Of a stretch of 64,000 nucleotides of DNA, positions 1 through 64,000 are shown one piece after another. This stretch comes from Terriglobales bacterium (GTDB taxonomy: Bacteria; Acidobacteriota; Terriglobia; Bryobacterales; Bryobacteraceae), in contig JAIXQP010000023.1 of the NCBI GenBank assembly GCA_027485675.1, forward strand, positions 124,001 to 188,000, read 5' to 3'. The number at the start of each line of letters is the position of its first letter. The first letter of the stretch is position 1. A program made the position numbers and the translations under genes. The notes beneath the pieces are model-generated. The model searched no databases, had not been told where the DNA came from, and saw nothing but the letters and a program-made list of their open reading frames with translations.

Positions 1-1413
1 GCTCGTTACGAGTCGGCCGGCGCGATGGCGCGCGACATGGAACGCTATCGGCAGGGAATGCCCGTGGAGGCCCAGGCACCGACCTGGAGTTACCGGGCGC
101 GGAAGTTTGTGGGCCGGCACCGGCTGGCGGTGGGCGCGGGATCGCTGGCCGCCGTGGGGTTGATGGTATCGACGGGAGTCGCCGTCTGGCAGGCGCAACG
201 GGCGGAGCTGCGGTTCAATCAGGTGCGCGAACTGGCCCGGGCGGTGATGTTCGACCTGCACGATGAGGTGAAAAAGCTGCCGGGGTCGCTCGAGGCGCGG
301 AAAGTGATCGTCGACCGGAGCGTGAAGTATCTGGACACGCTGGCGGAGGACACGAGCGCCAGCACCGAGGTGAAGCTGGACCTGGCGCGCGGGTATCTGC
401 GTTTGGCCGAGATTGAAGGCAAGGACCTGGCCGGGATGAGTTTAGGCCGGAGCGGCGACGCGCTGGCGCATTCGAGGAAGGCCGTCGAGATCGCGCGGCC
501 GGTCTCCGGGCAGGATGTGGAGTCGCAGCGGGTTTTACTCGATGCGATCGATTCTTTGGCGGCCGCGCATACCGTACGAGGGGACATCAAGGCCGCGCAG
601 CCTTTCGCCGAAGAGGCGATGACCCGGGCCACGGCGCTGGCGGCGGCTGATCCGCGCGAGCGGGACCGTTTGGCCGCCGTCGCGAAGCAGTTGGCCGACA
701 TCTATTCGAAGTCTCCCGAGCGGGAGAAGGCGCTGCCACTGTTTCGGCGCTCGCTCGAACTCCGAGCGGCGTTGGCAAAGGAGACGCCAGGCGATCTGCG
801 GCGGCAGCAACGGCTGGCGGAAGCGCATAGTTGGATTTCCGCGGACCTGTGGCGGAGCAAGCAGTACGCCGAGTCCGAGCAGCACGCGCGCGAGTGCCTG
901 CGATTGGAAGAGGCGCGATTCAAGGCGGAGCCCCGGTTGGCGCGGGCGAATCTTGCCAGCGCGGCGCTGCAAGTGGCCATGCTGTCCCTGCGGGCCAAGC
1001 GATATGAGGAGGCGATTGACCATTTCGAGCGGGGCTTGGAGTTGCGACGGGAGGTCGCGCAGGAGGACCCGAAGAGCGCGACCTCGGCGCTGCGCGTCGT
1101 CGCGGCGCTGGACCGGATCGGCCTCGCTTACCGGGAATGGGGCCGGCATCCGGAGGCGATCCGGTTTGGCCAGCAGGCGCTGGCCGAGGCCAAGCGCGTG
1201 AGAAATCTGGACCCGGCGAACGCCACCGCAGCGCGGGAGTATGTCTATGCTTTGGGAGATTTGGCGTTGAGCTACCAGCAGGCCGGACAAAAGCCGCAGG
1301 CCTGCACTTTGGCGCGCGAGACGGTCACCTTCCTAAAAGGGAAGAAGTCCGAGGCGCCACTGGACCCCACGAAGGAGAAGATGACCCGGCTGCTGGGGGC
1401 GTGCGGGGGCTAA
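1..1413 (+). CDS. Ser/Thr protein kinase, C-terminal part with TPR domain (5' end outside window)
   Basis: The frame is open to the first base, so the gene starts upstream; 470 residues are visible. The opening residues resemble the end of a eukaryotic-like kinase domain (a basic ERYRQGMPV segment). A basic juxtamembrane stretch and one membrane helix (about residues 45-65) follow. The rest is a helical tetratricopeptide region that begins with the RELARAVMFDLHDEVKKLPGS type of linker typical of acidobacterial kinases. No kinase catalytic motif (HRD, DFG) lies in the visible part, so the kinase call rests on this C-terminal architecture. The periplasmic TPR half probably senses or binds a partner. 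The gene converges with the ECF sigma gene and overlaps its stop by 4 bp. Confidence 0.85.
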   Translation, partial: ARYESAGAMARDMERYRQGMPVEAQAPTWSYRARKFVGRHRLAVGAGSLAAVGLMVSTGVAVWQAQRAELRFNQVRELARAVMFDLHDEVKKLPGSLEARKVIVDRSVKYLDTLAEDTSASTEVKLDLARGYLRLAEIEGKDLAGMSLGRSGDALAHSRKAVEIARPVSGQDVESQRVLLDAIDSLAAAHTVRGDIKAAQPFAEEAMTRATALAAADPRERDRLAAVAKQLADIYSKSPEREKALPLFRRSLELRAALAKETPGDLRRQQRLAEAHSWISADLWRSKQYAESEQHARECLRLEEARFKAEPRLARANLASAALQVAMLSLRAKRYEEAIDHFERGLELRREVAQEDPKSATSALRVVAALDRIGLAYREWGRHPEAIRFGQQALAEAKRVRNLDPANATAAREYVYALGDLALSYQQAGQKPQACTLARETVTFLKGKKSEAPLDPTKEKMTRLLGACGG

Positions 1414-1916
1414 GGGGCCTCCGCGAGGCGGGCGAAGAGCCAGGCGCGGGCGAACTCCCAATCGCGTTTGGCGGTGGAGAGCGAGATCTCGAGGACTTCG
1501 GCGATCTCCTGGAAATCGAGGCCGGCGAAGAAGCGCATCTCGACGACGCGGGCTTTGCGCTCGTCCTTGAGAGCGAGCTGGGTGAGAGCCCGGTCGATTT
1601 CGATGATGCTTTCAAGGGGCATGGCCGTGCTCGAGGGCTCCCAGCCGGGAGTCCAGGTGATCGAAGTCAGGTCGGCCTGACGCTTTTCGGCCATGCGGTA
1701 GCGGACCGCATCAATAAGCACCATGCGCATGGTGCGGGAGGCGAGGGCGAAGAAGTGGGTCCGGCTCTTCCAGCCTTGGCTGTGGAGCCGGAGCCAGGCT
1801 TCGTTGACGAGTTGGGTGGGTTGGAGGCTTGGCTGCCGCACGGAGCGGCTGAGATGAATCGCGGCGATCTTGTGCAGTTCCCGGTAGACTTCGTCGGCCT
1901 CAGGACCTTGGAGCAT
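1410..1916 (-). CDS. RNA polymerase sigma factor, Sigma70_ECF (TIGR02999-like) type
   Basis: The product is 168 residues, the usual size. Region 2 carries LQPTQLVNEAWLRL and the block around ALASRTMRMVLIDAVRYRMAEKR that characterises the planctomycete/acidobacterial ECF group. Region 4 is a helix-turn-helix (GLDFQEIAEVLEISLSTAKRDW). No anti-sigma gene lies beside it. In this group, regulation is often by an adjacent Ser/Thr kinase, and the kinase gene ends 4 bp inside this gene on the opposite strand. The start ATG has no Shine-Dalgarno but has TATCAT 7 bases upstream. Confidence 0.9.
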   Translation of the reverse strand: MLQGPEADEVYRELHKIAAIHLSRSVRQPSLQPTQLVNEAWLRLHSQGWKSRTHFFALASRTMRMVLIDAVRYRMAEKRQADLTSITWTPGWEPSSTAMPLESIIEIDRALTQLALKDERKARVVEMRFFAGLDFQEIAEVLEISLSTAKRDWEFARAWLFARLAEAP

Positions 1917-1923
1917 TTTCTCT

Positions 1924-1929
1924 ATGATA
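1924..1929 (-). promoter_or_regulatory. candidate -10 element for the ECF sigma gene
   Basis: TATCAT on the minus strand ends 7 bases before the ATG at 1916. It lies in the 22-bp gap between the esterase stop and the sigma start, and no Shine-Dalgarno is visible there. No -35 was recognised. If used, the transcript would be nearly leaderless. Confidence 0.35.
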
Positions 1930-1938
1930 GTGCGGCAG

Positions 1939-2796
1939 CTATCGGGAGCGCGGGGCGGCCAGGATGGCGGCGGTGAACTTGAAGAGGGCCTTAGTGGCAG
2001 GATCGGTGGGCAGGCCGATATCGGCGTCGAGTTTGACGTGGTCGGTCGATTCGGCGGCGAAGCGGGTGGCGGGGATGCCGGCCTTATCGAGGGCGGCCCA
2101 GAGGCGGTAGGCCTGGGCGGTGGTGTCTGTATGGTCGGCGACGTGGAGCAGGAGGAACGGGGCGATCCCGCGATTGGGGGCGACGTGGTTGACGGCGGAG
2201 AGTTCGCGTTGGGCGGCGAAGTCGCCGAACTTTTCGGCGTAGCCCATGCGGGGCGGGGGCTGTTTCTGGCTCAGCCGCCGGGCCGTCGAGGTGGCGATCT
2301 GCAGGGGGACATCGTAGGTATCGCCATCGACGGGGACGCAACCGCGGATGACGTGGCGGGGGACGCGTTCGGCTTCGAGGTAGCGGGTGTCGGTGCACAG
2401 GAGCGCGGCGAGTTGGGCGCCGGCGGAATGGCCCATCAGGAAGATGCGCGTGGGGTCGCCGCCGTGCTTGGCGATGTTGGCATGCACCCAGCCGACGGCG
2501 CGGGCGGCGTCGCGAACGATGTCAGGCATGGTGACGTGGGGGACGAAGCGGTAGTTAATGGGCACGAAGACGAGGTTCTGTTCGGTGAAGGCGGCGGGTT
2601 TATGGCCCACCTCCTCCTTGCTGCCCCGCATCCAGCCGCCGCCGTGGATCCAGACGACCACCGGGTGGCCGGAACCCTTGGCGGGGGTGAAGACGTCGAG
2701 AAGTTGGCGCTCGTTCGACGGCTGCGCGTAGGGGATGTTGCGCTGGGCGTGGAGTGGCAGGAGCGCCGCGAAGAGGAGCAGGAGCCGGGGGACCAT
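1939..2796 (-). CDS. exported alpha/beta-hydrolase (esterase/lipase, HSL/BD-FAE-like)
   Basis: This 285-residue protein begins with a signal peptide (hydrophobic residues 4-15, cleavage near LHAQ). It has the oxyanion-hole motif HGGGW at about 51-55 and the nucleophile elbow GHSAG with Ser124. A likely catalytic Asp lies in HVADHTD (about 221-224) and His253 sits in TDHVKLD, completing the triad. The fold and motif order match carboxylesterases of the BD-FAE/hormone-sensitive lipase group. The substrate cannot be told from sequence. The gene lies 22 bp upstream of the sigma factor and is divergent from the metallophosphoesterase. Confidence 0.85.
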   Translation of the reverse strand: MVPRLLLLFAALLPLHAQRNIPYAQPSNERQLLDVFTPAKGSGHPVVVWIHGGGWMRGSKEEVGHKPAAFTEQNLVFVPINYRFVPHVTMPDIVRDAARAVGWVHANIAKHGGDPTRIFLMGHSAGAQLAALLCTDTRYLEAERVPRHVIRGCVPVDGDTYDVPLQIATSTARRLSQKQPPPRMGYAEKFGDFAAQRELSAVNHVAPNRGIAPFLLLHVADHTDTTAQAYRLWAALDKAGIPATRFAAESTDHVKLDADIGLPTDPATKALFKFTAAILAAPRSR

Positions 2797-2804
2797 ATGC
2801 AGCT

Positions 2805-2810
2805 ATGTTA
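2805..2810 (-). promoter_or_regulatory. candidate -10 element for the esterase gene
   Basis: TAACAT on the minus strand lies 8 bases before the ATG at 2796, in the 47-bp divergent intergene. It faces away from TACACT at 2831-2836. Confidence 0.25.
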
Positions 2811-2830
2811 CCCGCTCGACGGCCAGGACT

Positions 2831-2836
2831 TACACT
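2831..2836 (+). promoter_or_regulatory. candidate -10 element at the head of the 2844-16999 operon
   Basis: TACACT ends 7 bases before the ATG at 2844. A GGAG sits between them but only 3 bases from the ATG, too close for normal use. Transcription would start at about the start codon. Confidence 0.35.
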
Positions 2837-2843
2837 GGAGAAA

Positions 2844-3683
2844 ATGACGCGGCGCAACTTCTTCTTTGGCACGGCTGGCGCGAGCGTGGGTTCGTATTCG
2901 TACGCCTACTATTTCGAGCCGGCGTGGCTGGAAGTTACCGAAAAGACGGTGGCCATCGCGCGGGGACGCCTGCGCCGGCCGCTGCGGATTCTGCATCTCT
3001 CTGACCTGCACGCCTCCGAGTTCATCCCCATGCGCTATCTCGCTGAAGCCTTTCGCAAGGGCCTTGCGGCGAAGCCGGACCTGATCTGCCTGACGGGCGA
3101 TTACATCACGAGCGATCGCGACTTCGACGCCGCGGCTTACGTTGAAACGCTGAAGATCCTGACCGCCGCCGCGCCGACCTACGCCGCGCTCGGCAACCAC
3201 GACGGCGGCGACTGGGCCGCGCGGTCCGGCTGGTTCCCCACGCCGGATCGTGTCATCAGAATCCTGGAACAGGCCGGCGTCCATGTCCTGCGCAACCGCC
3301 ACGAACTCGTGACCACCGCGGCCGGAGCAGTGCATGTGGCCGGGCTTGGCGACTGGTGGAGCAATGACTGCCTGGGGGCGGCCGCGTTTGCCGGCGTGCC
3401 TGCGGGCGAAGCGCCGGTGATCTGCCTGAATCACAACCCGGACGGCAAGCAGGAGTGCCCCGCCGCGCCCTGGGAACTGATGCTCTGCGGCCATACCCAC
3501 GGCGGGCAGGTGATGATCCCGCTCTACGGCCCGCCGCGCGTCCCCATCCTCGATAAGCGCTACGCGGCGGGGTTGAATCCCTTTGATGGCGAGCGGTGGA
3601 TCCACACGACGCGCGGCGTGGGCAACATCCTGGGATTCCGGGTGAACTGCCGGCCGGAATTGAGCACTTTGGTGCTGGCTTGA
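2844..3683 (+). CDS. Tat-type calcineurin-like metallophosphoesterase
   Basis: The product is 279 residues from the ATG at 2844; a longer frame exists from 2754 but would overrun the divergent promoter region. The N-terminus MTRRNFFFGTAG resembles a twin-arginine signal. The metal-binding motifs appear in canonical order: DLH (54-56), GD (85-86), GNHD (117-120), NH (about 196-197) and GHTHGGQ (216-222). This is the YkuE/YaeI-like subgroup, which includes UDP-diacylglucosamine and phospholipid-type phosphodiesterases, so an envelope substrate is plausible but unproven. It is the first gene of a seven-gene coupled run. Confidence 0.9.
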   Translation: MTRRNFFFGTAGASVGSYSYAYYFEPAWLEVTEKTVAIARGRLRRPLRILHLSDLHASEFIPMRYLAEAFRKGLAAKPDLICLTGDYITSDRDFDAAAYVETLKILTAAAPTYAALGNHDGGDWAARSGWFPTPDRVIRILEQAGVHVLRNRHELVTTAAGAVHVAGLGDWWSNDCLGAAAFAGVPAGEAPVICLNHNPDGKQECPAAPWELMLCGHTHGGQVMIPLYGPPRVPILDKRYAAGLNPFDGERWIHTTRGVGNILGFRVNCRPELSTLVLA

Positions 3684-5524
3684 AGCGGCGGCTTTGGATC
3701 GGCCTGGGCGCGGCGGCGGGAGCCGGGGCGCTCTTCACGGGCTCGTCCCTGTGGCGCGCGAAAACGAGCGAGGAGCAGGCCGCGAGCGCCGTGGCGAACA
3801 GCCAGATCATCGGCGCCGTGACGCAGTGGCGGGATTCGATCGCTCCTGCCGGATTCGAAGCGCTGCCGGCGCCCGCCGATTTTCGCGCTTCGGCCGGGCG
3901 CTACATCGCCGCCGCCAATGGCCTGCTGGCCTGGAACCCGGACGGCAGCATCGGCGAGCGGTGGCGCTGCGGATGGGAGCTGCCGCCCGCGCCGTTGACG
4001 GCGCTCGCCGCAGTGGGCGACGTCCTTTGGATCGCCACCGAGGGCGAAGGCGTCCTGCTGTTGGAAGGCGGCAAGTTCCGGCACATCCGGCCGGTGGACC
4101 GGGCCCACGGGACAGTGCGGGCGCTGCTGCCGGTGGCTTCGGGCGCTATGCTCTGGGGCACCGATGGCGGGGTACTCCGTTACGACGGCAAAGGATTGAA
4201 CCTTGCCCACCCGGCGCTGGGGCGGGTTCCCGTTTCCGCGTTGGCCGGTAAGGAGGAGGACCTCTACATCGGAACGCGGAACGACGGCCTGTGGCGGCTC
4301 CACGCCGGACAACTCGACCAGTTCCGCGAGGCCGAGGGTCTGCCCGATCCGCACGTGCAGACGGTGGCCGTGGCGGGGGACCGGGCCGTGGCCGGTACGC
4401 CCTTGGGCGCGGCTCTGTTCGAAGCCGGGGCGTTCGCCCGAAAGCTGGCCGAAGGCTTTTTCGTCCGCTCGGCGCTGGTCGATGGCGAGACGCTCTACGC
4501 CGGCACGCTGGAAGACGGGTTGGTAACGACGCCGCTCGGGGCGCGCGGCCGGGCCGTGGTGACCGAACAGCAGGAGATCCGCCAGGTGGTTTCGCCCACC
4601 CGGCTCCTCACCCGCCGGGCACTCCTGACCACCGAAAACGGCCGCGCCGAAACGCTGGTGGCTGCGCCGGAGGGTTTGCTGACCGACGGCAACGTCTCCG
4701 CGCTGGCCATGGACGCCGCCGGGCGGCTGTGGGTGGGTTACTTTGACCGCGGCCTGGATATCGTGGGCACCAACGGGAAGGTGACGCACCTTGAAAACGA
4801 CCGGCTGTTCTGCGTCAACCGGATTGTGCACTCCGCCGGGCGGACGGCCGTCGCCACGGCCAATGGTTTGCTCTACTTTGACGCCTCCGGCCGGCAGCGG
4901 CAGGTGTTGACCCGCGACGACGGACTGATCGCCACGCATGTCACGGACGTGTTGTTGACCGAGCAGGGCGCACTGGCGGCAACGCCCGCGGGTCTGACGA
5001 TCTTCGACCGGTCCGGCACACGGTCGCTGAACGCCTTCCACGGGCTGGCCAACAACCACCTCTACAGCCTGGCGCTGCGCGGCCAGGAAATATTTTGCGG
5101 AACTCTCGGCGGGATTACGCGTATCCAACAGGGCGTAGTGCGTGTGAGCCACTCCACGGCGAATTCGGGCCTGCGGGCGAACTGGGTGACGGCGATGGCC
5201 GTCAGCGGGGACGACGTCTACGTGGGCACCTACGGAGGCGGCGTGCAGCGGCTGGACGCCAACCAGGCCTGGGGAAGCTTCAAGGACCTACCGCAAGAAG
5301 CGGTGGTGAATCCCGGGGCGATGGTGGCGACGGCGGCCGGCGTTTATGCCGGTACGCTGCAACACGGACTGCTTTGTTATGACCTCGCGCGGCTGCGCTG
5401 GCGGCAGGTGACCGATGGCTTACCGTCCCGCAACGTTACGGCCCTTGCTTGGGCGAACGGGTCCCTTTACGCTGGTACGGATAACGGTCTCGTGAAGATC
5501 GCCGAGGGAGTGTTGCAGGTCTGA
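3680..5524 (+). CDS. membrane-anchored beta-propeller sensor-like protein
   Basis: The start is TTG at 3680, overlapping the previous stop as TTGA; an upstream ATG in frame would lie inside the phosphoesterase gene. The 614-residue product starts with two basic residues and a short helix (LWIGLGAAAGAGALF), so it is probably anchored with its body in the periplasm. The rest consists of repeats of about 40 residues such as LWIATEGEGVLLLEGGKF and LYIGTRNDGLWRLHAG. These resemble the two-component-regulator propeller (Reg_prop) repeats of hybrid sensor kinases. No kinase or output domain follows, so it may be a scaffold or ligand-binding subunit of the operon's system. Confidence 0.75.
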   Translation: MKRRLWIGLGAAAGAGALFTGSSLWRAKTSEEQAASAVANSQIIGAVTQWRDSIAPAGFEALPAPADFRASAGRYIAAANGLLAWNPDGSIGERWRCGWELPPAPLTALAAVGDVLWIATEGEGVLLLEGGKFRHIRPVDRAHGTVRALLPVASGAMLWGTDGGVLRYDGKGLNLAHPALGRVPVSALAGKEEDLYIGTRNDGLWRLHAGQLDQFREAEGLPDPHVQTVAVAGDRAVAGTPLGAALFEAGAFARKLAEGFFVRSALVDGETLYAGTLEDGLVTTPLGARGRAVVTEQQEIRQVVSPTRLLTRRALLTTENGRAETLVAAPEGLLTDGNVSALAMDAAGRLWVGYFDRGLDIVGTNGKVTHLENDRLFCVNRIVHSAGRTAVATANGLLYFDASGRQRQVLTRDDGLIATHVTDVLLTEQGALAATPAGLTIFDRSGTRSLNAFHGLANNHLYSLALRGQEIFCGTLGGITRIQQGVVRVSHSTANSGLRANWVTAMAVSGDDVYVGTYGGGVQRLDANQAWGSFKDLPQEAVVNPGAMVATAAGVYAGTLQHGLLCYDLARLRWRQVTDGLPSRNVTALAWANGSLYAGTDNGLVKIAEGVLQV

Positions 5525-7770
5525 TGCGCTATAGCTTGTTCTTTCTAGCGGCGAGTTTGTTTGCGGATGCGGGGTCGTTAATTCCGGCCAATAAGCAGGC
5601 GCCCGACCCGGCGGTGCTCGCCATGGAAGAGATGGCGATCGACGTCGAGATTGACGGCTCGTCAGCCAGGGTATTGACCCGGCAGATTTTCACAAACAAG
5701 ACCGCCGCGGTGCTCGAAGGCAACTACGTTTTCGCGCTGCCCGGCAATGCGCTGCTGAGCGACTTCGCGGTGTGGGACGGGGCCACGCGCATTCCCGGGG
5801 TGATTCTCGAACGGCGCCGCGCCGAGGAGCTATACAACGATATCCGGCTGCAGGCGATCGACCCCGGCCTATTGCAACTCGGCGAGCGGGACGTGGACGA
5901 AGCGCGGCGGACGAGCGTCTTCAGCGCCCGCGTAGTGCCCATTCCCGGCTACGGCACCAAGCGGATGGAGATGGAGTATCACCAGCGGCTGGCGGTGGAG
6001 AACCTGAGTTCGGTGCTTTCGCTGCCCTTGAAGCCGGATGCGTATAAAGAGCAGATGGTGAAGCGGCTGTGGATTACCGTCACCGTGACGGCGCCGCACG
6101 CCATCAAGCAGTTCGAACAGATCTCGACCCTCTATCCCTTGCAGATCAACGAACGGACGCCCAACAGGATCCGTGCCTCGTTCGAAGCACGGGACGTGAC
6201 CTTGACGCAGGATTTTGCCATCCGCATCGACCGCGAGGATCCGAAGGGAGACCGCCTGCAGGTGACGGCGCAGCGGGAGTCCTCCGACGGCCTGGGATAC
6301 TTTGAAGCGTCGGCTTTGATTGCGCCGCAGACTGCGGCCGAAGGCACGCCGAAGACGGTGGTGGCGTTGTTCGATGCGTCGCTGTCGATGCAATGGGAAA
6401 AGCTCGAGCGGAGCGTTCGCGGGTTGACCGCGTTGCTCACCGGGCTGGGCCCGCAAGATAAATTCCATCTGTTGGCGTTTAACTCGCAAGTGGCGGCCTA
6501 CGCGCCGGGTCCCACAGCGGGCGGGGCGGCGAACGCCGAGCAGGCGTTGAACTGGTTGAAGACGCAGCCGCTGCGCGGCGCAACCAACCTGGGCGCTGCG
6601 CTCGAGAAAGGGCTGGCTTTGGCGGATGCCGAAACGGCGCTCGTCCTGTTCACCGATGGCGGCGCCACCGAAGGACAGATCCGCACGGGGCAACTGCTGG
6701 CCGACTATACCAAGGCGTGGGCGGCCCGCAAGCCCCGGACGTTCGTTTACGCCGTGGGCGACGATGTGAATGCGAATCTATTGCGGGCGCTCGCGCGGCA
6801 GAACGGCGTCTTTGAATGGGTGCGATCGACCGAGCCCGAGGAGTTCAAGCTCAACGGGTTCCTCTCGAAACTGAACCGCAAGGCGGCGGATGGGGTCGCG
6901 CTCACGGTGCAGCCGGGGGCCGCAGTCTCCCTGGTGTACCCGCTGCATGAAGCGGTGTATCCCGGCGGCGAGGCCACCTGGGTAGGCCAGTATGCGCAGC
7001 CGGGGGCCGCGACCTTCAAGGTGCGCGGAGCGACCGCCACTGTGAATCTGCCCGCGACCGAGACCGCCCATCCGCAGTTGCCCCGAAACTGGGCGAAGGC
7101 GCGCGTGGACGCCCTGCTCGAAAAGATCGACCGCGATGGCGAAGACAAGGCCTCGATTGACGAGATCATCCGCCTATCGAAGAAGTACAAGTTCGTAACG
7201 CCCTACACGAGTTTTCTCGCCGCGCCGCGCAGCCTGTTGCGGCCGCGGCTGATCCGTCCGGGCGATCCTGTCCTGCGCGTGCGGACCGACGAGGCGATCG
7301 CCAGTGTCGTGGCCGTGTTTCCGTTCGGGTTGACGAAGCCGCTGAAGTACCTGCCCGAAGAGAAGGTTTGGCAGACGCGCTTTCTGGCGCCCACCAGCCT
7401 GGCGGACGGTACGCATACGGTGCAGATGGTGCTGCGGGATAAGAACGGCCGCACCTACAGGGAAGGAAAGACGTTCATTATTGCCAGCCGGCAGCCGCTT
7501 GTGAGCGTGAAGCTCTCCTCGGCGAGTGTGCGGGCCGGAACGACGCTCACGATCAGCGCCAAGGCAACCGAATTGACGCGGACGATTACCGCGAAGATGG
7601 CGGGCGCAGCGCCGGCGCGCTTGCTGTGGAATGAGCAGAAGCGCGTGAGCCTGGGCGAATTGACCGTGCCGAAGACGCTGGCGCCGGGCCGCTACATGGT
7701 GAAGGTGACCGCCGAAGATGTGGCGCACAACGTGGCGAGCCAGGAGGTGGCCCTTGAAGTACTTCCTTAG
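5524..7770 (+). CDS. VIT and von Willebrand A domain protein, exported
   Basis: The stop and start overlap as TGATG with the propeller gene. The 748-residue product has a signal peptide (about 1-16), a VIT domain (about 30-165) and a vWA domain (about 275-450). The metal-ion-dependent adhesion site is intact: DASLS (from Asp284), a Thr in GATN and the Asp of FTDGG. Immunoglobulin-like beta segments fill the C-terminal 200 residues. This resembles inter-alpha-trypsin inhibitor-like bacterial proteins that bind protein partners through a divalent metal. Its place between a propeller and a giant TPR protein suggests an envelope adhesion or assembly role; that is inference. Confidence 0.85.
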   Translation: MRYSLFFLAASLFADAGSLIPANKQAPDPAVLAMEEMAIDVEIDGSSARVLTRQIFTNKTAAVLEGNYVFALPGNALLSDFAVWDGATRIPGVILERRRAEELYNDIRLQAIDPGLLQLGERDVDEARRTSVFSARVVPIPGYGTKRMEMEYHQRLAVENLSSVLSLPLKPDAYKEQMVKRLWITVTVTAPHAIKQFEQISTLYPLQINERTPNRIRASFEARDVTLTQDFAIRIDREDPKGDRLQVTAQRESSDGLGYFEASALIAPQTAAEGTPKTVVALFDASLSMQWEKLERSVRGLTALLTGLGPQDKFHLLAFNSQVAAYAPGPTAGGAANAEQALNWLKTQPLRGATNLGAALEKGLALADAETALVLFTDGGATEGQIRTGQLLADYTKAWAARKPRTFVYAVGDDVNANLLRALARQNGVFEWVRSTEPEEFKLNGFLSKLNRKAADGVALTVQPGAAVSLVYPLHEAVYPGGEATWVGQYAQPGAATFKVRGATATVNLPATETAHPQLPRNWAKARVDALLEKIDRDGEDKASIDEIIRLSKKYKFVTPYTSFLAAPRSLLRPRLIRPGDPVLRVRTDEAIASVVAVFPFGLTKPLKYLPEEKVWQTRFLAPTSLADGTHTVQMVLRDKNGRTYREGKTFIIASRQPLVSVKLSSASVRAGTTLTISAKATELTRTITAKMAGAAPARLLWNEQKRVSLGELTVPKTLAPGRYMVKVTAEDVAHNVASQEVALEVLP

Positions 7771-10700
7771 TTTCGCCGCGCTGGCGGCAGCCGCGTGGGC
7801 GGCGGATCTGCCCTCGTATGTTTCGACGATCGAAGCGGGAAACGCTTTCGAGCAGGTGTTCTATCGCGTGTCGACCTTTGCCGGCAACACGCTCTCCTGG
7901 CGCAAGTCCCCGGCCGAGACGCGGGCGGCGTTGACCACGCAGATCCAAGCGCAGGCCAATGAAGCCCGGCTCTACTATCTGCGGGCCCGCGAAGCGGAGT
8001 TGCAACTCGACTTTGCGGCCGCAGAAGCGGACCTGGCGAAGTACGTCGAACTCGCGCCGAACAAGCAGCCGGCCTGGGTGGAAAAAGCCAACTACCATCA
8101 CCGGCGTCTCGAACCGGCCAAAGAGATTGCGGCCCTGCTGCAGGCCAGGCTCTACGCCCGCGCGCTCACGGAGGCGCGGGAGCAGTTGCTCGATCCGCTG
8201 CCCCTCTATCAGGCTTGGGAGGCCGCCGAGCCGGACAATGCCAAGCTCTATGACGAGTACCTGCCCTATCTCTTGAGCCAGAAAAAGTACGCCGACTACG
8301 AGGCCGTGCTGGGCCGGCGGACGGTGGCGAACCCGCTCGAACGGCGGGCGGCGCTCGAACTGGCGCGCAGCGGCCCGGCGGCGGCCCTGGCCGTCTATGA
8401 CCGGCAGGCTCCGGAGTCGGCCAAGCACTTTGAATTGCTGGTGCAGACCAAGCAGTTGCGGCCGTACCTCGCGCAGCAACGGCAGCGCGCGCTGGCCGAA
8501 CCGCGGAACCTGGAGCCGGTGCGCCGCATGTTCTGGGTCCATCTGAACGCCGGCCGCGCGGACGCCGCGCAGCGGGTGCTGTATGAGTTCCGCCAGCGCG
8601 GCGGCACCGCGCCGCTCGACCTCGCGAAGATGTACGAGGCCGCGCGAAACGTGGACGAGGCAGCGCACTGGTATAGCCAGGTGGAGAGCGAAGAGTCGCT
8701 GGCCGGATTGGCGATGCTCCTGCTGCAGCACGCCGGGCAGCCGATGCGCTACGGCTCGGCGAACCTAAGTTCCTTCTCCGACATCGGCACGATGGACCGG
8801 GGGCCGGGCCTGTTGAACGGGGTGCTGTCGCTTGTCTTCAACACCACCTATCCCGCCTCCGAGCTGGCGACCGAAGAGAACCGGGCACGGCCCTACTTCC
8901 ATCGCGCCAAGGCGGCGGAGTTAGTGACCCTGTTCGATAGCCGCTATCCGAACTCGCCGCGGCGCCCGGCGCTGCGGGCGAAGGTGGTGGAGGCTTTCTC
9001 GATTCATGGCGTCTATAGCGCGGTGATCCGCGAAGGCCGGCAGTTTTTGACCGCGTATCCGAAGGCGCCGGAGCGCGTCGACGTGGGCCTGCTGATGGCG
9101 GGCGCCTACGCAGCCGAGGGCAACACCGCCGAAGAGTTCAAGGTCTATGACGCCGTGCTGGCGGACCTCGGCTCCAAGCATCCCCAATACCGCGCGATTC
9201 TCGACCGCGCCATTGCGCGCTATGTGGCCATGAAACGCATTGCGGACGCCCTGGCGCTGCAGCGCCGCGAACTCGACCGCAATCCGGCCGATCCAGTGCT
9301 CTACGAACGGTTGGCCGCCTTCCTCGAACAGAACCGGATGGGCGCGGAGATCGAATCGGTCTACCGCCGCGCCATGGCGCAGTTTCCGGATAAGTCGTGG
9401 TCGCACAAACTGGCGCGTTGGTACCTGCGCGGCAAGATGAACGCCAAGTACGACGCGCTGTCGAAAGAGGTGTCGGCCGTCTTCTCCGGCACGGAGCTCG
9501 AAGAGTATCTGAAGGTGACGGCGGTGCGCGGCCAGATGGACGCGGTGCTCTACCGGAACGTGAATACCTATGCCCTGACCCGCTTCCCGCACCACATTCC
9601 GTTTGTGAAGAATCTGGTGGACGCGCACGGCGCCCGCGCCACGGCGAACCCCGCCGAGCAGGAGCGGCTGCTGCGGAGCTACTGGATCTATGACGAGAGT
9701 CTGCGGCAACAGTTCTTCGCGCTGCTGGCGCGGACCAACCGGCTGGAGGCCGAACTCACGGCGGTGAAGGCCGTGCTGCCGCGTGGCGACGCCGCCGCGC
9801 AAACGCGCGCGAACCCGGCGGCCGCCGTCTGGGTGGCCGAGGCCGAAGCGTGGCAGAACCATTGGGAGTCGGCGGCGCCCTATCTTCGCGCGGTGTCCGC
9901 CTCCTATCCGGCCGACATCTCGCTGCTGGCGCGTACGGCGGCCGTGCACCGGAGTCTGGGCAACGCGCCCGTGGCGCTGGAGATGGAAGGCGCGCTGGCC
10001 AAGGCCTGGCCGCGCCAATCGGAGTTCCTGACGCGGATGGGCGAGATCCACGCCGACCGGGAGCAGTTCGTCGCCGCCAAGCCCTTGTTTGACCGCGTGG
10101 CGCAAATCACCCCCGGCAAGCCCGAAGCGTGGCTCGAATCGGCGACGCTGCACTGGGACTACTACCAATACGACGACGCGATCCGCCAGTTGACCGCCGG
10201 ACGGCAGCGGCTGAATCAGCCCGCGGCATTCGCCTTTGAAATGGGCGCGATCTACGAGAACAATGGCCAGCCCGCGGCGGCCTTGAAAGAGTATCTGGCC
10301 GGGGCTTTGGCGGCTGAAGGCGATTCGCTGGCGCGCAGCCGGCTGATCCGTCTCGCGCGCCGGCAGCCGGTGGAGTCGCTGATTACGAGCTTGCCGGTGA
10401 ACGGGCCCTCGGCGGGCTTGCGGGTGGCGCTGCTCGAAGCGCAGGGCCGGCGGGACGACCTGGAAAACTTCCTGAAGGCTGCCGCCGCGCAGACCACGGA
10501 TCGCGATATCTTGGCGCAGTTCGCGGGCGTGGCCGAGCGGAATGCCTTGCCCGGGGCGCAGCGGGCGGTGATGGCCCGGGAGATCGCCTTGGCCGGCGAT
10601 CCGCTCGAAGCGCTGAGCCTGCGCCTGGCGCGGGCGAAGTGGGAAGAGAGCCAGGGCAACGCCGGGGCGGCGCGCAACGAAATGGACGCGCTGCTGGGCG

Positions 10701-13700
10701 AACATCCCAAGCGCCTGGCCGTCGTGAAGGCCGCGGCCGAACTGCATCGGCGGACGGGCAACGGCGCCCGGTCCATCGCCATTCTGCGGGCGGCGGCGGA
10801 CGCGGCCCACCCGGCGCTGCAGCGGAGCCTGCGCCTCGACGCCGGCCGGCAGGCCGACCCGGCCATCGCGCAGACGCTGGCCGACCAGGTGCTGGCCAAG
10901 GATCCCGCCGATGCCGAAGCGATCACGCTGAAGGCTGCGGCCTATGCGAAGGCGAACGACGACCGCGGCCTCGCTGCTTTCTACAAGGCGAAGCTGGCCG
11001 AACTGAAGGATCCCGCCCAGGTGGCCGCGCTCCGCGTCGCCACGATTCCCGCCCTCACCCGGCTCAAGGATTTTAACGGCGCCGTGGACCAGTACATCGA
11101 ACTGGCCAAGCGGAGCCCGGAGGACGAAGCGCTGCTGCGCGAAGCCGCACGGTATGCCGTGGACAACGGAGGAAAGGACCGGCTGCTCGCTTACTTCGTC
11201 AAGGCCGAAACCGATTCCCCGCGTGACGCCCGCTGGGCGCTGGTGCGGGCGCGCCTCGAAGGCGAGTTCGGAAACCACGCCGAAGCGCTGCGGGCGTGGA
11301 GCCGGGCCGCCGCGCTGCGGCCGGAGCGGACGGATCTGCTGGCATCGCGCGGCGATCTCGAAACGCGGCTCGCGCGTTGGGACGAGGCGGCCGCGACCTA
11401 TCAGAAACTCTACGAACTCAGCTACCGGAACCCGGTTTGGCTGGTGCAGGCCGCCGAGACCCGCGCTCGCCAAGGCCGCATGCAGGAAGCGGCGACGCTG
11501 CTGAAGCAGGCCTACTCCACCGGAAAGCCGAACCCCCAAGCCATGGCCGAGAAGCTCGAAAGCTGGGGCCTGCTCGAAGAGGCTTTGGCCGCCGGGCCGG
11601 AGCCCTCCACGCGGGCGCGGCTGCTGACGCGGCTTCGCCGCTACGAGCAGATTGCGGGCCGCGAACCCGAAGTGGTGAACGCCTCGGCGCAAGCTGCCGG
11701 AACGGAGTTCACGCCGGAGGAGAAGGCGAAGTACGCTGTGTGGCTCGAAGCGCAAGGCAATGCCGACGCCGCTTTGGCCGCCGGCTTCCTCGAAACGGGA
11801 GCCAAGCTGCTTTACCGGCAGATGATGGCGCAGCCCGGCGCCGAGGAGAGCTCCGGCCGGATGCATCAGTTGTTCGATCTGCAGGTGCAACGCGGCCGCT
11901 TTGCCGAACTGGGGCAGCAGCTCGAGGCCTATTGGAAGGTCCATCCGCCGACGGAAATCAAGGAGCAGGTGCTGCGTTCGGCCGGCATCGCCTACCGCCG
12001 GGCCGGCTATGCGGCCGGAGAGTTGCGGACCTTAGCCGGAGCGCCGCTCGAAGGCGAGAATCTGGAGCGCTATCTGCAACTGCGGCCCACGGCGGAAGCC
12101 GCTCGCGCCGAGGCGCTGGCCAACTATGGCCTGCGCACGGAGAACGCCGCGCTGGCGCTGCGCGGCATCATGGCCGCGCCCCGTCCGCCGCTGTGGAAGA
12201 ACGCCTATCGGGCGCTCACTGGCCTCTACTTCGGCCAGGCCACCCCGGAAGTGAAGCGGGCGTTTGCCGATACGCTGGGCCCGGAAACGATCGGCGCGAA
12301 ACTCGCGGCGCCGAAGACGGGCCTGGCGGGCGACACCTGGTTCTACTACGCCGCGCGCTACGCCGACTACCTCGGCCTCACCAAGGATGCCGCCGAGGCC
12401 GCCTACAAACCGGCCCTGGTCGAGAACCGCCCCGCAAGCGCCCGCGCGTTCTTTGCCGCCGGCGACTATCAGAACGCGATCGCCCTGGACCCGCACTATG
12501 GCGCCGCCTACGCGCGGCTCGGCAATCATGCCAAGGCGCTCGAAGAGTACCGCTGGATGATGGACAACGGCCGTTACGGCGAGAGCTGGTGGGACGATGT
12601 CCGCGTCTCGCTCCAGGCCGCGCCCACGGCTCCCGCCGGCGAAGCCCTTCTCACTACCTACGTGCGGCGGAGCGGCGCCTACCGCGTAAACGAACTGGTG
12701 CGCGGCATGAGCCCGGAGCGGATTGCGCGGCTGGCCCAGTTTGCCGCGGAGCCGGCCGAGTTCCTGCTCGAATTCTCCACCGAACAGCCGGCGCTGCTGG
12801 CGCAAGCCGAGGCCCTGGCCGAGCAGCGGCTGGCGCGCTCGGTCGGCGAGACCCGCGAGGTCGCCATGGGTTCGCTGCAGCGGATCCGGACCCGGCGCCT
12901 CGAATCCCTCGTGAAGGCGGGCCAGTGGTCCCCGGCCGAACAACTGCTGGCCAAGTTCACCCCGGAGCAGTTGGAGATGGAGTCTTATACGCTGCTGCCG
13001 CTGCGCCTCCGCGTGGCCGCGAAAACCGGCCAATTGACGAAGGTGCTCGAGACCATCGCCGACACCGAAGCTCTGCGCAGCGCCGCTTCCCGGCTCCGCG
13101 AAGAGGGCGACCCGGAGGCGGCCCGGCAGATTCTAACGCTCGCCTATGAGCGCGAGTTGGCGGGGCCCTACCCCACGCCCGCGAGCTATCTGGGCCTGGC
13201 GGAGGTCCAACCGGCGCGGGCCGTGGCGCTGCTCGACCGTCTGGTGATGGCCGTCGGAGAACCCTTCGCCCATCACGCCGCGGCGGCCAGCCTGCTCCTC
13301 GAACAGAAGCGTCCCGCTGACGCGCTCCGCTACGCCGAGCCGCTCGCCGCGGCCAAGCCCTGGAGCGCCGAAGCGAAGTTGCTGCTGGCGCGAGCCAAGG
13401 GCGACGAAGCGACGCTCGTCACGGTAGCCATGGACCGGAACGCCCCCTACGCCATCCGCGTGCAAGCCGCGGAAGCGTTGAACCGCACGGTAAACACCGG
13501 CGCCCGCGAACTGGACCTACTGGCGGCGAAGGTCACCGCGGCCACCGAGGCTGAACTGCCCTACGCCGTTACCGCCCGCTTGCGCGCGGCGGAGAAGGCC
13601 ACCGATGCGGCCGTCAAAGTACGCCTGCTGCGTGGCGCGCTGGCGATTGACTCGAGCCAACGGCTCCCCCTGTTCCGCACCTTGCAGGGAGCGCCGCTGC

Positions 13701-13942
13701 TGGCTCTGGCCGACGATGGCAACGTGCCCCCGGAGATGCGCGAGGCCGTCGGCGACGCGTACTTGAAGGCCGGCCAGGCCGAGCGGGCGGTGGTCTACTT
13801 CGAAGGCCTCCCCGCCAAGCAGAAGCAGGCCCAGGCGGAAGTGGCGCGGCGGGCGAAGAACGAAAGCCGACGCCCGATTGTGAATCAGGGATTGGAGCAG
13901 CCGCACGATGTGCGGATGCGGTTGCTGGCAGGTGCCCAATGA
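7754..13942 (+). CDS. giant exported tetratricopeptide-repeat protein (2062 aa)
   Basis: I chose TTG at 7754 because GGAGGTGG (7743-7750) lies just upstream and a clean signal peptide follows (LKYFLSFAALAAAAWAADLP). The start overlaps the VIT-vWA gene by 17 bp. The 2062 residues are almost wholly alpha-helical repeats of about 34 residues with TPR-like A/Y/L/A spacing (for example EAWLESATLHWDYYQYDDAIRQL). No catalytic motif or transmembrane segment was recognised beyond the signal. Such length suggests a large periplasmic scaffold. The gene ends in an ATGA overlap with the next. Confidence 0.85.
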   Translation: MKYFLSFAALAAAAWAADLPSYVSTIEAGNAFEQVFYRVSTFAGNTLSWRKSPAETRAALTTQIQAQANEARLYYLRAREAELQLDFAAAEADLAKYVELAPNKQPAWVEKANYHHRRLEPAKEIAALLQARLYARALTEAREQLLDPLPLYQAWEAAEPDNAKLYDEYLPYLLSQKKYADYEAVLGRRTVANPLERRAALELARSGPAAALAVYDRQAPESAKHFELLVQTKQLRPYLAQQRQRALAEPRNLEPVRRMFWVHLNAGRADAAQRVLYEFRQRGGTAPLDLAKMYEAARNVDEAAHWYSQVESEESLAGLAMLLLQHAGQPMRYGSANLSSFSDIGTMDRGPGLLNGVLSLVFNTTYPASELATEENRARPYFHRAKAAELVTLFDSRYPNSPRRPALRAKVVEAFSIHGVYSAVIREGRQFLTAYPKAPERVDVGLLMAGAYAAEGNTAEEFKVYDAVLADLGSKHPQYRAILDRAIARYVAMKRIADALALQRRELDRNPADPVLYERLAAFLEQNRMGAEIESVYRRAMAQFPDKSWSHKLARWYLRGKMNAKYDALSKEVSAVFSGTELEEYLKVTAVRGQMDAVLYRNVNTYALTRFPHHIPFVKNLVDAHGARATANPAEQERLLRSYWIYDESLRQQFFALLARTNRLEAELTAVKAVLPRGDAAAQTRANPAAAVWVAEAEAWQNHWESAAPYLRAVSASYPADISLLARTAAVHRSLGNAPVALEMEGALAKAWPRQSEFLTRMGEIHADREQFVAAKPLFDRVAQITPGKPEAWLESATLHWDYYQYDDAIRQLTAGRQRLNQPAAFAFEMGAIYENNGQPAAALKEYLAGALAAEGDSLARSRLIRLARRQPVESLITSLPVNGPSAGLRVALLEAQGRRDDLENFLKAAAAQTTDRDILAQFAGVAERNALPGAQRAVMAREIALAGDPLEALSLRLARAKWEESQGNAGAARNEMDALLGEHPKRLAVVKAAAELHRRTGNGARSIAILRAAADAAHPALQRSLRLDAGRQADPAIAQTLADQVLAKDPADAEAITLKAAAYAKANDDRGLAAFYKAKLAELKDPAQVAALRVATIPALTRLKDFNGAVDQYIELAKRSPEDEALLREAARYAVDNGGKDRLLAYFVKAETDSPRDARWALVRARLEGEFGNHAEALRAWSRAAALRPERTDLLASRGDLETRLARWDEAAATYQKLYELSYRNPVWLVQAAETRARQGRMQEAATLLKQAYSTGKPNPQAMAEKLESWGLLEEALAAGPEPSTRARLLTRLRRYEQIAGREPEVVNASAQAAGTEFTPEEKAKYAVWLEAQGNADAALAAGFLETGAKLLYRQMMAQPGAEESSGRMHQLFDLQVQRGRFAELGQQLEAYWKVHPPTEIKEQVLRSAGIAYRRAGYAAGELRTLAGAPLEGENLERYLQLRPTAEAARAEALANYGLRTENAALALRGIMAAPRPPLWKNAYRALTGLYFGQATPEVKRAFADTLGPETIGAKLAAPKTGLAGDTWFYYAARYADYLGLTKDAAEAAYKPALVENRPASARAFFAAGDYQNAIALDPHYGAAYARLGNHAKALEEYRWMMDNGRYGESWWDDVRVSLQAAPTAPAGEALLTTYVRRSGAYRVNELVRGMSPERIARLAQFAAEPAEFLLEFSTEQPALLAQAEALAEQRLARSVGETREVAMGSLQRIRTRRLESLVKAGQWSPAEQLLAKFTPEQLEMESYTLLPLRLRVAAKTGQLTKVLETIADTEALRSAASRLREEGDPEAARQILTLAYERELAGPYPTPASYLGLAEVQPARAVALLDRLVMAVGEPFAHHAAAASLLLEQKRPADALRYAEPLAAAKPWSAEAKLLLARAKGDEATLVTVAMDRNAPYAIRVQAAEALNRTVNTGARELDLLAAKVTAATEAELPYAVTARLRAAEKATDAAVKVRLLRGALAIDSSQRLPLFRTLQGAPLLALADDGNVPPEMREAVGDAYLKAGQAERAVVYFEGLPAKQKQAQAEVARRAKNESRRPIVNQGLEQPHDVRMRLLAGAQ

Positions 13943-15444
13943 AGACGAAGCTGATTGGATTGTCGCTGGTGGTGGCCGCGGCGGGCGTCTATTTCGCCCA
14001 GCAGGCGGCCGGCGTGGAGCCGCTGCCGCGCTGGGTGCCGGCCGGCGCGCAGGTATACCTGGAAGCCAAGGACTTTGGCGCGCTCCTGCGCGAATGGAAC
14101 GCCTCGCCCGAAAAGCGGCAATGGGTCGGCAGCCCGAACTACAGCGTGTTCTCGAAGTCGCGGCTCTTCCTGCGGCTCGGCGACGCCCAGGGCGAGTTCG
14201 CGGCGGTCAGCGGCCTCGGCCTCAACAACGCCTTGCTCGAACAGTTGGCCGGCGGCGCTTCGGCGATGGCGATCTACGACATCGGCAAGCTCGAATTTCT
14301 CTACATCACGAAGCTGGCCGCCGCGCCCGCCCTCCAGGCGGTCGCCGGACAGTTCACGCAGCGGACCGTGGCCGGGACCACCTACTACGTGAAGTCCGAC
14401 CGCGGCACGGACCGCACCGCCGTCTTCGCCACCAGGGACGGCTGGCTCCTGCTGGGCACTAGTGAAAACTATGTGGCCCGGGCGTTGCAGTTGATGGCCG
14501 GGCAGGGCGGAGGTGCCCTTGCCAATGAAAACTGGTTCCAGCGGGCGGCCCAAACGCAAGGGGAACTGCGCATGGCGGCGAACCTGGAGCAGTTGGTGAA
14601 GAGCCCGCACTTCCGCAGCTATTGGGTCCAGCGGAACGTCTCGGAGCTGGCCGAACTCGAAGGCGCCATGGCGGACCTCACCAGGAACGGCGGCGCCTGG
14701 GTGGAGAGCCGCACCCTGGTCCGCAAGCAGGCCGCTGCCCCCGGCAGCGCGGCCGCGCTCCGCACGGTGGCGCGTGCCGTGCCGAACGATGCCGGCTACT
14801 ACCGGCTGACGCTGGGCGCTCCGCCCGCGCAACTTTTATCCACCCCGGCGGCCGTGGCCTTCGTCGAAGGGCAGGACGCCGAAGACTTGGAGACGCTGAT
14901 CGACGTCGCGCCCTTCGCGGCGGCCGGCTCTTCGAACGAAGCCGCCGTGGCCGCGCTGTTGCGCAATGCGACCGCCCACGCCGTAGTTCGTGGAACCCGC
15001 GTGCAGCAGGATCAGGTCTTCCTCGCGCAGACCCTCGGCGTCGCCGTGGCCGGCAGTTCCAACTGGGACGTCGCCGCCGTGCGGGCGCTCCTGCCCGGCT
15101 ACTCGGTCGCCGCCGCGGGACCCCTGCTCTACATCGCCAACCACGAACCCCTGCTCCGGGCCATGCAAGCCGGCGGCAATCTGGCGCTCGATGGCGACCG
15201 GACCATTTACCGGGCTTCGTTCCGGCACGGGGCGGAGCGCCAACGCCTCTTCCAGATGACCGGCTTGATTGACCGCGCCGGAGCGACCCCGGCCGAACAG
15301 CCGGAGCAGCGGACGCCGGAGTTTTTCTCGGAAAACGTGGCAAGCTTCTCCGGGGTGCTGCAGCGGTTCTCCGCGGCCACCGTAACGCGGCAGGACGAAG
15401 GCAGCAAACTCACGGAGACGGTAACCTACTCGCGCCAGCCATGA
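13939..15444 (+). CDS. exported protein of unknown function (DUF3352-like architecture)
   Basis: The product is 501 residues starting at the ATG of an ATGA overlap. A basic N-terminus and hydrophobic segment (about 4-22) form a signal peptide or anchor. The phrase LPRWVPAGAQVYLEAKDF and later stretches such as GWLLLGTSENYVARALQLM resemble DUF3352-type proteins, in which two similar alpha/beta modules occur in tandem. I do not recognise catalytic residues. Its tight coupling to the giant TPR gene suggests that the two proteins work together in the periplasm. Confidence 0.6.
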   Translation: MKTKLIGLSLVVAAAGVYFAQQAAGVEPLPRWVPAGAQVYLEAKDFGALLREWNASPEKRQWVGSPNYSVFSKSRLFLRLGDAQGEFAAVSGLGLNNALLEQLAGGASAMAIYDIGKLEFLYITKLAAAPALQAVAGQFTQRTVAGTTYYVKSDRGTDRTAVFATRDGWLLLGTSENYVARALQLMAGQGGGALANENWFQRAAQTQGELRMAANLEQLVKSPHFRSYWVQRNVSELAELEGAMADLTRNGGAWVESRTLVRKQAAAPGSAAALRTVARAVPNDAGYYRLTLGAPPAQLLSTPAAVAFVEGQDAEDLETLIDVAPFAAAGSSNEAAVAALLRNATAHAVVRGTRVQQDQVFLAQTLGVAVAGSSNWDVAAVRALLPGYSVAAAGPLLYIANHEPLLRAMQAGGNLALDGDRTIYRASFRHGAERQRLFQMTGLIDRAGATPAEQPEQRTPEFFSENVASFSGVLQRFSAATVTRQDEGSKLTETVTYSRQP

Positions 15445-16088
15445 ATATAATGCTCTATAGCATTGCGGAGCGGCGCATCCTGCGGGCGGAGTGGCCGCGT
15501 CCGGATGCGCCGGTGAGCCCGGGGAGCATCGTGAAACCGTTTACCGCTCTCGCCTACGCGCAGGCGCACCACTACTTCTACCCCGACCATTTCTGCCGCG
15601 GCGCGGCAGATCGTTGTTGGTGGGGCCGCGGCCACGGCAAGATCGGCATCCGCGACGCCGTCGCCCACTCCTGCAATCACTACTTCCGGCAACTGGCCCA
15701 GGCCCTGCCGCCGCACGCGACGCCGGCGCTCCTCGCGCAGTTCGGCATCGACGTGCCCGAAGCGCCGCCTGATACCCAGATCGGCCTCGGCGCCGATTGG
15801 CTCATCCAGCCGGAGACCCTCGCCGCGGCCTTCGCCGAACTCCTCAGCCGCCCGGCCGACCCCGGCATCTTCCCGCTCATCGACGGCATGCGCCGCGCGG
15901 CCCGCTACGGCACGGCGCGGGCGTTAGGCCCCGGCTACCTGGCCAAGACCGGCACCGGGCCCAACGCGAAACTCGATGGCGACGGTTACGCCGTCATTGC
16001 CTACCCCGAAGCCGCTCCCCGCGAACTCGTCCTGCTGCAGGCCCCCGGCGTGACCGGCGCAAAGGCCGTCGAGATGTTCACCCGATGA
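15441..16088 (+). CDS. minimal penicillin-binding transpeptidase-domain protein
   Basis: This 215-residue protein carries the three active-site motifs of penicillin-binding transpeptidases in order: SxxK in SPGSIVKP (Ser29, Lys32), SxN in HSCNHYF (77-79) and KTGT (169-172). Family catalytic domains usually exceed 300 residues and follow a signal anchor; here the N-terminus (MNIMLYSIAERR) is not an obvious export signal. It could be a reduced peptidoglycan transpeptidase or carboxypeptidase, or a non-enzymatic relative. It overlaps both neighbours by ATGA and precedes a SpoIID-type gene, so a peptidoglycan role is likely. Confidence 0.7.
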   Translation: MNIMLYSIAERRILRAEWPRPDAPVSPGSIVKPFTALAYAQAHHYFYPDHFCRGAADRCWWGRGHGKIGIRDAVAHSCNHYFRQLAQALPPHATPALLAQFGIDVPEAPPDTQIGLGADWLIQPETLAAAFAELLSRPADPGIFPLIDGMRRAARYGTARALGPGYLAKTGTGPNAKLDGDGYAVIAYPEAAPRELVLLQAPGVTGAKAVEMFTR

Positions 16089-16999
16089 TCGAAATCGCCA
16101 TCTTCGTCCTCTTCCATCCGCAGGCGTTGACCGTGAAGCCGGCCCCCGGCCACATCCTGACGGTGAACGGCGTGAGTCTCGCCGGGGACCGCGCGGTCGG
16201 CGTGCGCCGGGAGGGCCGGGAGGTGGACTGGTTCATGAACCGGCAGACGCAGACCGGCCAAGTCGTCCGTTTCGGCGGCGAAATGCTCGTGAGCCTGCCC
16301 GGCAAGATCGAGCGCCGCTACCGTGGCCAGTTGACGGTCACCGCGGCGGCGGGAGAGTTGCGCGCCGTTTTGAAGGCTGACCTCGAAGACGCCGTGGCGG
16401 CGGTGACGGAGTCCGAGTCGGCCCCGGAAGCGGGATTAGAAGCACGAAAGGCGCAGGCGGTGATCGCCCGCAGTTGGTTTTGGGCGAATCGACGGCGGCA
16501 TCTGTCCTACGACTACTGCGACTCGACCCATTGCCAGGTGTTTAAGGATCCGCGTCCCTCGCCGGCAACGGTGGCGACGCGCGGCATGGTGGTGACCTAT
16601 CAGGGCAAGGTCTTCGCCCCGGCCTACAGCGCAAGCTGCGGCGGCCGAACGAAGACGGCGGCGGAGGTAGGCTGGAGCCCGGAGCCCTACCCGTATTTCG
16701 CCGTGGACTGCGAAGTCTGCCAACGCGAAGAACTCGCCTGGGAACGGCCGCTGCCGGAGCTGCCGCGGCGAGTTGGGGATGAAGCCGCCCGGCTGCTGTT
16801 AGGCCGGAAGTTCGGCTGGGACACCCTGCCTTCCAACACCTACACGCTGACAGGCAACGTAGCCCGCGGCCGGGGCCGCGGACACGGAGTGGGCTTCTGC
16901 CAGCGCGGCGCGGCGGGCCTGGCGGAGGCGTTCGACCAAACCCTGCGGCGCTACCTGCCGAATACCCGCGTGGAGCGGCTGCCCGGGCTGCGCCCTTAG
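16085..16999 (+). CDS. SpoIID/LytB domain protein
   Basis: The product is 304 residues from the ATG at 16085 (ATGA overlap). It shows the family signature: ESESAPEAGLEARKAQAVIARS (about 109-130; the SE region corresponds to the catalytic Glu of SpoIID transglycosylases), then a CDSTHCQVF segment, YSASCGGRT, and GHGVGFCQRGA near residue 270. Family members cleave denuded glycan strands of peptidoglycan. A weak hydrophobic N-terminus (residues 3-10) is the only possible export signal. It is the last gene of the seven-gene run and converges with the next gene by 4 bp. Confidence 0.85.
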   Translation: MIEIAIFVLFHPQALTVKPAPGHILTVNGVSLAGDRAVGVRREGREVDWFMNRQTQTGQVVRFGGEMLVSLPGKIERRYRGQLTVTAAAGELRAVLKADLEDAVAAVTESESAPEAGLEARKAQAVIARSWFWANRRRHLSYDYCDSTHCQVFKDPRPSPATVATRGMVVTYQGKVFAPAYSASCGGRTKTAAEVGWSPEPYPYFAVDCEVCQREELAWERPLPELPRRVGDEAARLLLGRKFGWDTLPSNTYTLTGNVARGRGRGHGVGFCQRGAAGLAEAFDQTLRRYLPNTRVERLPGLRP

Positions 17000-17436
17000 A
17001 ACCCGCCGACGACTTCGGGCGCGCCCGAAGAGTGGGCCGGATTGTAGGGATTGGAACTCGGCGTACTGTTCAGCGGAACGTTCGCCGGCAGTTGTTGAAA
17101 GGCCACCGGATTCCTCACCTTCAACATGTGGTTCAGCCCCGCGATCGTGTAGAGCGTCTTCGACACCGACGAGGTTGAGCCATAGGCGCGGTCCACCCGG
17201 CCATCGGTGGCGATCTTGTTCCCCACCGCCTTCATCTCGTTTTGAAACCGCTTGATCCACTGCACAGTGACTGGCCCGATCCATCCGTCGACGGCCAAAC
17301 CAACGGCTTCATTTCCGTAGATGTGGCGCAGCATGTACTGGACCAATTTGACGTCGCCGTTCGTGTTCACCCCAGTCAAGCCCACCGCCTGCTCGACGTT
17401 GTAGAACGGCTTGGGTCCTTGTTCTTTAAAAGCCAT
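16996..17436 (-). CDS. peptidoglycan-binding-like small protein
   Basis: The start at 17436 (MAFKEQGPKPF) is preferred because GGGAGAG lies 7 bases upstream; ATGs at 17442 and 17466 are also in frame. The product is 146 residues without a signal peptide. Residues about 25-70 (NGDVKLVQYMLRHIYG then VDGWIGPVTVQWIKRFQNEM) match the pattern of a peptidoglycan-binding PGB_1-like helical module: a repeat-numbered helix, then DGxxGPxTxxxIKxFQ. The C-terminus is Ser/Pro/Asn-rich. It may bind cell wall or act as a structural tail-like protein; exact function unknown. Confidence 0.6.
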   Translation of the reverse strand: MAFKEQGPKPFYNVEQAVGLTGVNTNGDVKLVQYMLRHIYGNEAVGLAVDGWIGPVTVQWIKRFQNEMKAVGNKIATDGRVDRAYGSTSSVSKTLYTIAGLNHMLKVRNPVAFQQLPANVPLNSTPSSNPYNPAHSSGAPEVVGGF

Positions 17437-17450
17437 TTGCATTCTCTCCC

Positions 17451-17466
17451 GTGCCGGATTCGGCAC
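17451..17466. promoter_or_regulatory. perfect inverted repeat in the leader of the gene starting at 17436
   Basis: GTGCCGGATTCGGCAC: two 6-base arms with a 4-base loop, just upstream of the Shine-Dalgarno of the minus-strand gene. It could be an operator or an mRNA hairpin. Confidence 0.4.
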
Positions 17467-17505
17467 ATCCGGAAAGCGTATTTGAGACCGATATTTTTCA
17501 GCGAC

Positions 17506-17520
17506 CTGCTACAATAGCAG
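17506..17520 (+). promoter_or_regulatory. extended -10 promoter inside a perfect palindrome
   Basis: CTGCTACAATAGCAG has perfect 6-base arms around CAA. It contains TGC-TACAAT (17507-17515), an extended -10 element oriented to the nuclease gene starting at 17537. No matching -35 was seen, as expected for extended -10 promoters. A protein binding the palindrome would block the promoter. Confidence 0.45.
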
Positions 17521-17536
17521 CGAACAGAAGGCGAAT

Positions 17537-18757
17537 TTGAGTTCTCTCGGCTCCCAACTCGATCTCCTGCGCCAGCGCATCGCCGCCGTTGACCGCAAGT
17601 ACGCCGCCGCGCCCGCTGCCCAGCCGAAACCCCGCATTGAAGACTGGATCTCGGGCGCCGAAGTGCAAACCCCCGCCGGCGCTCACTTTGAATGCACCCG
17701 GCTCTGGGGCCGCCACCAGCGCCACGGCAGCATGCATCTGTCCGAGCTCGAAGAGTGGCCCGCCGACCTCCTCCACGCCATCTCCGACGGCGCCATCCCA
17801 CAGACAACCCCGCAGCGCATCGCCTTTCTCGATACCGAAACCACGGGTCTCGCCGGCGGCACCGGAACCTATCCCTTCCTCGTCGGCGTCGGCGGCATCA
17901 CCGAACGCGGCTTCGAAGTCCGCCAGTTCTTCATGCGGGACTACGCCGAAGAGCCGAGCCAGTTAACGGCGCTCAACGAGTTCCTCGCACAGTTCGACGT
18001 GCTCGTCACCTACAACGGCCGCGCCTACGATCAGCCATTGCTTGAAACCCGCTTCCGCCTGGCCCGCATGAAGCCCCCCTTCGGCCGCATGGAGCATCTC
18101 GACCTGCTCTACGGCGCCCGCCGCCTCTGGAAACTGCACTTTGAAAGCTGCCGGCTCGTCGAACTGGAGACGCAGATTCTCGGCTACGAGCGCGAAGGCG
18201 ACGTCCCCGGCTCGATGATCCCCTACCTCTATTTCGAGTACCTGCGGACGCGCCACGCCGGCAAGCTGGCCGGCATCTTTGAACACAACGCGCTCGACAT
18301 CGTCACGCTCGCCTGCCTCACGGGCATCGTGCCCCGGGCGTTTGCCGAGCCGCTCTCCGTCAAACTGCACCGGGGCGCGGAGATGGTGGGCCTGGGCCGG
18401 TGGTTACGCAAGGCGGAACGCCTGGACGACGCGGCCGTGCTCTTCCGCCGGGCCATTGAAAAGGGGCTGCCGGATGAGCTCCTGTGGCGCACCATGTGGG
18501 ACAGTGCACTGCTTGAAAAGAAGCAGGGCAGGGAAGCGGCGGCGACGGCGCTGTTCTCGGAGCTTTCGACGGTCCGCAATCCCCATCAGTGCGGCGCGCT
18601 CGAAGAGCTGGCCAAGTACTTTGAGCACAAGGAAAAGAATGTCGCCATGGCGCTGGATATGACGGAAGCGGCGCTCCGCCTCGGCCGCAGCGAATCGCTG
18701 CTCAAGCGCCGCGAGCGCCTCGCCAAAAAGCTATCGCCCGCCCGCCGGCTGCTATAG
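17537..18757 (+). CDS. RNase H-like (DEDD) exonuclease-domain protein, YprB-like
   Basis: The product is 406 residues from TTG at 17537, with a GAAGGCG site upstream. The RNase_H_2 fold is shown by IAFLDTETTG (Asp99, Glu101), a third acidic residue in TYNGRAYDQPLLETR (Asp165) and a final EHNALDIVTL motif (His250, Asp254). This gives the DEDD set of 3'-5' exonuclease-like proteins. The last 130 residues form TPR-like helices. B. subtilis YprB has the same order of domains. The substrate (DNA or RNA) cannot be decided. The 3' end overlaps the convergent membrane-protein gene by 56 bp. Confidence 0.85.
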   Translation: MSSLGSQLDLLRQRIAAVDRKYAAAPAAQPKPRIEDWISGAEVQTPAGAHFECTRLWGRHQRHGSMHLSELEEWPADLLHAISDGAIPQTTPQRIAFLDTETTGLAGGTGTYPFLVGVGGITERGFEVRQFFMRDYAEEPSQLTALNEFLAQFDVLVTYNGRAYDQPLLETRFRLARMKPPFGRMEHLDLLYGARRLWKLHFESCRLVELETQILGYEREGDVPGSMIPYLYFEYLRTRHAGKLAGIFEHNALDIVTLACLTGIVPRAFAEPLSVKLHRGAEMVGLGRWLRKAERLDDAAVLFRRAIEKGLPDELLWRTMWDSALLEKKQGREAAATALFSELSTVRNPHQCGALEELAKYFEHKEKNVAMALDMTEAALRLGRSESLLKRRERLAKKLSPARRLL

Positions 18758-18986
18758 CCAACCCCGCCACCGGCCCTAGCATCCCCGGCAGATACGGCCG
18801 CGCGAAGATCGCCTTCGCCAGCGCCGACGTCCGCTCGCCAAACACCATATGCGCGATGCCCCACCACGCCAACAGCCCCCCCGCCACCAGCCCGCCGATC
18901 AACCCCGCCAGCCACCAGCGCCGCTCCCGGTTCCAACCCAGCGCCAACAGCCCCGCCACCACCAGCGGCGTCACCACGAACATCAT
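18702..18986 (-). CDS. small membrane protein, unknown function
   Basis: The product is 94 residues, with three predicted hydrophobic helices (about 2-17, 25-50 and 68-88). It starts with ATGATG overlapping the stop of the alanine dehydrogenase gene, so it is translationally coupled to it. No family was recognised. The 3' end overlaps the exonuclease gene by 56 bp on the opposite strand. The membrane-protein composition and coupling argue that it is real. Confidence 0.55.
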
Positions 18987-20098
18987 GGCAGCAGGCTGCT
19001 CAATGCAACATACGGCCGCCCCTGGCCCTCCGCCACGGCCGCATACGTCACCTGTCCGGCGTACGTGTTGACGCCTTCGGCAATCGCCGCGCTCTCCCGC
19101 GCCGCCCGCATCGGGCCCTTGTTCGCCAGCGCCAACAGATAAGGCAGCGTCGCGTTCGTCAACGCCAAGGTCGACGTGTGCGGCACCGCCGCCGGCATGT
19201 TCGAAACGCAGTAGTGCAGCACGGAGTCGACGTAGTAGATCGGGTCCGTATGCGTCGTCGGATGCGAGGTCTCAAAGCATCCGCCTTGATCAATGGCCAC
19301 ATCCACCATCACGGCCCCGGCCTTCATCAACTTCAACATCTCCCGCCGCACCAGCTTCGGCGCGGCCGCCCCGGGGATCAGCACCGCGCCGATCACAAGG
19401 TCCGCCAGCCGGATGGTCTCGCGCACGGTGTGCACGTTCGAGGCGAGGGTAATCACCTGCCCGTTGTAGATGTCATCCAGCTCCCGCAGCCGGTTCAAGT
19501 TCCGGTCGACGATGGTGACATTCGCGCCCAACCCCAGCGCCATCTTCGCCGCGTTATGGCCCACCACGCCGCCGCCCAGAATCAGCACGTTGGCCGCCGC
19601 CACGCCCGGCACCCCGCCCAGCAGAATCCCTCGCCCGCCGTTCGGCGCCTCCAGATATTGCGCCCCCACTTGCACCGACATCCGCCCGGCCACCTCGCTC
19701 ATCGGCGTCAGCAGCGGCAGGCTGCCGTCGCGCTCGCGGATGGTCTCATAGGCGATCGCGGTCACCGAGGCGTCCAGCAACGCCTGCGTCAACTCCGGCA
19801 ATGGCGCCAGATGCAGATAGGTGAACAGCGTCAGCCCCGGCCGCAGGAAACGGTATTCCGACGGCTGCGGCTCCTTCACCTTCACCACCAGATCGCACCG
19901 CTCCCAAACCCCGGCGGCGTCCGCGGCGATCTCCGCCCCGGCTTCGACGTACTCGGCATCCGGCAGGGAACTCCCCGCGCCCGCACCCGTTTCGACGATC
20001 ACCTCGTGCCCGGCTTCCCGCAGCGCCGTCACCCCGGCGGGCACCAGGCCGACGCGCGCCTCGTGGTCTTTTACCTCTTTCGCAACACCAATGCGCAT
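18983..20098 (-). CDS. ald: alanine dehydrogenase
   Basis: The enzyme interconverts L-alanine and pyruvate plus ammonia with NAD. The 371-residue length is standard. The N-terminus [20 protein letters not shown], the catalytic region around [11 protein letters not shown] (Lys) and YLHLAP (His), and the nucleotide-binding glycine motif [17 protein letters not shown] are all typical, as is the C-terminal [14 protein letters not shown]. The ATG directly abuts a perfect 7-base hairpin (20099-20115), which could control its translation. It is followed by a coupled small membrane protein. Confidence 0.95.
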
Positions 20099-20115
20099 AC
20101 CCCTAGCTTAGGGGT
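20099..20115 (-). promoter_or_regulatory. hairpin abutting the ald start codon
   Basis: ACCCCTAGCTTAGGGGT on the plus strand is a perfect inverted repeat with 7-base arms and a 3-base loop. In the ald mRNA the 3' arm ends immediately before the ATG and the repeat includes the TAA stop of the upstream gene. There is no U-tract, so it is not a typical terminator. It may hide the initiation region or be an operator. Confidence 0.45.
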
Positions 20116-20587
20116 TTGGCACCGCCGCCGCCACGGAACTGGTGTCCCGCTTCGGACCCAGGCCCAGGGCGATCAGGCTCAACGACGTAATCTTCCCGTT
20201 CGGCGGCAGGTTCTGATCTTTCTGGAACCGCTTCAGGGCTTCGGCGCAATCGGGCGTCCAGGCACTCGAAGGTTCGCGCCCCAGATAACCGCGCGCCGCC
20301 AGCGCCTGTTCAATCTCCAGATACCGGTCATCCGTAGGCCGCGGTTGACCATAACTGCGGCGTTGCACGGCTACCGGCTGCGGCGAACGTCCCCGGCCCC
20401 GCGCCACGACGCGCTTCTTCGATTTGTACCGCGAGTTGGCCGCTGCGTGCCGCTGCTTCGCCGTGTTCTTCGACGCACTCGCGGCCGGCTTTTTCGCAGG
20501 CGCCGCCTTCTTCTTCGGAGGAGCGGCGACGCCCACGGTTAACCCTAGAGTGACCAAAGCCACTACGAGCAGTAACCAGTTCTTCAT
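20108..20587 (-). CDS. exported peptidoglycan-binding domain protein
   Basis: The product is 159 residues. A signal peptide (about 1-22) is followed by a Lys/Ala/Arg-rich, low-complexity linker (about 24-80). The C-terminal module (about 88-145: YLEIEQALAARGYLG, then WTPDCAEALKRFQKDQNL and NGKITSLSLIALGLG) is a PGB_1-like peptidoglycan-binding domain. The very basic linker may bind the acidic envelope or nucleic acid. It lies 22 bp downstream of the HtrA protease gene on the same strand, so co-expression under envelope stress is plausible. Confidence 0.75.
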   Translation of the reverse strand: MKNWLLLVVALVTLGLTVGVAAPPKKKAAPAKKPAASASKNTAKQRHAAANSRYKSKKRVVARGRGRSPQPVAVQRRSYGQPRPTDDRYLEIEQALAARGYLGREPSSAWTPDCAEALKRFQKDQNLPPNGKITSLSLIALGLGPKRDTSSVAAAVPNP

Positions 20588-20609
20588 GAACCCACTATCC
20601 TAACAGAGA

Positions 20610-22220
20610 CTAGTTGCCCTCCGGCAAAGTCCCCGCGGCGAAGAAGGCCACGTACGAAGTTGCACCCTGCTGCCGGCCCGGCGCCGGACGCATCACCCGG
20701 AACGCCACCGCGTCGCCCGGCTTCAACGTGCCCTGCAGCTTCCGCAAATCCTCGGGCGAAGCCACCGGCTGGCGGTTCACGCTGATGATCACGTCCCGTT
20801 CCTGCAGCCCGATTTCAGCGGCAAACGAGCCCTCTTCCACCTTCGTGACGTAGATGCCCCGCTGGTCGCCTTCGCCAAGCTTCAGCGCCTCTTTCTCAGT
20901 CTCCGACATGGGCCGGATCATGATGCCGAACTTCGCCGGGGTGCCTTCCGCCTTCTCCGGCGTCGGGGTGTCATTCCGGCGGCGGGCGAAGCGCGGGTCG
21001 TCCTTGAAGACCTCTTCGCGGTCGAGCACGGTCACCACGAGGTCCAGCTTCTTGCCGGCCCGGTCCACGGTCACTTTCAGTTTGCTCTCAATCGGCATCT
21101 CGCTGACCTTGGAGACGAGCTCCTCGCCGTCTTTAATCGGCTTGCCGTCGATGGCGATCAGGATATCTTCCGCCTTAATGCCGGCCTTCTCCGCCGGGCC
21201 GCCCGGCGTCACCGAACCCACCAGCACGCCGTTCGTATACCCGGCCGCCTTCAGAACTTCCGGCTTCTCATTCCGGTTCCAGCTCACGCCAATCGATCCG
21301 CGCTTCACGCGTCCGTATTGAATGATGCTGTTGTAAGACCGCACCATCTGGTTCGAAGGCAGCGCGAAGCCGATACCCTGGTAACCGCCGCTCTGCGTCG
21401 CAATCGCGGTATTCACCCCGATCACTTCGCCGTTGATGTTCAGCAGCGGGCCGCCCGAGTTGCCGGGGTTGATCGCCGCGTCGGTCTGAATGAAGTGCTG
21501 GAACTGCTCCGCGCTCGGCAGGTCCCGTCCGGTGGCGCTGACGATGCCCGCGGTCACCGTGGCCGCCAGGCCGAACGGAGAACCGATCGCCACGGCCCAA
21601 TCGCCCACCTGGACGCCGTCTGAATTGGCCACCTTGATGAACTGCAGCGGCTTCTTCGCGTCGATCTTGATCACCGCAATGTCGCTCTCAAAGTCGGTGC
21701 CGATCACCTTCGCCTTGTACTCGGTCGTATCCCCCGAGAACTTCACTTTAATGTTGTCCGCCTTCTCAATCACGTGCAGGTTCGTGATGATGTAGCCGTT
21801 TCGATCCACCACAAAGCCGGAGCCGGTGGCTTCCCGCGGCGTCGGCCGCTGCGGCATGGCGTCCGCTCCGCCCGGTCCGCGGAAGAAGCGGCGGAACAGG
21901 TCCATCCCGTCCTCCTCGCCCTCCTCGGCATCCGGCGCGGGGGCGCCGCGGCGCCGCGTAGTGGCCGGCTTTGGAACGAAGTCGGTCGTAATGTTCACCA
22001 CGGCCGGCTCAACAGCCTTGGCAATCTTCGTAAATTCATTAGGCAGCGAGGTCGTAGCCGGAATCACAATCGGGGTCGCATCCGGCGCCACCGCCTGGCC
22101 TTTGGCGGCGGTTGCGGTCGAACTGATCAGCGTGCCGATCAGGACACAGACGGAGAGGCTGAATACAGCCAGACTGGAAGAAAGCAGCTTCTGCTGCCGA
22201 ATGTTCGCGAATAGTTTCAT
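20610..22220 (-). CDS. periplasmic serine protease of the DegP/HtrA (Do) family
   Basis: The product is 536 residues. An N-terminal signal/anchor (about 13-38) leads to a trypsin-like domain with His149 (TNLHVIE), Asp180 (ESDIAVIKI) and Ser255 (GNSGGPLL). Two PDZ domains follow (about 300-390 and 430-525), as in DegP and DegQ. An acidic, Arg/Pro-rich insert (about 83-130) precedes the catalytic domain, in the position of the LA loop region. Its role is degradation or chaperoning of misfolded envelope proteins. The 5' leader contains AGG 9 bases from the ATG and an AT-rich stretch. Confidence 0.95.
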   Translation of the reverse strand: MKLFANIRQQKLLSSSLAVFSLSVCVLIGTLISSTATAAKGQAVAPDATPIVIPATTSLPNEFTKIAKAVEPAVVNITTDFVPKPATTRRRGAPAPDAEEGEEDGMDLFRRFFRGPGGADAMPQRPTPREATGSGFVVDRNGYIITNLHVIEKADNIKVKFSGDTTEYKAKVIGTDFESDIAVIKIDAKKPLQFIKVANSDGVQVGDWAVAIGSPFGLAATVTAGIVSATGRDLPSAEQFQHFIQTDAAINPGNSGGPLLNINGEVIGVNTAIATQSGGYQGIGFALPSNQMVRSYNSIIQYGRVKRGSIGVSWNRNEKPEVLKAAGYTNGVLVGSVTPGGPAEKAGIKAEDILIAIDGKPIKDGEELVSKVSEMPIESKLKVTVDRAGKKLDLVVTVLDREEVFKDDPRFARRRNDTPTPEKAEGTPAKFGIMIRPMSETEKEALKLGEGDQRGIYVTKVEEGSFAAEIGLQERDVIISVNRQPVASPEDLRKLQGTLKPGDAVAFRVMRPAPGRQQGATSYVAFFAAGTLPEGN

Positions 22221-22260
22221 ACGGAAACCTGCCTTAAATACCTTTACTCAGTTTACTTCT

Positions 22261-23112
22261 CTATGGATGTGCCGTCTTGCGGTTCGGTTTCAATTCGACG
22301 AGCAGCACCCCGGCCAGGATCAATCCGGCGCCCACCGCGGCGCGGCCCGTCAACATCTCGCCCGTCCACCACCAAGCCACCAGCCACGCAAAAACGGGTT
22401 CGAGCATGAAAATCAACGCCGCCCGCGTCGGGCTCAAATACTGCTGCGCCCACGTCTGCGCGAGAAACGCAAACGCCGTCGCCAGCAGTCCGCCGCCCAC
22501 AATCGCCAGCACCACCGCCGGCGCCCACCGGATCTCCGGCGTCTCCGCCACCGGCAGAAACAGCCACGCCACCACCGCCGCGCACGCCACCTGCAGAAAC
22601 GCGAGGTTGCCGGAGGCTACCCGCGACGCCAGATGACCCAGCAAAACGATGTGGACGGCAAACGCCATCGCCGCGGCAATCGTCAGCGCATCGCCGCGCC
22701 CAATCGTCAGGCTCTCCCCTTGCAGTGATAGTAACGACATCCCAATGGTCGCCGCCAGCACTCCAAACATCTCCGCTGGCCGCGTCTTAGTTCGATAGAC
22801 GAGCCAACTCAAAAAAGGTACCAGCACAACATAGCCGCCCGTGAGAAAAGCGCTTTTCGACGGCGTCGTCATCCGCAGGCCAATCGTCTGCAGAATGTAG
22901 CCGGCCATCAACACCACGCCCAGCCCGGCCGCCGGCCAGGACCAGCGAATGCTGCGCCGGTACGCCACCCCCAGCACCGCGGCGGCCAGCGTGAACCGCA
23001 GCGCCAGATAGAGCACGCTTGAAACATCATCGAGCGCCGCCTTGGCCACGACGAACATGCCGCCCCACACCAAGGCGGTCGAAGCCAGCACCAGATCGGC
23101 GTACCGCTTCAT
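22261..23112 (-). CDS. EamA-family (drug/metabolite) transporter
   Basis: The product is 283 residues from the ATG at 23112, which overlaps the upstream peptidase stop as ATGA; a longer in-frame start would lie inside that gene. Ten hydrophobic helices in two repeats are visible, with EamA features such as ALVWGGMFVVAKAAL in helix 1 and TPSKSAFLTGGYVVLVPFLSWL. Family members export amino acids or small metabolites. Coupling to an M20 peptidase suggests that it handles a peptide-derived product, but the substrate is unknown. Confidence 0.85.
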   Translation of the reverse strand: MKRYADLVLASTALVWGGMFVVAKAALDDVSSVLYLALRFTLAAAVLGVAYRRSIRWSWPAAGLGVVLMAGYILQTIGLRMTTPSKSAFLTGGYVVLVPFLSWLVYRTKTRPAEMFGVLAATIGMSLLSLQGESLTIGRGDALTIAAAMAFAVHIVLLGHLASRVASGNLAFLQVACAAVVAWLFLPVAETPEIRWAPAVVLAIVGGGLLATAFAFLAQTWAQQYLSPTRAALIFMLEPVFAWLVAWWWTGEMLTGRAAVGAGLILAGVLLVELKPNRKTAHP

Positions 23113-24332
23113 TCGGCCAGCAGCAGCGCCAACGTCAACAGGACGCGCTTCAATCCGGAGTCGCGGCCCTCCGGCCGGAACCACTCGCCCGGCGTATGCG
23201 CCCCGCCGCCCGTGCCGCCCGCGCCAATCGAAACCGCCGGAATCCCCATGCTCAACGGAATGTTGGCGTCGGTCGACGAGCAGTCGATGCGCGAATGGAT
23301 CCCCAGCCACTCGTCCACGGCCGCGATGTAGCGCAGCAGCGGCGCATCCGTCGCCAAACCGCCGCCGGGCCGGGCGCCGGTCTCCCGCAGCTTCGCTGTT
23401 ACCCGCGCCACGGTCGCCTGCGCGTTCTCCATCTCGGCCGCCTTGGCCACGCAGGTGCTCAGCAGGTCGCCCAGCAGTTCCAGTTGCCCCGGCGACTCCG
23501 AGCGGATATCCAGCTTGGCCCGCGCGGAATTCGGAATCGAGTTGACGCTCACGCCCCCATCGATCACGCCAAAGTTAAAGGACGAACGCACCCCCGGCAC
23601 CGGCTCCGGCTGATTCTCCGCAAACAGCGTAATCACGCGGCTCAACGCATGCACCGGGTTGCCCACGCCGTAGTCGGACCAGCTATGCCCGCCCGGCCCG
23701 GCGAAGCTGATCTCAAACCGGCGGCTGGCCAGCGCCTGGCACGTCACATGGTCCGTCGAAGGACCGTCCAGCACCAGATACGAGCGGATCTTGCTTGCCA
23801 ACGGCGACTGCCGGCACAGGTACCGCATCCCGCTCAGGTTTCCCTCGCCCTCTTCGCCCACGTTCGCGATAAACACCGGCGCGGCCGTCACGCCCGTCAA
23901 CTCCGGCGTCGCTTTCATCACCCGCACCAGCGCCAGCAGTCCCGCCAGGCCGGCCCCGTTATCGGAAACCCCAGGGCCACGGAAGGTGCCGTCCGGTTGC
24001 GTATACACCTCTTCCGGCGTGCGCGGCGCCAGCACCGTATCGAGATGCGCGGTCACGGCCACATACGGGCCCGCCGGATTGGGCGACAGAAACGCCACCA
24101 CGTTGCCGGCCGGGTCAATCGTCGCCTCGCAGCCGAGCGCCCGGAACTGCTGCTGCATCCATTCGGCCCGTTTCTGCTCAAAGAACGTGGGCGACGGGAT
24201 CCGGCACAACGCCAAATGCTTCTCGTTCACCCACTGCTTGTCTTTGCTGAGCAGCAGCAGCGCCTCTTTGATACCCCGCGCCGCAGCCAGCGCGGTTACG
24301 CTGGGAACGCCGGGAGCAAGCGATGGGGGCAT
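23109..24332 (-). CDS. M20-family metallopeptidase (peptidase T/CPG2-like)
   Basis: The product is 407 residues. The di-zinc ligands are present in order: His96 with Asp98 (AHLDTV), bridging Asp124 (VSDNGAG), the catalytic Glu160-Glu161 pair (GEEGEGN), Asp189 (LVLDGPS) and a C-terminal His in GGAHTPGEWF. A dimerisation domain with AGPGGHSWSDYG lies between. It probably hydrolyses short peptides or acylated amino acids in the cytoplasm; no signal peptide is seen. TACACT sits 7 bases before the ATG and there is no Shine-Dalgarno. Confidence 0.9.
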   Translation of the reverse strand: MPPSLAPGVPSVTALAAARGIKEALLLLSKDKQWVNEKHLALCRIPSPTFFEQKRAEWMQQQFRALGCEATIDPAGNVVAFLSPNPAGPYVAVTAHLDTVLAPRTPEEVYTQPDGTFRGPGVSDNGAGLAGLLALVRVMKATPELTGVTAAPVFIANVGEEGEGNLSGMRYLCRQSPLASKIRSYLVLDGPSTDHVTCQALASRRFEISFAGPGGHSWSDYGVGNPVHALSRVITLFAENQPEPVPGVRSSFNFGVIDGGVSVNSIPNSARAKLDIRSESPGQLELLGDLLSTCVAKAAEMENAQATVARVTAKLRETGARPGGGLATDAPLLRYIAAVDEWLGIHSRIDCSSTDANIPLSMGIPAVSIGAGGTGGGAHTPGEWFRPEGRDSGLKRVLLTLALLLAE

Positions 24333-24339
24333 AAATCCG

Positions 24340-24345
24340 AGTGTA
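24340..24345 (-). promoter_or_regulatory. candidate -10 element for the M20 peptidase-EamA pair
   Basis: TACACT on the minus strand, 7 bases before the ATG at 24332. The same hexamer and spacing precede the metallophosphoesterase gene at 2844. Confidence 0.35.
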
Positions 24346-24359
24346 ACAGGCGGCCCCCG

Positions 24360-25016
24360 CTACTCCGGCTTGCGCAGCCAAACATAGCAGTGGTTGCCGA
24401 GAACGTAGGCCCGCGGAGAGCGCCGCAGCGGAACATCCAGGTAGCGCAACGGAAACAGCAGCCAGCCGAGCAGCCCGTGCACCAGCCCGCGCAGCGGCCG
24501 CCACGGGCACCACAGCTTGGCGTACTCGATCACGAACACGAGCAGCGTGGCCGTCGGGCCGGTGCGCCAGCCCTCGGCTATCACCTCCAATCCCCCTGCC
24601 ATCACCCGCAGCCCCTGCGGCGTGAACCGCCGGTAGTCGTGCGGATAGGCGTGAAACGGATGGCAGAACGGCACCACCAAATGGGCGTAGCCGCCCGGGC
24701 GCAGCACCCGTTCAATCTCGCGCACGATGCGCTCCGGATGCGGCGTGTGTTCGAGCACCGCATCGCACTCCACCCGGCTGAACACTCCGTCCGGAAACGG
24801 CAACTCCTCCGCGTTGCAGGCAACATCGACGCCCGGCATCACGGCCAGATCCACGTTGACGTAGCCCGGAGCGTACGTGCCGGCCGACCCGATATAGAGG
24901 TTCCAGCGCCCCAGCGGCGCCTCCACCGCGAGCTCGCGCGGGTCGTGCAGCAGCGGTACGGGCGGCGTCAGCCAGCGCCGCCAACGATTTCGACGGCGGC
25001 GGTAGACTTCTTCCAT
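24360..25016 (-). CDS. class I SAM-dependent methyltransferase (type 11)
   Basis: The product is 218 residues from the ATG at 25016; a longer frame would cross the ccm promoter. The SAM-binding region reads LYIGSAGTYAPGYVNVDL (an atypical glycine loop), then DVACNAEELPFPDGVFSRVECDAVLEH and RVLRPGG. Those are the motif II/III features of Methyltransf_11 proteins. A hydrophobic stretch near residues 160-190 could associate with membrane. The substrate is unknown; such proteins often modify quinones, lipids or glycans. The gene is divergent from ccmE with 46 bp between. Confidence 0.75.
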   Translation of the reverse strand: MEEVYRRRRNRWRRWLTPPVPLLHDPRELAVEAPLGRWNLYIGSAGTYAPGYVNVDLAVMPGVDVACNAEELPFPDGVFSRVECDAVLEHTPHPERIVREIERVLRPGGYAHLVVPFCHPFHAYPHDYRRFTPQGLRVMAGGLEVIAEGWRTGPTATLLVFVIEYAKLWCPWRPLRGLVHGLLGWLLFPLRYLDVPLRRSPRAYVLGNHCYVWLRKPE

Positions 25017-25036
25017 TGCAGCGGTTCCGTTGGCGA

Positions 25037-25042
25037 TATAAT
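25037..25042 (+). promoter_or_regulatory. consensus -10 box of the cytochrome c maturation operon
   Basis: TATAAT is a perfect -10 match, 20 bases before the GTG at 25063. GAGG (25052-25055) serves as Shine-Dalgarno. No good -35 at 16-18 bp was seen; TTGCAG (25016-25021) is 15 bp away. Confidence 0.5.
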
Positions 25043-25062
25043 GAGGGCGAAGAGGTGCGGAA

Positions 25063-25500
25063 GTGAACACAACGGTTAAATTTGGTTTAGTGATCGCGGT
25101 GGTAGTAGGCACGCTCGGATGGGTTGCCGCCAGCGGCGTCAACGAAGACACGGCCTCCTACTATAAGACCATCAGCGAGATTGAGAAGATGGATGCCAGC
25201 GCGAAAACCAAGCGGTTGCGCGTGGGTGGCGACATCGAAAAAGGCTCCATCAAACGCGACGGCAAACAGGTATCCTTCGTGCTGGTGGAAGAGAAGCGCA
25301 AGATGAACGTGCGCTACGACGGCAATGAGCCGCTGCCCGACACGTTCCGCGACGGCGCCCAGGCGCTCGTCGATGGACGCATCGAACCGGACGGCACGTT
25401 TCACGCGGCGAAGATCTCGGCCAAGTGCGCTTCGAAGTACGAAGCCAAGCCAGGCGGCAACTACAAGAAAGAGAACTCCATCAACGAACGGGCTTCGTAG
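25063..25500 (+). CDS. ccmE: cytochrome c maturation heme chaperone CcmE (CXXXY type)
   Basis: CcmE accepts heme from CcmABCD and passes it to the CcmF/H lyase in the periplasm. The 145-residue protein has an N-terminal membrane anchor (about 6-24) and an OB-fold (LRVGGDIEKGSI, VRYDGNEPLPDTFRDG, ALVDGRIEPDGTFHA). The heme-binding site is C122-A-S-K-Y126 in AKCASKYEAK; classical CcmE has His in HxxxY. Cys in place of His is known in archaeal, Gram-positive and some deltaproteobacterial CcmE. Start GTG with GAGG 7 bases upstream. Confidence 0.92.
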   Translation: MNTTVKFGLVIAVVVGTLGWVAASGVNEDTASYYKTISEIEKMDASAKTKRLRVGGDIEKGSIKRDGKQVSFVLVEEKRKMNVRYDGNEPLPDTFRDGAQALVDGRIEPDGTFHAAKISAKCASKYEAKPGGNYKKENSINERAS

Positions 25501-25524
25501 TCTAGTCTTATAGAGGTTCTAGTC

Positions 25525-27540
25525 ATGGAAAATATCGGCGCCTTGGCGATTCTGCTCGCCTTCTGCCTGACGATCTTTTCGATCGTCGCTTCGCTCGTCG
25601 GAGCCTGGAAGAAAAAACCGTTCCTGATCGTCAGCGCCGAACGCGCCGTGATCTGCGTCTGGGGCTTGGTCACGCTCGCCTCCGGCCTGCTCATCTACGC
25701 CCTCATGACGGGCGACTACCGGCTCGCCTACGTCGCCGCGCACTCCAACAAAGCCATGCCGATGATCTACAAGTTCTCGGCCTGGTGGGGCGGCCAGGAA
25801 GGGTCGCTCCTCATGTGGAACTTCATCCTGGCCACCTACGCGCTCGTCGTCGTCTGGCAAAACCGGCGCAAACACCGCGCCATCATGCCCTACGTCACCA
25901 CGACGATGATGGTCACCCAGGCGTTCTTCCTCATGCTGATCGCCTTCCTCGTCCCGCCGTTCCAAGTGCTCTCGACGGGCGGCAAGGCCATCGTTGATGT
26001 CGGCGACGGCCAGGGCCTGAACCCGCTGCTGCAGTACTGGACGATGGTTATCCATCCGCCCACCCTTTACCTCGGCTACGTCGGCTACATTGTGCCGTTC
26101 GCCTTCGCCCTCGGCTCGCTCATCACCCGCCAGCCGGGCGACTCCTGGATCTTCACGACGCGCCGCTGGGCGATCGTCACCTGGCTCTTCCAAAGCACCG
26201 GTATCCTTCTCGGCGCCGGCTGGGCCTATTCGGTCCTCGGCTGGGGCGGCTACTGGGGCTGGGACCCGGTTGAAAACGCGAGCTTCCTGCCGTGGCTGAC
26301 CTCGACGGCCTTCCTGCACTCGGTCACCATGCAAGAGAAGAAGGGCATGATGAAGGTGTGGAACCTGGTGCTGGTCGCCTCCACGTTCTTCCTCTGTATC
26401 TTCGGTACGTTCCTCACGCGCTCGGGCATCGTCAGCTCCGTCCACGCCTTCGCGCAGTCGCCCATCGGCCCCTACTTCGTGGCCTTCCTCACGGTGACCA
26501 TCGCCATCACGATTCTGCTCATCCTCAGCCGCCTCGACTACCTGAAGAGCGAAGCGCCCCTCGAAAGCGTCGTCAGCCGCGAATCGAGCTTCCTGTTTAA
26601 CAACCTGATTCTCCTCGCCAGCTGCTTCGCCATCCTCTGGGGCACCCTGTTTCCCGTCATCAGCGAAGCGATCACCGGCGAAAAGATCAGCGTCGATGCC
26701 CCGTGGTTCAACCGTGTCAATATCCCCATCGGCCTCGCCCTGCTGTTCCTCACGGGCGTGGGCCCGCTCCTCGCCTGGCGCCGCAGCACGCCGGATAATT
26801 TGAAGCGGAACTTCCTCTGGCCCACCGTCGGCATGGTGGCCACCATCGCCATCCTCATCGGCTTCGGCGTGTCCCACTTCTATGCGCTCCTCTCGTTCGG
26901 TCTCTGTACCTTCGTGACGTGGACCATCGTCAGCGAGTTCTTCAAGGGCACCATGGCCATTCGGCAGAAGGACGGCTTGTCCTTCGTCCCTGCAGTGGTT
27001 GAACTTACCCATCGCAACACCCGCCGTTACGGCGGCTACATCGTCCACATGGGCATCGTGATGATGTTCATCGGTTTCACGGGAGCGGCGTTCAATCAGG
27101 ACACGACCGTTGAAGTGAAGGTGGGCGACAAATTCCCGCTCGGTCGCTACGAGCTAAAGGTCACCGACATCAAAACGGGCCAGAACGAAAACTTCATCTG
27201 GCAGAATGCAGTGGTGGAGGCAACCGTTAACGGGAAGCCCTACGCGACCCTCATGCCGGAGCGCCGGATCTATGAGAAGAGCCAACAGCCGGTATCGATT
27301 GTGAGGATCAAGCGCCAGTTGAACGAGGACCTCTACATCAACTTCGCCGGCATGGGCAGCCAGTCGCAGTTGCCGACCATCCAGGCCTATGTGTTCCCGC
27401 TCGTCACCTGGATCTGGGCCGGCTACTGGGTCCTGCTCTTCGGTTCCCTGATCTGCCTGGTCCCGGCCAAGGTCAAGATGCAGTATGCCCGCACAGAAGT
27501 CGTAGGAGTATCCACCAAAGATGTTCCGGCTACGAAATAG
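25525..27540 (+). CDS. ccmF: cytochrome c heme lyase subunit CcmF
   Basis: The 671-residue polytopic membrane protein is close to the usual length. The periplasmic tryptophan-rich WWD signature reads WGGYWGWDPVENASFLPW (from residue 240), flanked by conserved histidines (VIHPPTLYLGYVG). A large C-terminal periplasmic loop (about 520-630) precedes the last helix, as in other CcmF proteins. It ligates heme to apocytochromes with CcmH. GAGG lies 9 bases before the ATG, and the gene overlaps ccmH by 20 bp. Confidence 0.95.
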   Translation: MENIGALAILLAFCLTIFSIVASLVGAWKKKPFLIVSAERAVICVWGLVTLASGLLIYALMTGDYRLAYVAAHSNKAMPMIYKFSAWWGGQEGSLLMWNFILATYALVVVWQNRRKHRAIMPYVTTTMMVTQAFFLMLIAFLVPPFQVLSTGGKAIVDVGDGQGLNPLLQYWTMVIHPPTLYLGYVGYIVPFAFALGSLITRQPGDSWIFTTRRWAIVTWLFQSTGILLGAGWAYSVLGWGGYWGWDPVENASFLPWLTSTAFLHSVTMQEKKGMMKVWNLVLVASTFFLCIFGTFLTRSGIVSSVHAFAQSPIGPYFVAFLTVTIAITILLILSRLDYLKSEAPLESVVSRESSFLFNNLILLASCFAILWGTLFPVISEAITGEKISVDAPWFNRVNIPIGLALLFLTGVGPLLAWRRSTPDNLKRNFLWPTVGMVATIAILIGFGVSHFYALLSFGLCTFVTWTIVSEFFKGTMAIRQKDGLSFVPAVVELTHRNTRRYGGYIVHMGIVMMFIGFTGAAFNQDTTVEVKVGDKFPLGRYELKVTDIKTGQNENFIWQNAVVEATVNGKPYATLMPERRIYEKSQQPVSIVRIKRQLNEDLYINFAGMGSQSQLPTIQAYVFPLVTWIWAGYWVLLFGSLICLVPAKVKMQYARTEVVGVSTKDVPATK

Positions 27541-27988
27541 CGCGCTCGCCGTTCTGCTGGCCGGCTACTGCCTCGCGCAGAGCTCGTCGCAGTATGTCAC
27601 GCCCGAAATCCGCCGGGTCGGCGACAAACTCGCCTGCCTGTGCGGCGCTTGCAAGAACACGGTGGCCACCTGCCAGATGCTCGAATGCCACTACTCGCTC
27701 CCGGCCCGCCAGCGCATCGCCAAGATGCAGAAGGAAGGCTCGGCGGACCCGGTCATCATCGACGAGTTCGTCAAACGCGAAGGCAAGAAAGCGCTGGCCG
27801 AACCGCCCAATGAAGGGTTCGGTATCATGGCCTTGGCCACGCCGGTGCTCGCTATCGGCGCGGGCCTCGGCCTGATCGCCTGGTTCCTCCGCCGCTACCG
27901 CAAGCCGGACGCCGTGCCCGTGCTCTCCGACGAAGAGGTCCGGAAGTATCAGGACCAGATTGACAAGGAATTCTCAAAGCTCGACTGA
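27521..27988 (+). CDS. ccmH: CcmH/CycL-family thiol protein with cysteine-rich motif
   Basis: The product is 155 residues: a signal peptide (about 1-20), a small helical domain and a membrane helix (about 102-123), then a basic/acidic tail. CcmH proteins reduce apocytochrome CXXCH thiols through an LRCxxC motif. Here the site reads LACLCGACKNTVATCQMLECHYSLP, with cysteines at 39, 41, 44, 51 and 56. So CXXC (41-44) is present but in an expanded setting. Position directly after ccmF supports the assignment. Confidence 0.85.
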   Translation: MFRLRNSALAVLLAGYCLAQSSSQYVTPEIRRVGDKLACLCGACKNTVATCQMLECHYSLPARQRIAKMQKEGSADPVIIDEFVKREGKKALAEPPNEGFGIMALATPVLAIGAGLGLIAWFLRRYRKPDAVPVLSDEEVRKYQDQIDKEFSKLD

Positions 27989-28392
27989 TGACTATCGCGA
28001 TAGCGGCGCTCCTGGTTTTGGGCGTCCTCATCTACACCCTGATCGTGCGCCCGGGAAGCCTGCCCGAGCCGGAGCCGGTCTCCCCGTTTCGCCACGTCGA
28101 TGAGGCCAAAGCCCGCATCTACGAAAATCTCCGCGATCTCCAGTTCGAACTCCGCCTCGGCAAACTCTCCGACGAAGACTACGCCCGCACCAAACTCGAC
28201 CTCCAGAAGGAACTCGCCAAGGTCCTCGCGGAAGCCGACAAGCTGAAGGCCGAACTCGGCGTCCAGACCACCACCAAGGCCGCTAAACCCAAAGCCGCCC
28301 CGGAGCACGTCTGCCCCCACTGCGGCAAGAAGTTCAAGGAAACGATGAAATTCTGCGGTTCCTGCGGCAAGCCCATGGAGGCCGACGCATGA
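27988..28392 (+). CDS. membrane-anchored zinc-ribbon protein in the ccm operon (CcmI-like N-terminus)
   Basis: The product is 134 residues, joined to ccmH by a TGATG overlap. One N-terminal helix (about 3-20) is followed by a coiled segment whose phrase NLRDLQFELRLGKLSDEDY resembles the start of CcmI. A Lys/Ala linker leads to a zinc ribbon of two CxxC pairs (CPHCGKKF and FCGSCGKPM, about 107-128). CcmI normally continues into TPRs that hold apocytochrome; this one is truncated and carries the ribbon instead. The ribbon is probably cytoplasmic or a redox site; unproven. Confidence 0.65.
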   Translation: MTIAIAALLVLGVLIYTLIVRPGSLPEPEPVSPFRHVDEAKARIYENLRDLQFELRLGKLSDEDYARTKLDLQKELAKVLAEADKLKAELGVQTTTKAAKPKAAPEHVCPHCGKKFKETMKFCGSCGKPMEADA

Positions 28393-29360
28393 AATTGCTC
28401 TATAGCATTCTGCTGGCCCTGCCCCTGCTCGCCGTCGATGGCCAGGTCCTCAATCAAACCACCGGCAAGCCCCAACCCGGCGCCACGGTCACCCTCTTCA
28501 AGCTCGGCGGCCAGTCCGGCCCCGAAGTCGTCGAAAGCGTCAAGTCCGGAGCCGACGGCAAGTTCGCCATCGACAAGCCCCTCGCCCCCGGCCCGTCCAT
28601 GATCCAGACCGCCTTCGACGGCGTCACCTACAACATGATGCTGCCCCCGGGCCGCCCCACCACCGGTCTGCAAGTCGAGGTCTACAACACCAGCACCAAG
28701 CCCGGCGCCGCCCGCGCGGCCAACCACATGATGCTGCTCGAACCGCAGAACGGCAAGCTCTCCGTGCGCGAGTCGTACTTCTTCCTGAACGACGGCAAAA
28801 CCACCTGGAACGACGAAAAGAACGGCACCCTCCGCTTCCAACTCCCCTCCAAACCCGAAGGCGAGCTGCTGATCAACTGCACCGCCCCCCAAGGCGTACC
28901 CATCCGCCGTGCCGCCACCGAAGCCGGCCCCGCCAACACCTGGAAGCTCGATTTCCCCATCAAGCCCGGCGAAACCCGCATCGACCTCGCCTACACCCTC
29001 TCTGACGCGAGCACCTTCAAAACCCGCTTGCTCACCAAGGCCGACCAAGCCATGATCGCCGCACCCAACGGCGTCACCGTCACCGGCGCGGGCCTCGTCG
29101 ACAAGGGCAAGGAACCCCGCACCCAAGCCAGCATCTTCGAGCTCAGCACCACCGATCTCGACCTGAAACTCGAAGGCCAGGGCGAACTCTCGAGCGGCCA
29201 GGCCGGCGGCGGCGGCGAGGAGTCCGAATCCCGCGGCCCCAGCATCTCGCAAGTGAACCCGCGCGTTCACGACCGGCTCTACTGGATCCTCGGCCTCACC
29301 TTCGCCATCCTCGCCATCGGCTTCATCCTCCTCTACCGGACCCCGGAGCCCAAGCGATAA
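28389..29360 (+). CDS. exported carboxypeptidase-regulatory-like domain protein with C-terminal membrane helix
   Basis: The product is 323 residues with an ATGA overlap to the zinc-ribbon gene. A signal peptide (about 1-16) is followed by a beta-sandwich like carboxypeptidase regulatory domains (DGQVLNQTTGKPQPGATVTLFKL, GADGKFAIDKPL). More beta-rich sequence follows to about 265. A Gly/Glu linker then precedes a C-terminal helix (WILGLTFAILAIGFILLY), leaving the body in the periplasm. It is not a known ccm component. Its place between ccmH and ccmA suggests an accessory role in apocytochrome handling. Confidence 0.65.
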   Translation: MKLLYSILLALPLLAVDGQVLNQTTGKPQPGATVTLFKLGGQSGPEVVESVKSGADGKFAIDKPLAPGPSMIQTAFDGVTYNMMLPPGRPTTGLQVEVYNTSTKPGAARAANHMMLLEPQNGKLSVRESYFFLNDGKTTWNDEKNGTLRFQLPSKPEGELLINCTAPQGVPIRRAATEAGPANTWKLDFPIKPGETRIDLAYTLSDASTFKTRLLTKADQAMIAAPNGVTVTGAGLVDKGKEPRTQASIFELSTTDLDLKLEGQGELSSGQAGGGGEESESRGPSISQVNPRVHDRLYWILGLTFAILAIGFILLYRTPEPKR

Positions 29361-30059
29361 ATGTCCGTTCCGGTCCTCGCCGTCGAACACGTTTATAAGT
29401 ACTTTGGTGATTATCCGGCCCTTCGCGACGTCTCCTTCTCGCTGCACGGCGGCGAATGCCTCGCCCTGCTCGGCCGCAACGGCGCCGGCAAAACCACGAT
29501 GCTCAAGATCCTGGCCGGCCTCTCCGGCGCCGCGCAAGGCGACGTAAAACTCTTCGGCAACTCGCCCCGCCAAGCCACCGCCCGCCGCCGCATCGGCCTG
29601 CTCGGCCACGGCATCGGCGTCTACGACGAACTCACCGCCATCGAAAATCTCACGATCTTCGCCCAACTCTACGGCATCCCCAAAACCGTCGCCCGCCAGT
29701 GGCTCGAACGCACCCATCTCGCCCACGTCGCCGATTCGCCCGTCCGCGAATTCTCCCGCGGCATGCGCCAGCGCCTCGCCGTCGCCCGCGCCTTCCTCCA
29801 CGACCCCGCCCTGCTCATCCTCGACGAACCCTTCACCGCTCTCGACGACCGCGCCATCGCCCTCCTCCAGGGCCTCCTCGCCGACGCCAAGGCCGCCGGC
29901 CGGACCATCATCATGTCCACCCATCAGCTCCGCGAAGCCATGGAACTCTCGACGCACGTCGCTCTCATTGAACGCGGCAAGCTCGTCCACTTCGGCCCCC
30001 GCACCCCCGAAATGTTGATGGACCCCGGCTACGTCTACCGGACCTTTGGAGCCGTCTAG
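29361..30059 (+). CDS. ccmA: heme exporter/CcmE-release ABC ATPase CcmA
   Basis: The 232-residue ABC ATPase has Walker A GRNGAGKT (38-45), a signature FSRGMRQRLAVARA (131-144, with RG replacing GG in LSGGQ) and Walker B LLILDEPF (151-158). An H-loop sits in MSTHQ. With CcmB and CcmC it powers release of heme-loaded CcmE. It starts directly after the previous stop codon and is followed without gap by ccmB. CcmA is assigned from operon order rather than from unique residues. Confidence 0.88.
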   Translation: MSVPVLAVEHVYKYFGDYPALRDVSFSLHGGECLALLGRNGAGKTTMLKILAGLSGAAQGDVKLFGNSPRQATARRRIGLLGHGIGVYDELTAIENLTIFAQLYGIPKTVARQWLERTHLAHVADSPVREFSRGMRQRLAVARAFLHDPALLILDEPFTALDDRAIALLQGLLADAKAAGRTIIMSTHQLREAMELSTHVALIERGKLVHFGPRTPEMLMDPGYVYRTFGAV

Positions 30060-30728
30060 ATGATCTTCCTCCAAGTCGCCGCTAAGGACCTCCGCAGCGA
30101 ACTCCGCACCAAGGAGTCGCTCAACGCCTCGCTCTCGTTCGCCGTCGTCATTCTGCTCCTGTTCAGCTTCGCCTTCGATCCCTCCGGCGAAGCCGTCGCC
30201 GAATTCTCGGGCGGCCTCCTCTGGCTCGTCTTCGCCTTTGCCGGAGCGTTGATCCTCAACCGCAGCTTCGCCCGCGAACTCCCCAACGATTGCCTCGAAG
30301 TCCTCATCGCCAGCCCCGTCTCCGGCGCCCAACTCTTCCTCGGCAAGTCCATCGCCAGCTTCGTCCTCTTGCTCGGCATCGAACTCATCTGCCTGCCTAT
30401 TTTCGGCATCTTTTACAACATCACGTGGACGCCGAAGTTCTGGCCCCTGCTCGGCGTCTTCCTGCTCGGCACCTGGGGCATGACCATCCTGGGCACGCTC
30501 TTCAGCGCCCTCACCGTCAACCTCAGCCTGCGCGAACTCATGCTGCCGATGCTGCTCTATCCCATGATGATTCCGGCTCTGATGGCGGCCATGCGCCTCA
30601 CCACCATCCTGCTTTCCGGCAACGACATCGGTGGCGACGATCTCGTCTGGCTCCGCCTCCTCATCGGTTTTGACGTCGTATTTACCACTTTGGCCCTCGC
30701 GTTAGTAGAGACGATTCTTGTAAGGTGA
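30060..30728 (+). CDS. ccmB: CcmB membrane subunit of the CcmAB complex
   Basis: The 222-residue, six-helix membrane protein is the normal length. Family phrases include the N-terminal AAKDLRSELRTKESLNASLSF, the ELPNDCLEVLIASPVSG loop and the RELMLPMLLYPMMIPALM segment before the fifth helix. It pairs with the ATPase encoded immediately upstream. Its stop codon overlaps the possible GTG start of ccmC. Confidence 0.92.
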   Translation: MIFLQVAAKDLRSELRTKESLNASLSFAVVILLLFSFAFDPSGEAVAEFSGGLLWLVFAFAGALILNRSFARELPNDCLEVLIASPVSGAQLFLGKSIASFVLLLGIELICLPIFGIFYNITWTPKFWPLLGVFLLGTWGMTILGTLFSALTVNLSLRELMLPMLLYPMMIPALMAAMRLTTILLSGNDIGGDDLVWLRLLIGFDVVFTTLALALVETILVR

Positions 30729-30733
30729 ACTCC

Positions 30734-31420
30734 ATGCAGAAAAATATTCGTTTGGGTATCGGCGCGCTCGCCGGCCTCCTCCTCCTCCGCAATCTGTATG
30801 TCATCCTGTTCAATCTGCCGGACGAGATGGAGCAGGGGCCGATCTATCGGATCTTCTATTACCACCTCCCGGCTTACTTCACCGCCATGTGCTGCTACAT
30901 GACGGCCCTGGTCGCGAGCGTTCTATACCTAACCAAACGGAACCTTCGCTACGACGCCATCGCCATGTCCGCCACCGAAGTCGGCCTCGCCTTCGCCGCC
31001 GTCAACCTCATCACCGGCATGATCTGGGGCCGCGTCATCTGGGGCATCTGGTGGGCGTGGGACGCGCGTCTCACCTGGGCCCTCATCTGCTGGCTCGTCT
31101 ACTTCGGCTACCTCATGCTCCGCCAGGCCATTGACGATCCCTCCGAACGCGCGAAGAACTCGGCCGTCCTCTCCATCTTCTCCTTCGTCTCCGTGGCCAT
31201 CACGTATAAAGCCATCGAATGGTGGCGTACGCAACATCCCGGCCCCGTGCTCAGCTTCCGCACCGGCCAGCAGTTGATTGACCCCGAAATGGAGCGCATG
31301 CTCTATACCAACTTCTTCGCCCTCGCCCTGCTGGCCTTCGTCATGGTCACGGTCCGGCTCAATCAGGAAACTCTCCAGCGGCAGATCGACGGACTCCGCC
31401 GCCGCGCCCACGCGCTCTAA
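30734..31420 (+). CDS. ccmC: heme-handling protein CcmC
   Basis: The product is 228 residues from the ATG at 30734, which has AAGGTGA (30722-30728) 5 bases upstream; the GTG at 30725, overlapping the ccmB stop, would add three residues. Six helices and the WWD motif WGIWWAWDARLTW (about 103-115) mark the site that loads heme onto CcmE. A histidine in FYYHLPAYF is the usual first heme ligand. The C-terminus is basic. Confidence 0.93.
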   Translation: MQKNIRLGIGALAGLLLLRNLYVILFNLPDEMEQGPIYRIFYYHLPAYFTAMCCYMTALVASVLYLTKRNLRYDAIAMSATEVGLAFAAVNLITGMIWGRVIWGIWWAWDARLTWALICWLVYFGYLMLRQAIDDPSERAKNSAVLSIFSFVSVAITYKAIEWWRTQHPGPVLSFRTGQQLIDPEMERMLYTNFFALALLAFVMVTVRLNQETLQRQIDGLRRRAHAL

Positions 31421-31429
31421 GGAAATCTC

Positions 31430-31579
31430 ATGGACTCACGCAATATTCAATTCATGTTCTGGGGACTGGCGGTGGCCTGGGGCATCATCGCGATTTATGT
31501 TGTAATGCTTGCTGCGCGCGAGAACCGTTTGCAGAAGCAACTGGAAAGTCTCAAGCGCATGCTTGAGGAGAAACAATGA
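31430..31579 (+). CDS. ccmD: short CcmD-like membrane peptide
   Basis: This 49-residue ORF begins with ATG at 31430, with GGAA 5 bases upstream. It has one hydrophobic helix (about 8-27, MFWGLAVAWGIIAIYVVML) followed by a charged amphipathic tail (RENRLQKQLESLKRML). That is the CcmD layout: one transmembrane segment with a basic cytoplasmic tail, located just after ccmC. CcmD aids CcmE release. It ends in an ATGA overlap with the enolase-superfamily gene. Such short genes are easily missed in annotation. Confidence 0.75.
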   Translation: MDSRNIQFMFWGLAVAWGIIAIYVVMLAARENRLQKQLESLKRMLEEKQ

Positions 31580-32910
31580 ATCGCCGTCAATTGCTCGGCC
31601 TCGCTGCCGCTGCACTGCCTGCCCGTCACCTTGCTGCTCAGGAGCGCGCCGCCCGCGCCGTCCGCGGCATGCCCTCCCCCAAGATCAAGGACGTCAGCTT
31701 CATCGCCACCGCCCCCGGCGGCCTCCGGCTCGGCGTCGTGAAAATTACCACCGACCAGGACGGCCTCTACGGCTACGGCTGCGCCACCTATACGCAGCGC
31801 GCCGACCTCGTCGTCGAAGCCGTCAATCGCTATCTGAAGCCCTTCCTCGTGGGCAAGCCCGCCGACCGCATCGACGACACCTGGCAGGCCTGCTACAACT
31901 CCTCCTACTGGCGCAACGGCCCCGTGCTGAACAACGCCATCAGCGGCGTCGACCAGGCCCTCTGGGACATCAAAGGCCGCCAGGCCGGCATGCCCGTCTA
32001 TCAGCTCCTCGGCGGCAAGCTCCGCGAAGCCGCCGACTGCTACGGCCACGCCAGCGGCGCCGAAATCCCCGAAGTCATCGACAGCGTCCGCAAGTACATG
32101 GCCCAGGGCTTCCGCCATGTCCGCGTCCAGGTTGGCATCCCCGGCATGGCCGCCTACGGCTCCGGTGGCAACGTCGACACCAAAGTCCAAGCGCTCCACA
32201 CCGGCCCCGTCTACGAACCGGCCGTCTACATCCGCCGCACCCTCAAGCTCTTCGAAGCCTGCCGCAAGGAGCTGCCCGAAGATCTCGAACTCTGCCACGA
32301 CGTCCACGAGCGCATCAGCCCGACCCAGGCCCTCCAAATGGCCCGCGACGTCGAAAAGTTCAAGCTCTTCTTCTTTGAAGATCCGCTCAGCCCCGAAGAT
32401 CTCGCCTGGTTCCGCATCATGCGCCAGCAGACCTCCACCCCCATCGCCATGGGCGAACTCTTCAACAGCCCCCACGAATGGAGCCCGCTCATCGCCGAGC
32501 GGCTCATCGACTTCATCCGCGTCCACGTCTCCCAGGCCGGCGGCCTCACCCCGTGCCGCAAGATCGCCATCCTCGGCGAACACTTCGGCGTCAAAACCGC
32601 CTGGCACGGCCCCGGCGACGTCAGCCCCATCGGCCACGCCGCCAACATCGCCCTCGACCTCACCAGCTACAACTTCGGCATCCAGGAGTACAGCGCCTTC
32701 AGCGACCGCCTGAAGGAGATCTTCGTCGGCTGCCCCGAAATGAAGAACGGCTACCTCTACGCCAACGAGAAGCCCGGCTGGGGCATCGAAGTCAACGAGG
32801 AGCTCGCCAAGAAGTTCCCCTACGGCCAGAACGAACGCGACGAACGCAGCCGTTACAACGGCGGCTGGGGCGAAGTCCGGCGCCGCGACGGCACCATCAT
32901 CAAGCAGTAA
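31576..32910 (+). CDS. exported enolase-superfamily dehydratase (mannonate dehydratase ManD-like)
   Basis: The product is 444 residues. The N-terminus NRRQLLGLAAAALPARHLAAQ resembles a Tat signal, unusual for a sugar-acid dehydratase. The barrel holds metal-ligand motifs of the superfamily: LCHDVHERISPTQA, FFEDPLSPED, MGELFN and WHGPGDVSPIGHAANIALD. These match the D-mannonate/D-gluconate dehydratase (ManD) subgroup, in which acidic residues bind magnesium. It is coupled by ATGA to ccmD, which may reflect chance operon growth rather than a role in cytochrome maturation. Confidence 0.85.
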   Translation: MNRRQLLGLAAAALPARHLAAQERAARAVRGMPSPKIKDVSFIATAPGGLRLGVVKITTDQDGLYGYGCATYTQRADLVVEAVNRYLKPFLVGKPADRIDDTWQACYNSSYWRNGPVLNNAISGVDQALWDIKGRQAGMPVYQLLGGKLREAADCYGHASGAEIPEVIDSVRKYMAQGFRHVRVQVGIPGMAAYGSGGNVDTKVQALHTGPVYEPAVYIRRTLKLFEACRKELPEDLELCHDVHERISPTQALQMARDVEKFKLFFFEDPLSPEDLAWFRIMRQQTSTPIAMGELFNSPHEWSPLIAERLIDFIRVHVSQAGGLTPCRKIAILGEHFGVKTAWHGPGDVSPIGHAANIALDLTSYNFGIQEYSAFSDRLKEIFVGCPEMKNGYLYANEKPGWGIEVNEELAKKFPYGQNERDERSRYNGGWGEVRRRDGTIIKQ

Positions 32911-33952
32911 TCCGCCGCAATCCCTCGGCGAACGTCTCGGGTTCCGTGAGCAAACTTACCACCAGATACGGGCCGCCTTCCAAGTCAAAGAAGTAACCGG
33001 GCTGGGTCAATACTCGCTTCTCCTCGAGTAGATACCCGGCCCATTCTTCGTCCGTCCGGCTCGCCGGCATGCGCAGAATCGCGCACCATCCGCCCTCCAC
33101 GCGCAACGCCCCCGGCACGCGCGCCAGGTTCCCTCGCACGCGTTCCAGAATCTGCCCATGCACACTCGCCCGCAGCAGCCCCGGCAGCGCCCACTGCACC
33201 GGCGTCGAAACGGATAGATACGTGTCCGCAATCAACTCTAACCGCTCCCGCGCCTCCTCCGCGCCCGGCCCGGAAACCCGAATCCACCCGGCCTTCATCT
33301 GCGGCATCCCCGCCGATTTCGAAAGCCCATCCAGCACGAACGTCAGCACCCTCCCATTCCCGCCCAGCGTCGCCAATACGCCCTCGACGTGCGCATACGA
33401 AGCAAACACCTCATCCGAGATCAACGGCAGCCCATAACCCGTCAGCCGCTCTAACTCAAAATCCCGCAAGTAAGACCCCGTCGGATTGTTCGGATGCACC
33501 ACCAGGATCGCCTTCGTCCGCGGGCTCAACTCCTTCTCGAGCGCCGGAAAGTCAACGAACCACCCCTCGGCATACCGCAGCGGATACTGCTTCACGCGAA
33601 CGCCCTCCAGCCCCGCCAAAAACTCAAACAGCGGATACGAAGGCCGCGGCGCCAGAATCTCATCGCCCGGGTCGCACAGCAGCTTGAACAGCCACGAGTA
33701 GCTCTCGCTCGTCGACGCCGTCAAAAAGTCCGCGTCCACCGCCGCCCGCGCCCCCGCCAACCCCCGCGGGTCCGGCTCATAAGTCAGCATCTCCGGCCGC
33801 GCAAACGCCGCCAGAATCTCCTGCTCCGGATACGCCAACCCCACCCGCGTCGGGTTCGATTCCGTCAAATCCAGGTACTGCCCCCGCAGCGCGGCGGCCC
33901 GCTCGGAAAGCGCGTTAGACGGCGTGCTCCACGGCAGCCGGGAAGAGAACAT
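32900..33952 (-). CDS. PLP-dependent aminotransferase, class I/II
   Basis: The product is 350 residues from the ATG at 33952; the open frame continues upstream across the divergent gene but that part is its shadow. Fold-type I motifs are present: NNPTG (155-159), SDEVF (179-183), and the PLP lysine in LDGLSKSAGMPQMKAGW (Lys212). The substrate is unknown. The 3' end overlaps the enolase gene by 11 bp on the opposite strand, and only 18 bp separate its start from the peptidase gene. Confidence 0.88.
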   Translation of the reverse strand: MFSSRLPWSTPSNALSERAAALRGQYLDLTESNPTRVGLAYPEQEILAAFARPEMLTYEPDPRGLAGARAAVDADFLTASTSESYSWLFKLLCDPGDEILAPRPSYPLFEFLAGLEGVRVKQYPLRYAEGWFVDFPALEKELSPRTKAILVVHPNNPTGSYLRDFELERLTGYGLPLISDEVFASYAHVEGVLATLGGNGRVLTFVLDGLSKSAGMPQMKAGWIRVSGPGAEEARERLELIADTYLSVSTPVQWALPGLLRASVHGQILERVRGNLARVPGALRVEGGWCAILRMPASRTDEEWAGYLLEEKRVLTQPGYFFDLEGGPYLVVSLLTEPETFAEGLRRITA

Positions 33953-33958
33953 GCCTGT

Positions 33959-33964
33959 TATGAT
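33959..33964 (+). promoter_or_regulatory. -10 element of a leaderless promoter (cyanophycinase-like gene)
   Basis: TATGAT ends 6 bases before the ATG at 33971, so the +1 position falls on the start codon. No Shine-Dalgarno is present in the 18-bp intergene. Confidence 0.45.
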
Positions 33965-33970
33965 CGCACT

Positions 33971-34825
33971 ATGCGCCTCCTCGGCCTGCTCCTTTTCGGC
34001 GGTCTCCTCTGGGCCCAGCCCGTCACCAACGCCGCCGTCCACAGTCCCGGATCCGGACCCGCCAAAGGCCACCTGATGGTCATCGGCGGCGGCGCCCTCG
34101 GCCCCGAACTCCTCAGCCGTTTCGCCGCCCTCGCTGGCGGCCTCAATGCCCCCATCGTCGTCATCCCCACGGCCGGCGAAGGCGTCCCGCCCCTCGCCCG
34201 CCACCCGCTCCTCCGCCACGGCTTCACCAACGTCGTGCAACTTCACACGAAAGACCGCGCCGAAGCCAACTCCGACGCCTTCCTCGCCCCCCTCCGCGCT
34301 GCCAAAGGCGTCTTCATCGATGGCGGCCGCCAGTGGCGCCTCGTCGATAGCTACCTCGGCACCAAGACGCAGAAGGAGCTCGATAACCTCCTCGCCCGCG
34401 GCGGCGTCATCGCCGGCACCAGCGCCGGAGCCACCATCCAAGGCAGCTACCTCGTCCGCGGAGCCCGCGAAGGCAACACCATCATGATGGCCAAAGGCTA
34501 CGAAGAGGGCTTCGGCTTCCTCCGCAACGTCGCCATCGACCAGCACTTGATCGCCCGCAAGCGCGAGAACGATCTCGTCCCCGTCATCTCCTTGAAGCCC
34601 GAACTCCTCGGCATCGGCATCGACGAAGGCACCGCCATCGTCGTCACCGGCAACACGTTTGAAGTCATCGGCCCCAGCAAAGTCGCCATCTACGATAGCA
34701 ACTACGGCGTCGGTCCCGATGGCAAGCAATACTACTGGCTCGCCGCCGGCGACTGCTTCTCCCTCACGGCAAGAGCGAAGCAATCGTGCGCGCTGCCAGC
34801 TCCGTCCCGTCGAGCGGCTCCGTAA
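33971..34825 (+). CDS. exported S51-family peptidase (cyanophycinase-like)
   Basis: The product is 284 residues from the ATG at 33971, with a signal peptide (about 1-16, cleavage near LWAQ). The core reads HLMVIGGGALG, VVIPTAGEG, GVFIDGGRQWRLVD and the nucleophile motif GTSAGA with Ser151. A later GIDEGTAIVV matches S51 members such as cyanophycinase and dipeptidase E. Export suggests degradation of aspartyl or isoaspartyl peptides outside the cytoplasm. The last 20 residues overlap the convergent glycosyltransferase gene and look unlike the family; the natural end may be near residue 265. Confidence 0.85.
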   Translation: MRLLGLLLFGGLLWAQPVTNAAVHSPGSGPAKGHLMVIGGGALGPELLSRFAALAGGLNAPIVVIPTAGEGVPPLARHPLLRHGFTNVVQLHTKDRAEANSDAFLAPLRAAKGVFIDGGRQWRLVDSYLGTKTQKELDNLLARGGVIAGTSAGATIQGSYLVRGAREGNTIMMAKGYEEGFGFLRNVAIDQHLIARKRENDLVPVISLKPELLGIGIDEGTAIVVTGNTFEVIGPSKVAIYDSNYGVGPDGKQYYWLAAGDCFSLTARAKQSCALPAPSRRAAP

Positions 34826-35534
34826 AAAATCCCCGCAGCCGCGCCGCCTGGTCGTCATACCGCCGGGGGAAGGGAAGCGCCGTATGGTTCTTCCGCCCCA
34901 GCATATCGGCCATCACGTTATAACCCGCGCCGCTGTAGACCTGCGCCGCCCGGCCCATGACGTTGCACGCCGGATAGTAATTCAGGTTCACCACCGCCCG
35001 CGGCTCCGGCGCCAAAGCCACCAGCTCCGCCACCTCCGCCGCCGGCCCCGAATGCACCACCAGGTGCAACCCATCCCGGTCTAACTCCTTCGGCACCGGC
35101 GTCGCCACCCGCCCCGGCGCCAACCGGATCGGCCCCGGCAAACGCACCGCGTCCCCCGGCAACAACGCCTCCTGCTCCGCCGCCAGCGGCTCGGCCTGAA
35201 TCACCGCGTCGAACCCCGCCACGGCCACCGGCCGCAGCAACCGCCGCGCCACATGCACCATCGCCCGTGCCCGCGGCCGCTCCCCGCGCAGCCCCTGCGC
35301 AAACGTGTCCATCACCAGTACCGCCGGCCGCGCCTGCTCCACGTAAGCCTCCGCCTCCTCCGGCGCAACGCCCACTATCGGGCACCGCGCCAACCCCGCC
35401 ACGCCCCGCGCCATCGGCGAATTCGAAAGCAGCCGCGCGTCATGCCCCATCTCCCGCAGCGCCAGACAAACCGCCAGCCCCCGGTTCAGATGCCCCAACC
35501 CCGACCCCGGCGCGTAATAAGCAATCCAGCTCAC
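34764..35534 (-). CDS. GT28/MurG-like glycosyltransferase-related protein
   Basis: The product is 256 residues starting with GTG in a GTGA overlap. The N-terminus YYAPGSGLGHLNRGLAVCLAL is the GxGHxxR acceptor-domain signature of MurG/GT28-type glycosyltransferases. A C-terminal phrase, YSGAGYNVMADML, resembles their nucleotide-sugar binding region. The protein is about 100 residues shorter than typical MurG-like enzymes. It is the last gene of the 13-gene minus-strand run and overlaps the convergent S51 peptidase gene by 62 bp. Confidence 0.65.
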   Translation of the reverse strand: MSWIAYYAPGSGLGHLNRGLAVCLALREMGHDARLLSNSPMARGVAGLARCPIVGVAPEEAEAYVEQARPAVLVMDTFAQGLRGERPRARAMVHVARRLLRPVAVAGFDAVIQAEPLAAEQEALLPGDAVRLPGPIRLAPGRVATPVPKELDRDGLHLVVHSGPAAEVAELVALAPEPRAVVNLNYYPACNVMGRAAQVYSGAGYNVMADMLGRKNHTALPFPRRYDDQAARLRGFFTEPLDGTELAARTIASLLP

Positions 35535-36625
35535 GCCCCGGCCAGCCGCAACAAGTCGAGCAGCGCCTCCCGCTCCCGCTCGGCGGAAAATGTCTCCCGC
35601 ACAAATCGCTGTGCCTTGGCCGACAGCCCCGGCCAGTCCGGATGCTCCAGCGCCCGCGCCGTTGCCTCGCCCGCCGCCACCCGGTCTTCGGCGGGGAACA
35701 GAAACCCCGCCTCCCCAATCGGAATCGAAGCGTCGGACAAAATCGGCACCACCCCGCAGGCCATCGCCTCGAGCAGCACGTTCGGCATCCCCTCAAACAG
35801 CGACGGAATCGCCACGAAATCACACGCCCGGTACAGGCCCGGCAACTCCTCCGCCGCCGCGAACGGCAGCCGCAAGCTCCGCGGCGCAATGGCCGCGTCC
35901 TCCAGGATCATCGCCGTCGGCAGGTCCACCGTGCCGACAATCAACAACCGGATCCGCTCCAACACCCCCCGGTCCCGCACCGCCTCGAGCCACCATGGAA
36001 TCCGCTTCTTCGCCTTCAACTCGCCAAACAGGCCGATCACCTTGGCCCCCCCGCTTACCCGCAGCAATCCCCGGATCTCCTCCCGTCGCCGCAGGTCCGC
36101 CGGCAGCGGCTCCCACCGCGCCACGTCCACCGAGTTCGGCGTCCATTCCACCGGCTTGCCCGGATACAGCCGCCGGATCCGGTCCACCTTCTGCGGCGTC
36201 ACTGCGCCAATCGCCGCTGCCCGCGCAAACGCCTCCTGCACCCACGCGCTCTTGGCCGGATGAAACCAGTCCCGGTCCAGGTCGTTCCCCCGCACCAGCA
36301 CCACGCTCGGGCAGCCCAGCCACGCCGCGAACGTCACCGCATAGTATCCCGCCCCCGACGCGCCAAACCCCACGGCGGCATCATACGGCGGACGCAACTG
36401 TGCGAACGCCAGGTTCACCGCCAGCCCGTCCTCCGTATCCGGCGGAATCAGAAAGTCGACGCCATTATCCCGCGGCAGCGTCTCGAACGCCGCCGACCCC
36501 AGCACCACCACATCCACCGTGTGCCCGGCCTGCCGCAACTCCCGCACCTGCCGCTGACAGCTCGTCGCCATGCCGCCCCGCCCCGGCGGATAGTGTTCCG
36601 TGATCCAAAGCAGTTGTTTGCTCAC
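35531..36625 (-). CDS. glycosyltransferase family 4
   Basis: The product is 364 residues, GTG start. GT-B fold features are visible: a Gly-rich N-terminus (YPPGRGGMATSCQRQVREL), a linker region PNSVDVARWEP, and the donor-binding C-terminal part with SLFEGMPNVLLEAMACGVVPILSDA (the Glu-x7-Glu motif). GT4 enzymes retain the anomeric configuration and use nucleotide sugars. It overlaps both neighbours. The acceptor is unknown, but the cluster suggests a lipid or glycan carrier. Confidence 0.88.
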   Translation of the reverse strand: MSKQLLWITEHYPPGRGGMATSCQRQVRELRQAGHTVDVVVLGSAAFETLPRDNGVDFLIPPDTEDGLAVNLAFAQLRPPYDAAVGFGASGAGYYAVTFAAWLGCPSVVLVRGNDLDRDWFHPAKSAWVQEAFARAAAIGAVTPQKVDRIRRLYPGKPVEWTPNSVDVARWEPLPADLRRREEIRGLLRVSGGAKVIGLFGELKAKKRIPWWLEAVRDRGVLERIRLLIVGTVDLPTAMILEDAAIAPRSLRLPFAAAEELPGLYRACDFVAIPSLFEGMPNVLLEAMACGVVPILSDASIPIGEAGFLFPAEDRVAAGEATARALEHPDWPGLSAKAQRFVRETFSAEREREALLDLLRLAGA

Positions 36626-36924
36626 GTTTCAAACTCGTCGTAGCCTTCCGTCGTCTCCTTCTCCACGGACTTCCGATCCCTTCCCGAGAAGTATCCCGCC
36701 CCACCGTACTGTGTGTAGTAGCTGCTCCGCGTCGCCTCGAGTTCCGTCTCCTCGTTCTGTTCATACCCCTGCTGCGTATTCGCGCAACTGGGGCAAGCCG
36801 GCCCGCTCGGACCCATCACCGTATGTTCCATGCACAGAGACCGCCCGCAATGCGCGCATCCGCCCGCTGCCATTCCTTCGCACGGTTGGGGCACTAGCAG
36901 CCCCGTCTGCCATTGACATCTCAT
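36622..36924 (-). CDS. small zinc-binding protein, unknown family
   Basis: The product is 100 residues from the ATG at 36924 (ATGA overlap, GGAGG 4 bases upstream). The first 55 residues contain a Cys/His array (CEGMAAGGCAHCGRSLCMEHT, then CPSC) resembling a treble-clef or B-box-like zinc finger. The C-terminal 45 residues are acidic and rich in Tyr, Ser and Thr (SSYYTQYGGAGYF). No membrane segment. It sits downstream of two paralogous membrane proteins in the same operon. I do not recognise a family. Confidence 0.6.
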   Translation of the reverse strand: MRCQWQTGLLVPQPCEGMAAGGCAHCGRSLCMEHTVMGPSGPACPSCANTQQGYEQNEETELEATRSSYYTQYGGAGYFSGRDRKSVEKETTEGYDEFET

Positions 36925-37790
36925 CTCGCCTCCACCGGCCGCATCGAGCAAAGCCGGTACAACATCCCCACCGCTTCATCGCCACTCGGATTCTGCTTCG
37001 GCTTGGCGTCCTTCTCTTTGTAGACGAACCACCGGTCCAGCACCGCCACATCTAAGCCCTTTTTCTTGGCCACTCGCAATCGTTCCCACGTCGGATCTAC
37101 CCACGGCTGACCAACCCACTCCACCGGTCCCGGCGGCACGATTGTCGCCGTCAGCCGGCAGATCTTTTTGTACTTGGTCTTGGTCTTGTATCCCGTGCCC
37201 TTTCGCTTCAAACGCCGCACCTCGACATGTTGGTCCAGTTGTCGCAACGTGAGCGTGTAACCGTCGCGCAGTTGCAAACGAAGCTGGCACCAAGGGTCGG
37301 CATAAACAAACTGGTGGCGACTGGCAAACCCTCGCGCGGGCAGCTCCTGTCTCTCGCCCCGCTTTGCTTCCGTCGGCCCCGATAGGTCAACGTTCACCCG
37401 CACGGTTACCTTGGCGTCCAGGTCTTGCCGCACTTGCCGGAACAACTGCTGCACCATCGCCAGCGCGTCCTTCGGCAGCGCTTTTTTCGGCGGCCTTCGC
37501 CAAAACACCACCGAAACGATCAAATGCGCGATGCCCCCCACCAGGATCGCCGCCCCCATCGCCCCTTCGCCGTTGTCAATCACCTTCAGCCCGGCGATCA
37601 CGCACCAAACCGCCACCACAATCGCTGCAATCATCCACCTTTTCAGAAGCGCCAACTGGTTGTTCATCCCCGTTGCGTACGTCACTAGCTCTTTCAGCAA
37701 CTGGTCAAAGGCCGCGTGCTCCCACTCCCCGCGAATGGCCTGCATTTCGGCGGCCTGACGGGCCGCGGGCGAAAGATCATGGAGTCTCAT
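36921..37790 (-). CDS. membrane protein of unknown family, paralogue A
   Basis: The product is 289 residues from the ATG at 37790, chosen because MRLHDLSPAAR aligns with MELNQLSPAAR of the upstream paralogue. Two hydrophobic helices (about 52-70 and 78-97) follow a helical N-terminus (GEWEHAAFDQLLKEL). The C-terminal soluble domain contains DPWCQLRLQLRDGYTLTLRQ, KTKYKKICRLTATIVPP and DRWFVYKEK, all matched in the paralogue. This domain is basic and beta-rich. No known family or catalytic residues recognised. Confidence 0.65.
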   Translation of the reverse strand: MRLHDLSPAARQAAEMQAIRGEWEHAAFDQLLKELVTYATGMNNQLALLKRWMIAAIVVAVWCVIAGLKVIDNGEGAMGAAILVGGIAHLIVSVVFWRRPPKKALPKDALAMVQQLFRQVRQDLDAKVTVRVNVDLSGPTEAKRGERQELPARGFASRHQFVYADPWCQLRLQLRDGYTLTLRQLDQHVEVRRLKRKGTGYKTKTKYKKICRLTATIVPPGPVEWVGQPWVDPTWERLRVAKKKGLDVAVLDRWFVYKEKDAKPKQNPSGDEAVGMLYRLCSMRPVEAR

Positions 37791-37844
37791 AAGATCCGGT
37801 CCAGACACTCGAGAATTTGGCGACGCTCCCGAGGATAACCGAAT

Positions 37845-38726
37845 TCAAAGCTCGCTTGCAGGCCGCACCGAACAAGCCCGCAAAATCACCCCGGCTAACT
37901 CCACTCCCGTCGGCGTCTCCTTCGGCTGCTCCAACTTCTTCTTGAACAAGAACCACCGGTCCCAAACCGCCACCGTCCGGCCCTTCTTCGTCCCCGCCCG
38001 CACCCGCTCCCACGCTGGATCCAGCGGCGGAGGAGCCTGAAACTGCACCGGCTCCGGTGGCACCAGGGTCACCGTCACCCGGCACAGTTTCCGGTACTTC
38101 GCCTTTGTCTTCTGCTTCCCCCGCGCGTTCCGCCGCGTCCGCCGCAACTCGGTCACCTCATCCCGCTGCCGCAGACTCACCGCATACCCATCCCGCAACC
38201 GAAACCGCAGATAGCACCAAGGGTCCTGATACACCGCCTGCTCCTGACGCATCCAACCCGCCGCCGGCAGCGCCCGCAAGGGGCCCCGCTTCTCCGGGGT
38301 CAACCCGGCCAGATCAATCCGCGCCTGAATCTTCCCGTTCGGATGCAGGTCCCGGTAGATCGTTCGAAACAACTGAATCATCGCCTTCAGATTGTCCTCC
38401 GGCAGCGTCCACTTTTTCGCCTTCCTCCACATCACGCCAAATGCAATCGCCCCCGGAATGCTCGCCAATCCCACACTCAGCAGCACCCACCCCACCGTCT
38501 CCATCTCCTCGTCCAGCAGGATCACCCCCACAATCGTTCCTATAAACGCCGTGATGATGCACACCACCATCGCGCCCACCCGGAACGCTGCCCGCTTGTC
38601 CACCACCGTGTCAAACGCCAGCACTTGCTGCAGTACCTCGCCAAACGTGGCGTAATCCCATTCCCCGTTGATTGACTTACTTTCGGCCACGGCGCGCGCG
38701 GCGGGAGAGAGTTGGTTCAGTTCCAT
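37845..38726 (-). CDS. membrane protein of unknown family, paralogue B
   Basis: The product is 293 residues. It shares its order of features with the downstream gene: LSPAAR near the start, GEWDYATFGEVLQQVL, two membrane helices (about 50-70 and 76-98), DPWCYLRFRLRDGYAVSLRQ, KAKYRKLCRVTVTLVPP and DRWFLFKKK. The pair probably arose by tandem duplication and may form a heteromer. The start overlaps the 3' end of the upstream glycosyltransferase gene by 10 bp. Function unknown. Confidence 0.65.
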   Translation of the reverse strand: MELNQLSPAARAVAESKSINGEWDYATFGEVLQQVLAFDTVVDKRAAFRVGAMVVCIITAFIGTIVGVILLDEEMETVGWVLLSVGLASIPGAIAFGVMWRKAKKWTLPEDNLKAMIQLFRTIYRDLHPNGKIQARIDLAGLTPEKRGPLRALPAAGWMRQEQAVYQDPWCYLRFRLRDGYAVSLRQRDEVTELRRTRRNARGKQKTKAKYRKLCRVTVTLVPPEPVQFQAPPPLDPAWERVRAGTKKGRTVAVWDRWFLFKKKLEQPKETPTGVELAGVILRACSVRPASEL

Positions 38727-39829
38727 AGCACCCGACGAAACAAATCCTGTAATCGCTGATGCACGTGAGCATAACTGAATTCCCGCTCCGCCCGCAGCCG
38801 CGCCGCCCCGGCGTACCGCGGAGCGTCCTGCAACATGCTATAGAGCGCTTGCGTCCACGCCCGCCGGTCCCCCGGCGTCACCAGCATCCCCTCTTTCCGG
38901 TCCTCCACCAGCTCCCGCACCACCGCCAGGTTCGATACCGCCACCGGCACCCCCGCCGCCATGCTCTCAATGATCTTCACCGGGCAACACCCCTGCACTG
39001 TATTCCGCGGCGTTTCGAGCAGCGGCGCCACCGTAAACTCCAGCCGCCGCAGCGCCGCCGGCAGCGCCGTATGCCCGAGCGGCCCAATAAAATGCACCCC
39101 CTCCGGCGCCCGCTTCGGCGCCCGTTTCTCCGTAATCACCGCCATCCGCACCCCCGGCACATCCGGCGCCAGCCGCCGGAACGCCTCCCACACCACCTCC
39201 ACCCCCTGCCACGGCTGCAACCCTCCCACGTAGCCAAACCACCGCCCCTCCTCTAACTCCGGCGCCGGGCACGGCCCCGGCTCGCTTGCAAAAAAGTAAG
39301 GCGCCGCCGCGTTCGGAATCACGGTCGCCTCCGGCCGCCCCAGCGCCCGCGCCGTCACCGGCGAAACACACAAAATCTCCCGAGAATGTTTCAAACAAAA
39401 CCGTTCGATATCGGCCACCTTCGCCTGCAGCGCCGCGTTGGCCGCAAACCCCGGCCGCGAATAGGCCAACTCCCAACTCGGCAGCGCGTTCACTTCAAAA
39501 ATCGAAGGCGTCCCCGGACAAGCCCGCAGCAGCGGCGCCCCGCCCCACGGATCCCGGTACACCACCAGCTCCGCCCCCTCTCGGGAATGCTGCGTCACGA
39601 ACTGCGCAAACGCCGTCGCCCGCCCCAGCAAGTCCGGGTATCGCGCCGGCAAACGCCGAATCCCAATACCCCCCTCCTCCTGCTCTGCCGGCAGCCCCGG
39701 CGCGCCCAGGCACAGCACCGTCACCCGGTCGCAAACGCCCCGCAGCGCCGTCACCATCGAAGCAATATGGCTCGATGAGCCCTTGCCGCGCGGAAACACG
39801 TCAAAGGCCGCATAGATCGCCCGCGTCAC
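38717..39829 (-). CDS. glycosyltransferase family 4
   Basis: The product is 370 residues, GTG start in a GTGA overlap with the PQQ dehydrogenase gene. GT-B features: N-terminal FPRGKGSSSHIASMVTAL, the hinge VIPNAAAPYFF, GYVGGLQPWQGVEVV, and the donor site VKIIESMAAGVPVAVSNLAVVREL containing the Glu motif. It is one of four glycosyltransferase-type genes in this run. The acceptor is not identifiable from sequence. Confidence 0.87.
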   Translation of the reverse strand: MTRAIYAAFDVFPRGKGSSSHIASMVTALRGVCDRVTVLCLGAPGLPAEQEEGGIGIRRLPARYPDLLGRATAFAQFVTQHSREGAELVVYRDPWGGAPLLRACPGTPSIFEVNALPSWELAYSRPGFAANAALQAKVADIERFCLKHSREILCVSPVTARALGRPEATVIPNAAAPYFFASEPGPCPAPELEEGRWFGYVGGLQPWQGVEVVWEAFRRLAPDVPGVRMAVITEKRAPKRAPEGVHFIGPLGHTALPAALRRLEFTVAPLLETPRNTVQGCCPVKIIESMAAGVPVAVSNLAVVRELVEDRKEGMLVTPGDRRAWTQALYSMLQDAPRYAGAARLRAEREFSYAHVHQRLQDLFRRVLWN

Positions 39830-42117
39830 GGCAATGAAAAAACGAGCAACGCCGAATCATTGGAAATGCCGATGTATTGCTTGCCATCCATCGAAAATGC
39901 CATCGGCGAACTCCGCATCGAAGCACCCGTCTGCTGATGCCACAAAATCTTCCCGTTCCCGGCGTCCAGCGCCATCAGGTTCCCGTCCTTCGACGCCGCA
40001 AACACCAATCCCCCCGCCGTCGCCAGCACCCCCGCCGCATGCGAACCCACTTGAATCGGCGTGCTCCATTTCAAATCGCCCGTCGCCGGATCCAGCGCCC
40101 GGATGAATCCCCGCTCGCCAATCTTCTCGTCCTCCCGCTGCCCGCCGCCCGTGTACGGCTGTCCCGGCTCCGGCCGCTTCTTCTCGGTGAAGTAGGTCGC
40201 GCACGTCTCCCGCACGGTCAGATAGAACAAGCCCGTCTTCTCGCTATACGATGGCGCCGCGAAGTTCGTCCCGCCCAGCGCATCCGGGCAAACATAGTTG
40301 CCCTCCGCCGTCGGCGTCGTATTCGGCAGCACAATCGCCCGGCCCCGCGAGTCCAACCCCTTCGCCCAGGTCTGCTTCGTGAACGCCTGCCCGGCCACGA
40401 ACTCGCCCGTCACCCGGTCAATCGCGTAGTAGAACGCGTTCCGGTTCGCCATCACCAGCAGCTTCCGCTTCTGCCCCTTCACGACCGCGTCCAGCAGCAC
40501 CGGCGTCTCGTTGGCGTCCCAATCGTGCACATCGTGCGGCGTGTATTGGAAGTGCCATTTGATGCGCCCCGTCGCCGGGTCCAGCGCCAGCACGCTATCG
40601 CTGTAGAGGTTATCCCCGGCGCGCGTTTCGCCATCATAGTCCGGCCCCGGATTCCCCGTCGTCCAGAACAGCGTATTCGTCTCCACGTCGAACGTCCCCG
40701 TCATCCATGTCGGCGCCCCGCCGTACTTGGCCGAATCGCCCGCCCACGTCGCCCGGTTTGGATCGCCCGGCGGCGCCACCGTATCCGTCCGCCACATCCG
40801 CTTCCCCGTCGCGGCATCGAATGAATAAACAAACCCCGTCAACGCACACTCGCCCGCGGTAATCCCTACGGCAATCTGCCCGTTCAGTGCCAGCGGCGCA
40901 TGCGTAATCGAGAACCCCTTCCGGTAATCCTCCACCTCGACATCAAAAACCACGTTCCCCGTCTTGGCGTCCAGCGCCACCAGATGCGCATCCAGCGTCG
41001 CCAGGTAAACCCGGTCGCCCAGAACCGCCACGCCCCGGTTCGTCATCACCGTGCAATGGCTATGCACCTCCGGCAGGTTCCGCTTATACTCCCAGATCAC
41101 CCGCCCCGTCCGCGCGTCCAGCGCCGCCGCGTTGCTCCGCGGCCCGGTCACGAACATCACCCCGTCCACCACCACCGGCACCGTCTGAATGTTCGAAGCG
41201 CCAAACTGATACGTCCACGCGTTCCGCAAACTCCCCACATTCGCCGGCGTCACCTGGGCTAACTCCGTGTAGTGCTGCCCGGCGAGATCGCCCCAATAGG
41301 TCAGCCAGTTCTGCGGCTCCCGCCGCGCGTTCTTCAGCCGCTCCCACGTCACGTTGAAGTCCGCCGCCGGCTTCCAAGCCACCGGCTCCACCGTCCCTGA
41401 CTTCAAAAACGCAAGCACATCGTTCGTCTGCGTCTCCGTCAATTTCGCCGCCGGCATCAGGCTCGCATGCGTCTGCGTCACCTCCCGCACGTTGGCCTTA
41501 TCCAGGAAATGCAGCTTCTCCTGCCGGTCCATCAACTGAATCGAAAACGTATCTTCGTTCTTCGCCACGCCCGTCAACGTCCGCCCGTCGCGCAGCGTCA
41601 CGTTCACCGTCCGGAACCCGGGCCGCAGCTTCGCGCTCGGCTCCCGCAGCGACGTCCGCAACTCCTCCTGCCGCCGCTCCTTGGCAATCGTCGTCAGGTC
41701 CGGCCCCAACCGTCCGCCTCGGCCCTGCACCATATGGCAGCTCCCGCATCCCGCCGCCCCGAAAAACAGCGCTCCCCCCGCCTTCGCATCGCCCGTGAAC
41801 GCCGCCTCCGTCTTCGCCCCTTCAAGCGACCGCAGGTACGCCACCACGGCCTTGGCGTCCTCCTCCGGCATCGGAAACGCGGGCATCTGCGTCCCCGCAA
41901 TCCCCTTCACGATGTTCCGTTGAATGGCCTCGTCGCTGCCGCCGGATTTCCAATCGCCCCGCGTCAGGTTCGGCGCCCGGCCCCCCAACGCCCGCGCCCC
42001 GTGGCACGCCGTGCAATTCTTCTCGAAGATCTCGCCGCCCCGCGCTACGGGATTTGCGTGCGGAGACTGCGCCAGCGCCACCCCGGCCACCAACAGAAAT
42101 CGTACGATCATCCGCAC
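39826..42117 (-). CDS. exported PQQ-dependent dehydrogenase with two N-terminal c-type heme domains
   Basis: The product is 763 residues. A signal peptide (about 1-17) precedes a cytochrome c domain with CTACH (35-39) and a Met ligand near 78-83. A second heme domain of the Pirellula/Verrucomicrobium type follows (GCGSCHMVQGRGGRLGPDL, CxxCH at 124-128). From about 260 onward is an eight-bladed PQQ propeller (WEYKRNLPE, PHDVHDWDANETPVLLD, GNGKILWHQQTG). Quinohemoprotein alcohol dehydrogenases carry heme at the C-terminus; here two domains are N-terminal. Both hemes need the Ccm system encoded at 25063-31579. Confidence 0.88.
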   Translation of the reverse strand: MRMIVRFLLVAGVALAQSPHANPVARGGEIFEKNCTACHGARALGGRAPNLTRGDWKSGGSDEAIQRNIVKGIAGTQMPAFPMPEEDAKAVVAYLRSLEGAKTEAAFTGDAKAGGALFFGAAGCGSCHMVQGRGGRLGPDLTTIAKERRQEELRTSLREPSAKLRPGFRTVNVTLRDGRTLTGVAKNEDTFSIQLMDRQEKLHFLDKANVREVTQTHASLMPAAKLTETQTNDVLAFLKSGTVEPVAWKPAADFNVTWERLKNARREPQNWLTYWGDLAGQHYTELAQVTPANVGSLRNAWTYQFGASNIQTVPVVVDGVMFVTGPRSNAAALDARTGRVIWEYKRNLPEVHSHCTVMTNRGVAVLGDRVYLATLDAHLVALDAKTGNVVFDVEVEDYRKGFSITHAPLALNGQIAVGITAGECALTGFVYSFDAATGKRMWRTDTVAPPGDPNRATWAGDSAKYGGAPTWMTGTFDVETNTLFWTTGNPGPDYDGETRAGDNLYSDSVLALDPATGRIKWHFQYTPHDVHDWDANETPVLLDAVVKGQKRKLLVMANRNAFYYAIDRVTGEFVAGQAFTKQTWAKGLDSRGRAIVLPNTTPTAEGNYVCPDALGGTNFAAPSYSEKTGLFYLTVRETCATYFTEKKRPEPGQPYTGGGQREDEKIGERGFIRALDPATGDLKWSTPIQVGSHAAGVLATAGGLVFAASKDGNLMALDAGNGKILWHQQTGASMRSSPMAFSMDGKQYIGISNDSALLVFSLP

Positions 42118-42121
42118 GAGT

Positions 42122-42520
42122 CTATCGAATGGACTTCAAATACTCCAGCACCGCCTCGGCATCCGCCCGGTTGAACTTATACGCCGGCATCGGAGGCGCC
42201 GACGGCTCCCCCTTCGGCGTCAGCCCCGTAGTCAGGTACTTCAGCATGCTCAGGTCGCCCCACTTCACCCACAGCCGGCTCCCCGCCGTCAGGTCCGGCG
42301 TCGTCTTCTTCCAGTTCGGCGGCGCCGCGCCCAGCGGCTGAAAGTCCAGCACCGCGCCCTTCAACCACTTACTCCGGTCGAGTACGCCCTTATCCGTCTT
42401 CGGCGTATGGCAATCCCCGCACATCGCCACGTTCTCGACGAGATACTTGCCCCGCTCCACCAACTTCGGATCCGCCGCCGCCAAAGGCAGCGCCAAAAGC
42501 ACCAAGAGAAAGTACCGCAT
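42122..42520 (-). CDS. small exported cytochrome c
   Basis: The product is 132 residues with a signal peptide (about 1-16). It has one heme site, CGDCH (34-38), and a likely Met ligand in SAPPMPAYKF. The size and AMCGDCHTP context match diheme-free class I c-type cytochromes used as electron acceptors. It ends 4 bp upstream of the diheme PQQ dehydrogenase gene and probably takes its electrons. It lies 8 bp after the ABC permease gene. Confidence 0.88.
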   Translation of the reverse strand: MRYFLLVLLALPLAAADPKLVERGKYLVENVAMCGDCHTPKTDKGVLDRSKWLKGAVLDFQPLGAAPPNWKKTTPDLTAGSRLWVKWGDLSMLKYLTTGLTPKGEPSAPPMPAYKFNRADAEAVLEYLKSIR

Positions 42521-42528
42521 ACCTCAGC

Positions 42529-45500
42529 TTACTCTGACCGCAGCGATTCCAACAAAGGCGCCCGCAACGCCGCCCGTGTCGCCCACACCGAAGCGAGCAA
42601 CCCCGTCACGAACACCGCCGCCAGCAGCCCCGCAATCGCCAGCATCGGCGGAGCCTGCCCTCGTTCGTACAGCGTCGGCGCCACGGCCAGCAACGCGCAC
42701 CCCACCCCCACCGTCAACCCGAACGCCAGCAGCAGCACGTTCTCGAGCACAATCACCTGCGCCACCTCGCCGCTCGTGAATCCCACCGCCCGCAGCAGCG
42801 CCAACTCCCGCCGCCGCTCCAGCACATTCCGCAGCAGCACCGCCCCCAACCCGAACGTCCCCAGCACCAAACCCAAAGCCCCCAACGCCTGGAACGTCGA
42901 CAGGTACGCATGCTCCACTTTCAGAAACTGCGCCAGCTTCTCCCCCACCGTCATCACGTCCAACCCCGAATCCGAAAACTGCTCCTCCAACCCCGCATCC
43001 GGTTCTTTCTCGAACAGCATCATCCGGAACCCCTGCTCCCCCGGAAACGCCGCCAAGAAAGCCTTCTCCCCCACAATTACTTCGCTCTGAAACACGCTCC
43101 CGGAAAGCGTCGCGACGAACCGCACCCGTACGCCCCCATCGAGCGTCATCTCATCGCCAATCTGCTTGTGCAAGATGTACTGCAGTGAATTCGCATCCGC
43201 CGCCGCCGGCAACGCCCCGTCGGCCCGCGGCGCATCCAACGCCGGCATCATCCCCTCCGGCAACGCCACCACCTTCGGCCGCGTCGGCGCGTACAGGTTC
43301 AAGCAGCTCGCGTCCTGGCCCGGCCGCACCCGCAGCATCAACGCCCCGTCCAGCTTCTCGTACACCGGCGACTGGCTCTCCCCAAAATACGCATACTTCC
43401 CAAACGCCAACGCCGACCCCGGCGGATGCCGAAACGCCTCGAGCGAAATCAGCAAAAACGTCGCAAACGCAATCAGCGCAATCGTCATCATCGACCGCGT
43501 CGGCCGCTGCCCCGCATTCGCCCATGCCAACCGCCCCAGCGAATCGAAATCCCCCCGAATCCCGGCCTCCAACAAAGCCCGGCTCCCCAACGCCCCGCCG
43601 ATCAGCAACAAAAATCCCGCGCCGAAAAACCCGCCCTCCGCTGGCATCCGACCCGCCGCCGCCGCCCCGGCCAACAGCAACCCGCCCGCCAGGAACCCCA
43701 CCGCCACCCACCGCAGCCGCGCCGCCGTCCGCGGCAGGTCATCCAACTGCCGCCCCGCCAGTAGGTCATGCGGCGACAAACCCCGCATCCGCCGCAGCGT
43801 AATCACCACCACCAACACGCTCACCACCACGCCCGGCAACACCGCCCCCCGCAACGCCGCCGCCGTGAAATGCAGCGTCAACGCCTGCGTCCCCACCGCA
43901 TCGTTCCACCACGTCCGCAACCCATACAGCAACCCGCTCGAATACAGCCACGCCCCCGCGCAGCTCAGCGCCGTCCCCAATAAACCCAGCACCAAACCTT
44001 CCCGCACAAAAATCCGCCGCACGTCCGCCCGCGTGTACCCCACGGCCAAATACAAGCCAATCTCCCGCAGCCGCTGCTCAATCCCTAACCGGAAAAACAG
44101 CGCCGTCAGCAGAAACGCCGAGATCATCACGAACCCGCTGAACATGCCAAAGTACATGCCGAAGTCCGTGCTCCCCGCCGAAGCGGCCAGCGCCTGCTCC
44201 CGCAGCGGCAGCCGCGTCAATCCGTCCTTGGCCAAATCCACGCTCGGCACAAACCCCGCAATCCAAGCCTGCTCCTTCCCCCCCGGGTACATCCGGACAG
44301 AAGAAACTTCCCCAAACCGCGAACCCCAGATCCGCTGCCCATCCGCCAGCGAGACAAACGCCTTCGGCGTCGTCTTGTACTGCTCCCAATACCTCTCATC
44401 CACCGGCCGGATCTTATTCAAGTCCATCGGAAACGGAGGATCCCAATCCGCCACCGTATCCGCATCGCTGATGCCCGGATAGTCCGGCGCCATCACCCGG
44501 TCCCCCAGCGTCGTCCCCCCGGCCACGCTGAACATCTCCTTCGCCGTATCCAGCTTCCCCTCTTGCCGCCAGACGTAATACTCCAGCTCCAACTTATCGC
44601 CCGGCTTCGCGCCCAACTCCCGCTGCGTCCACGCGTTCAGCCGGATCCCCTCTGTCACCTCCGGCGTCGCCGTCACGAGCGAATACGGAACCTCTTTCCC
44701 GTCCACCCGCATAAAGTTCGCCAGGTACGTCAACAGCGGCTCCGCCCGCAGTCCCAACTTCTCCGCGGTCGCCTGAATCCTCAGCACCTGCTCCTCGCGG
44801 AACAGCCCCGACGAACTCTCAATCTGCATCCCCCCCGGCACCGGCCGCAGCTTCAGCCCCAAATCTTCCATCCGCAGCCCGTCCTGCAGTTCGGCGTCCG
44901 TCACCCCAGGCCCGCTTACCAGCAACACATTCGCCCGCCCGGCCTGTTCGAGCTCCTTCTGCAGCGTCGACAGCGCCACGTACACAACCCGCAACTCCCC
45001 CTGCTGCGGCTCCAAAGCAAACCCGCCTGGCGCCGACTTCTTCACGCGAAACCGCACCGTCCTGACGGACCCTTCCCGCCGCCCATGCAACGACTCCTGC
45101 GGAATCTCGCTCGGCTTCTCGATCCGCACCAGCACCCCGTCCCCGGCCTTCGCCCCAAACTCCCGCGCCAGCGCCTCGCTCACCACCGCATCCCGCTCCC
45201 CCAGCGCCTCCGGCTCCAAACCCTGCAGCTTCCAATACCGCTCATCCACCCCGTAAATCAAAACCTTCGACGCCGACCGGTTACTCTCCTGGTGCTTCAC
45301 AATCCCCGTGAAATGCAGCACCGGCGCCATCCCCCGGCCCTTCATCGCCAGCCGGTCCGCCAACCCCTCCGTGAACGGCAACGCCGCCACCACCGCCGAA
45401 TCCACGCGCCCCAGCCGCGCCAGCGCCAACTCCTTCAGCGAAGCCTGCACCGACTCGCCCACAATCTGCGCCCCCACCATCACCGACACGGCCACCGCCA

Positions 45501-45558
45501 CGCCGAACACCACGGCCAGATTCGTCCGCCAAAACCAAAGCAGGTTCCGCCTCATCAC
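42529..45558 (-). CDS. FtsX-family ABC transporter permease (1009 aa)
   Basis: The product is 1009 residues, starting with GTG-ATG in a GTGA overlap with the ATPase gene. After one N-terminal helix comes a large periplasmic part (about 50-490). A first FtsX core (about 495-660, with IEQRLREIGLYLAVGYTRADVRRIF) and a second core at the C-terminus (LERRRELALLRAVGFTSGEVAQVIVLE) follow. Two FtsX domains in one chain resemble DUF214/YbbP-type permeases rather than the shorter MacB or LolC. Such systems move lipids or export hydrophobic compounds without crossing the bilayer directly. Confidence 0.88.
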   Translation of the reverse strand: MMRRNLLWFWRTNLAVVFGVAVAVSVMVGAQIVGESVQASLKELALARLGRVDSAVVAALPFTEGLADRLAMKGRGMAPVLHFTGIVKHQESNRSASKVLIYGVDERYWKLQGLEPEALGERDAVVSEALAREFGAKAGDGVLVRIEKPSEIPQESLHGRREGSVRTVRFRVKKSAPGGFALEPQQGELRVVYVALSTLQKELEQAGRANVLLVSGPGVTDAELQDGLRMEDLGLKLRPVPGGMQIESSSGLFREEQVLRIQATAEKLGLRAEPLLTYLANFMRVDGKEVPYSLVTATPEVTEGIRLNAWTQRELGAKPGDKLELEYYVWRQEGKLDTAKEMFSVAGGTTLGDRVMAPDYPGISDADTVADWDPPFPMDLNKIRPVDERYWEQYKTTPKAFVSLADGQRIWGSRFGEVSSVRMYPGGKEQAWIAGFVPSVDLAKDGLTRLPLREQALAASAGSTDFGMYFGMFSGFVMISAFLLTALFFRLGIEQRLREIGLYLAVGYTRADVRRIFVREGLVLGLLGTALSCAGAWLYSSGLLYGLRTWWNDAVGTQALTLHFTAAALRGAVLPGVVVSVLVVVITLRRMRGLSPHDLLAGRQLDDLPRTAARLRWVAVGFLAGGLLLAGAAAAGRMPAEGGFFGAGFLLLIGGALGSRALLEAGIRGDFDSLGRLAWANAGQRPTRSMMTIALIAFATFLLISLEAFRHPPGSALAFGKYAYFGESQSPVYEKLDGALMLRVRPGQDASCLNLYAPTRPKVVALPEGMMPALDAPRADGALPAAADANSLQYILHKQIGDEMTLDGGVRVRFVATLSGSVFQSEVIVGEKAFLAAFPGEQGFRMMLFEKEPDAGLEEQFSDSGLDVMTVGEKLAQFLKVEHAYLSTFQALGALGLVLGTFGLGAVLLRNVLERRRELALLRAVGFTSGEVAQVIVLENVLLLAFGLTVGVGCALLAVAPTLYERGQAPPMLAIAGLLAAVFVTGLLASVWATRAALRAPLLESLRSE

Positions 45559-46223
45559 GACACTTCTTCCAACCGCCGCCCCGCCATCCGGTATCGCCGC
45601 TCCATCCGCCCCGCCAGCGCCGGGCTATGCGTCACGACCACCATCATCATCCCCGAATCGCTCTGCAAATCGAGCAACAACGCAATCACTTCCTCTGCCG
45701 TCCGCTCGTCCAGGTTCCCCGTCGGCTCATCGCACAGCAACAACTGCGGCTGCCGGATCAACGCCCGCGCAATCGCCACCCGCTGCTTCTCCCCGCCCGA
45801 AAGCTCCCCCGGCCGGTGATGCAGCCGCTCGGCCAATCCCACCCGCCGCAGCAACTCCTCGGCCCGGTCTTTCGCCCCCGGGTCCGCCTTGCCCACCAGC
45901 GTCGGCGTCAACACGTTCTCCCGCACCGTACACTGCGGCAGCAGGCAATGGTCTTGGAAAATAAACCCGATCTTCTCGTTCCGAAACCGCGCCTGGTCCG
46001 CCTCGCCCAGCTGCAACGGCCGCACCCCGTCGAACTCCATCGTCCCGCCCGAAGGCGCGTCCAGCAGGCCCAGAATATGCAGCAGCGTACTCTTACCGCT
46101 CCCCGAAGGTCCCACAATTGAGATGCGGTCCCGCCGCACTATCTTCAGGTCCACCGCCTCCAGCACCGGCAACTCCCCGGCCGCCGTCCGATAGACTTTC
46201 GAAATCTGGCTAAGTGTGATCAC
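45555..46223 (-). CDS. ABC transporter ATPase, LolD/MacB type
   Basis: The product is 222 residues, GTG start. Motifs are canonical: Walker A GPSGSGKST (38-46), Q-loop FIFQDHCLLPQCTV, signature LSGGEKQRVAIARAL and Walker B LLLCDEPTGNLD, with an H-loop in VVTHS. The LPQCTVRENV and RVGLAERLHHRPGELSGGE phrases are those of mechanotransmission-type ATPases paired with FtsX permeases. It is translationally coupled to both the permease and the glycosyltransferase. Confidence 0.92.
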   Translation of the reverse strand: MITLSQISKVYRTAAGELPVLEAVDLKIVRRDRISIVGPSGSGKSTLLHILGLLDAPSGGTMEFDGVRPLQLGEADQARFRNEKIGFIFQDHCLLPQCTVRENVLTPTLVGKADPGAKDRAEELLRRVGLAERLHHRPGELSGGEKQRVAIARALIRQPQLLLCDEPTGNLDERTAEEVIALLLDLQSDSGMMMVVVTHSPALAGRMERRYRMAGRRLEEVS

Positions 46224-47455
46224 GCGACTCCATGGTAAACGTCCAGGGCCGCCCGCGTCATCGCCTCAATCGAGTAGTGCTCCCGCACGCCAGCCAACCC
46301 CTTCGCCCCCAACTCCCGCCGCAGCGCCGCATCGTCCCGCAGCTTCGCAATCGCCTCGGCCAGCGCCCCCGGGTCCTTCGGAGGCACCAACAACCCGCCC
46401 CCCGTCTTCCGAATCATCTCCGGAAACGCCCCGTGCGCCGGCTGCACCACCGGCGTCCCGCAAGCCCAACTCTCGAGCACGAAAATCCCCTTCGGCTCCA
46501 CATAATCCGTCGGCACCGAAAGCACATCCACGCTCTGCAGGAACTTCGCCTTCCCCTCGCGATCCGGCGACCCGTGGTAGATCATCCGCTTCTCCCACTT
46601 CGCCAGATACTCCCGATGCTCCGGCAAGTTATACCCCGCCGCATGCAGCTCAACACCCTCTAGCCGCTCCACAGCCTCAATCAGATTATGCAGCCCCTTC
46701 TCCGGAGCAATCCGAGCAAAGAACCCCACCCGAAACCCTGCATGACTCTTCTCCGCCGCACCCAACCCCTCAAAATTAATCCCCAGCGGCACCACATGCA
46801 CCTTCTCCGCCGGAATCCCCAAGTACCCCGTCATGTACTCGGCGTAGTATTCGCTCGTCGCGATAAACGCGTCCACATGCTTCACCTGCGCCCGAATCAG
46901 CTCCATGCTCCGGCTCCGCCACGGCTCATGCAGCCCATCCAAAAACAGGTCCTCGCCCTGCAAAGTGCAAACCACCGGCGACCCCGTCACCCGCTTCATC
47001 GGCTCGGCAAACGAGATCAGCAGCGTGAACGGCAGGCTGATCACGTCCGGCTTGCTCTCCGTCGCCAGCCACTCGCACAGCTTCCCAAACTCTTTCTGGA
47101 TCGGCCCGTGCTCCCCTTCCAGCATCGAAACCGTCATCTCGCCCAGAAACTTCGGGTCCACCGCCACGCCCCGCTGCGACGCCATCCGCAGCGCCGCATT
47201 CGAGTCCCAGAGCTTATCCAAGAACTTCGGCGTATGCCGAAACAGCGCCGACTTCTGCTGCAGATAAACGCTGATCCCGCCAAAGAAAACCCGGTTCAGG
47301 CTATAGTTCGCCTCGTCCGTCAAAGTAGGCGTATATACGGGCACGAGGACCACATCGTGGCCCTCGGCGTTCAACTCACCCGCCAGCGCGTTGTCGCGCA
47401 TGCAGGAGCCGCAGTACATATTCGCGGCCCCCGCTGTGATGTAAACGATCTTCAC
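46220..47455 (-). CDS. glycosyltransferase family 4
   Basis: The product is 411 residues, GTG start overlapping the upstream stop by one base (TAGTG). The N-terminus ITAGAANMYCGSCMRDNALAGEL is a variant GT-B acceptor site. Other features are VPLGINFEGL, GFFARIAPEKGLHNLIEAV and FVLESWACGTPVVQPAHGAFPEM, the donor-binding Glu region. It directly follows the reductase pair and precedes the ABC genes, which suggests that the reduced product or a linked lipid is glycosylated before export. Confidence 0.87.
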   Translation of the reverse strand: MKIVYITAGAANMYCGSCMRDNALAGELNAEGHDVVLVPVYTPTLTDEANYSLNRVFFGGISVYLQQKSALFRHTPKFLDKLWDSNAALRMASQRGVAVDPKFLGEMTVSMLEGEHGPIQKEFGKLCEWLATESKPDVISLPFTLLISFAEPMKRVTGSPVVCTLQGEDLFLDGLHEPWRSRSMELIRAQVKHVDAFIATSEYYAEYMTGYLGIPAEKVHVVPLGINFEGLGAAEKSHAGFRVGFFARIAPEKGLHNLIEAVERLEGVELHAAGYNLPEHREYLAKWEKRMIYHGSPDREGKAKFLQSVDVLSVPTDYVEPKGIFVLESWACGTPVVQPAHGAFPEMIRKTGGGLLVPPKDPGALAEAIAKLRDDAALRRELGAKGLAGVREHYSIEAMTRAALDVYHGVA

Positions 47456-48885
47456 TAACCCACCAGTTCAGGCACCGCTTGAAACGCCCGGCGCGAGTAC
47501 AGGTGGTCGAACAGGTTGCCTTCATGCGGCTGATCCCACGAAATCTTCATCGTCGAAATCGGCCCCAGGTTCAACCGGCCAATGTGCGGATTGGCCAGCA
47601 GCCGCTGATGCAACTGCTTATCGTTGGTCAACGCCGTGCAAACCAGCGTCGGTCCCAAGCACTCCGGCAGATCGTGCGGCTCCACGTGCACCACGCTCAC
47701 ATGCGGATACCCGAACTCCCGGTTCGCCATCGGATGCTCCTTCGAGGACACATGGATCACCGACGGCATCAGATACGTGCAGCCCTCATACTCGGCCACC
47801 CGCGCCGTCCCGCGCACCTTCGCGCAAAGGTCCTCCGCCCCGCCATCGAGTTCGGAATCGACCATCGCGCTGATCCGCTTCGCCACGTCCGGATTCGCCA
47901 GCGGCGCAATGGCCGCCTTCGGATCATCCTCGGCCGTCGGCTTGATCTGCGCCAACCGCTCCGCCAGCGCCTCGGCCAGCTTCCGGCTGTCGCCCGTCGT
48001 CCAAATGCTCGAACAGTTCACGCAGGAACGGCCCGAGTTATTGGAAACCGAGTCCACCATCAGGTCGAGATACTTCTCCCAACTCGCGGCCCCGTCATCG
48101 GCCAGAATGATCTTCGAATAGCCCGGCCCGTGGATCTCAATCCGCGGATCCCCGCTCCACGCCTTCGCCGCTGCCACGTCGCCGAACAACATCCCGCGGC
48201 CCGTACCCCGCAGAATCTCGCCGCCGCCCGCATGGCTCGTCGGATAGTAGCCGAACACTTCAGCGGGCACGCCCGCCTTCACATACGCCTGAATGATCCG
48301 ATAAGGCGCCCACGGCTCCGAACTCCCCGGCTTCAGAATCAGCGGCGTCTTCAGCGCAATCGCCGGCGCCCACAACGAATGCACGCCCGGCGAGTTCGAA
48401 GGCAGAATCACGCCCATCGAATCGCCCCGCGGGAAGAAGCTCAACGCCCGCCCATCAATATCGCCCACGCCGCTATCCAGCATGTCCAGACTCGGCAGCC
48501 GCGTCAGACCCATCAACACGGTCTCCATCGACGCCAGCACCCCGGCGATCTTCTCCATGTTCCGGCGCACCATCACCCACGGCAAGCCCGTCGTCGCCGA
48601 AATGGCCTCGACAAACTCCTGCGGCGACTGCGTCGTCTCGCCCAGCGGCAGGTCGTGGTTCAGGAAGTAGTCCGAAGCCTTCGCCGCCATCGCAATCAGC
48701 TCTTTCGTCGTGAAGCCCTGCAAAATCGCCGCGGCCTCATGCTGGCTCATCAGGTCCCGCCGGATCAACCCGACGTTCGCCTGGCTCGCCTCCACGTACG
48801 GCTTCCGCGTCCGGTAGTGCACCGCCGTCGCCGTGTCCACGCTGCGGTACGGCTTCCCGTAACGCAAAATCGGTAAGTGCAACAT
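47455..48885 (-). CDS. LuxC-like acyl/aryl reductase of the aldehyde dehydrogenase superfamily
   Basis: The product is 476 residues. ALDH features are visible: LPSNSPGVHSLWAP (catalytic Asn region), ILKPGSSEPWAPYRI (NADP-binding Lys), and the nucleophile in NNSGRSCVNC (Cys288). The usual catalytic Glu in ELGG is absent: the matching region reads IEIHGPGYSKIIL, as in LuxC acyl reductases and CoA-acylating ALDHs. The likely reaction is NAD(P)H reduction of an activated acid to aldehyde. Its partner is the adenylating gene 3 bp upstream. An ordinary oxidising ALDH is the alternative. Confidence 0.75.
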   Translation of the reverse strand: MLHLPILRYGKPYRSVDTATAVHYRTRKPYVEASQANVGLIRRDLMSQHEAAAILQGFTTKELIAMAAKASDYFLNHDLPLGETTQSPQEFVEAISATTGLPWVMVRRNMEKIAGVLASMETVLMGLTRLPSLDMLDSGVGDIDGRALSFFPRGDSMGVILPSNSPGVHSLWAPAIALKTPLILKPGSSEPWAPYRIIQAYVKAGVPAEVFGYYPTSHAGGGEILRGTGRGMLFGDVAAAKAWSGDPRIEIHGPGYSKIILADDGAASWEKYLDLMVDSVSNNSGRSCVNCSSIWTTGDSRKLAEALAERLAQIKPTAEDDPKAAIAPLANPDVAKRISAMVDSELDGGAEDLCAKVRGTARVAEYEGCTYLMPSVIHVSSKEHPMANREFGYPHVSVVHVEPHDLPECLGPTLVCTALTNDKQLHQRLLANPHIGRLNLGPISTMKISWDQPHEGNLFDHLYSRRAFQAVPELVG

Positions 48886-48888
48886 GGC

Positions 48889-49980
48889 TTAGTACACCCC
48901 CTCAACCACGGACTTCTGGAACCGCGAAAACGGCCGCACGTTCCGCACCCCGTCCCACGGATACTGCTCGCAAGGCGCTTCCCGCTCGCACTCATCGCGC
49001 TCCAGGAACCGCGGAATAAAGGTCTCTTTCGTCAGCGTCGTCAGCCGCACCCGGCCCGTCGCCCCGTAGTCCACCACCTTCGTCGCATCGTCGAAATCCA
49101 CGACCTCTAACACCGCCCGCGGCACCGGCGGGTAGTAGATGATCGCCCAGTTGTCCTCCGGCTCCGGCGCCTTATGCGTCGCCAGACCCATCAGCGTGTT
49201 GCCGTACGTCGGCGCGAAGTAGATGTTCGGCCCCAGCAACTCCTCCACCGCGAAGCGATGGAACTGCGGGGTCATCTCCGTGCCACCACAGAACACACCC
49301 TTAATCCCCGCTTTCTCTAAATTGACCTTCTCGCACAAAGCCTCCAGCAGCTTCGGCGTCGTGAACATGCACTTCACTTCGTGCGCCCGCAGAATCGTCA
49401 ACGCCTGGTCAATGCAGTGCTGCTTATACAGCTCGGCCTCCTGCAACTGCCCCCGCTTGATCAGCTTGATCACCCAACGCGGATCCAGGTCCACCGAGAA
49501 CGCAATGCCACCCCGGTGCTGCGCCAAATGCTCCACCGCCAGCCGCAGCCGCCGCGGGCCGCTCGGTCCCAGCATCAGCCAGTCCGCACCCTTCGGGAAG
49601 TGCTCGTCCGGCAGGGTCTCTGAAAAATTCTCGTAGTCAATCCGGAAGTCGTCCATCTGCACCCGCGACTTCGGAATGCCGGTCGAACCGCCGGTCTCAA
49701 ACACATATACCGGCCGGTGCGCCAAGCCCTTCGGCACCCAGCGCCGCACGGGGCCGCCGCGCAGCTCGTCATCCTGGAAGTTCCCAAACTTGTCCAGGTC
49801 GGCGTACGACGTCACCTCTTTCCGCGGGTCCCAGCCCGCCTCTTGCGCCCAGTTCAGCCAGAACGGGCAGCCGGTCTCGGGGTTGAAATGCCATTCAACC
49901 ATCTCGCGCACATGAGCGTCCAGACGCTCCTTGTTCGCTTGTACTTTTGCAAAAAGATCGGGTTGGGTCGCGGTACTCAT
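48889..49980 (-). CDS. LuxE-like adenylate-forming enzyme (acyl/aryl activation)
   Basis: The product is 363 residues from the ATG at 49980 (an ATG at 49986 would add MA). The phosphate-binding loop FETGGSTGIPKSRV (95-108) is followed by GVFCGGTEMTPQF, YFAPTYGNTLMGLA and DYGATGRVRLTTLTKETFIPRFLERDE, the motif order of adenylate-forming ligases of the LuxE/phenylacetate-CoA ligase group. The chain is short, as in LuxE. It probably activates a carboxylic acid for the reductase encoded next. It is the first gene of the 13-gene run. Confidence 0.75.
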   Translation of the reverse strand: MSTATQPDLFAKVQANKERLDAHVREMVEWHFNPETGCPFWLNWAQEAGWDPRKEVTSYADLDKFGNFQDDELRGGPVRRWVPKGLAHRPVYVFETGGSTGIPKSRVQMDDFRIDYENFSETLPDEHFPKGADWLMLGPSGPRRLRLAVEHLAQHRGGIAFSVDLDPRWVIKLIKRGQLQEAELYKQHCIDQALTILRAHEVKCMFTTPKLLEALCEKVNLEKAGIKGVFCGGTEMTPQFHRFAVEELLGPNIYFAPTYGNTLMGLATHKAPEPEDNWAIIYYPPVPRAVLEVVDFDDATKVVDYGATGRVRLTTLTKETFIPRFLERDECEREAPCEQYPWDGVRNVRPFSRFQKSVVEGVY

Positions 49981-49988
49981 TGCCATAT

Positions 49989-49994
49989 ATCTTA
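49989..49994 (-). promoter_or_regulatory. -10 element for the 13-gene minus-strand operon
   Basis: TAAGAT on the minus strand lies 8 bases before the ATG at 49980. It overlaps by two bases the plus-strand element at 49993-49998. Confidence 0.4.
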
Positions 49995-49998
49995 TTCT
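49993..49998 (+). promoter_or_regulatory. -10 element of a leaderless promoter (propeller gene at 50005)
   Basis: TATTCT ends 6 bases before the ATG at 50005, with no Shine-Dalgarno. The short intergene is AT-rich against the GC-rich surroundings. Confidence 0.42.
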
Positions 49999-50004
49999 GA
50001 TGTC

Positions 50005-51405
50005 ATGCCCTCGCGAATGGCGCGCATTTTTAAACCCGTCTTGATCGTCCTCCTCGGCGCGGCCGGAGCTGCCGCCCTCGTCTTCGGCGTCTTCGGCGGC
50101 CGCGTCGAACTCGACGGCGCCGGCGTCCCCGCCCAGGTCAAATTCGACGCCCCCGAAGCCCACTACGAAAAGGTGGAAGCCAGCCGCGCCCAACCCGCCC
50201 CGGCCCCCGAACCCACCCCCGCCGTCATCCCCGCGGCCGCACCCGCTCCCCCCACCGCCTATTGGACCGACTTCCGCGGCCCCCTCCGCGACGGCCACTA
50301 CACCCAAACCAAAATCCTCACCGCCTGGCCCAACGGCCAGCTCAAACAGCTCTGGAAACAGCCCATCGGCGGCGGCTGGGCCAGCTTCGTCATCGGCGAC
50401 GGCCTCGCCTTCACCATCGAACAACGCAAAGCCCAGGAAGTCATCGCCGCCTACGACCCCGCCACCGGCCGCGAACGCTGGACCCACCGCTACGACGCCG
50501 ATTTCCAGGAGTCCATGGGCGGCCCCGGCCCTCGCGCCACCCCCACCTGGCACGACGGCAAGCTCTACTCCCTCGGCGCCGAAGGCCACCTCGTCGTCCT
50601 CGACGCCAAAACCGGCAAGCTCCTCTGGCAGAAAAACATCCTCGACGATAACAACGCCGAAAACCTCCCCTGGGCCATGTCCGCCTCGCCCTTAATCGTG
50701 GACGACCTCGTCATCGTCCAGCCCGGCGGACCCCAAAACAAAAGCATCGTCGCCTATAGCAAAACCACCGGCGCCAAAGTCTGGGGCAGCCTCAGCGAAA
50801 AAGCCGCCTACGCCTCCCCCCTCCTCGCCACCCTCAACGGCCAGCGCCAAATCCTCACCATGACCGCCACCCGTGCCGTCGGCCTCAACCCCGCCGATGG
50901 CAAGCTCCTCTGGGAGTTCCCGTGGAAAACCGACTACGACGTCAACAGCTCCTCCCCCATCGTCGTCGGCCCCAACCAGGTCGTCGTCGCCGCCGGCTAT
51001 GACCACGGCGCCGCCCTCGTCGAAGTCGCCCCCGACGGCTCCACCAAAACCATCTGGCAAAACAAGAAACTCAAAACGAAGTTCTCCACCGCCGTCTTCC
51101 ACAACGGCTATCTCTACGGTCTCGACGACGCCATCCTCGCCTGCGTCGACGCCAAAACCGGCGAGCAGAAATGGAAGGGCGGCCGCTACGGCTACGGCCA
51201 GCTCCTCCTCGCCGACGGCCACGTAATCGTCACCACCGAACAAGGCGACATCGCTCTCGTCAAAGCCACCCCCACCGCCCACGAAGAGCTCGCCCGCTTC
51301 ACGGCCCTCGACGGCAAAACCTGGAACGTCCCCGCCATCGCCGATGGCCGTCTCTTCGTCCGCAACACCCGCGAAATGGCCGCCTTCGAACTCGGCGCGC
51401 CGTAA
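50005..51405 (+). CDS. membrane-anchored PQQ-like beta-propeller protein
   Basis: The product is 466 residues from the ATG at 50005. A hydrophobic N-terminal segment (about 9-28) is a signal anchor, followed by a Pro/Ala linker (about 55-85). The rest consists of PQQ-like repeats such as VIAAYDPATGRERWTHRYD, LVVLDAKTGKLLWQKNIL and LACVDAKTGEQKWKGGRYG. No PQQ-binding residues or catalytic Asp were recognised, so it may be a BamB-like scaffold or binding protein. It is divergent from the LuxE-like gene. Confidence 0.82.
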   Translation: MPSRMARIFKPVLIVLLGAAGAAALVFGVFGGRVELDGAGVPAQVKFDAPEAHYEKVEASRAQPAPAPEPTPAVIPAAAPAPPTAYWTDFRGPLRDGHYTQTKILTAWPNGQLKQLWKQPIGGGWASFVIGDGLAFTIEQRKAQEVIAAYDPATGRERWTHRYDADFQESMGGPGPRATPTWHDGKLYSLGAEGHLVVLDAKTGKLLWQKNILDDNNAENLPWAMSASPLIVDDLVIVQPGGPQNKSIVAYSKTTGAKVWGSLSEKAAYASPLLATLNGQRQILTMTATRAVGLNPADGKLLWEFPWKTDYDVNSSSPIVVGPNQVVVAAGYDHGAALVEVAPDGSTKTIWQNKKLKTKFSTAVFHNGYLYGLDDAILACVDAKTGEQKWKGGRYGYGQLLLADGHVIVTTEQGDIALVKATPTAHEELARFTALDGKTWNVPAIADGRLFVRNTREMAAFELGAP

Positions 51406-51429
51406 CGGCCCTGCAACACTCCTAAGCGA

Positions 51430-51435
51430 TACTAT
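51430..51435 (+). promoter_or_regulatory. candidate -10 element for the TonB receptor gene
   Basis: TACTAT ends 5 bases before the ATG at 51441; no Shine-Dalgarno is visible. Confidence 0.35.
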
Positions 51436-51440
51436 TCTCG

Positions 51441-53879
51441 ATGCGCCTCTGCCTCCTGGCCGCTCTGGCCCTTCCGCTCTTCGCCGTCGACCTCCGGGGC
51501 AAACTCGATAACGCTCCCTTCACGCGCGTCCTCCTCACCGCGCCCAATGGCGCCATCCTCGCCGAAACCACCACCGACGCGAACGGCGAATACTTCTTCC
51601 GAAACGCCCCGCCCGACGCCCGCCCCGTCCCCGCCCTTCTCGTCACCGTCACGGCCATCCGCGGCGCCGCCGTCGACGCCTCCGAATCCCCCCAAGTCGT
51701 CCTCAACGGCGGCAACCCCAACCCCACCGCCGCCCACGCCCTCGAAGGCCAGCCCAACGTCCTCATGCAGCAAACCGGCGCCGGCCAGGTGTCCCCTTTC
51801 CTGCGTGGCTTCACCGGCTACCAGGTCCTCAACCTCGTCGACGGCGTCCGCTTCAACAACTCCACCTTCCGCAGCGGCCCCAATCAATACCTCGCCTACC
51901 TCGAACCCAGCCAGGCCGACCACGTCGAAGCCATGCTCGGCCCCACCGGCACCCAGTACGGCTCCGACGGTCTCGGCGGCACGATCCAAGTCTTAACCCG
52001 CCCGACCAACTTCACCGATACCCCCCGCTGGGCCGGCCGCCTCTCCCTCAACAGCCAGTCCGCCGACCTCGGCGGCGGCGCCTCCGCCGAAGCCGCCCAC
52101 AGCACCGCCAAGCTCTTCGTCCTCTTCGGCGGCGCCGGCCATCGCCACAACGATCTCCGCGCCGGCGGCGGCTACGACTCTCGCAACGTCCTCACCCGCC
52201 TCTACGGCCTCGACCGCGACCGCGTCAAATCCATCCTCGGCCCCCGCCAGCAGGACACGGCTTACACGCAAGCCGGCGCCCACGGCAAAATCGCCTACCG
52301 CCCCTCCGCCACCCAATCCCTCACCGGCTGGTACCAGCGCGGCGAACTCTGGGGCATCCGCAACTATAAGGACCTCTGGGGAGGCCTCGGCCGCCTCACC
52401 AACGAATTCACCCCCCAAATCCTCGACCTCGGCTACGTCCGCTACGAGAAGCTCAACGTCGGCCCCTTTGACTCTCTCTCCGGCCGCTTCTCGATCAACT
52501 CGCAGCAGGATGGCGGCATCCGCCAAAATCTCCGAGTCACTGACCCCGTCACCCGCGAATTCAACCGCGTCACCGCCTACGGCTACACCGGCCAGGGCGT
52601 CACGCACATCCAGTCCCACACGCTCCTCGCCTTCGGCGCCGAACTCTACGATGAGCGCATCCGCTCCGTCCGGACGATCAACAACATCGCGTCCCGCCCC
52701 CTCTATCCCAACAACTCCTCCTACCGCAGCGCCGGCTATTTCCTCCAAGGGTCCACCGAACTCCCCGCCCGCCTCCGCGCCGGCTACGGCCTCCGCTACA
52801 GCCGCGTCAACTACGCGCAGTTGACCTTCGCCGATTGGACCGGCCACGCCTCGCTCTCCTACCGCCTCACGCCCTCGCTAGCCCTCCACGCCACCGGCAG
52901 CCGCGGCTTCCGCGCCCCGAACCTTAACGATCTCGGCGCCCTCGGCCTCAACGATCTCGGCTACGAAATCCCCGTCGTCGAAGCGCTCAACGCCAACCCC
53001 CTCCTCGCCGACTCCGGCGGCGAAGGCGCCCTTTCGAAGGGAACCCCCGCCCGCGCGTTGGGCTTTGAGACCCTCCGCAACGTCGAGTTCGGCCTCCAGT
53101 TCCGCACCCAGCGCCACTCCGCCCGCGTCCAGTTCTTCGACTCTCTCCTGGCGGACCCCATCGTCCGCCGCACGCTCCTCTTCCCCGCCAACGCCGTCCC
53201 CACGTCGCTAGCCGGCCTCCCCGTCACCCCCATCCCCCCAACCGCCGCGCAAAGAGCCCAAGGCGTAGTCACCGTCGCGACCACATTCGACCCCCGAGCG
53301 GTGAAAGCCTTCGTCAACGACGGAGCCTCCCGCTACTGGGGTTTTGAGAGCTTGTGGCGCAGCGACCTGACGAGCCGTTGGCGCGTCCTAGCCAACTACT
53401 CGTATCTCCTCGGCCGAGATCTCTATCCGAACCGCAACATCCGCCGTCTCCCTCCGCAGCAGGGCGAGTTCGCCCTCCGCTACGCCCGCCGCTGGTACAT
53501 CGAAGGGGTGTTCCGCGCGAGCGGAGCCCAGAGCCGCTTAAGCGGCGGAGACATCGATGATGAGCGCATCGGAGCCTCTCGCCGCCGCATTGATATTGCG
53601 GATTTCTTCAACGGAGGCCGCGCCCCGAACATTGGCGAGACGCTCCAGCAGATTCAGGACCGCGTCCTCCCTGGTATCGCGAACGCGACCCGCGTCCCCC
53701 TCTACAACAGCACCGCCGGCTGGGCCACCATCGAACTCCGCGGCTGGCTCCCCATCTCCGAGCGCTGGAGCCTCTACGGAGGCATCGCCAACCTGACCGA
53801 CCGCAACTACCGCATCCACGGCTCCGGCATCGACGCCCCCGGCTTCAACGCCTCCCTCGGCGCCCGCCTGACGTTTTGA
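51441..53879 (+). CDS. TonB-dependent outer-membrane receptor
   Basis: The product is 812 residues with a signal peptide (about 1-15). An N-terminal beta domain of the carboxypeptidase-regulatory type (about 17-85, ETTTDANGEYFF) precedes the plug (about 90-190: PNVLMQQTGAGQVSPFLRG, YQVLNLVDGVRFN, GPTGTQYGSDGLGGTIQVLT). A 22-strand barrel fills the rest, with SRGFRAPNLNDLG and a terminal ASLGARLTF ending in Phe, the outer-membrane assembly signal. The substrate may be a siderophore, vitamin or glycan. No substrate-specific neighbour is present. Confidence 0.92.
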   Translation: MRLCLLAALALPLFAVDLRGKLDNAPFTRVLLTAPNGAILAETTTDANGEYFFRNAPPDARPVPALLVTVTAIRGAAVDASESPQVVLNGGNPNPTAAHALEGQPNVLMQQTGAGQVSPFLRGFTGYQVLNLVDGVRFNNSTFRSGPNQYLAYLEPSQADHVEAMLGPTGTQYGSDGLGGTIQVLTRPTNFTDTPRWAGRLSLNSQSADLGGGASAEAAHSTAKLFVLFGGAGHRHNDLRAGGGYDSRNVLTRLYGLDRDRVKSILGPRQQDTAYTQAGAHGKIAYRPSATQSLTGWYQRGELWGIRNYKDLWGGLGRLTNEFTPQILDLGYVRYEKLNVGPFDSLSGRFSINSQQDGGIRQNLRVTDPVTREFNRVTAYGYTGQGVTHIQSHTLLAFGAELYDERIRSVRTINNIASRPLYPNNSSYRSAGYFLQGSTELPARLRAGYGLRYSRVNYAQLTFADWTGHASLSYRLTPSLALHATGSRGFRAPNLNDLGALGLNDLGYEIPVVEALNANPLLADSGGEGALSKGTPARALGFETLRNVEFGLQFRTQRHSARVQFFDSLLADPIVRRTLLFPANAVPTSLAGLPVTPIPPTAAQRAQGVVTVATTFDPRAVKAFVNDGASRYWGFESLWRSDLTSRWRVLANYSYLLGRDLYPNRNIRRLPPQQGEFALRYARRWYIEGVFRASGAQSRLSGGDIDDERIGASRRRIDIADFFNGGRAPNIGETLQQIQDRVLPGIANATRVPLYNSTAGWATIELRGWLPISERWSLYGGIANLTDRNYRIHGSGIDAPGFNASLGARLTF

Positions 53880-53893
53880 CGTGCGGCAGGACA

Positions 53894-53899
53894 TACAAT
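53894..53899 (+). promoter_or_regulatory. candidate -10 element of the hicBA module
   Basis: TACAAT ends 6 bases before the ATG at 53906. TTGACG at 53876-53881 is only 12 bp upstream, too close for a normal -35. Confidence 0.4.
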
Positions 53900-53905
53900 G
53901 AGGTC

Positions 53906-54109
53906 ATGAAGTTCCGAGTTGTCCTTGAGTTCGATCCGGAAACCAACAGTTACTCCTCCTTCTGTCCGGAACTGCCGGGCTGTGCCTCCGCTGGCATCAC
54001 GGAAGAGGAAGCCCGCCAGAACATCGAAGAAGCGATCCGCCTGTATTTGGAACCCTCCGATATCAAGCTCCCAGAGTCCGCGATTCTCTCCGAGGTCACG
54101 ATTGGGTGA
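53906..54109 (+). CDS. hicB: HicB-family antitoxin
   Basis: The product is 67 residues starting MKFRVVLEFDPETNSY. The HicB signature is clear: SFCPELPGCASAGITEEEARQNIEEAIRLYLE, a partial RNase H-like fold that neutralises HicA. No C-terminal DNA-binding domain (RHH or HTH) is present, so repression must involve another protein. The stop lies 8 bases inside the next gene, so the two are co-translated. In this order antitoxin precedes toxin, the reverse of the E. coli hicAB order. Confidence 0.88.
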   Translation: MKFRVVLEFDPETNSYSSFCPELPGCASAGITEEEARQNIEEAIRLYLEPSDIKLPESAILSEVTIG

Positions 54110-54329
54110 ACGCGGTACTCCCCGGCTTACCGCCGGCGAGGTCATAAGGTTCTTGAAGCAACATGGCTTCGTCTCTGTTGGGCAGTCAGGTAGTCACCAA
54201 AAGTGGCGGAACGAGTCCACAGGCAAACAGGTCATCGTCGCCATTCACGCTGGACGCCTGCTCCCGCTGGGAACAATGCGCTCAATCATCGAAGGCAGTG
54301 GAATTCCTCGTATTGAGTGGCCGGACTAA
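54102..54329 (+). CDS. hicA: HicA-family mRNA interferase toxin
   Basis: The product is 75 residues from TTG at 54102, with GAGG (54092-54095) 6 bases upstream, and it overlaps hicB by 8 bp. Family features: TAGEVIRFLKQHGFVSVGQSGSHQKWRN, with the catalytic His32 in GSH, and VAIHAGRLLPLGTMRSIIEGSGI. HicA cleaves mRNA through a dsRNA-binding-like fold. All key residues are present, so it should be active when not bound by HicB. Confidence 0.88.
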   Translation: MGERGTPRLTAGEVIRFLKQHGFVSVGQSGSHQKWRNESTGKQVIVAIHAGRLLPLGTMRSIIEGSGIPRIEWPD

Positions 54330-54380
54330 CCTGCGGTGGCTCCTCGTACCGTCACCGTTATGGAGGCATGCGGATCGCTT

Positions 54381-54590
54381 ATGACCCAATACTTGGTTCT
54401 CTTCGAAAACACGTCCACCGGCTTCAGCGCCTACGCCCCTGATCCCCCAGGCTGCATCGCCACGGGCCCCACGATTCCGGAGACTCGCTGCCGCATGGAA
54501 AAGGCGATCGCCATGCATCTGGCAGCCATGCGCGAAGACGGCGATCCCATCCCCGAACCGTCTCATTTCGAACTCCTCGAAGCTCGGTGA
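54381..54590 (+). CDS. second HicB-like antitoxin, lacking its own toxin
   Basis: The product is 69 residues from the ATG at 54381 (MTQYLVLFENTSTGFSAY). The HicB core reads APDPPGCIATGPTIPETRCRMEKAIAMHLAAMREDG and ends in SHFELLEAR. It differs from the HicB 270 bp upstream and follows hicA by 51 bp. It may be an additional antitoxin for the same HicA, or a solitary antitoxin. GGAGG at 54362-54366 is 14 bases from the ATG, so an upstream ATG at 54360 is possible. Confidence 0.75.
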   Translation: MTQYLVLFENTSTGFSAYAPDPPGCIATGPTIPETRCRMEKAIAMHLAAMREDGDPIPEPSHFELLEAR

Positions 54591-54618
54591 CCCTCCCCGG
54601 ACTCCAAGTCCCACCCGG

Positions 54619-55881
54619 TCACCGCCCGATCGGCTTCCCGCCCTTCATCACAAACCGAACCTGGGTCAGCGTGCGAAGATCCACCGTCGGGTCCCCCTCC
54701 ACCGCGATGAGATCAGCCACCTTCCCACTCCGTAGCGACCCCAACGTCTCCGCCCTGCCCAACAACTCGGCCGCCCGAATCGTCGCTGCCTGCAGCGCCT
54801 GAAACGCCGGTACCCCAGCCTCCGTGTAAGCAAACAACTTCGACAAACTCGCCTGTCCCCGCGTCATGCCGGGCCGGCGAACATAGGAGTCCGAACCAAA
54901 CGCCACCGGCACACCCAGCGAAAACGCCTTCTGGATTCGGCTCTTCGCCATCGCATCCCACATCGCTTGTTGCTGCGCGCTCGGCTTCGGCAACTCCCAC
55001 ATCTTTCGCACCCCTTCGAACATTCCAATTGACTCCGTGTCGCGCGGATCCTCCTCGGTCAACACCAAGAACGTCTTCTTCTTCTCGGCCATCAGCTTCA
55101 ACGTGCTCTCCCGGATGCCATAGCCATGCTCAATCGAATCCACGCCGCCCTCCAAAGCCCACCGGATCGCCAAATCCGAAACCGCGTGTGCCGCCACGGG
55201 CCGCCCGCCGAATCCCCCCCGATCGACCCGGTGCACCTCGTCGACAATCGCCCGGATCTCCTCGACGGACATCATCCGCACCCCCACGTCCACGATAATC
55301 TTGATGCAATCCGCCCCATCGAAGAATGCCTGCCGCACCGCCTTGCGAGCCTCCTCCACTCCGCTAATCTCCACATACTCCTGCCGGACCAACGACTGGC
55401 CTTCGACGGGCAACCGGTCAAACTGCCCGCCCACCAGCGAGATGGCGCGAGTGGAAACCACCATGCGCGGGCCCGGCACCCAACCCGCCTCAATGGCATC
55501 GCGCAGCGCCACGTCGCCGTTCACCCCGGAGTTCCCCAAGTCCCGCACCGTCGTAAACCCGGCCTCCAGCATCTCGCGGGCGCTCCGGACTCCAAACAGA
55601 GCCCGCTTCGTCGTACCCATCTGACTAACCTGCCCCACCAAATGGGTATCGCCAAATCCAAGCCGCACGTCGTGCTCATGCAACAGGTGCGTATGCGTGT
55701 CAATTAGTCCAGGCAGCACCGTCGCCTTTGTCAGGTCGATCACGGTAGCGCCGGTAGGCACCGTCTCCCCCATCGTCGGACGAATCTCCTGGATTCGATC
55801 GCCTTTAACGAAAATCGACTGGTTCTCGAGAACCTTCTGGCTCTCCACGTCCACCACTCGCCCCGCATGAATCACCGTCAC
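54619..55881 (-). CDS. amidohydrolase (imidazolonepropionase-like), probably exported but with an apparent 5' frameshift
   Basis: The visible frame is 420 residues from GTG at 55881. Metal-binding motifs are present: GLIDTHTHLL (HxH), a candidate carboxylated Lys in ADCIKIIVD, VAAHAVSD, GVDSIEHGYG and a final Asp in AFGSDSYVRR. The frame continues upstream for 19 codons that encode a typical signal peptide, but no start codon is in frame; two ATGs at 55940-55945 are one base out of phase. Homologues are exported, so the gene is either frameshifted or has a sequence error. No Shine-Dalgarno precedes the GTG. Confidence 0.85.
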   Translation of the reverse strand: MTVIHAGRVVDVESQKVLENQSIFVKGDRIQEIRPTMGETVPTGATVIDLTKATVLPGLIDTHTHLLHEHDVRLGFGDTHLVGQVSQMGTTKRALFGVRSAREMLEAGFTTVRDLGNSGVNGDVALRDAIEAGWVPGPRMVVSTRAISLVGGQFDRLPVEGQSLVRQEYVEISGVEEARKAVRQAFFDGADCIKIIVDVGVRMMSVEEIRAIVDEVHRVDRGGFGGRPVAAHAVSDLAIRWALEGGVDSIEHGYGIRESTLKLMAEKKKTFLVLTEEDPRDTESIGMFEGVRKMWELPKPSAQQQAMWDAMAKSRIQKAFSLGVPVAFGSDSYVRRPGMTRGQASLSKLFAYTEAGVPAFQALQAATIRAAELLGRAETLGSLRSGKVADLIAVEGDPTVDLRTLTQVRFVMKGGKPIGR

Positions 55882-55945
55882 CTGACAGAGCAGGTTACTC
55901 GAGTAAATCAGGACTAGAAAGACAAGTAGCCGCGTGAGCCATCAT
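55882..55945 (-). other. out-of-frame signal-peptide coding stretch upstream of the amidohydrolase
   Basis: From 55938 to 55882 the minus strand reads LTRLLVFLVLIYSSNLLCQ in frame with the amidohydrolase. The preceding ATGATG (55945-55940) is separated from it by a single extra G (55939). Deleting that base would give a complete signal peptide. Confidence 0.6.
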
Positions 55946-56000
55946 CCTATCATCAGCCCTCCGGGCACAACAGCGGTCGGCTAGTTGCGCCGGGCATACC

Positions 56001-56321
56001 TCAAGCGAGCCTGACGACCTCGCCAGCATGAATGGCACGTAGCCGAACCAGCGCCGTCGGCACCAAATTCTTAAGATCAGCAAGGCGGTTAGTCGAAGCG
56101 CACAGAACCAGAATCGCAATGCGCCGTCCCTCCAGATTCTGTTGATATGGCATCCCTTGGTCCGTAGTGATGAGTACCTCGAACCCAGCAGCCTCTGCTG
56201 CCGCCAGCAAGACGCCATTTTTCAACCCCGCCAGCTTCGCATAAGCCGCTGTCTGGCAGTCATGTTCAGCGAAGAGCAGCCGCAGCTTCTGGTCCACGCA
56301 CTCATCAAGCAGGGGTTTCAC
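56001..56321 (-). CDS. DUF5615/Mut7-C PIN-like toxin
   Basis: The product is 106 residues. The N-terminus PLLDECVDQKLRLLFAEHDCQT and the central FEVLITTDQGMPYQQNL are those of DUF5615 PIN-like nucleases, with conserved acidic residues (Asp6, Glu7 and the TTDQ Asp). The partner DUF433 antitoxin lies 7 bp upstream. It is predicted to be an RNA-cleaving toxin. Confidence 0.82.
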   Translation of the reverse strand: MKPLLDECVDQKLRLLFAEHDCQTAAYAKLAGLKNGVLLAAAEAAGFEVLITTDQGMPYQQNLEGRRIAILVLCASTNRLADLKNLVPTALVRLRAIHAGEVVRLA

Positions 56322-56328
56322 ATCCCCC

Positions 56329-56535
56329 TCAGACTTGAGCTAAACGAAGCGCCTTGCACTCCTCCAGAACTTGTACGGCAAGCTCACGGCTTACCGTCGG
56401 AAATCCCTCCAAGAATTCGTCCAGAGAGTCCCCGTTCTCGATGTAATCGAACAGCGTTTGCACCGGTACGCGGGTTCCCCGAAATACGGGAGTTCCATGC
56501 ATCACTTCGGGGTCGCGGGTGACGGCTTCTTGCAT
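56329..56535 (-). CDS. DUF433-family antitoxin
   Basis: The product is 68 residues from the ATG at 56535. The DUF433 core is TRDPEVMHGTPVFRGTRVPVQTLFDYIENGDSLDEFLEGFPTVSRELAVQVLE; the GTPVFxGTRVPV motif is diagnostic. These proteins hold a winged-helix-like fold and partner PIN-like DUF5615 toxins. GATAAT lies 6 bases before the ATG. Confidence 0.85.
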   Translation of the reverse strand: MQEAVTRDPEVMHGTPVFRGTRVPVQTLFDYIENGDSLDEFLEGFPTVSRELAVQVLEECKALRLAQV

Positions 56536-56541
56536 GCTCCG

Positions 56542-56547
56542 ATTATC
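56542..56547 (-). promoter_or_regulatory. candidate -10 element of the DUF433-DUF5615 module
   Basis: GATAAT on the minus strand is 6 bases before the ATG at 56535, placing +1 on the start codon. Confidence 0.35.
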
Positions 56548-56607
56548 ACCCAGATTTCCCTCTTTGCCCCCCACCCCCCACCCCCACTCCGATATCATGA
56601 CCAAATC

Positions 56608-58008
56608 ATGCGGCGACAACTCCTCCTCCTCCTCACCCTCCTCCCCGCAGCCATGGCCAACGACTGGCCCCAATTCCGAGGCCCCAACTCCACCGGCCTC
56701 TCCCCCGAATCCAACCTCCCCCTCGTCTTCAGCCCCACCCAAAACGTCGTCTGGAAGACCCCCCTCCCCCCCGGCCACTCCTCCCCCGTCTTCTCCAAAT
56801 CCCAAATCTTCCTCACCGGCTACGACGACAAAGCGCTATATATCATTTCCCTCGACCGCAAGTCCGGCGCCGAACGCTGGCGCCGCTCCCTCCCCCGCGC
56901 CCGCCACGACGAGTTCCACAAACAAAACTCCCCCGCCAGCCCCAGCGCCGTCACCGACGGCCAAAACGTCTACGCCTTCTTCACCGAGTTCGGCCTCATC
57001 TCCTACGACGCCGCCGGCAAAGAACGCTGGCGCCTCCCCCTCGGCCCCTTCAATAACCCCTTCGGCATGGGCGCCTCCCCCGTCCTCTCCGGCAACACCC
57101 TCCTCATGCTCTGCGACGCCGAATCCGGCTCCTTTTTCCTCGGCATCAACAAAGACACCGGCAAACAGAAATGGCGCCGCGACCGTCCCGACGTCGCCCG
57201 CGGCTTCGCCACCCCGGTCTTGAACGGACCCAACGAAGTCCTCGTCGCCGGCAGCTACCAACTCATCTCCTACTCCGTCTCCACCGGCGAACCCATCTGG
57301 TGGGTCGGCGGCCTCACCTGGCAACTCAAGCCCACCCCCGTCCTCGGCGACGGCGTCGTCTACGTCCTCGGCTGGGCCGGCAACTCCGACACCGGCCAGC
57401 AGGAAGACGTCCCCCCCTTCTCCGAAGCCCTCGCCAAATGGGACTCGAACAAAGACGGCAAACTCGCCCAAGCCGAAATCCTCGATCCCCGCCTCACCAA
57501 AGAATGGGCCGCCATGGACCTCGACCGCACCGGCGCCATGGAAGAACGCGACTGGAAGATGTATCAAACCCGCCGCCAGGCCGTGAACTCCGTCTCCGCC
57601 ATCAAGCTCGGCGGCCGCGGCGACATGACCGCCACGAACGTCCTCTGGCGCTATCACAAGTCCCTCCCCAACACCCCCTCGCCCGTCCTCCACAACGGCA
57701 TCGTCTATCTCGTCAAGGAAAGCGGCATCCTCACCGCCCTCAACGCCAAAACCGGCGAAGTCCTCAAACAAGGCCGCCTCACCGGAGCCCCCGGCGACTA
57801 CTACGCCTCCCCCGTCGTCGCCGGCGACAAGCTCTACGCCATCTCCCAAGAAGGCAAAGTCGTCGTCGTCCAAACCGGCGCCGACTGGCAGATCCTCCAG
57901 GTCAACACCATGAACGAAGCCGTCAATTCAACGCCCGCCTTCCTCGACGGGCGCATCTTCCTCCGCACCCACGAAAACCTCTACTGCTTCGCCAAGGAGG
58001 CCAAGTGA
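56608..58008 (+). CDS. exported PQQ-like beta-propeller with internal EF-hand (first of tandem pair)
   Basis: The product is 466 residues from the ATG at 56608, with a signal peptide (about 1-17). It opens with [12 protein letters not shown], as do outer-membrane-assembly BamB-like propellers of planctomycetes and acidobacteria. Repeats include IISLDRKSGAERWRR and LTALNAKTGEVLKQG. Between about residues 275 and 325 is an inserted EF-hand (DSNKDGKLAQAE) and a weaker second one (DLDRTGAMEERDW), suggesting calcium binding. TATCAT (56593-56598) lies 9 bases upstream. It is followed by a paralogue. Confidence 0.85.
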   Translation: MRRQLLLLLTLLPAAMANDWPQFRGPNSTGLSPESNLPLVFSPTQNVVWKTPLPPGHSSPVFSKSQIFLTGYDDKALYIISLDRKSGAERWRRSLPRARHDEFHKQNSPASPSAVTDGQNVYAFFTEFGLISYDAAGKERWRLPLGPFNNPFGMGASPVLSGNTLLMLCDAESGSFFLGINKDTGKQKWRRDRPDVARGFATPVLNGPNEVLVAGSYQLISYSVSTGEPIWWVGGLTWQLKPTPVLGDGVVYVLGWAGNSDTGQQEDVPPFSEALAKWDSNKDGKLAQAEILDPRLTKEWAAMDLDRTGAMEERDWKMYQTRRQAVNSVSAIKLGGRGDMTATNVLWRYHKSLPNTPSPVLHNGIVYLVKESGILTALNAKTGEVLKQGRLTGAPGDYYASPVVAGDKLYAISQEGKVVVVQTGADWQILQVNTMNEAVNSTPAFLDGRIFLRTHENLYCFAKEAK

Positions 58009-59390
58009 TCTGGCCCATCCTCCTCCTCGCCTTCGTCGATTGGCCCCAGTTCCGCGGCCCCGAAGCCCTCGGCGTCAGCGAAGGCCACAAACTCCCCACC
58101 GAGTTCAACGCGAAGAAGAACGTCGTCTGGCAGGTCCCCCTGCCCCCCGGCCATTCGTCCCCCATCGTCGTCGGCAAGCGCCTCTTCGTCACCGCTGTCG
58201 AAGGCGAAAAGCTGCTCACCATCGCCCTCTCCACCGAAACCGGCAAGGAGCTCTGGCGCCAGGAATCCCCCCGCCCCCGCAAAGAGAGCTTCCAGAAAAC
58301 CAACACCGCCGCCTCCCCCTCGCCCGCCTCCGACGGCCAGCGCGTCTATTCGTTCTTCGGCGATTTCGGCCTCCTCGCCTACACCGTCGAAGGCAAACCC
58401 GTCTGGCAGATGCCCCTCGGGCCCTTCAACAATCCCAACGGCCACGGCTCCTCGCCCATCGTCGCCGACGGCACCGTCGTCCTCATCTGCGACCAGGACA
58501 CGAACTCCTACCTCCTCGCCGCCGACGCCAAAACCGGCAAGGTCAAATACAAAATCGAGCGCCCCGAAGTCACCCGCGGCTACGGAGTTCCGGCTCTCTA
58601 CAAACCCAAGTCCGGCCCCGTCGAAATGATCATCCCCGGCGCCTACCTGACGGTCGCCTACAACTTCGCCACCGGCGAAAAGCTCTGGTGGTTCGGCGGC
58701 ATGTCCTGGCAGTCGAAGAGCCCGCCCATCCTCATCGACGGCATCATGTACCAAAGCTCCTGGGAAACCGGCGGCGACGGCCCCATGCCCGAAGTCCCCC
58801 AGTTCGACGAGATCCAGGCCGCCCACGACAAGGACAACAACGGCAAGCTCGACGCGACCGAAGCCCTCGCCTACGGCATCAAAGCCGGAGGCTTCACCGC
58901 CGCCGACCTCGACCACGATGGCTTCCTCGACTCTCGCGAGTGGAGCTTCTACCGTATGTTGAAGCAGACCCGCAACGCCCTGGTAGCGGCAAAGCCCGGC
59001 GGCCGCGGCGACGTCTCGAACTCCCACGTCCTCTGGCGCTACTCGAAGTCCCTCCCCAATACCTCCGCGCCCCTCTACTACAACGGAGCCCTCTGGATCG
59101 TCAAAGACGGAGGCGTCCTCACGACCCTCAACCCCAAGACCGGCGAAGTCATCAAGCAAGGCCGCCTCACCGGAGCGTTGGAGCAATACTGGGCCTCCCC
59201 CGTAGCCGGCGATGGAAAGGTGTACATGATCAGCGCCGCCGGCAAGGTCGTCGTGCTCAAAGGAGCCGGCGAATGGGAGATCCTCGCGATGAACGAGCTC
59301 GACGACGAAGTCTTCGCGACCCCCGCCATCGTCAACGGCCGCATCTATCTCCGCACCCGCAACTCGCTTTACTGCTTTGCCCAGCTTTAA
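58005..59390 (+). CDS. exported PQQ-like beta-propeller with internal EF-hand (second of tandem pair)
   Basis: The product is 461 residues from GTG at 58005, which overlaps the previous stop and has AAGGAGG 4 bases upstream. The signal is very short ([17 protein letters not shown]). Propeller repeats correspond one to one with the upstream gene. The insert carries EF-hands [12 protein letters not shown] and [12 protein letters not shown], better conserved than in the first copy. Both copies share the GRGDxxxxxVLWRYxKSLPNT segment. No catalytic function recognised. Confidence 0.85.
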
Positions 59391-60018
59391 GCCCCTGAAC
59401 TTCGAGCGCCGCCCCCCGGACGGAGAATTCTACGACCGCATGGCCACCCGCCGCACAGTCCGCGACTTCTCCCCCGAACCCGTCCCCTACGAACTCATCG
59501 AAGAGGCGATCCGCACCGCCGCCACGGCCCCCAGCGGAGCGAACCAACAACCCTGGCACTTCGTCGTCGTCGCCGACCCGGCGATCAAACGCCAGATCCG
59601 CGAAGCCGCCGAAGCCGAAGAAAAAGAAAACTACGAACACCGCTTCCCCCCCGAATGGCTCGCCGCCCTAGCCCCCTTCGGCACCGACGCCAACAAGCCC
59701 TTCCTAGAAACCGCCCCCTACTTAATCGTCGTCTTCGCGCTGAACCACGGCCTAACCCCCGAAGGCGAAAAGATCAAGCACTACTACGTCCAGGAGTCCG
59801 TAGGCATAGCGACCGGCTTCCTCCTCGCCGCCCTCCACCTGGCCGGCCTGGCGACCCTCACCCACACCCCGAGCCCCATGGGCTTCCTAACAAAAATCCT
59901 CCACCGCCCCAACAACGAACGCCCCTTCCTCCTCATCCCCGTAGGCTACCCCGCCCCCGACGCCGAAGTCCCCGACCTAACCAAGAAACCCCTTACCGAA
60001 ATCCTCACCCACCTGTAG
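59377..60018 (+). CDS. nitroreductase-family FMN protein (iodotyrosine dehalogenase-like)
   Basis: The product is 213 residues from TTG at 59377, overlapping the propeller by 14 bp; the ATG at 59440 is the alternative and would remove 21 residues. The [41 protein letters not shown] block binds FMN, and [26 protein letters not shown] follows. The N-terminal [17 protein letters not shown] resembles the iodotyrosine deiodinase branch, which reduces halogenated tyrosines. General nitroreductase activity is equally possible. Confidence 0.85.
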
Positions 60019-60063
60019 CGCCCCCGCCCGGTTATTTTCTGTTACTCCGGCTGTTCATTTGCG

Positions 60064-60069
60064 TATCGT
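60064..60069 (+). promoter_or_regulatory. candidate -10 element of the ECF sigma operon
   Basis: TATCGT ends 6 bases before the ATG at 60076; no Shine-Dalgarno. The 57-bp intergene is otherwise featureless. Confidence 0.35.
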
Positions 60070-60075
60070 AGCCGT

Positions 60076-60543
60076 ATGAGTTTTCACGAGCTCTTCGCGC
60101 TCTACTCCCCAGAGGTAACCGCCTTCGCGCATTTCCTCTGCGGAGACCGCGCGCTCGCCGAAGATCTCTGTCAGGAAACCTTCGTCCGCGCCTGGACCGC
60201 GCGCGGAGAAATCCGTCAGCAGACTGTCAAAGCCTATCTGCTGACCATCACCCGCAATCTCTTCCGGGACCATCTCCGGCGCCACCGGAAAACGGAGGAA
60301 CTCCCCAACGTCGCGGCCTCGGAGTTACCCGCCCTGCAACGCATCACGCAAGCCGAAGAGCTTGCGGGCGTCCTGCAGGCGATGCGAGATTGGGACCCCT
60401 CGGACCGCCAGGCGCTGCTCTGGTTCGCTCGCGATGAGCTCTCCGTTGACGAAATCGCCTCGCGCCTCGGCTGCTCTTCCGCCGCCGCCAAACAGCGGAT
60501 CTACCGCGCTCGCAAGAAACTCAACTTACTGAGGAAATCATAA
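60076..60543 (+). CDS. ECF RNA polymerase sigma factor
   Basis: The product is 155 residues. Region 2 has DRALAEDLCQETFVRAW and the DNA-melting part KAYLLTITRNLFRDHLRRHRK. Region 4 is a helix-turn-helix (LSVDEIASRLGCSSAAAKQRIYRARKKL). This is a regular ECF sigma, different from the one at 1410-1916. The TAATG overlap with the next gene and its small membrane product suggest a sigma/anti-sigma pair. Confidence 0.92.
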   Translation: MSFHELFALYSPEVTAFAHFLCGDRALAEDLCQETFVRAWTARGEIRQQTVKAYLLTITRNLFRDHLRRHRKTEELPNVAASELPALQRITQAEELAGVLQAMRDWDPSDRQALLWFARDELSVDEIASRLGCSSAAAKQRIYRARKKLNLLRKS

Positions 60544-60932
60544 TGGAAATCACGAAAGACATCATCACCGACTTACTGCCCGGCTACCTCGCCAATGAGG
60601 TCAGCGAAGACTCTCGCCGCTTGGTCGAATCCTGGTTCGCCAAGGACCCAGCCTTCGCCGCCTTGTCCCGGAAACTCGCGCCTTCTCCCTCCCGCGAAAC
60701 CGCCGCGCTGAGCCGCACTCGCGCTTTGCTGCGCACTCGGAACACTTGGCTCGGTTTCGCGATCGCCTATTCCCTCGCCCCGTTCTCTTTCTGGGCCAGT
60801 AGTGAACATGGTCTCCGCTGGATGATGCTCCGCGACGCCCCGATGCAAGCCGCGTTCTTCGCCGCTTGTGGACTCGGCTGCTGGATCGCTTGGGCGATCT
60901 ACTATCGGCGTTCCGCCTCCTCCGGCGTCTAG
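60543..60932 (+). CDS. putative anti-sigma membrane protein
   Basis: The product is 129 residues. The N-terminus (ITDLLPGYLANEVSEDSRRLVESWFAKDPAFA) aligns with the helical anti-sigma domain of zf-HC2 proteins, but its HxxxCxxC zinc ligands are absent. Two membrane helices follow (about 67-83 and 98-119). This order fits a zinc-less anti-sigma that holds the co-encoded sigma factor at the membrane. It converges with the PHP gene with 6 bp between. Confidence 0.7.
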   Translation: MEITKDIITDLLPGYLANEVSEDSRRLVESWFAKDPAFAALSRKLAPSPSRETAALSRTRALLRTRNTWLGFAIAYSLAPFSFWASSEHGLRWMMLRDAPMQAAFFAACGLGCWIAWAIYYRRSASSGV

Positions 60933-60938
60933 GCCCCT

Positions 60939-63083
60939 CTACTGCAACCGCTCCCGATACTGCTGCCGCGCATACTCATACGCCCGCGCCATCTCCCCCC
61001 GCTCACTCAACTTCACTCTCCCCGTCTTCTGCTGCTCACACAAATCCACCGCCTTCAAACACCACTCAATACTCTTCTTCTCCCGCACCGGATCCTCCCC
61101 CACCGTCACCCAAATCGGATTCGTATGCGAACTCGGCAACACCCTTACGGCCACCCAAGAACTCCGCTCAATCCGCGTCGTAAACTTCACCTCCCGCATC
61201 ACCCCATCCCCGTCCACCTCCGTCTTCTCCACCGCCACCCCATTCACCACCAACTCCACCGGCACCTTCCGGCTCGTCCCCACCCGCGCCTGCTCCACGT
61301 CCCAGTACGGCTTCACATTCGCCTTCCGCTTCGGCTCCGGCGTCTCATTCAACATCGCCGCCACCTGCACCGTCGCCGTCACCCGAGCCGGCCGGCTCAG
61401 CTTCACATCCCCCTTCCCCATCTCCACATTGCTCACCCGGAAATCAATCAAATGGCTCCGCCCATCCGACACATAATTCCGCCCCTCTTTAATCCCCTGA
61501 ATCCAATCCCCATAGTCCGGCTTCGCCTGCCGCACATAGCTCCGCCCCAAGCCCACCTTCGTATCGTAAATACAAGGAAAATCCGTCTCCCCACTAATCC
61601 GCGTCCGGTACCCCGCATTCAACGTGTGGTACCAGATATTCAACTCCCAAGGCCAAGGCGTATCCACCGTCGACAAGAAATCCACCGCCCCGTGCGTCAC
61701 GCTCACGATATATTCGTTCGCCCCAATCCCGTCAAACCGCGGATGGTCATACGACAACAGCTCCTCCTTCGGCATCTCGAGCCCCCAACCCGAATGCGCA
61801 AACCCCGTCACCGCCCCCTGCTTCTTCGCCCACTGCAACACCGGCAACCCCCACGTCGGCCAATCCTCCAGCCGCTGCGTCCCCGGATAGTCCTGCTCCT
61901 TCACCCCCAATAAAACCAGGTGCCCCGTATGGCTCGAAGGATGCCCCGAAATCTCCAGGTCATACCGAATCCGGTTCTCCTCCGTCGACAACGCATTGTC
62001 CTTCCCCTCGAAAAACGTCTTCTGGAAATACCACCCCGGCCCCCAAGTCAACACGCTCCCAATCTTCAAATCCTCCCCCAGCACATGCCGCATCATGTCC
62101 TGCGGATACACCCCCTCCGTCGGCCGCTCATAGTGCGAACATCCCGCCGCATGGATATGGTGGTCCCCCGAAATCCATCCCAACTTCGCCGGATCCACCC
62201 ACCGCTCTAACTGAAACGCCTCCGTCCGATCCACCCGGTCCATCGTCACTTTCCGAGTAATCTTCTGATACTCCGGCCCCCGCGAAACCTCCACCGTATA
62301 AGTCCCCGGCGGCAGCGCCAACGATTCCCCGTCCGCCCGATACACCTGCGGATGAAAGAAGAAATCCGGAGCCTTCCGCTTCGCCTGCGAAGGATACACC
62401 CGCCCCTTCTCGTCCTTCACGAGAAACGAAGCCGTCGTCGGCCGCCCATCCGAATCCTTCACCCCGAGCGTCAACTTCGCCGCCGGCGTAATCCGGAACA
62501 GCACGTCCACCTCGCTCCGAAACCCCAAATCCTGCGTCCCCTGGCCCACATCAAAAACCAGCTTCCCCTCCCGCTGCCCCGCCTCCCGCGCATAGATCTG
62601 AATCACGCGATACTCCACCGCCAACCCCGAAAGATGCACCTTCAGCGGCTGCCGCGTGTAGCTCTGAATCTCCATCCACCGCCGGTTCCCCACGTTCGCG
62701 TTCTGATTCTGCATCGGCCCCGCGTTCGGCGAGTCCACCCCCACCGCCGCCGTCAACCCCGCCTGGTTATGCACCTTCACAAGGAAGCTCCGCCAACCCT
62801 GCTCCAGCAACTCCGCCTTCGCCGGCCCCTGCTGCACCTTCACGCGAGCCTCGGGGTTAATCTCCAACCCCACCAGGCAATGCTTATCCAAAATCTCTTG
62901 GATCTTCTCGACCGAAGCCCCCGCCAAAGCCCCCTTCTCCGCAAACGGCTCCCCCGTCAGCTCCAGAGCCTGCACCACCCGTTCCACCTGTGCCGCCAGC
63001 GGTTGCCGCTCCACCTCCGCCACCACCGGTAACGTCTCCGCTCGCAAAGCAAGCGCGCAAACCAATCCAAGCCAGAGTCGCAT
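60939..63083 (-). CDS. exported CehA/McbA-family metallohydrolase (PHP domain)
   Basis: The product is 714 residues with a signal peptide (about 1-15). The catalytic domain starts near residue 305 with LGWISGDHHIHAAGCSHYE (HHxH metal ligands), then HSGWGLEMPKEEL, ANEYIVSVTHGAV and ISGETDFPCIYDTKVG. The family includes carbaryl and phosphonate-monoester hydrolases. The N-terminal half is beta-rich and may bind a polymer. TAAGAT lies 9 bases before the ATG but is also the stop codon region of the upstream gene. Confidence 0.82.
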   Translation of the reverse strand: MRLWLGLVCALALRAETLPVVAEVERQPLAAQVERVVQALELTGEPFAEKGALAGASVEKIQEILDKHCLVGLEINPEARVKVQQGPAKAELLEQGWRSFLVKVHNQAGLTAAVGVDSPNAGPMQNQNANVGNRRWMEIQSYTRQPLKVHLSGLAVEYRVIQIYAREAGQREGKLVFDVGQGTQDLGFRSEVDVLFRITPAAKLTLGVKDSDGRPTTASFLVKDEKGRVYPSQAKRKAPDFFFHPQVYRADGESLALPPGTYTVEVSRGPEYQKITRKVTMDRVDRTEAFQLERWVDPAKLGWISGDHHIHAAGCSHYERPTEGVYPQDMMRHVLGEDLKIGSVLTWGPGWYFQKTFFEGKDNALSTEENRIRYDLEISGHPSSHTGHLVLLGVKEQDYPGTQRLEDWPTWGLPVLQWAKKQGAVTGFAHSGWGLEMPKEELLSYDHPRFDGIGANEYIVSVTHGAVDFLSTVDTPWPWELNIWYHTLNAGYRTRISGETDFPCIYDTKVGLGRSYVRQAKPDYGDWIQGIKEGRNYVSDGRSHLIDFRVSNVEMGKGDVKLSRPARVTATVQVAAMLNETPEPKRKANVKPYWDVEQARVGTSRKVPVELVVNGVAVEKTEVDGDGVMREVKFTTRIERSSWVAVRVLPSSHTNPIWVTVGEDPVREKKSIEWCLKAVDLCEQQKTGRVKLSERGEMARAYEYARQQYRERLQ

Positions 63084-63095
63084 AGCGACCCAATC

Positions 63096-64000
63096 TTATC
63101 TCACCGCGACGAGCCGCTTTTCATTCCGCACAAACAACGTCCCATTCGCCAGCGCCGGATACGCCCTTACCACCCCATCCAAAATCTTGAACTCGTTCAA
63201 CTTCTTATACCCCTTCGGCGTCGCCTCCGCAATCAACAAATCCCCCTTCTCCCGCATCACCACCAACTTCCCCCCCACCAACAAAATACTCCCCGCCCCA
63301 AACCGCATCGTCGACCACTTCACGTTCCCGCTCTTCATCTCAATGCACCGCAGCTCCGGCCCCATCTCCTGCCGCCCGTGGTACCCATACAAAAAGCCAT
63401 CCTTGAAAACCGGCGTCGCATAATGCGCGCTCAACGATTCGTCCCCGCTCCACACCGGCTTCAACGGCGTCTTCGTCAAATCCACCAGCGCCGCCCCCAC
63501 CTCATAACTCGAAGTCAAAAACACCTGATCCCCCACCACCACCGGCGTCGCCGCGTTCACCGTCGTGTTCGACCGCGCCCGCCACCGCATCTGCCCCCGT
63601 ACCTTCCCCGTCTCCACGTTCAACACCACCAACCCCGTCCGCGTAAAAAACACCCCCTCCCCACTCCCGTACGCCACCGGACTCGCATACCCCGGCTCGT
63701 CCGTCGTCGCCGTCCACAACACCTTCCCACTCGCCACCGCAAACGCCACAATCCCCGCCTTCCCCCCCACCTGCAGCATCACCCGCTCCCCCATCACCAG
63801 CGGCGCCGAAGCCTGCCCGAAATACTGCTTCTCCACCTCGAACACCTTCATCGTCGACACCTGCCAAAGCGCCTTCCCCGTCCCCGCGTCCAACGCCGAC
63901 AACACCCCGTGCGCCCCATGCACAAACACGCGCCCCCCACTCACCACCGGCGCCGCCCGCGGCCCCTCATCAAACCCAAAATCATCCCGGTAATTCGTCG
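63096..64000 (-). CDS. PQQ-like beta-propeller protein, 5' end outside window
   Basis: The frame is open to the last base (the residues before the first internal GTG read NYRDDFGFDEGPRAAP, clearly coding), so the gene starts beyond the window. The visible part has propeller repeats: VLSALDAGTGKALWQVSTM, IVAFAVASGKVLWTAT and LVVLNVETGKVRGQMRW. No catalytic residue was recognised. The stop lies 12 bp upstream of the PHP-type gene, so both may be one operon. Confidence 0.85.
   Translation of the reverse strand, partial: TNYRDDFGFDEGPRAAPVVSGGRVFVHGAHGVLSALDAGTGKALWQVSTMKVFEVEKQYFGQASAPLVMGERVMLQVGGKAGIVAFAVASGKVLWTATTDEPGYASPVAYGSGEGVFFTRTGLVVLNVETGKVRGQMRWRARSNTTVNAATPVVVGDQVFLTSSYEVGAALVDLTKTPLKPVWSGDESLSAHYATPVFKDGFLYGYHGRQEMGPELRCIEMKSGNVKWSTMRFGAGSILLVGGKLVVMREKGDLLIAEATPKGYKKLNEFKILDGVVRAYPALANGTLFVRNEKRLVAVR

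Follow-up and report, generated by a model that had tools for sequence, protein, structure and literature searches.

An EhpF/EhpG-type module for probable acid reduction, co-inherited with one GT4 glycosyltransferase in Acidobacteriota and other bacterial phyla

The locus described here lies in a 64,000-nucleotide stretch of the genome of a soil-dwelling Terriglobales bacterium of the family Bryobacteraceae (the window). Its minus strand carries, at 34764-49980, 13 consecutive open reading frames with gaps of -31 to +36 bp, the -31 bp overlap (36622-36951 with 36921-37808) hanging on the uncertain start of the smaller frame. Thirteen packed minus-strand genes with gaps of at most 54 bp had been predicted, and the largest gap is 36 bp. 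The features, beginning with the EhpF-type gene and ending with three genes on the opposite strand, are:

48889-49980, minus strand: EhpF-type adenylating enzyme, 363 aa; core gene (PDB 3hgu/3l2k, E 3e-43)
47455-48885, minus strand: EhpG-type reductase of ALDH fold, 476 aa; core gene (Aldedh, 62.6 bits)
46220-47455, minus strand: GT4a, a GT4 glycosyltransferase with an N-terminal CGxC; core gene (Pfam GT4 domains)
45555-46223, minus strand: ABC ATPase of LolD/MacB type; frequent neighbour of GT4a (LolD model, 245 bits)
42529-45558, minus strand: FtsX/MacB-type permease, 1009 aa; frequent neighbour of GT4a (FtsX, 87 bits, two stretches)
42122-42520, minus strand: monoheme cytochrome c with one CGDCH; near relatives only
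39826-42117, minus strand: PQQ alcohol-dehydrogenase-like protein with two N-terminal CxxCH; lineage-specific (PQQ, 272 bits)
38717-39829, minus strand: GT4b glycosyltransferase; lineage-specific (Pfam GT4)
37845-38726, minus strand: paralogue A, by reading a probable membrane protein; lineage-specific (42% identity to B)
36921-37808, minus strand: paralogue B, by reading a probable membrane protein; lineage-specific (42% identity to A)
36622-36951, minus strand: small protein, Cys-rich by eye, start uncertain; lineage-specific
35531-36625, minus strand: GT4c glycosyltransferase; lineage-specific (Pfam GT4)
34764-35534, minus strand: protein with no family above cut-off; lineage-specific
50017-51405, plus strand: PQQ_2 (BamB-like) beta-propeller, 462 aa, probably exported; start and export by reading (PQQ_2, 110 bits)
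56608-58008, plus strand: second PQQ_2 beta-propeller, start by reading (PQQ_2, 133 bits on a longer ORF)
58005-59390, plus strand: third PQQ_2 beta-propeller, start by reading (PQQ_2 matches at C18:182113-183384 in the genome)

The product of 48889-49980 is a near full-length relative of EhpF, with residues 22-363 of 363 aligning to residues 22-366 of 3l2k (phmmer against the PDB) and the protein ending where EhpF ends; EhpF is its sole strong relative of solved structure. In Pfam it matches the AMP-binding family (32 bits) and not the AMP-binding C-terminal domain. Both the family match and the EhpF structures support the original prediction of an adenylating enzyme, which, by analogy with GriC/GriD, probably activates an aryl acid using ATP. 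Several plasmid relatives of EhpF carry the annotation 'arylcarboxylate reductase', and in a tree the clade of the EhpF-type module described here is separated by a long branch.

The EhpG-type gene adjoins the EhpF-type gene with a gap of 3 bp, an adjacency that holds inside and outside Acidobacteriota and is absent in some relatives. Aldedh is the only Pfam family above cut-off for its product. In an ALDH alignment the catalytic Cys is retained (C288) and His252 sits at the position of the general-base Glu, as anticipated for an ALDH-type reductase lacking the usual Glu; both residues are invariant in 15 of 15 aligned EhpG-type sequences. Loss of the general base with retention of the catalytic Cys is expected of an acyl reductase. 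By analogy, the two proteins probably form a system that activates an acid and reduces it to the aldehyde.

The third core gene encodes GT4a, which has the domains and fold of the GT4 family. Its closest folds are GlgM, a mannosyltransferase, MshA and sucrose-phosphate synthase, with BshA near behind, and its fold neighbours also include PglA, PimA and WaaG. It differs from the MshA/BshA/GlgM-type enzymes in belonging to a subfamily with CGxC near the N terminus: 84 of 87 GT4a ORFs have the motif, and all 15 aligned sequences keep both Cys. Four glycosyltransferase-type proteins had been counted in the run. Three are GT4 proteins by Pfam; the product of 34764-35534 matched nothing above cut-off in Pfam, nothing in NCBIfam and nothing credibly among PDB sequences, so that at the sequence level no GT family or GT structure supports its reading as a glycosyltransferase.

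The predicted FtsX-type ABC pair was recovered by Pfam as an ABC ATPase and a 1009-aa FtsX permease. It resembles the LolCDE and MacB systems in ATPase and permease family and departs from them in two respects: the ATPase falls below the NCBIfam LolD equivalog cut-off (245 against 308 bits), and a single permease adjoins it, with no second permease gene in the 13-gene run. Among 55 GT4a genes with room downstream, FtsX follows in 33 and both ABC and FtsX in 29; since the two were not both recognised in the other 26, the module does not always include the exporter.

Conservation was examined in 101 family (Bryobacteraceae), 396 phylum (Acidobacteriota) and 149 Planctomycetota genomes. EhpF and EhpG occur in an identical set of 28 of the 101 family genomes. 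GT4a is present in all 28 of these and in 5 of the 73 EhpF-negative ones, in 77 of 79 EhpF-positive phylum genomes versus 12 of 317 others, and in 32 of 32 Planctomycetota with a close EhpF versus 11 of 117 others; it is absent from the 7 Planctomycetota genomes that have only a distant EhpF. Since 5, 12 and 11 members of the respective samples have GT4a but no (close) EhpF, the enzyme may have a job of its own. In G064, G284, G589 and G641 EhpF and GT4a lie far apart on one contig; such unlinked co-occurrence was not visible to the first reading, which covered a single stretch of DNA. In G003, G031 and G061 EhpF stands beside GT4a without an adjacent EhpG, and the single EhpG adjoins a second EhpF. 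When gene order was compared across genomes, EhpF-EhpG-GT4-ABC-FtsX recurred, mainly in Acidobacteriota, and was rearranged or unlinked elsewhere. Of the 80 best named loci, which are best by selection, 79 are 63-83% identical to the window, and the congener stands apart at 96%. The clade is common to Acidobacteriota, Planctomycetota, Poribacteria, Verrucomicrobiota and others. The conserved unit is EhpF, EhpG and one GT4, often with the ABC/FtsX pair and PQQ_2 propellers, and not the 13 genes.

Several phyla have loci with PQQ_2 propellers upstream of EhpF; in the window the gene at 50017-51405 is divergent from the EhpF gene. These upstream genes were absent from the first account of the locus. 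In some Planctomycetota the cluster is larger and encodes further proteins that look like aromatic-acid enzymes. Among them are PaaK-like, 4HBT and Fe-ADH proteins and perhaps a chorismate-lyase-like one, a call based on one weak PDB match (2nwi, E 0.0021) and backed by no Pfam or NCBIfam match. A radical SAM enzyme and a flavoprotein are also encoded in these clusters; the flavoprotein scores highest against the NCBIfam model of the CmlS halogenase and matches QhpG, LodB and GoxB too, all under their cut-offs. The source genome lacks a counterpart of the radical SAM enzyme (best match E 9e-34), and the extra tailoring genes of other genomes are not found at this locus.

Taken together, the best explanation is a small-molecule module that combines aryl-acid reduction, glycosylation, ABC-mediated movement and propellers, to which we assign a probability of about 0.5. 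The family relationships, gene order and co-inheritance of its genes are established from sequence; the chemistry proposed is conditional. EhpF would convert an aromatic carboxylic acid, the substrate class we favour, to the acyl-AMP, which EhpG would reduce with NAD(P)H to the aryl aldehyde, as in GriC/GriD. GT4a would then glycosylate this aldehyde or its alcohol, a step to which we give even odds. The LolD/FtsX-type pair, where present, might deliver the product into the periplasm or to the outer membrane, a role proposed somewhat more tentatively, and exported PQQ_2 propellers could conceivably bind or oxidise it, although we regard any propeller role as rather doubtful. In other genomes tailoring may be added by Fe-ADH (to the alcohol), a HemN-like radical SAM enzyme, a halogenase-like flavoprotein, a PaaK-like ligase, a hotdog thioesterase and a possible chorismate lyase.

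Alternatively, the aryl aldehyde or acyl group could decorate an outer-membrane glycan or lipid, with GT4a building the carrier and the LolD/FtsX pair moving a lipid or lipoprotein. LolD is the best-scoring model for the ATPase, and FtsX for the permease; the window run contains three GT4 proteins; and in L183, L196, L209, L218, L220 and L222 GT4a and an FtsX gene occur together, apart from EhpF. However, no FtsX was recognised near GT4a in, for example, L184, L190 and L199-L202, and the extra GT4s of the window are lineage-specific. Several fold neighbours of the GlgM/MshA/BshA type have small acceptors; since the neighbours of GT4a include enzymes with small, soluble acceptors as well as PglA, PimA and WaaG, its fold does not decide. 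We consider envelope decoration unlikely.

The original prediction joined all 13 genes into one pathway whose product, once exported, would be a substrate of a diheme PQQ dehydrogenase. The predicted cytochrome c and diheme dehydrogenase are indeed encoded, with one CxxCH and with a PQQ-type domain and two CxxCH, respectively. The dehydrogenase scores 497 bits to TIGR03075 (cut-off 480), placing it in the PQQ-dependent alcohol dehydrogenase family, and 507 bits to the TIGR04528 'acido-empty-quinoprotein' model, under its cut-off of 650. The two proteins called paralogous are 42% identical, paralogue A having no Pfam family above cut-off, and no Pfam or NCBIfam family backs the zinc protein proposed at 36622-36951. 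The 13 genes lie as close together as in a single transcription unit, and their order is conserved in the closest congener (G004, locus L031). Yet in the set of 16 family loci that continue for 13 kb or more past EhpF on its downstream side, genes 7-13 (34764-42117) are present in that congener only (1 of 16) and the cytochrome c in 3, and in the relative L063 a methyltransferase follows the cytochrome c. PqqE, the sole Pqq gene sought, reached 69 bits against a cut-off of 381 in the source genome (97% complete), and 0 of 14 control genomes exceeded the cut-off. Genes 7-13 extend the run in a lineage-specific way and may lie outside the pathway. Probable acid reduction beside a glycosyltransferase and an ABC/FtsX pair is the part of the predicted scheme that is supported; a single 13-gene pathway including the PQQ enzyme is improbable.

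It could also be that the module supplies the adjoining quinoprotein-like propellers with a redox-active aromatic cofactor. QhpG, LodB and GoxB help make built-in quinone cofactors. This reading draws on the propellers upstream of EhpF in several phyla, the low PqqE score of the source genome, and the radical SAM enzyme and flavoprotein of the planctomycete clusters; we judge it very doubtful.

A pair like LuxE and LuxC had also been predicted; such a pair could reduce a fatty acid to a fatty aldehyde. It shares the logic of adenylation followed by ALDH-type reduction, and FtsX-type transporters can move lipids. Searches of 47455-49980 with PF04443 (LuxE) and PF05893 (LuxC), at E up to 1, nevertheless matched neither gene product; Pfam gives AMP-binding and Aldedh instead, the relatives are of EhpF/EhpG type, and the LuxE/LuxC labels were rejected. 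Fatty-acid reduction is made highly improbable by these results and by the one strong solved relative, EhpF, whose pathway is described as starting at phenazine-1,6-dicarboxylic acid (PMC3175449). Finally, a chance neighbourhood of widespread genes is exceedingly unlikely, for although PQQ_2 propellers (79 domain matches in the source genome), ABC transporters and GT4s are common and the genomes counted have common ancestry, co-occurrence extends over separate samples and genes far apart, and GT4a is missing where EhpF is only distant.

No description of the module was found in the open-access library searched. Reductases of the EhpF/EhpG kind are known from Streptomyces and Enterobacterales, where they serve in antibiotic pathways; here a distinct, strongly conserved clade spans several phyla and is co-inherited with one glycosyltransferase, even when the genes are far apart. 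This suggests a widespread, undescribed metabolite in phyla of poorly known chemistry, one that the short gene list makes directly testable.

EhpF and EhpG act as an acid reductase. The EhpF of D-alanylgriseoluteic acid biosynthesis in Pantoea (Enterobacter) agglomerans resembles the adenylating enzyme of the window over nearly its whole length. In a Pantoea plasmid operon, which from its gene order we read as a phenazine operon of this kind, an ALDH-family gene directly follows the EhpF-type gene; identity to the window pair is 31% and 26%, respectively. In Streptomyces goshikiensis an AMP-binding/ALDH pair near aminodeoxychorismate synthase (locus L228, a neighbour pair of putative function and not GriC/GriD itself) is 37% and 27% identical to the window pair, so that the compared pairs share no more than 26-37% identity with it. 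The grixazone enzymes GriC and GriD of Streptomyces griseus, which, in line with annotation, presumably belong to the EhpF/EhpG-type family, are likened to the window pair by reaction logic and not by sequence. The EhpF of Pantoea lies in an operon with Phz-type genes (PMC3175449), whereas the window has GT4a, the ABC/FtsX pair and propellers in their place. GriC/GriD is described as a two-component carboxylic acid reductase converting an aryl acid through the acyl-AMP to the aryl aldehyde (PMC10179220), and because that pair carries out this reaction, there is good support for the step from acid to aldehyde proposed here, with an aromatic acid as the probable substrate.

The run at 34764-49980 consists of thirteen minus-strand ORFs separated by intergenic gaps of -31 to +36 bp. 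Pfam and NCBIfam identify within it an AMP-binding enzyme (EhpF, an EhpF-type adenylating enzyme), an aldehyde dehydrogenase (ALDH)-fold protein (EhpG), three GT4 glycosyltransferases (one of which, GT4a at 46220-47455 on the minus strand, carries a CGxC motif in its N-terminal part), a transporter pair (ABC ATPase and FtsX permease), a cytochrome c, and a PQQ-type protein in which CxxCH occurs twice. Two genes form a paralogous pair (42% identity), as had been predicted, and neither database assigned a family to the last gene or to a small Cys-rich gene. The last gene (34764-35534) had also been proposed to encode a fourth glycosyltransferase, a claim left without support by Pfam, NCBIfam, and PDB sequence searches, none of which gave a credible match.

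The original prediction treated the run as a single thirteen-gene pathway. EhpF is present in 28 of 101 Bryobacteraceae genomes, the genome of the window included. Loci were retrieved around these genes, 30 in all, and in 16 of them the sequence continues for 13 kb or more past EhpF on its downstream side. Counting presence at ≥38% identity and ≥30% coverage, these 16 loci contain EhpG in 13 cases, GT4a in 12, the ABC ATPase in 8, FtsX in 7, and the cytochrome c in 3; two loci (L038 and L041) have none of these partners near EhpF. Each of the remaining seven genes (34764-42117) occurs in only one of the 16, that of the closest congener, and on this synteny the thirteen-gene run was set aside as a conserved unit. 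The PQQ dehydrogenase, being lineage-specific, probably lies outside the pathway. A PqqE search of the genome of the window stayed below the family cut-off, and control genomes likewise gave none over it. On the 34 kb side, a class I/II aminotransferase gene (32900-33952, minus strand) lies 811 bp downstream of the run, and relatives of it occur close to EhpF in further Acidobacteriota loci (e.g., L034, L039, L088, and L089). Cytochrome c maturation look-alikes (CcmA/B/C-like, by reading only) lie at 29361-31420 on the plus strand.

The association of EhpF with EhpG and GT4a extends well beyond the family. A scan of named genomes yielded at least 576 EhpF relatives, and the best 80, which were retained, belong by their titles to Acidobacteriota, Planctomycetota, Poribacteria, Verrucomicrobiota, KSB1, Calditrichia, and others. 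Of this set, 37 loci exceed 20.5 kb. EhpG follows EhpF within 3.5 kb in 30 of them, GT4a is found anywhere in the locus in 22, and an ORF of the propeller cluster lies within 4 kb upstream in 18. Neighbor clusters were built by single linkage, which merged the ABC ATPase and GT4a into one cluster; the two were separated by length. Certain of the clustered loci represent one place twice (e.g., L031 and L061). The propellers of the window lie beyond EhpF:

50017-51405, plus strand, PQQ_2 beta-propeller protein
56608-58008, plus strand, PQQ_2 beta-propeller protein
58005-59390, plus strand, PQQ_2 beta-propeller protein

With 79 domain matches, PQQ_2 is abundant in this genome, so the propellers are less firmly linked to the module than are the other partners. 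The first propeller gene and EhpF are divergent (49980-50017); no more than about 36 bp separates their start codons, which leaves scarcely any room for promoters. A TonB-dependent receptor gene (51441-53879, plus strand) separates two propeller genes; in the near relatives L031, L032, and L061, one is likewise found upstream of EhpF. The last two propeller genes are followed by a nitroreductase-family gene (59377-60018, plus strand), a grouping that recurs in L061, L063, L068, and L092.

Whole-genome surveys revealed that the three genes are inherited together. EhpG (threshold 1e-60) occurs in exactly the 28 EhpF-positive genomes of the 101 family members, and all 28 also carry GT4a, as do 5 further genomes of the family. 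Across 396 Acidobacteriota genomes, EhpF is present in 79 and GT4a in 89, with 77 carrying the two together; the two EhpF-positive genomes lacking GT4a are G344, whose EhpF is distant (E 2e-81), and G374, where the gene is close to the end of a contig. In both samples, which count the genome of the window, thresholds were 0.001 for EhpF and 1e-60 for GT4a. In 149 Planctomycetota genomes, two of which (G512 and G505) were already known to hold EhpF, both thresholds were 1e-40. A close EhpF (1e-100 or better) is present in 32 of these, all 32 of which carry GT4a; seven have a distant EhpF only and none of the seven has GT4a, and GT4a occurs without a close EhpF in 11. GT4a was also found, at 1e-40, in 27 of 28 genomes chosen from the best-80 loci for holding EhpF (26 of them outside Acidobacteriota by their titles). 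The sampled genomes share ancestry, whereas the Fisher p-values calculated from these counts assume independence; counted by genus, GT4a is present in 47 of 49 EhpF-positive genera (211 genera sampled). In G064, G284, G589, and G641, EhpF and GT4a share a contig but are separated by hundreds of kilobases or more, so their association goes beyond adjacency. The EhpG of G064 adjoins GT4a rather than EhpF, and in G003, G031, and G061 the single EhpG adjoins a second EhpF, leaving the EhpF next to GT4a without one.

A tree built by a quick method from 133 EhpF sequences (118 after removal of near-copies; ORFs shorter than 330 aa excluded) places 113 of the 118 in one set (support 99), with very long outer branches. 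Outside it fall two Streptomyces, one Pantoea, and two distant planctomycete sequences. The EhpF sequences of L057-L060, from members of the Bryobacteraceae, cluster with planctomycete and verrucomicrobial sequences; these loci hold EhpF/EhpG pairs without an adjoining GT4a. Distant EhpF-type genes are also found at L216 and L217, in Planctomycetota genomes without GT4a.

What reaction might the EhpF/EhpG pair catalyze? The pair had been labeled LuxE/LuxC-like, a designation that did not hold: at E values up to 1, AMP-binding and Aldedh were matched and neither PF04443 nor PF05893 was. The solved relatives of the window EhpF in the PDB are EhpF entries only (E 3e-43), besides a chance-level beta-glucosidase (E 0.089). 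The EhpG model (pLDDT 87.3) has the ALDH fold, and single-sequence PDB searches at E up to 0.1 found ALDHs; a profile search at 1e-20 gave no match. The catalytic Cys (C288) is invariant, and the position of the general-base Glu is occupied by an invariant His252. In the phenazine operon of a Pantoea plasmid, an ALDH gene comes next after one of EhpF type, and such a pair lies near aminodeoxychorismate synthase on a Streptomyces plasmid; on a second Streptomyces plasmid an EhpF-type gene precedes a polyketide synthase with no ALDH adjoining. The window EhpF is 31% identical to the Pantoea protein and 37% to that of the ALDH-paired Streptomyces plasmid, and the window ALDH is 26% and 27% identical to the respective partners. 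Several matches among the EhpF relatives are annotated as 'arylcarboxylate reductase', in keeping with which we take GriC to be a member of the EhpF family. GriC forms the acyl-AMP of 3-amino-4-hydroxybenzoate and GriD carries out the reduction to the aldehyde (PMC10179220). Together, the Pfam result, the EhpF-type relatives, the Cys288/His252 arrangement, and the GriC/GriD precedent favor reading the pair as a two-component carboxylic acid reductase, whose substrate is probably an aromatic acid.

Four Planctomycetota loci (L211-L213 and L215) contain a larger cluster. The added enzymes are an Fe-ADH, a HemN/HutW-like radical SAM protein, a halogenase-like flavoprotein, a hotdog thioesterase, and a PaaK-like ligase; the other additions are an SSF symporter, a further propeller, a small membrane protein, and a small protein weakly resembling 2nwi. 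Neither the flavoprotein nor the small membrane protein was seen as a separate ORF in L212, nor was the ABC ATPase in L215. The radical SAM protein (threshold 1e-100) is present in 64 of the 396 Acidobacteriota genomes, 62 of which are EhpF-positive, and is missing from 17 of the 79 EhpF-positive genomes. The genome of the window is among these 17, and thus the window carries a shorter version of the cluster. A PDB profile search with the small protein, found in L206 as well as in the four loci, matched 2nwi ('hypothetical protein'; E 0.0021), which we presume to be chorismate-lyase-like; the two members scanned, out of five, had no match in Pfam or NCBIfam. The ligase, the thioesterase, and the possible chorismate lyase point to an aromatic acid only in the genomes that carry them.

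The nearest folds to the GT4a model (mean pLDDT 87.8) are GlgM (a methylmannose polysaccharide mannosyltransferase), MshA, and sucrose-phosphate synthase, with PglA, BshA, PimA, and WaaG lower in the list. A C[GA]xC motif is present in the first 160 residues of 84 of 87 GT4a ORFs; one of the other three has YCENC instead, and the remaining two, both long, begin with extra sequence. Of these 87, 55 are followed by 6 kb of sequence or more; FtsX lies downstream of 33 of the 55 and ABC plus FtsX downstream of 29. The ABC/FtsX exporter is a frequent, non-fixed partner of GT4a.

Most likely, EhpF would convert an acid to its acyl-AMP and EhpG would convert this to the aldehyde, two steps based on characterized relatives. 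GT4a would then make a glycoside of the aldehyde or alcohol, and the ABC/FtsX pair, where present, would export the product; these steps are based on co-inheritance and neighborhood. We found no description of the module or of its cross-phylum reach in the open-access full-text literature, a scope outside which most subscription journals lie. The enzymes themselves are of known kinds; the module they form, and its spread across phyla, is what appears to be undescribed.
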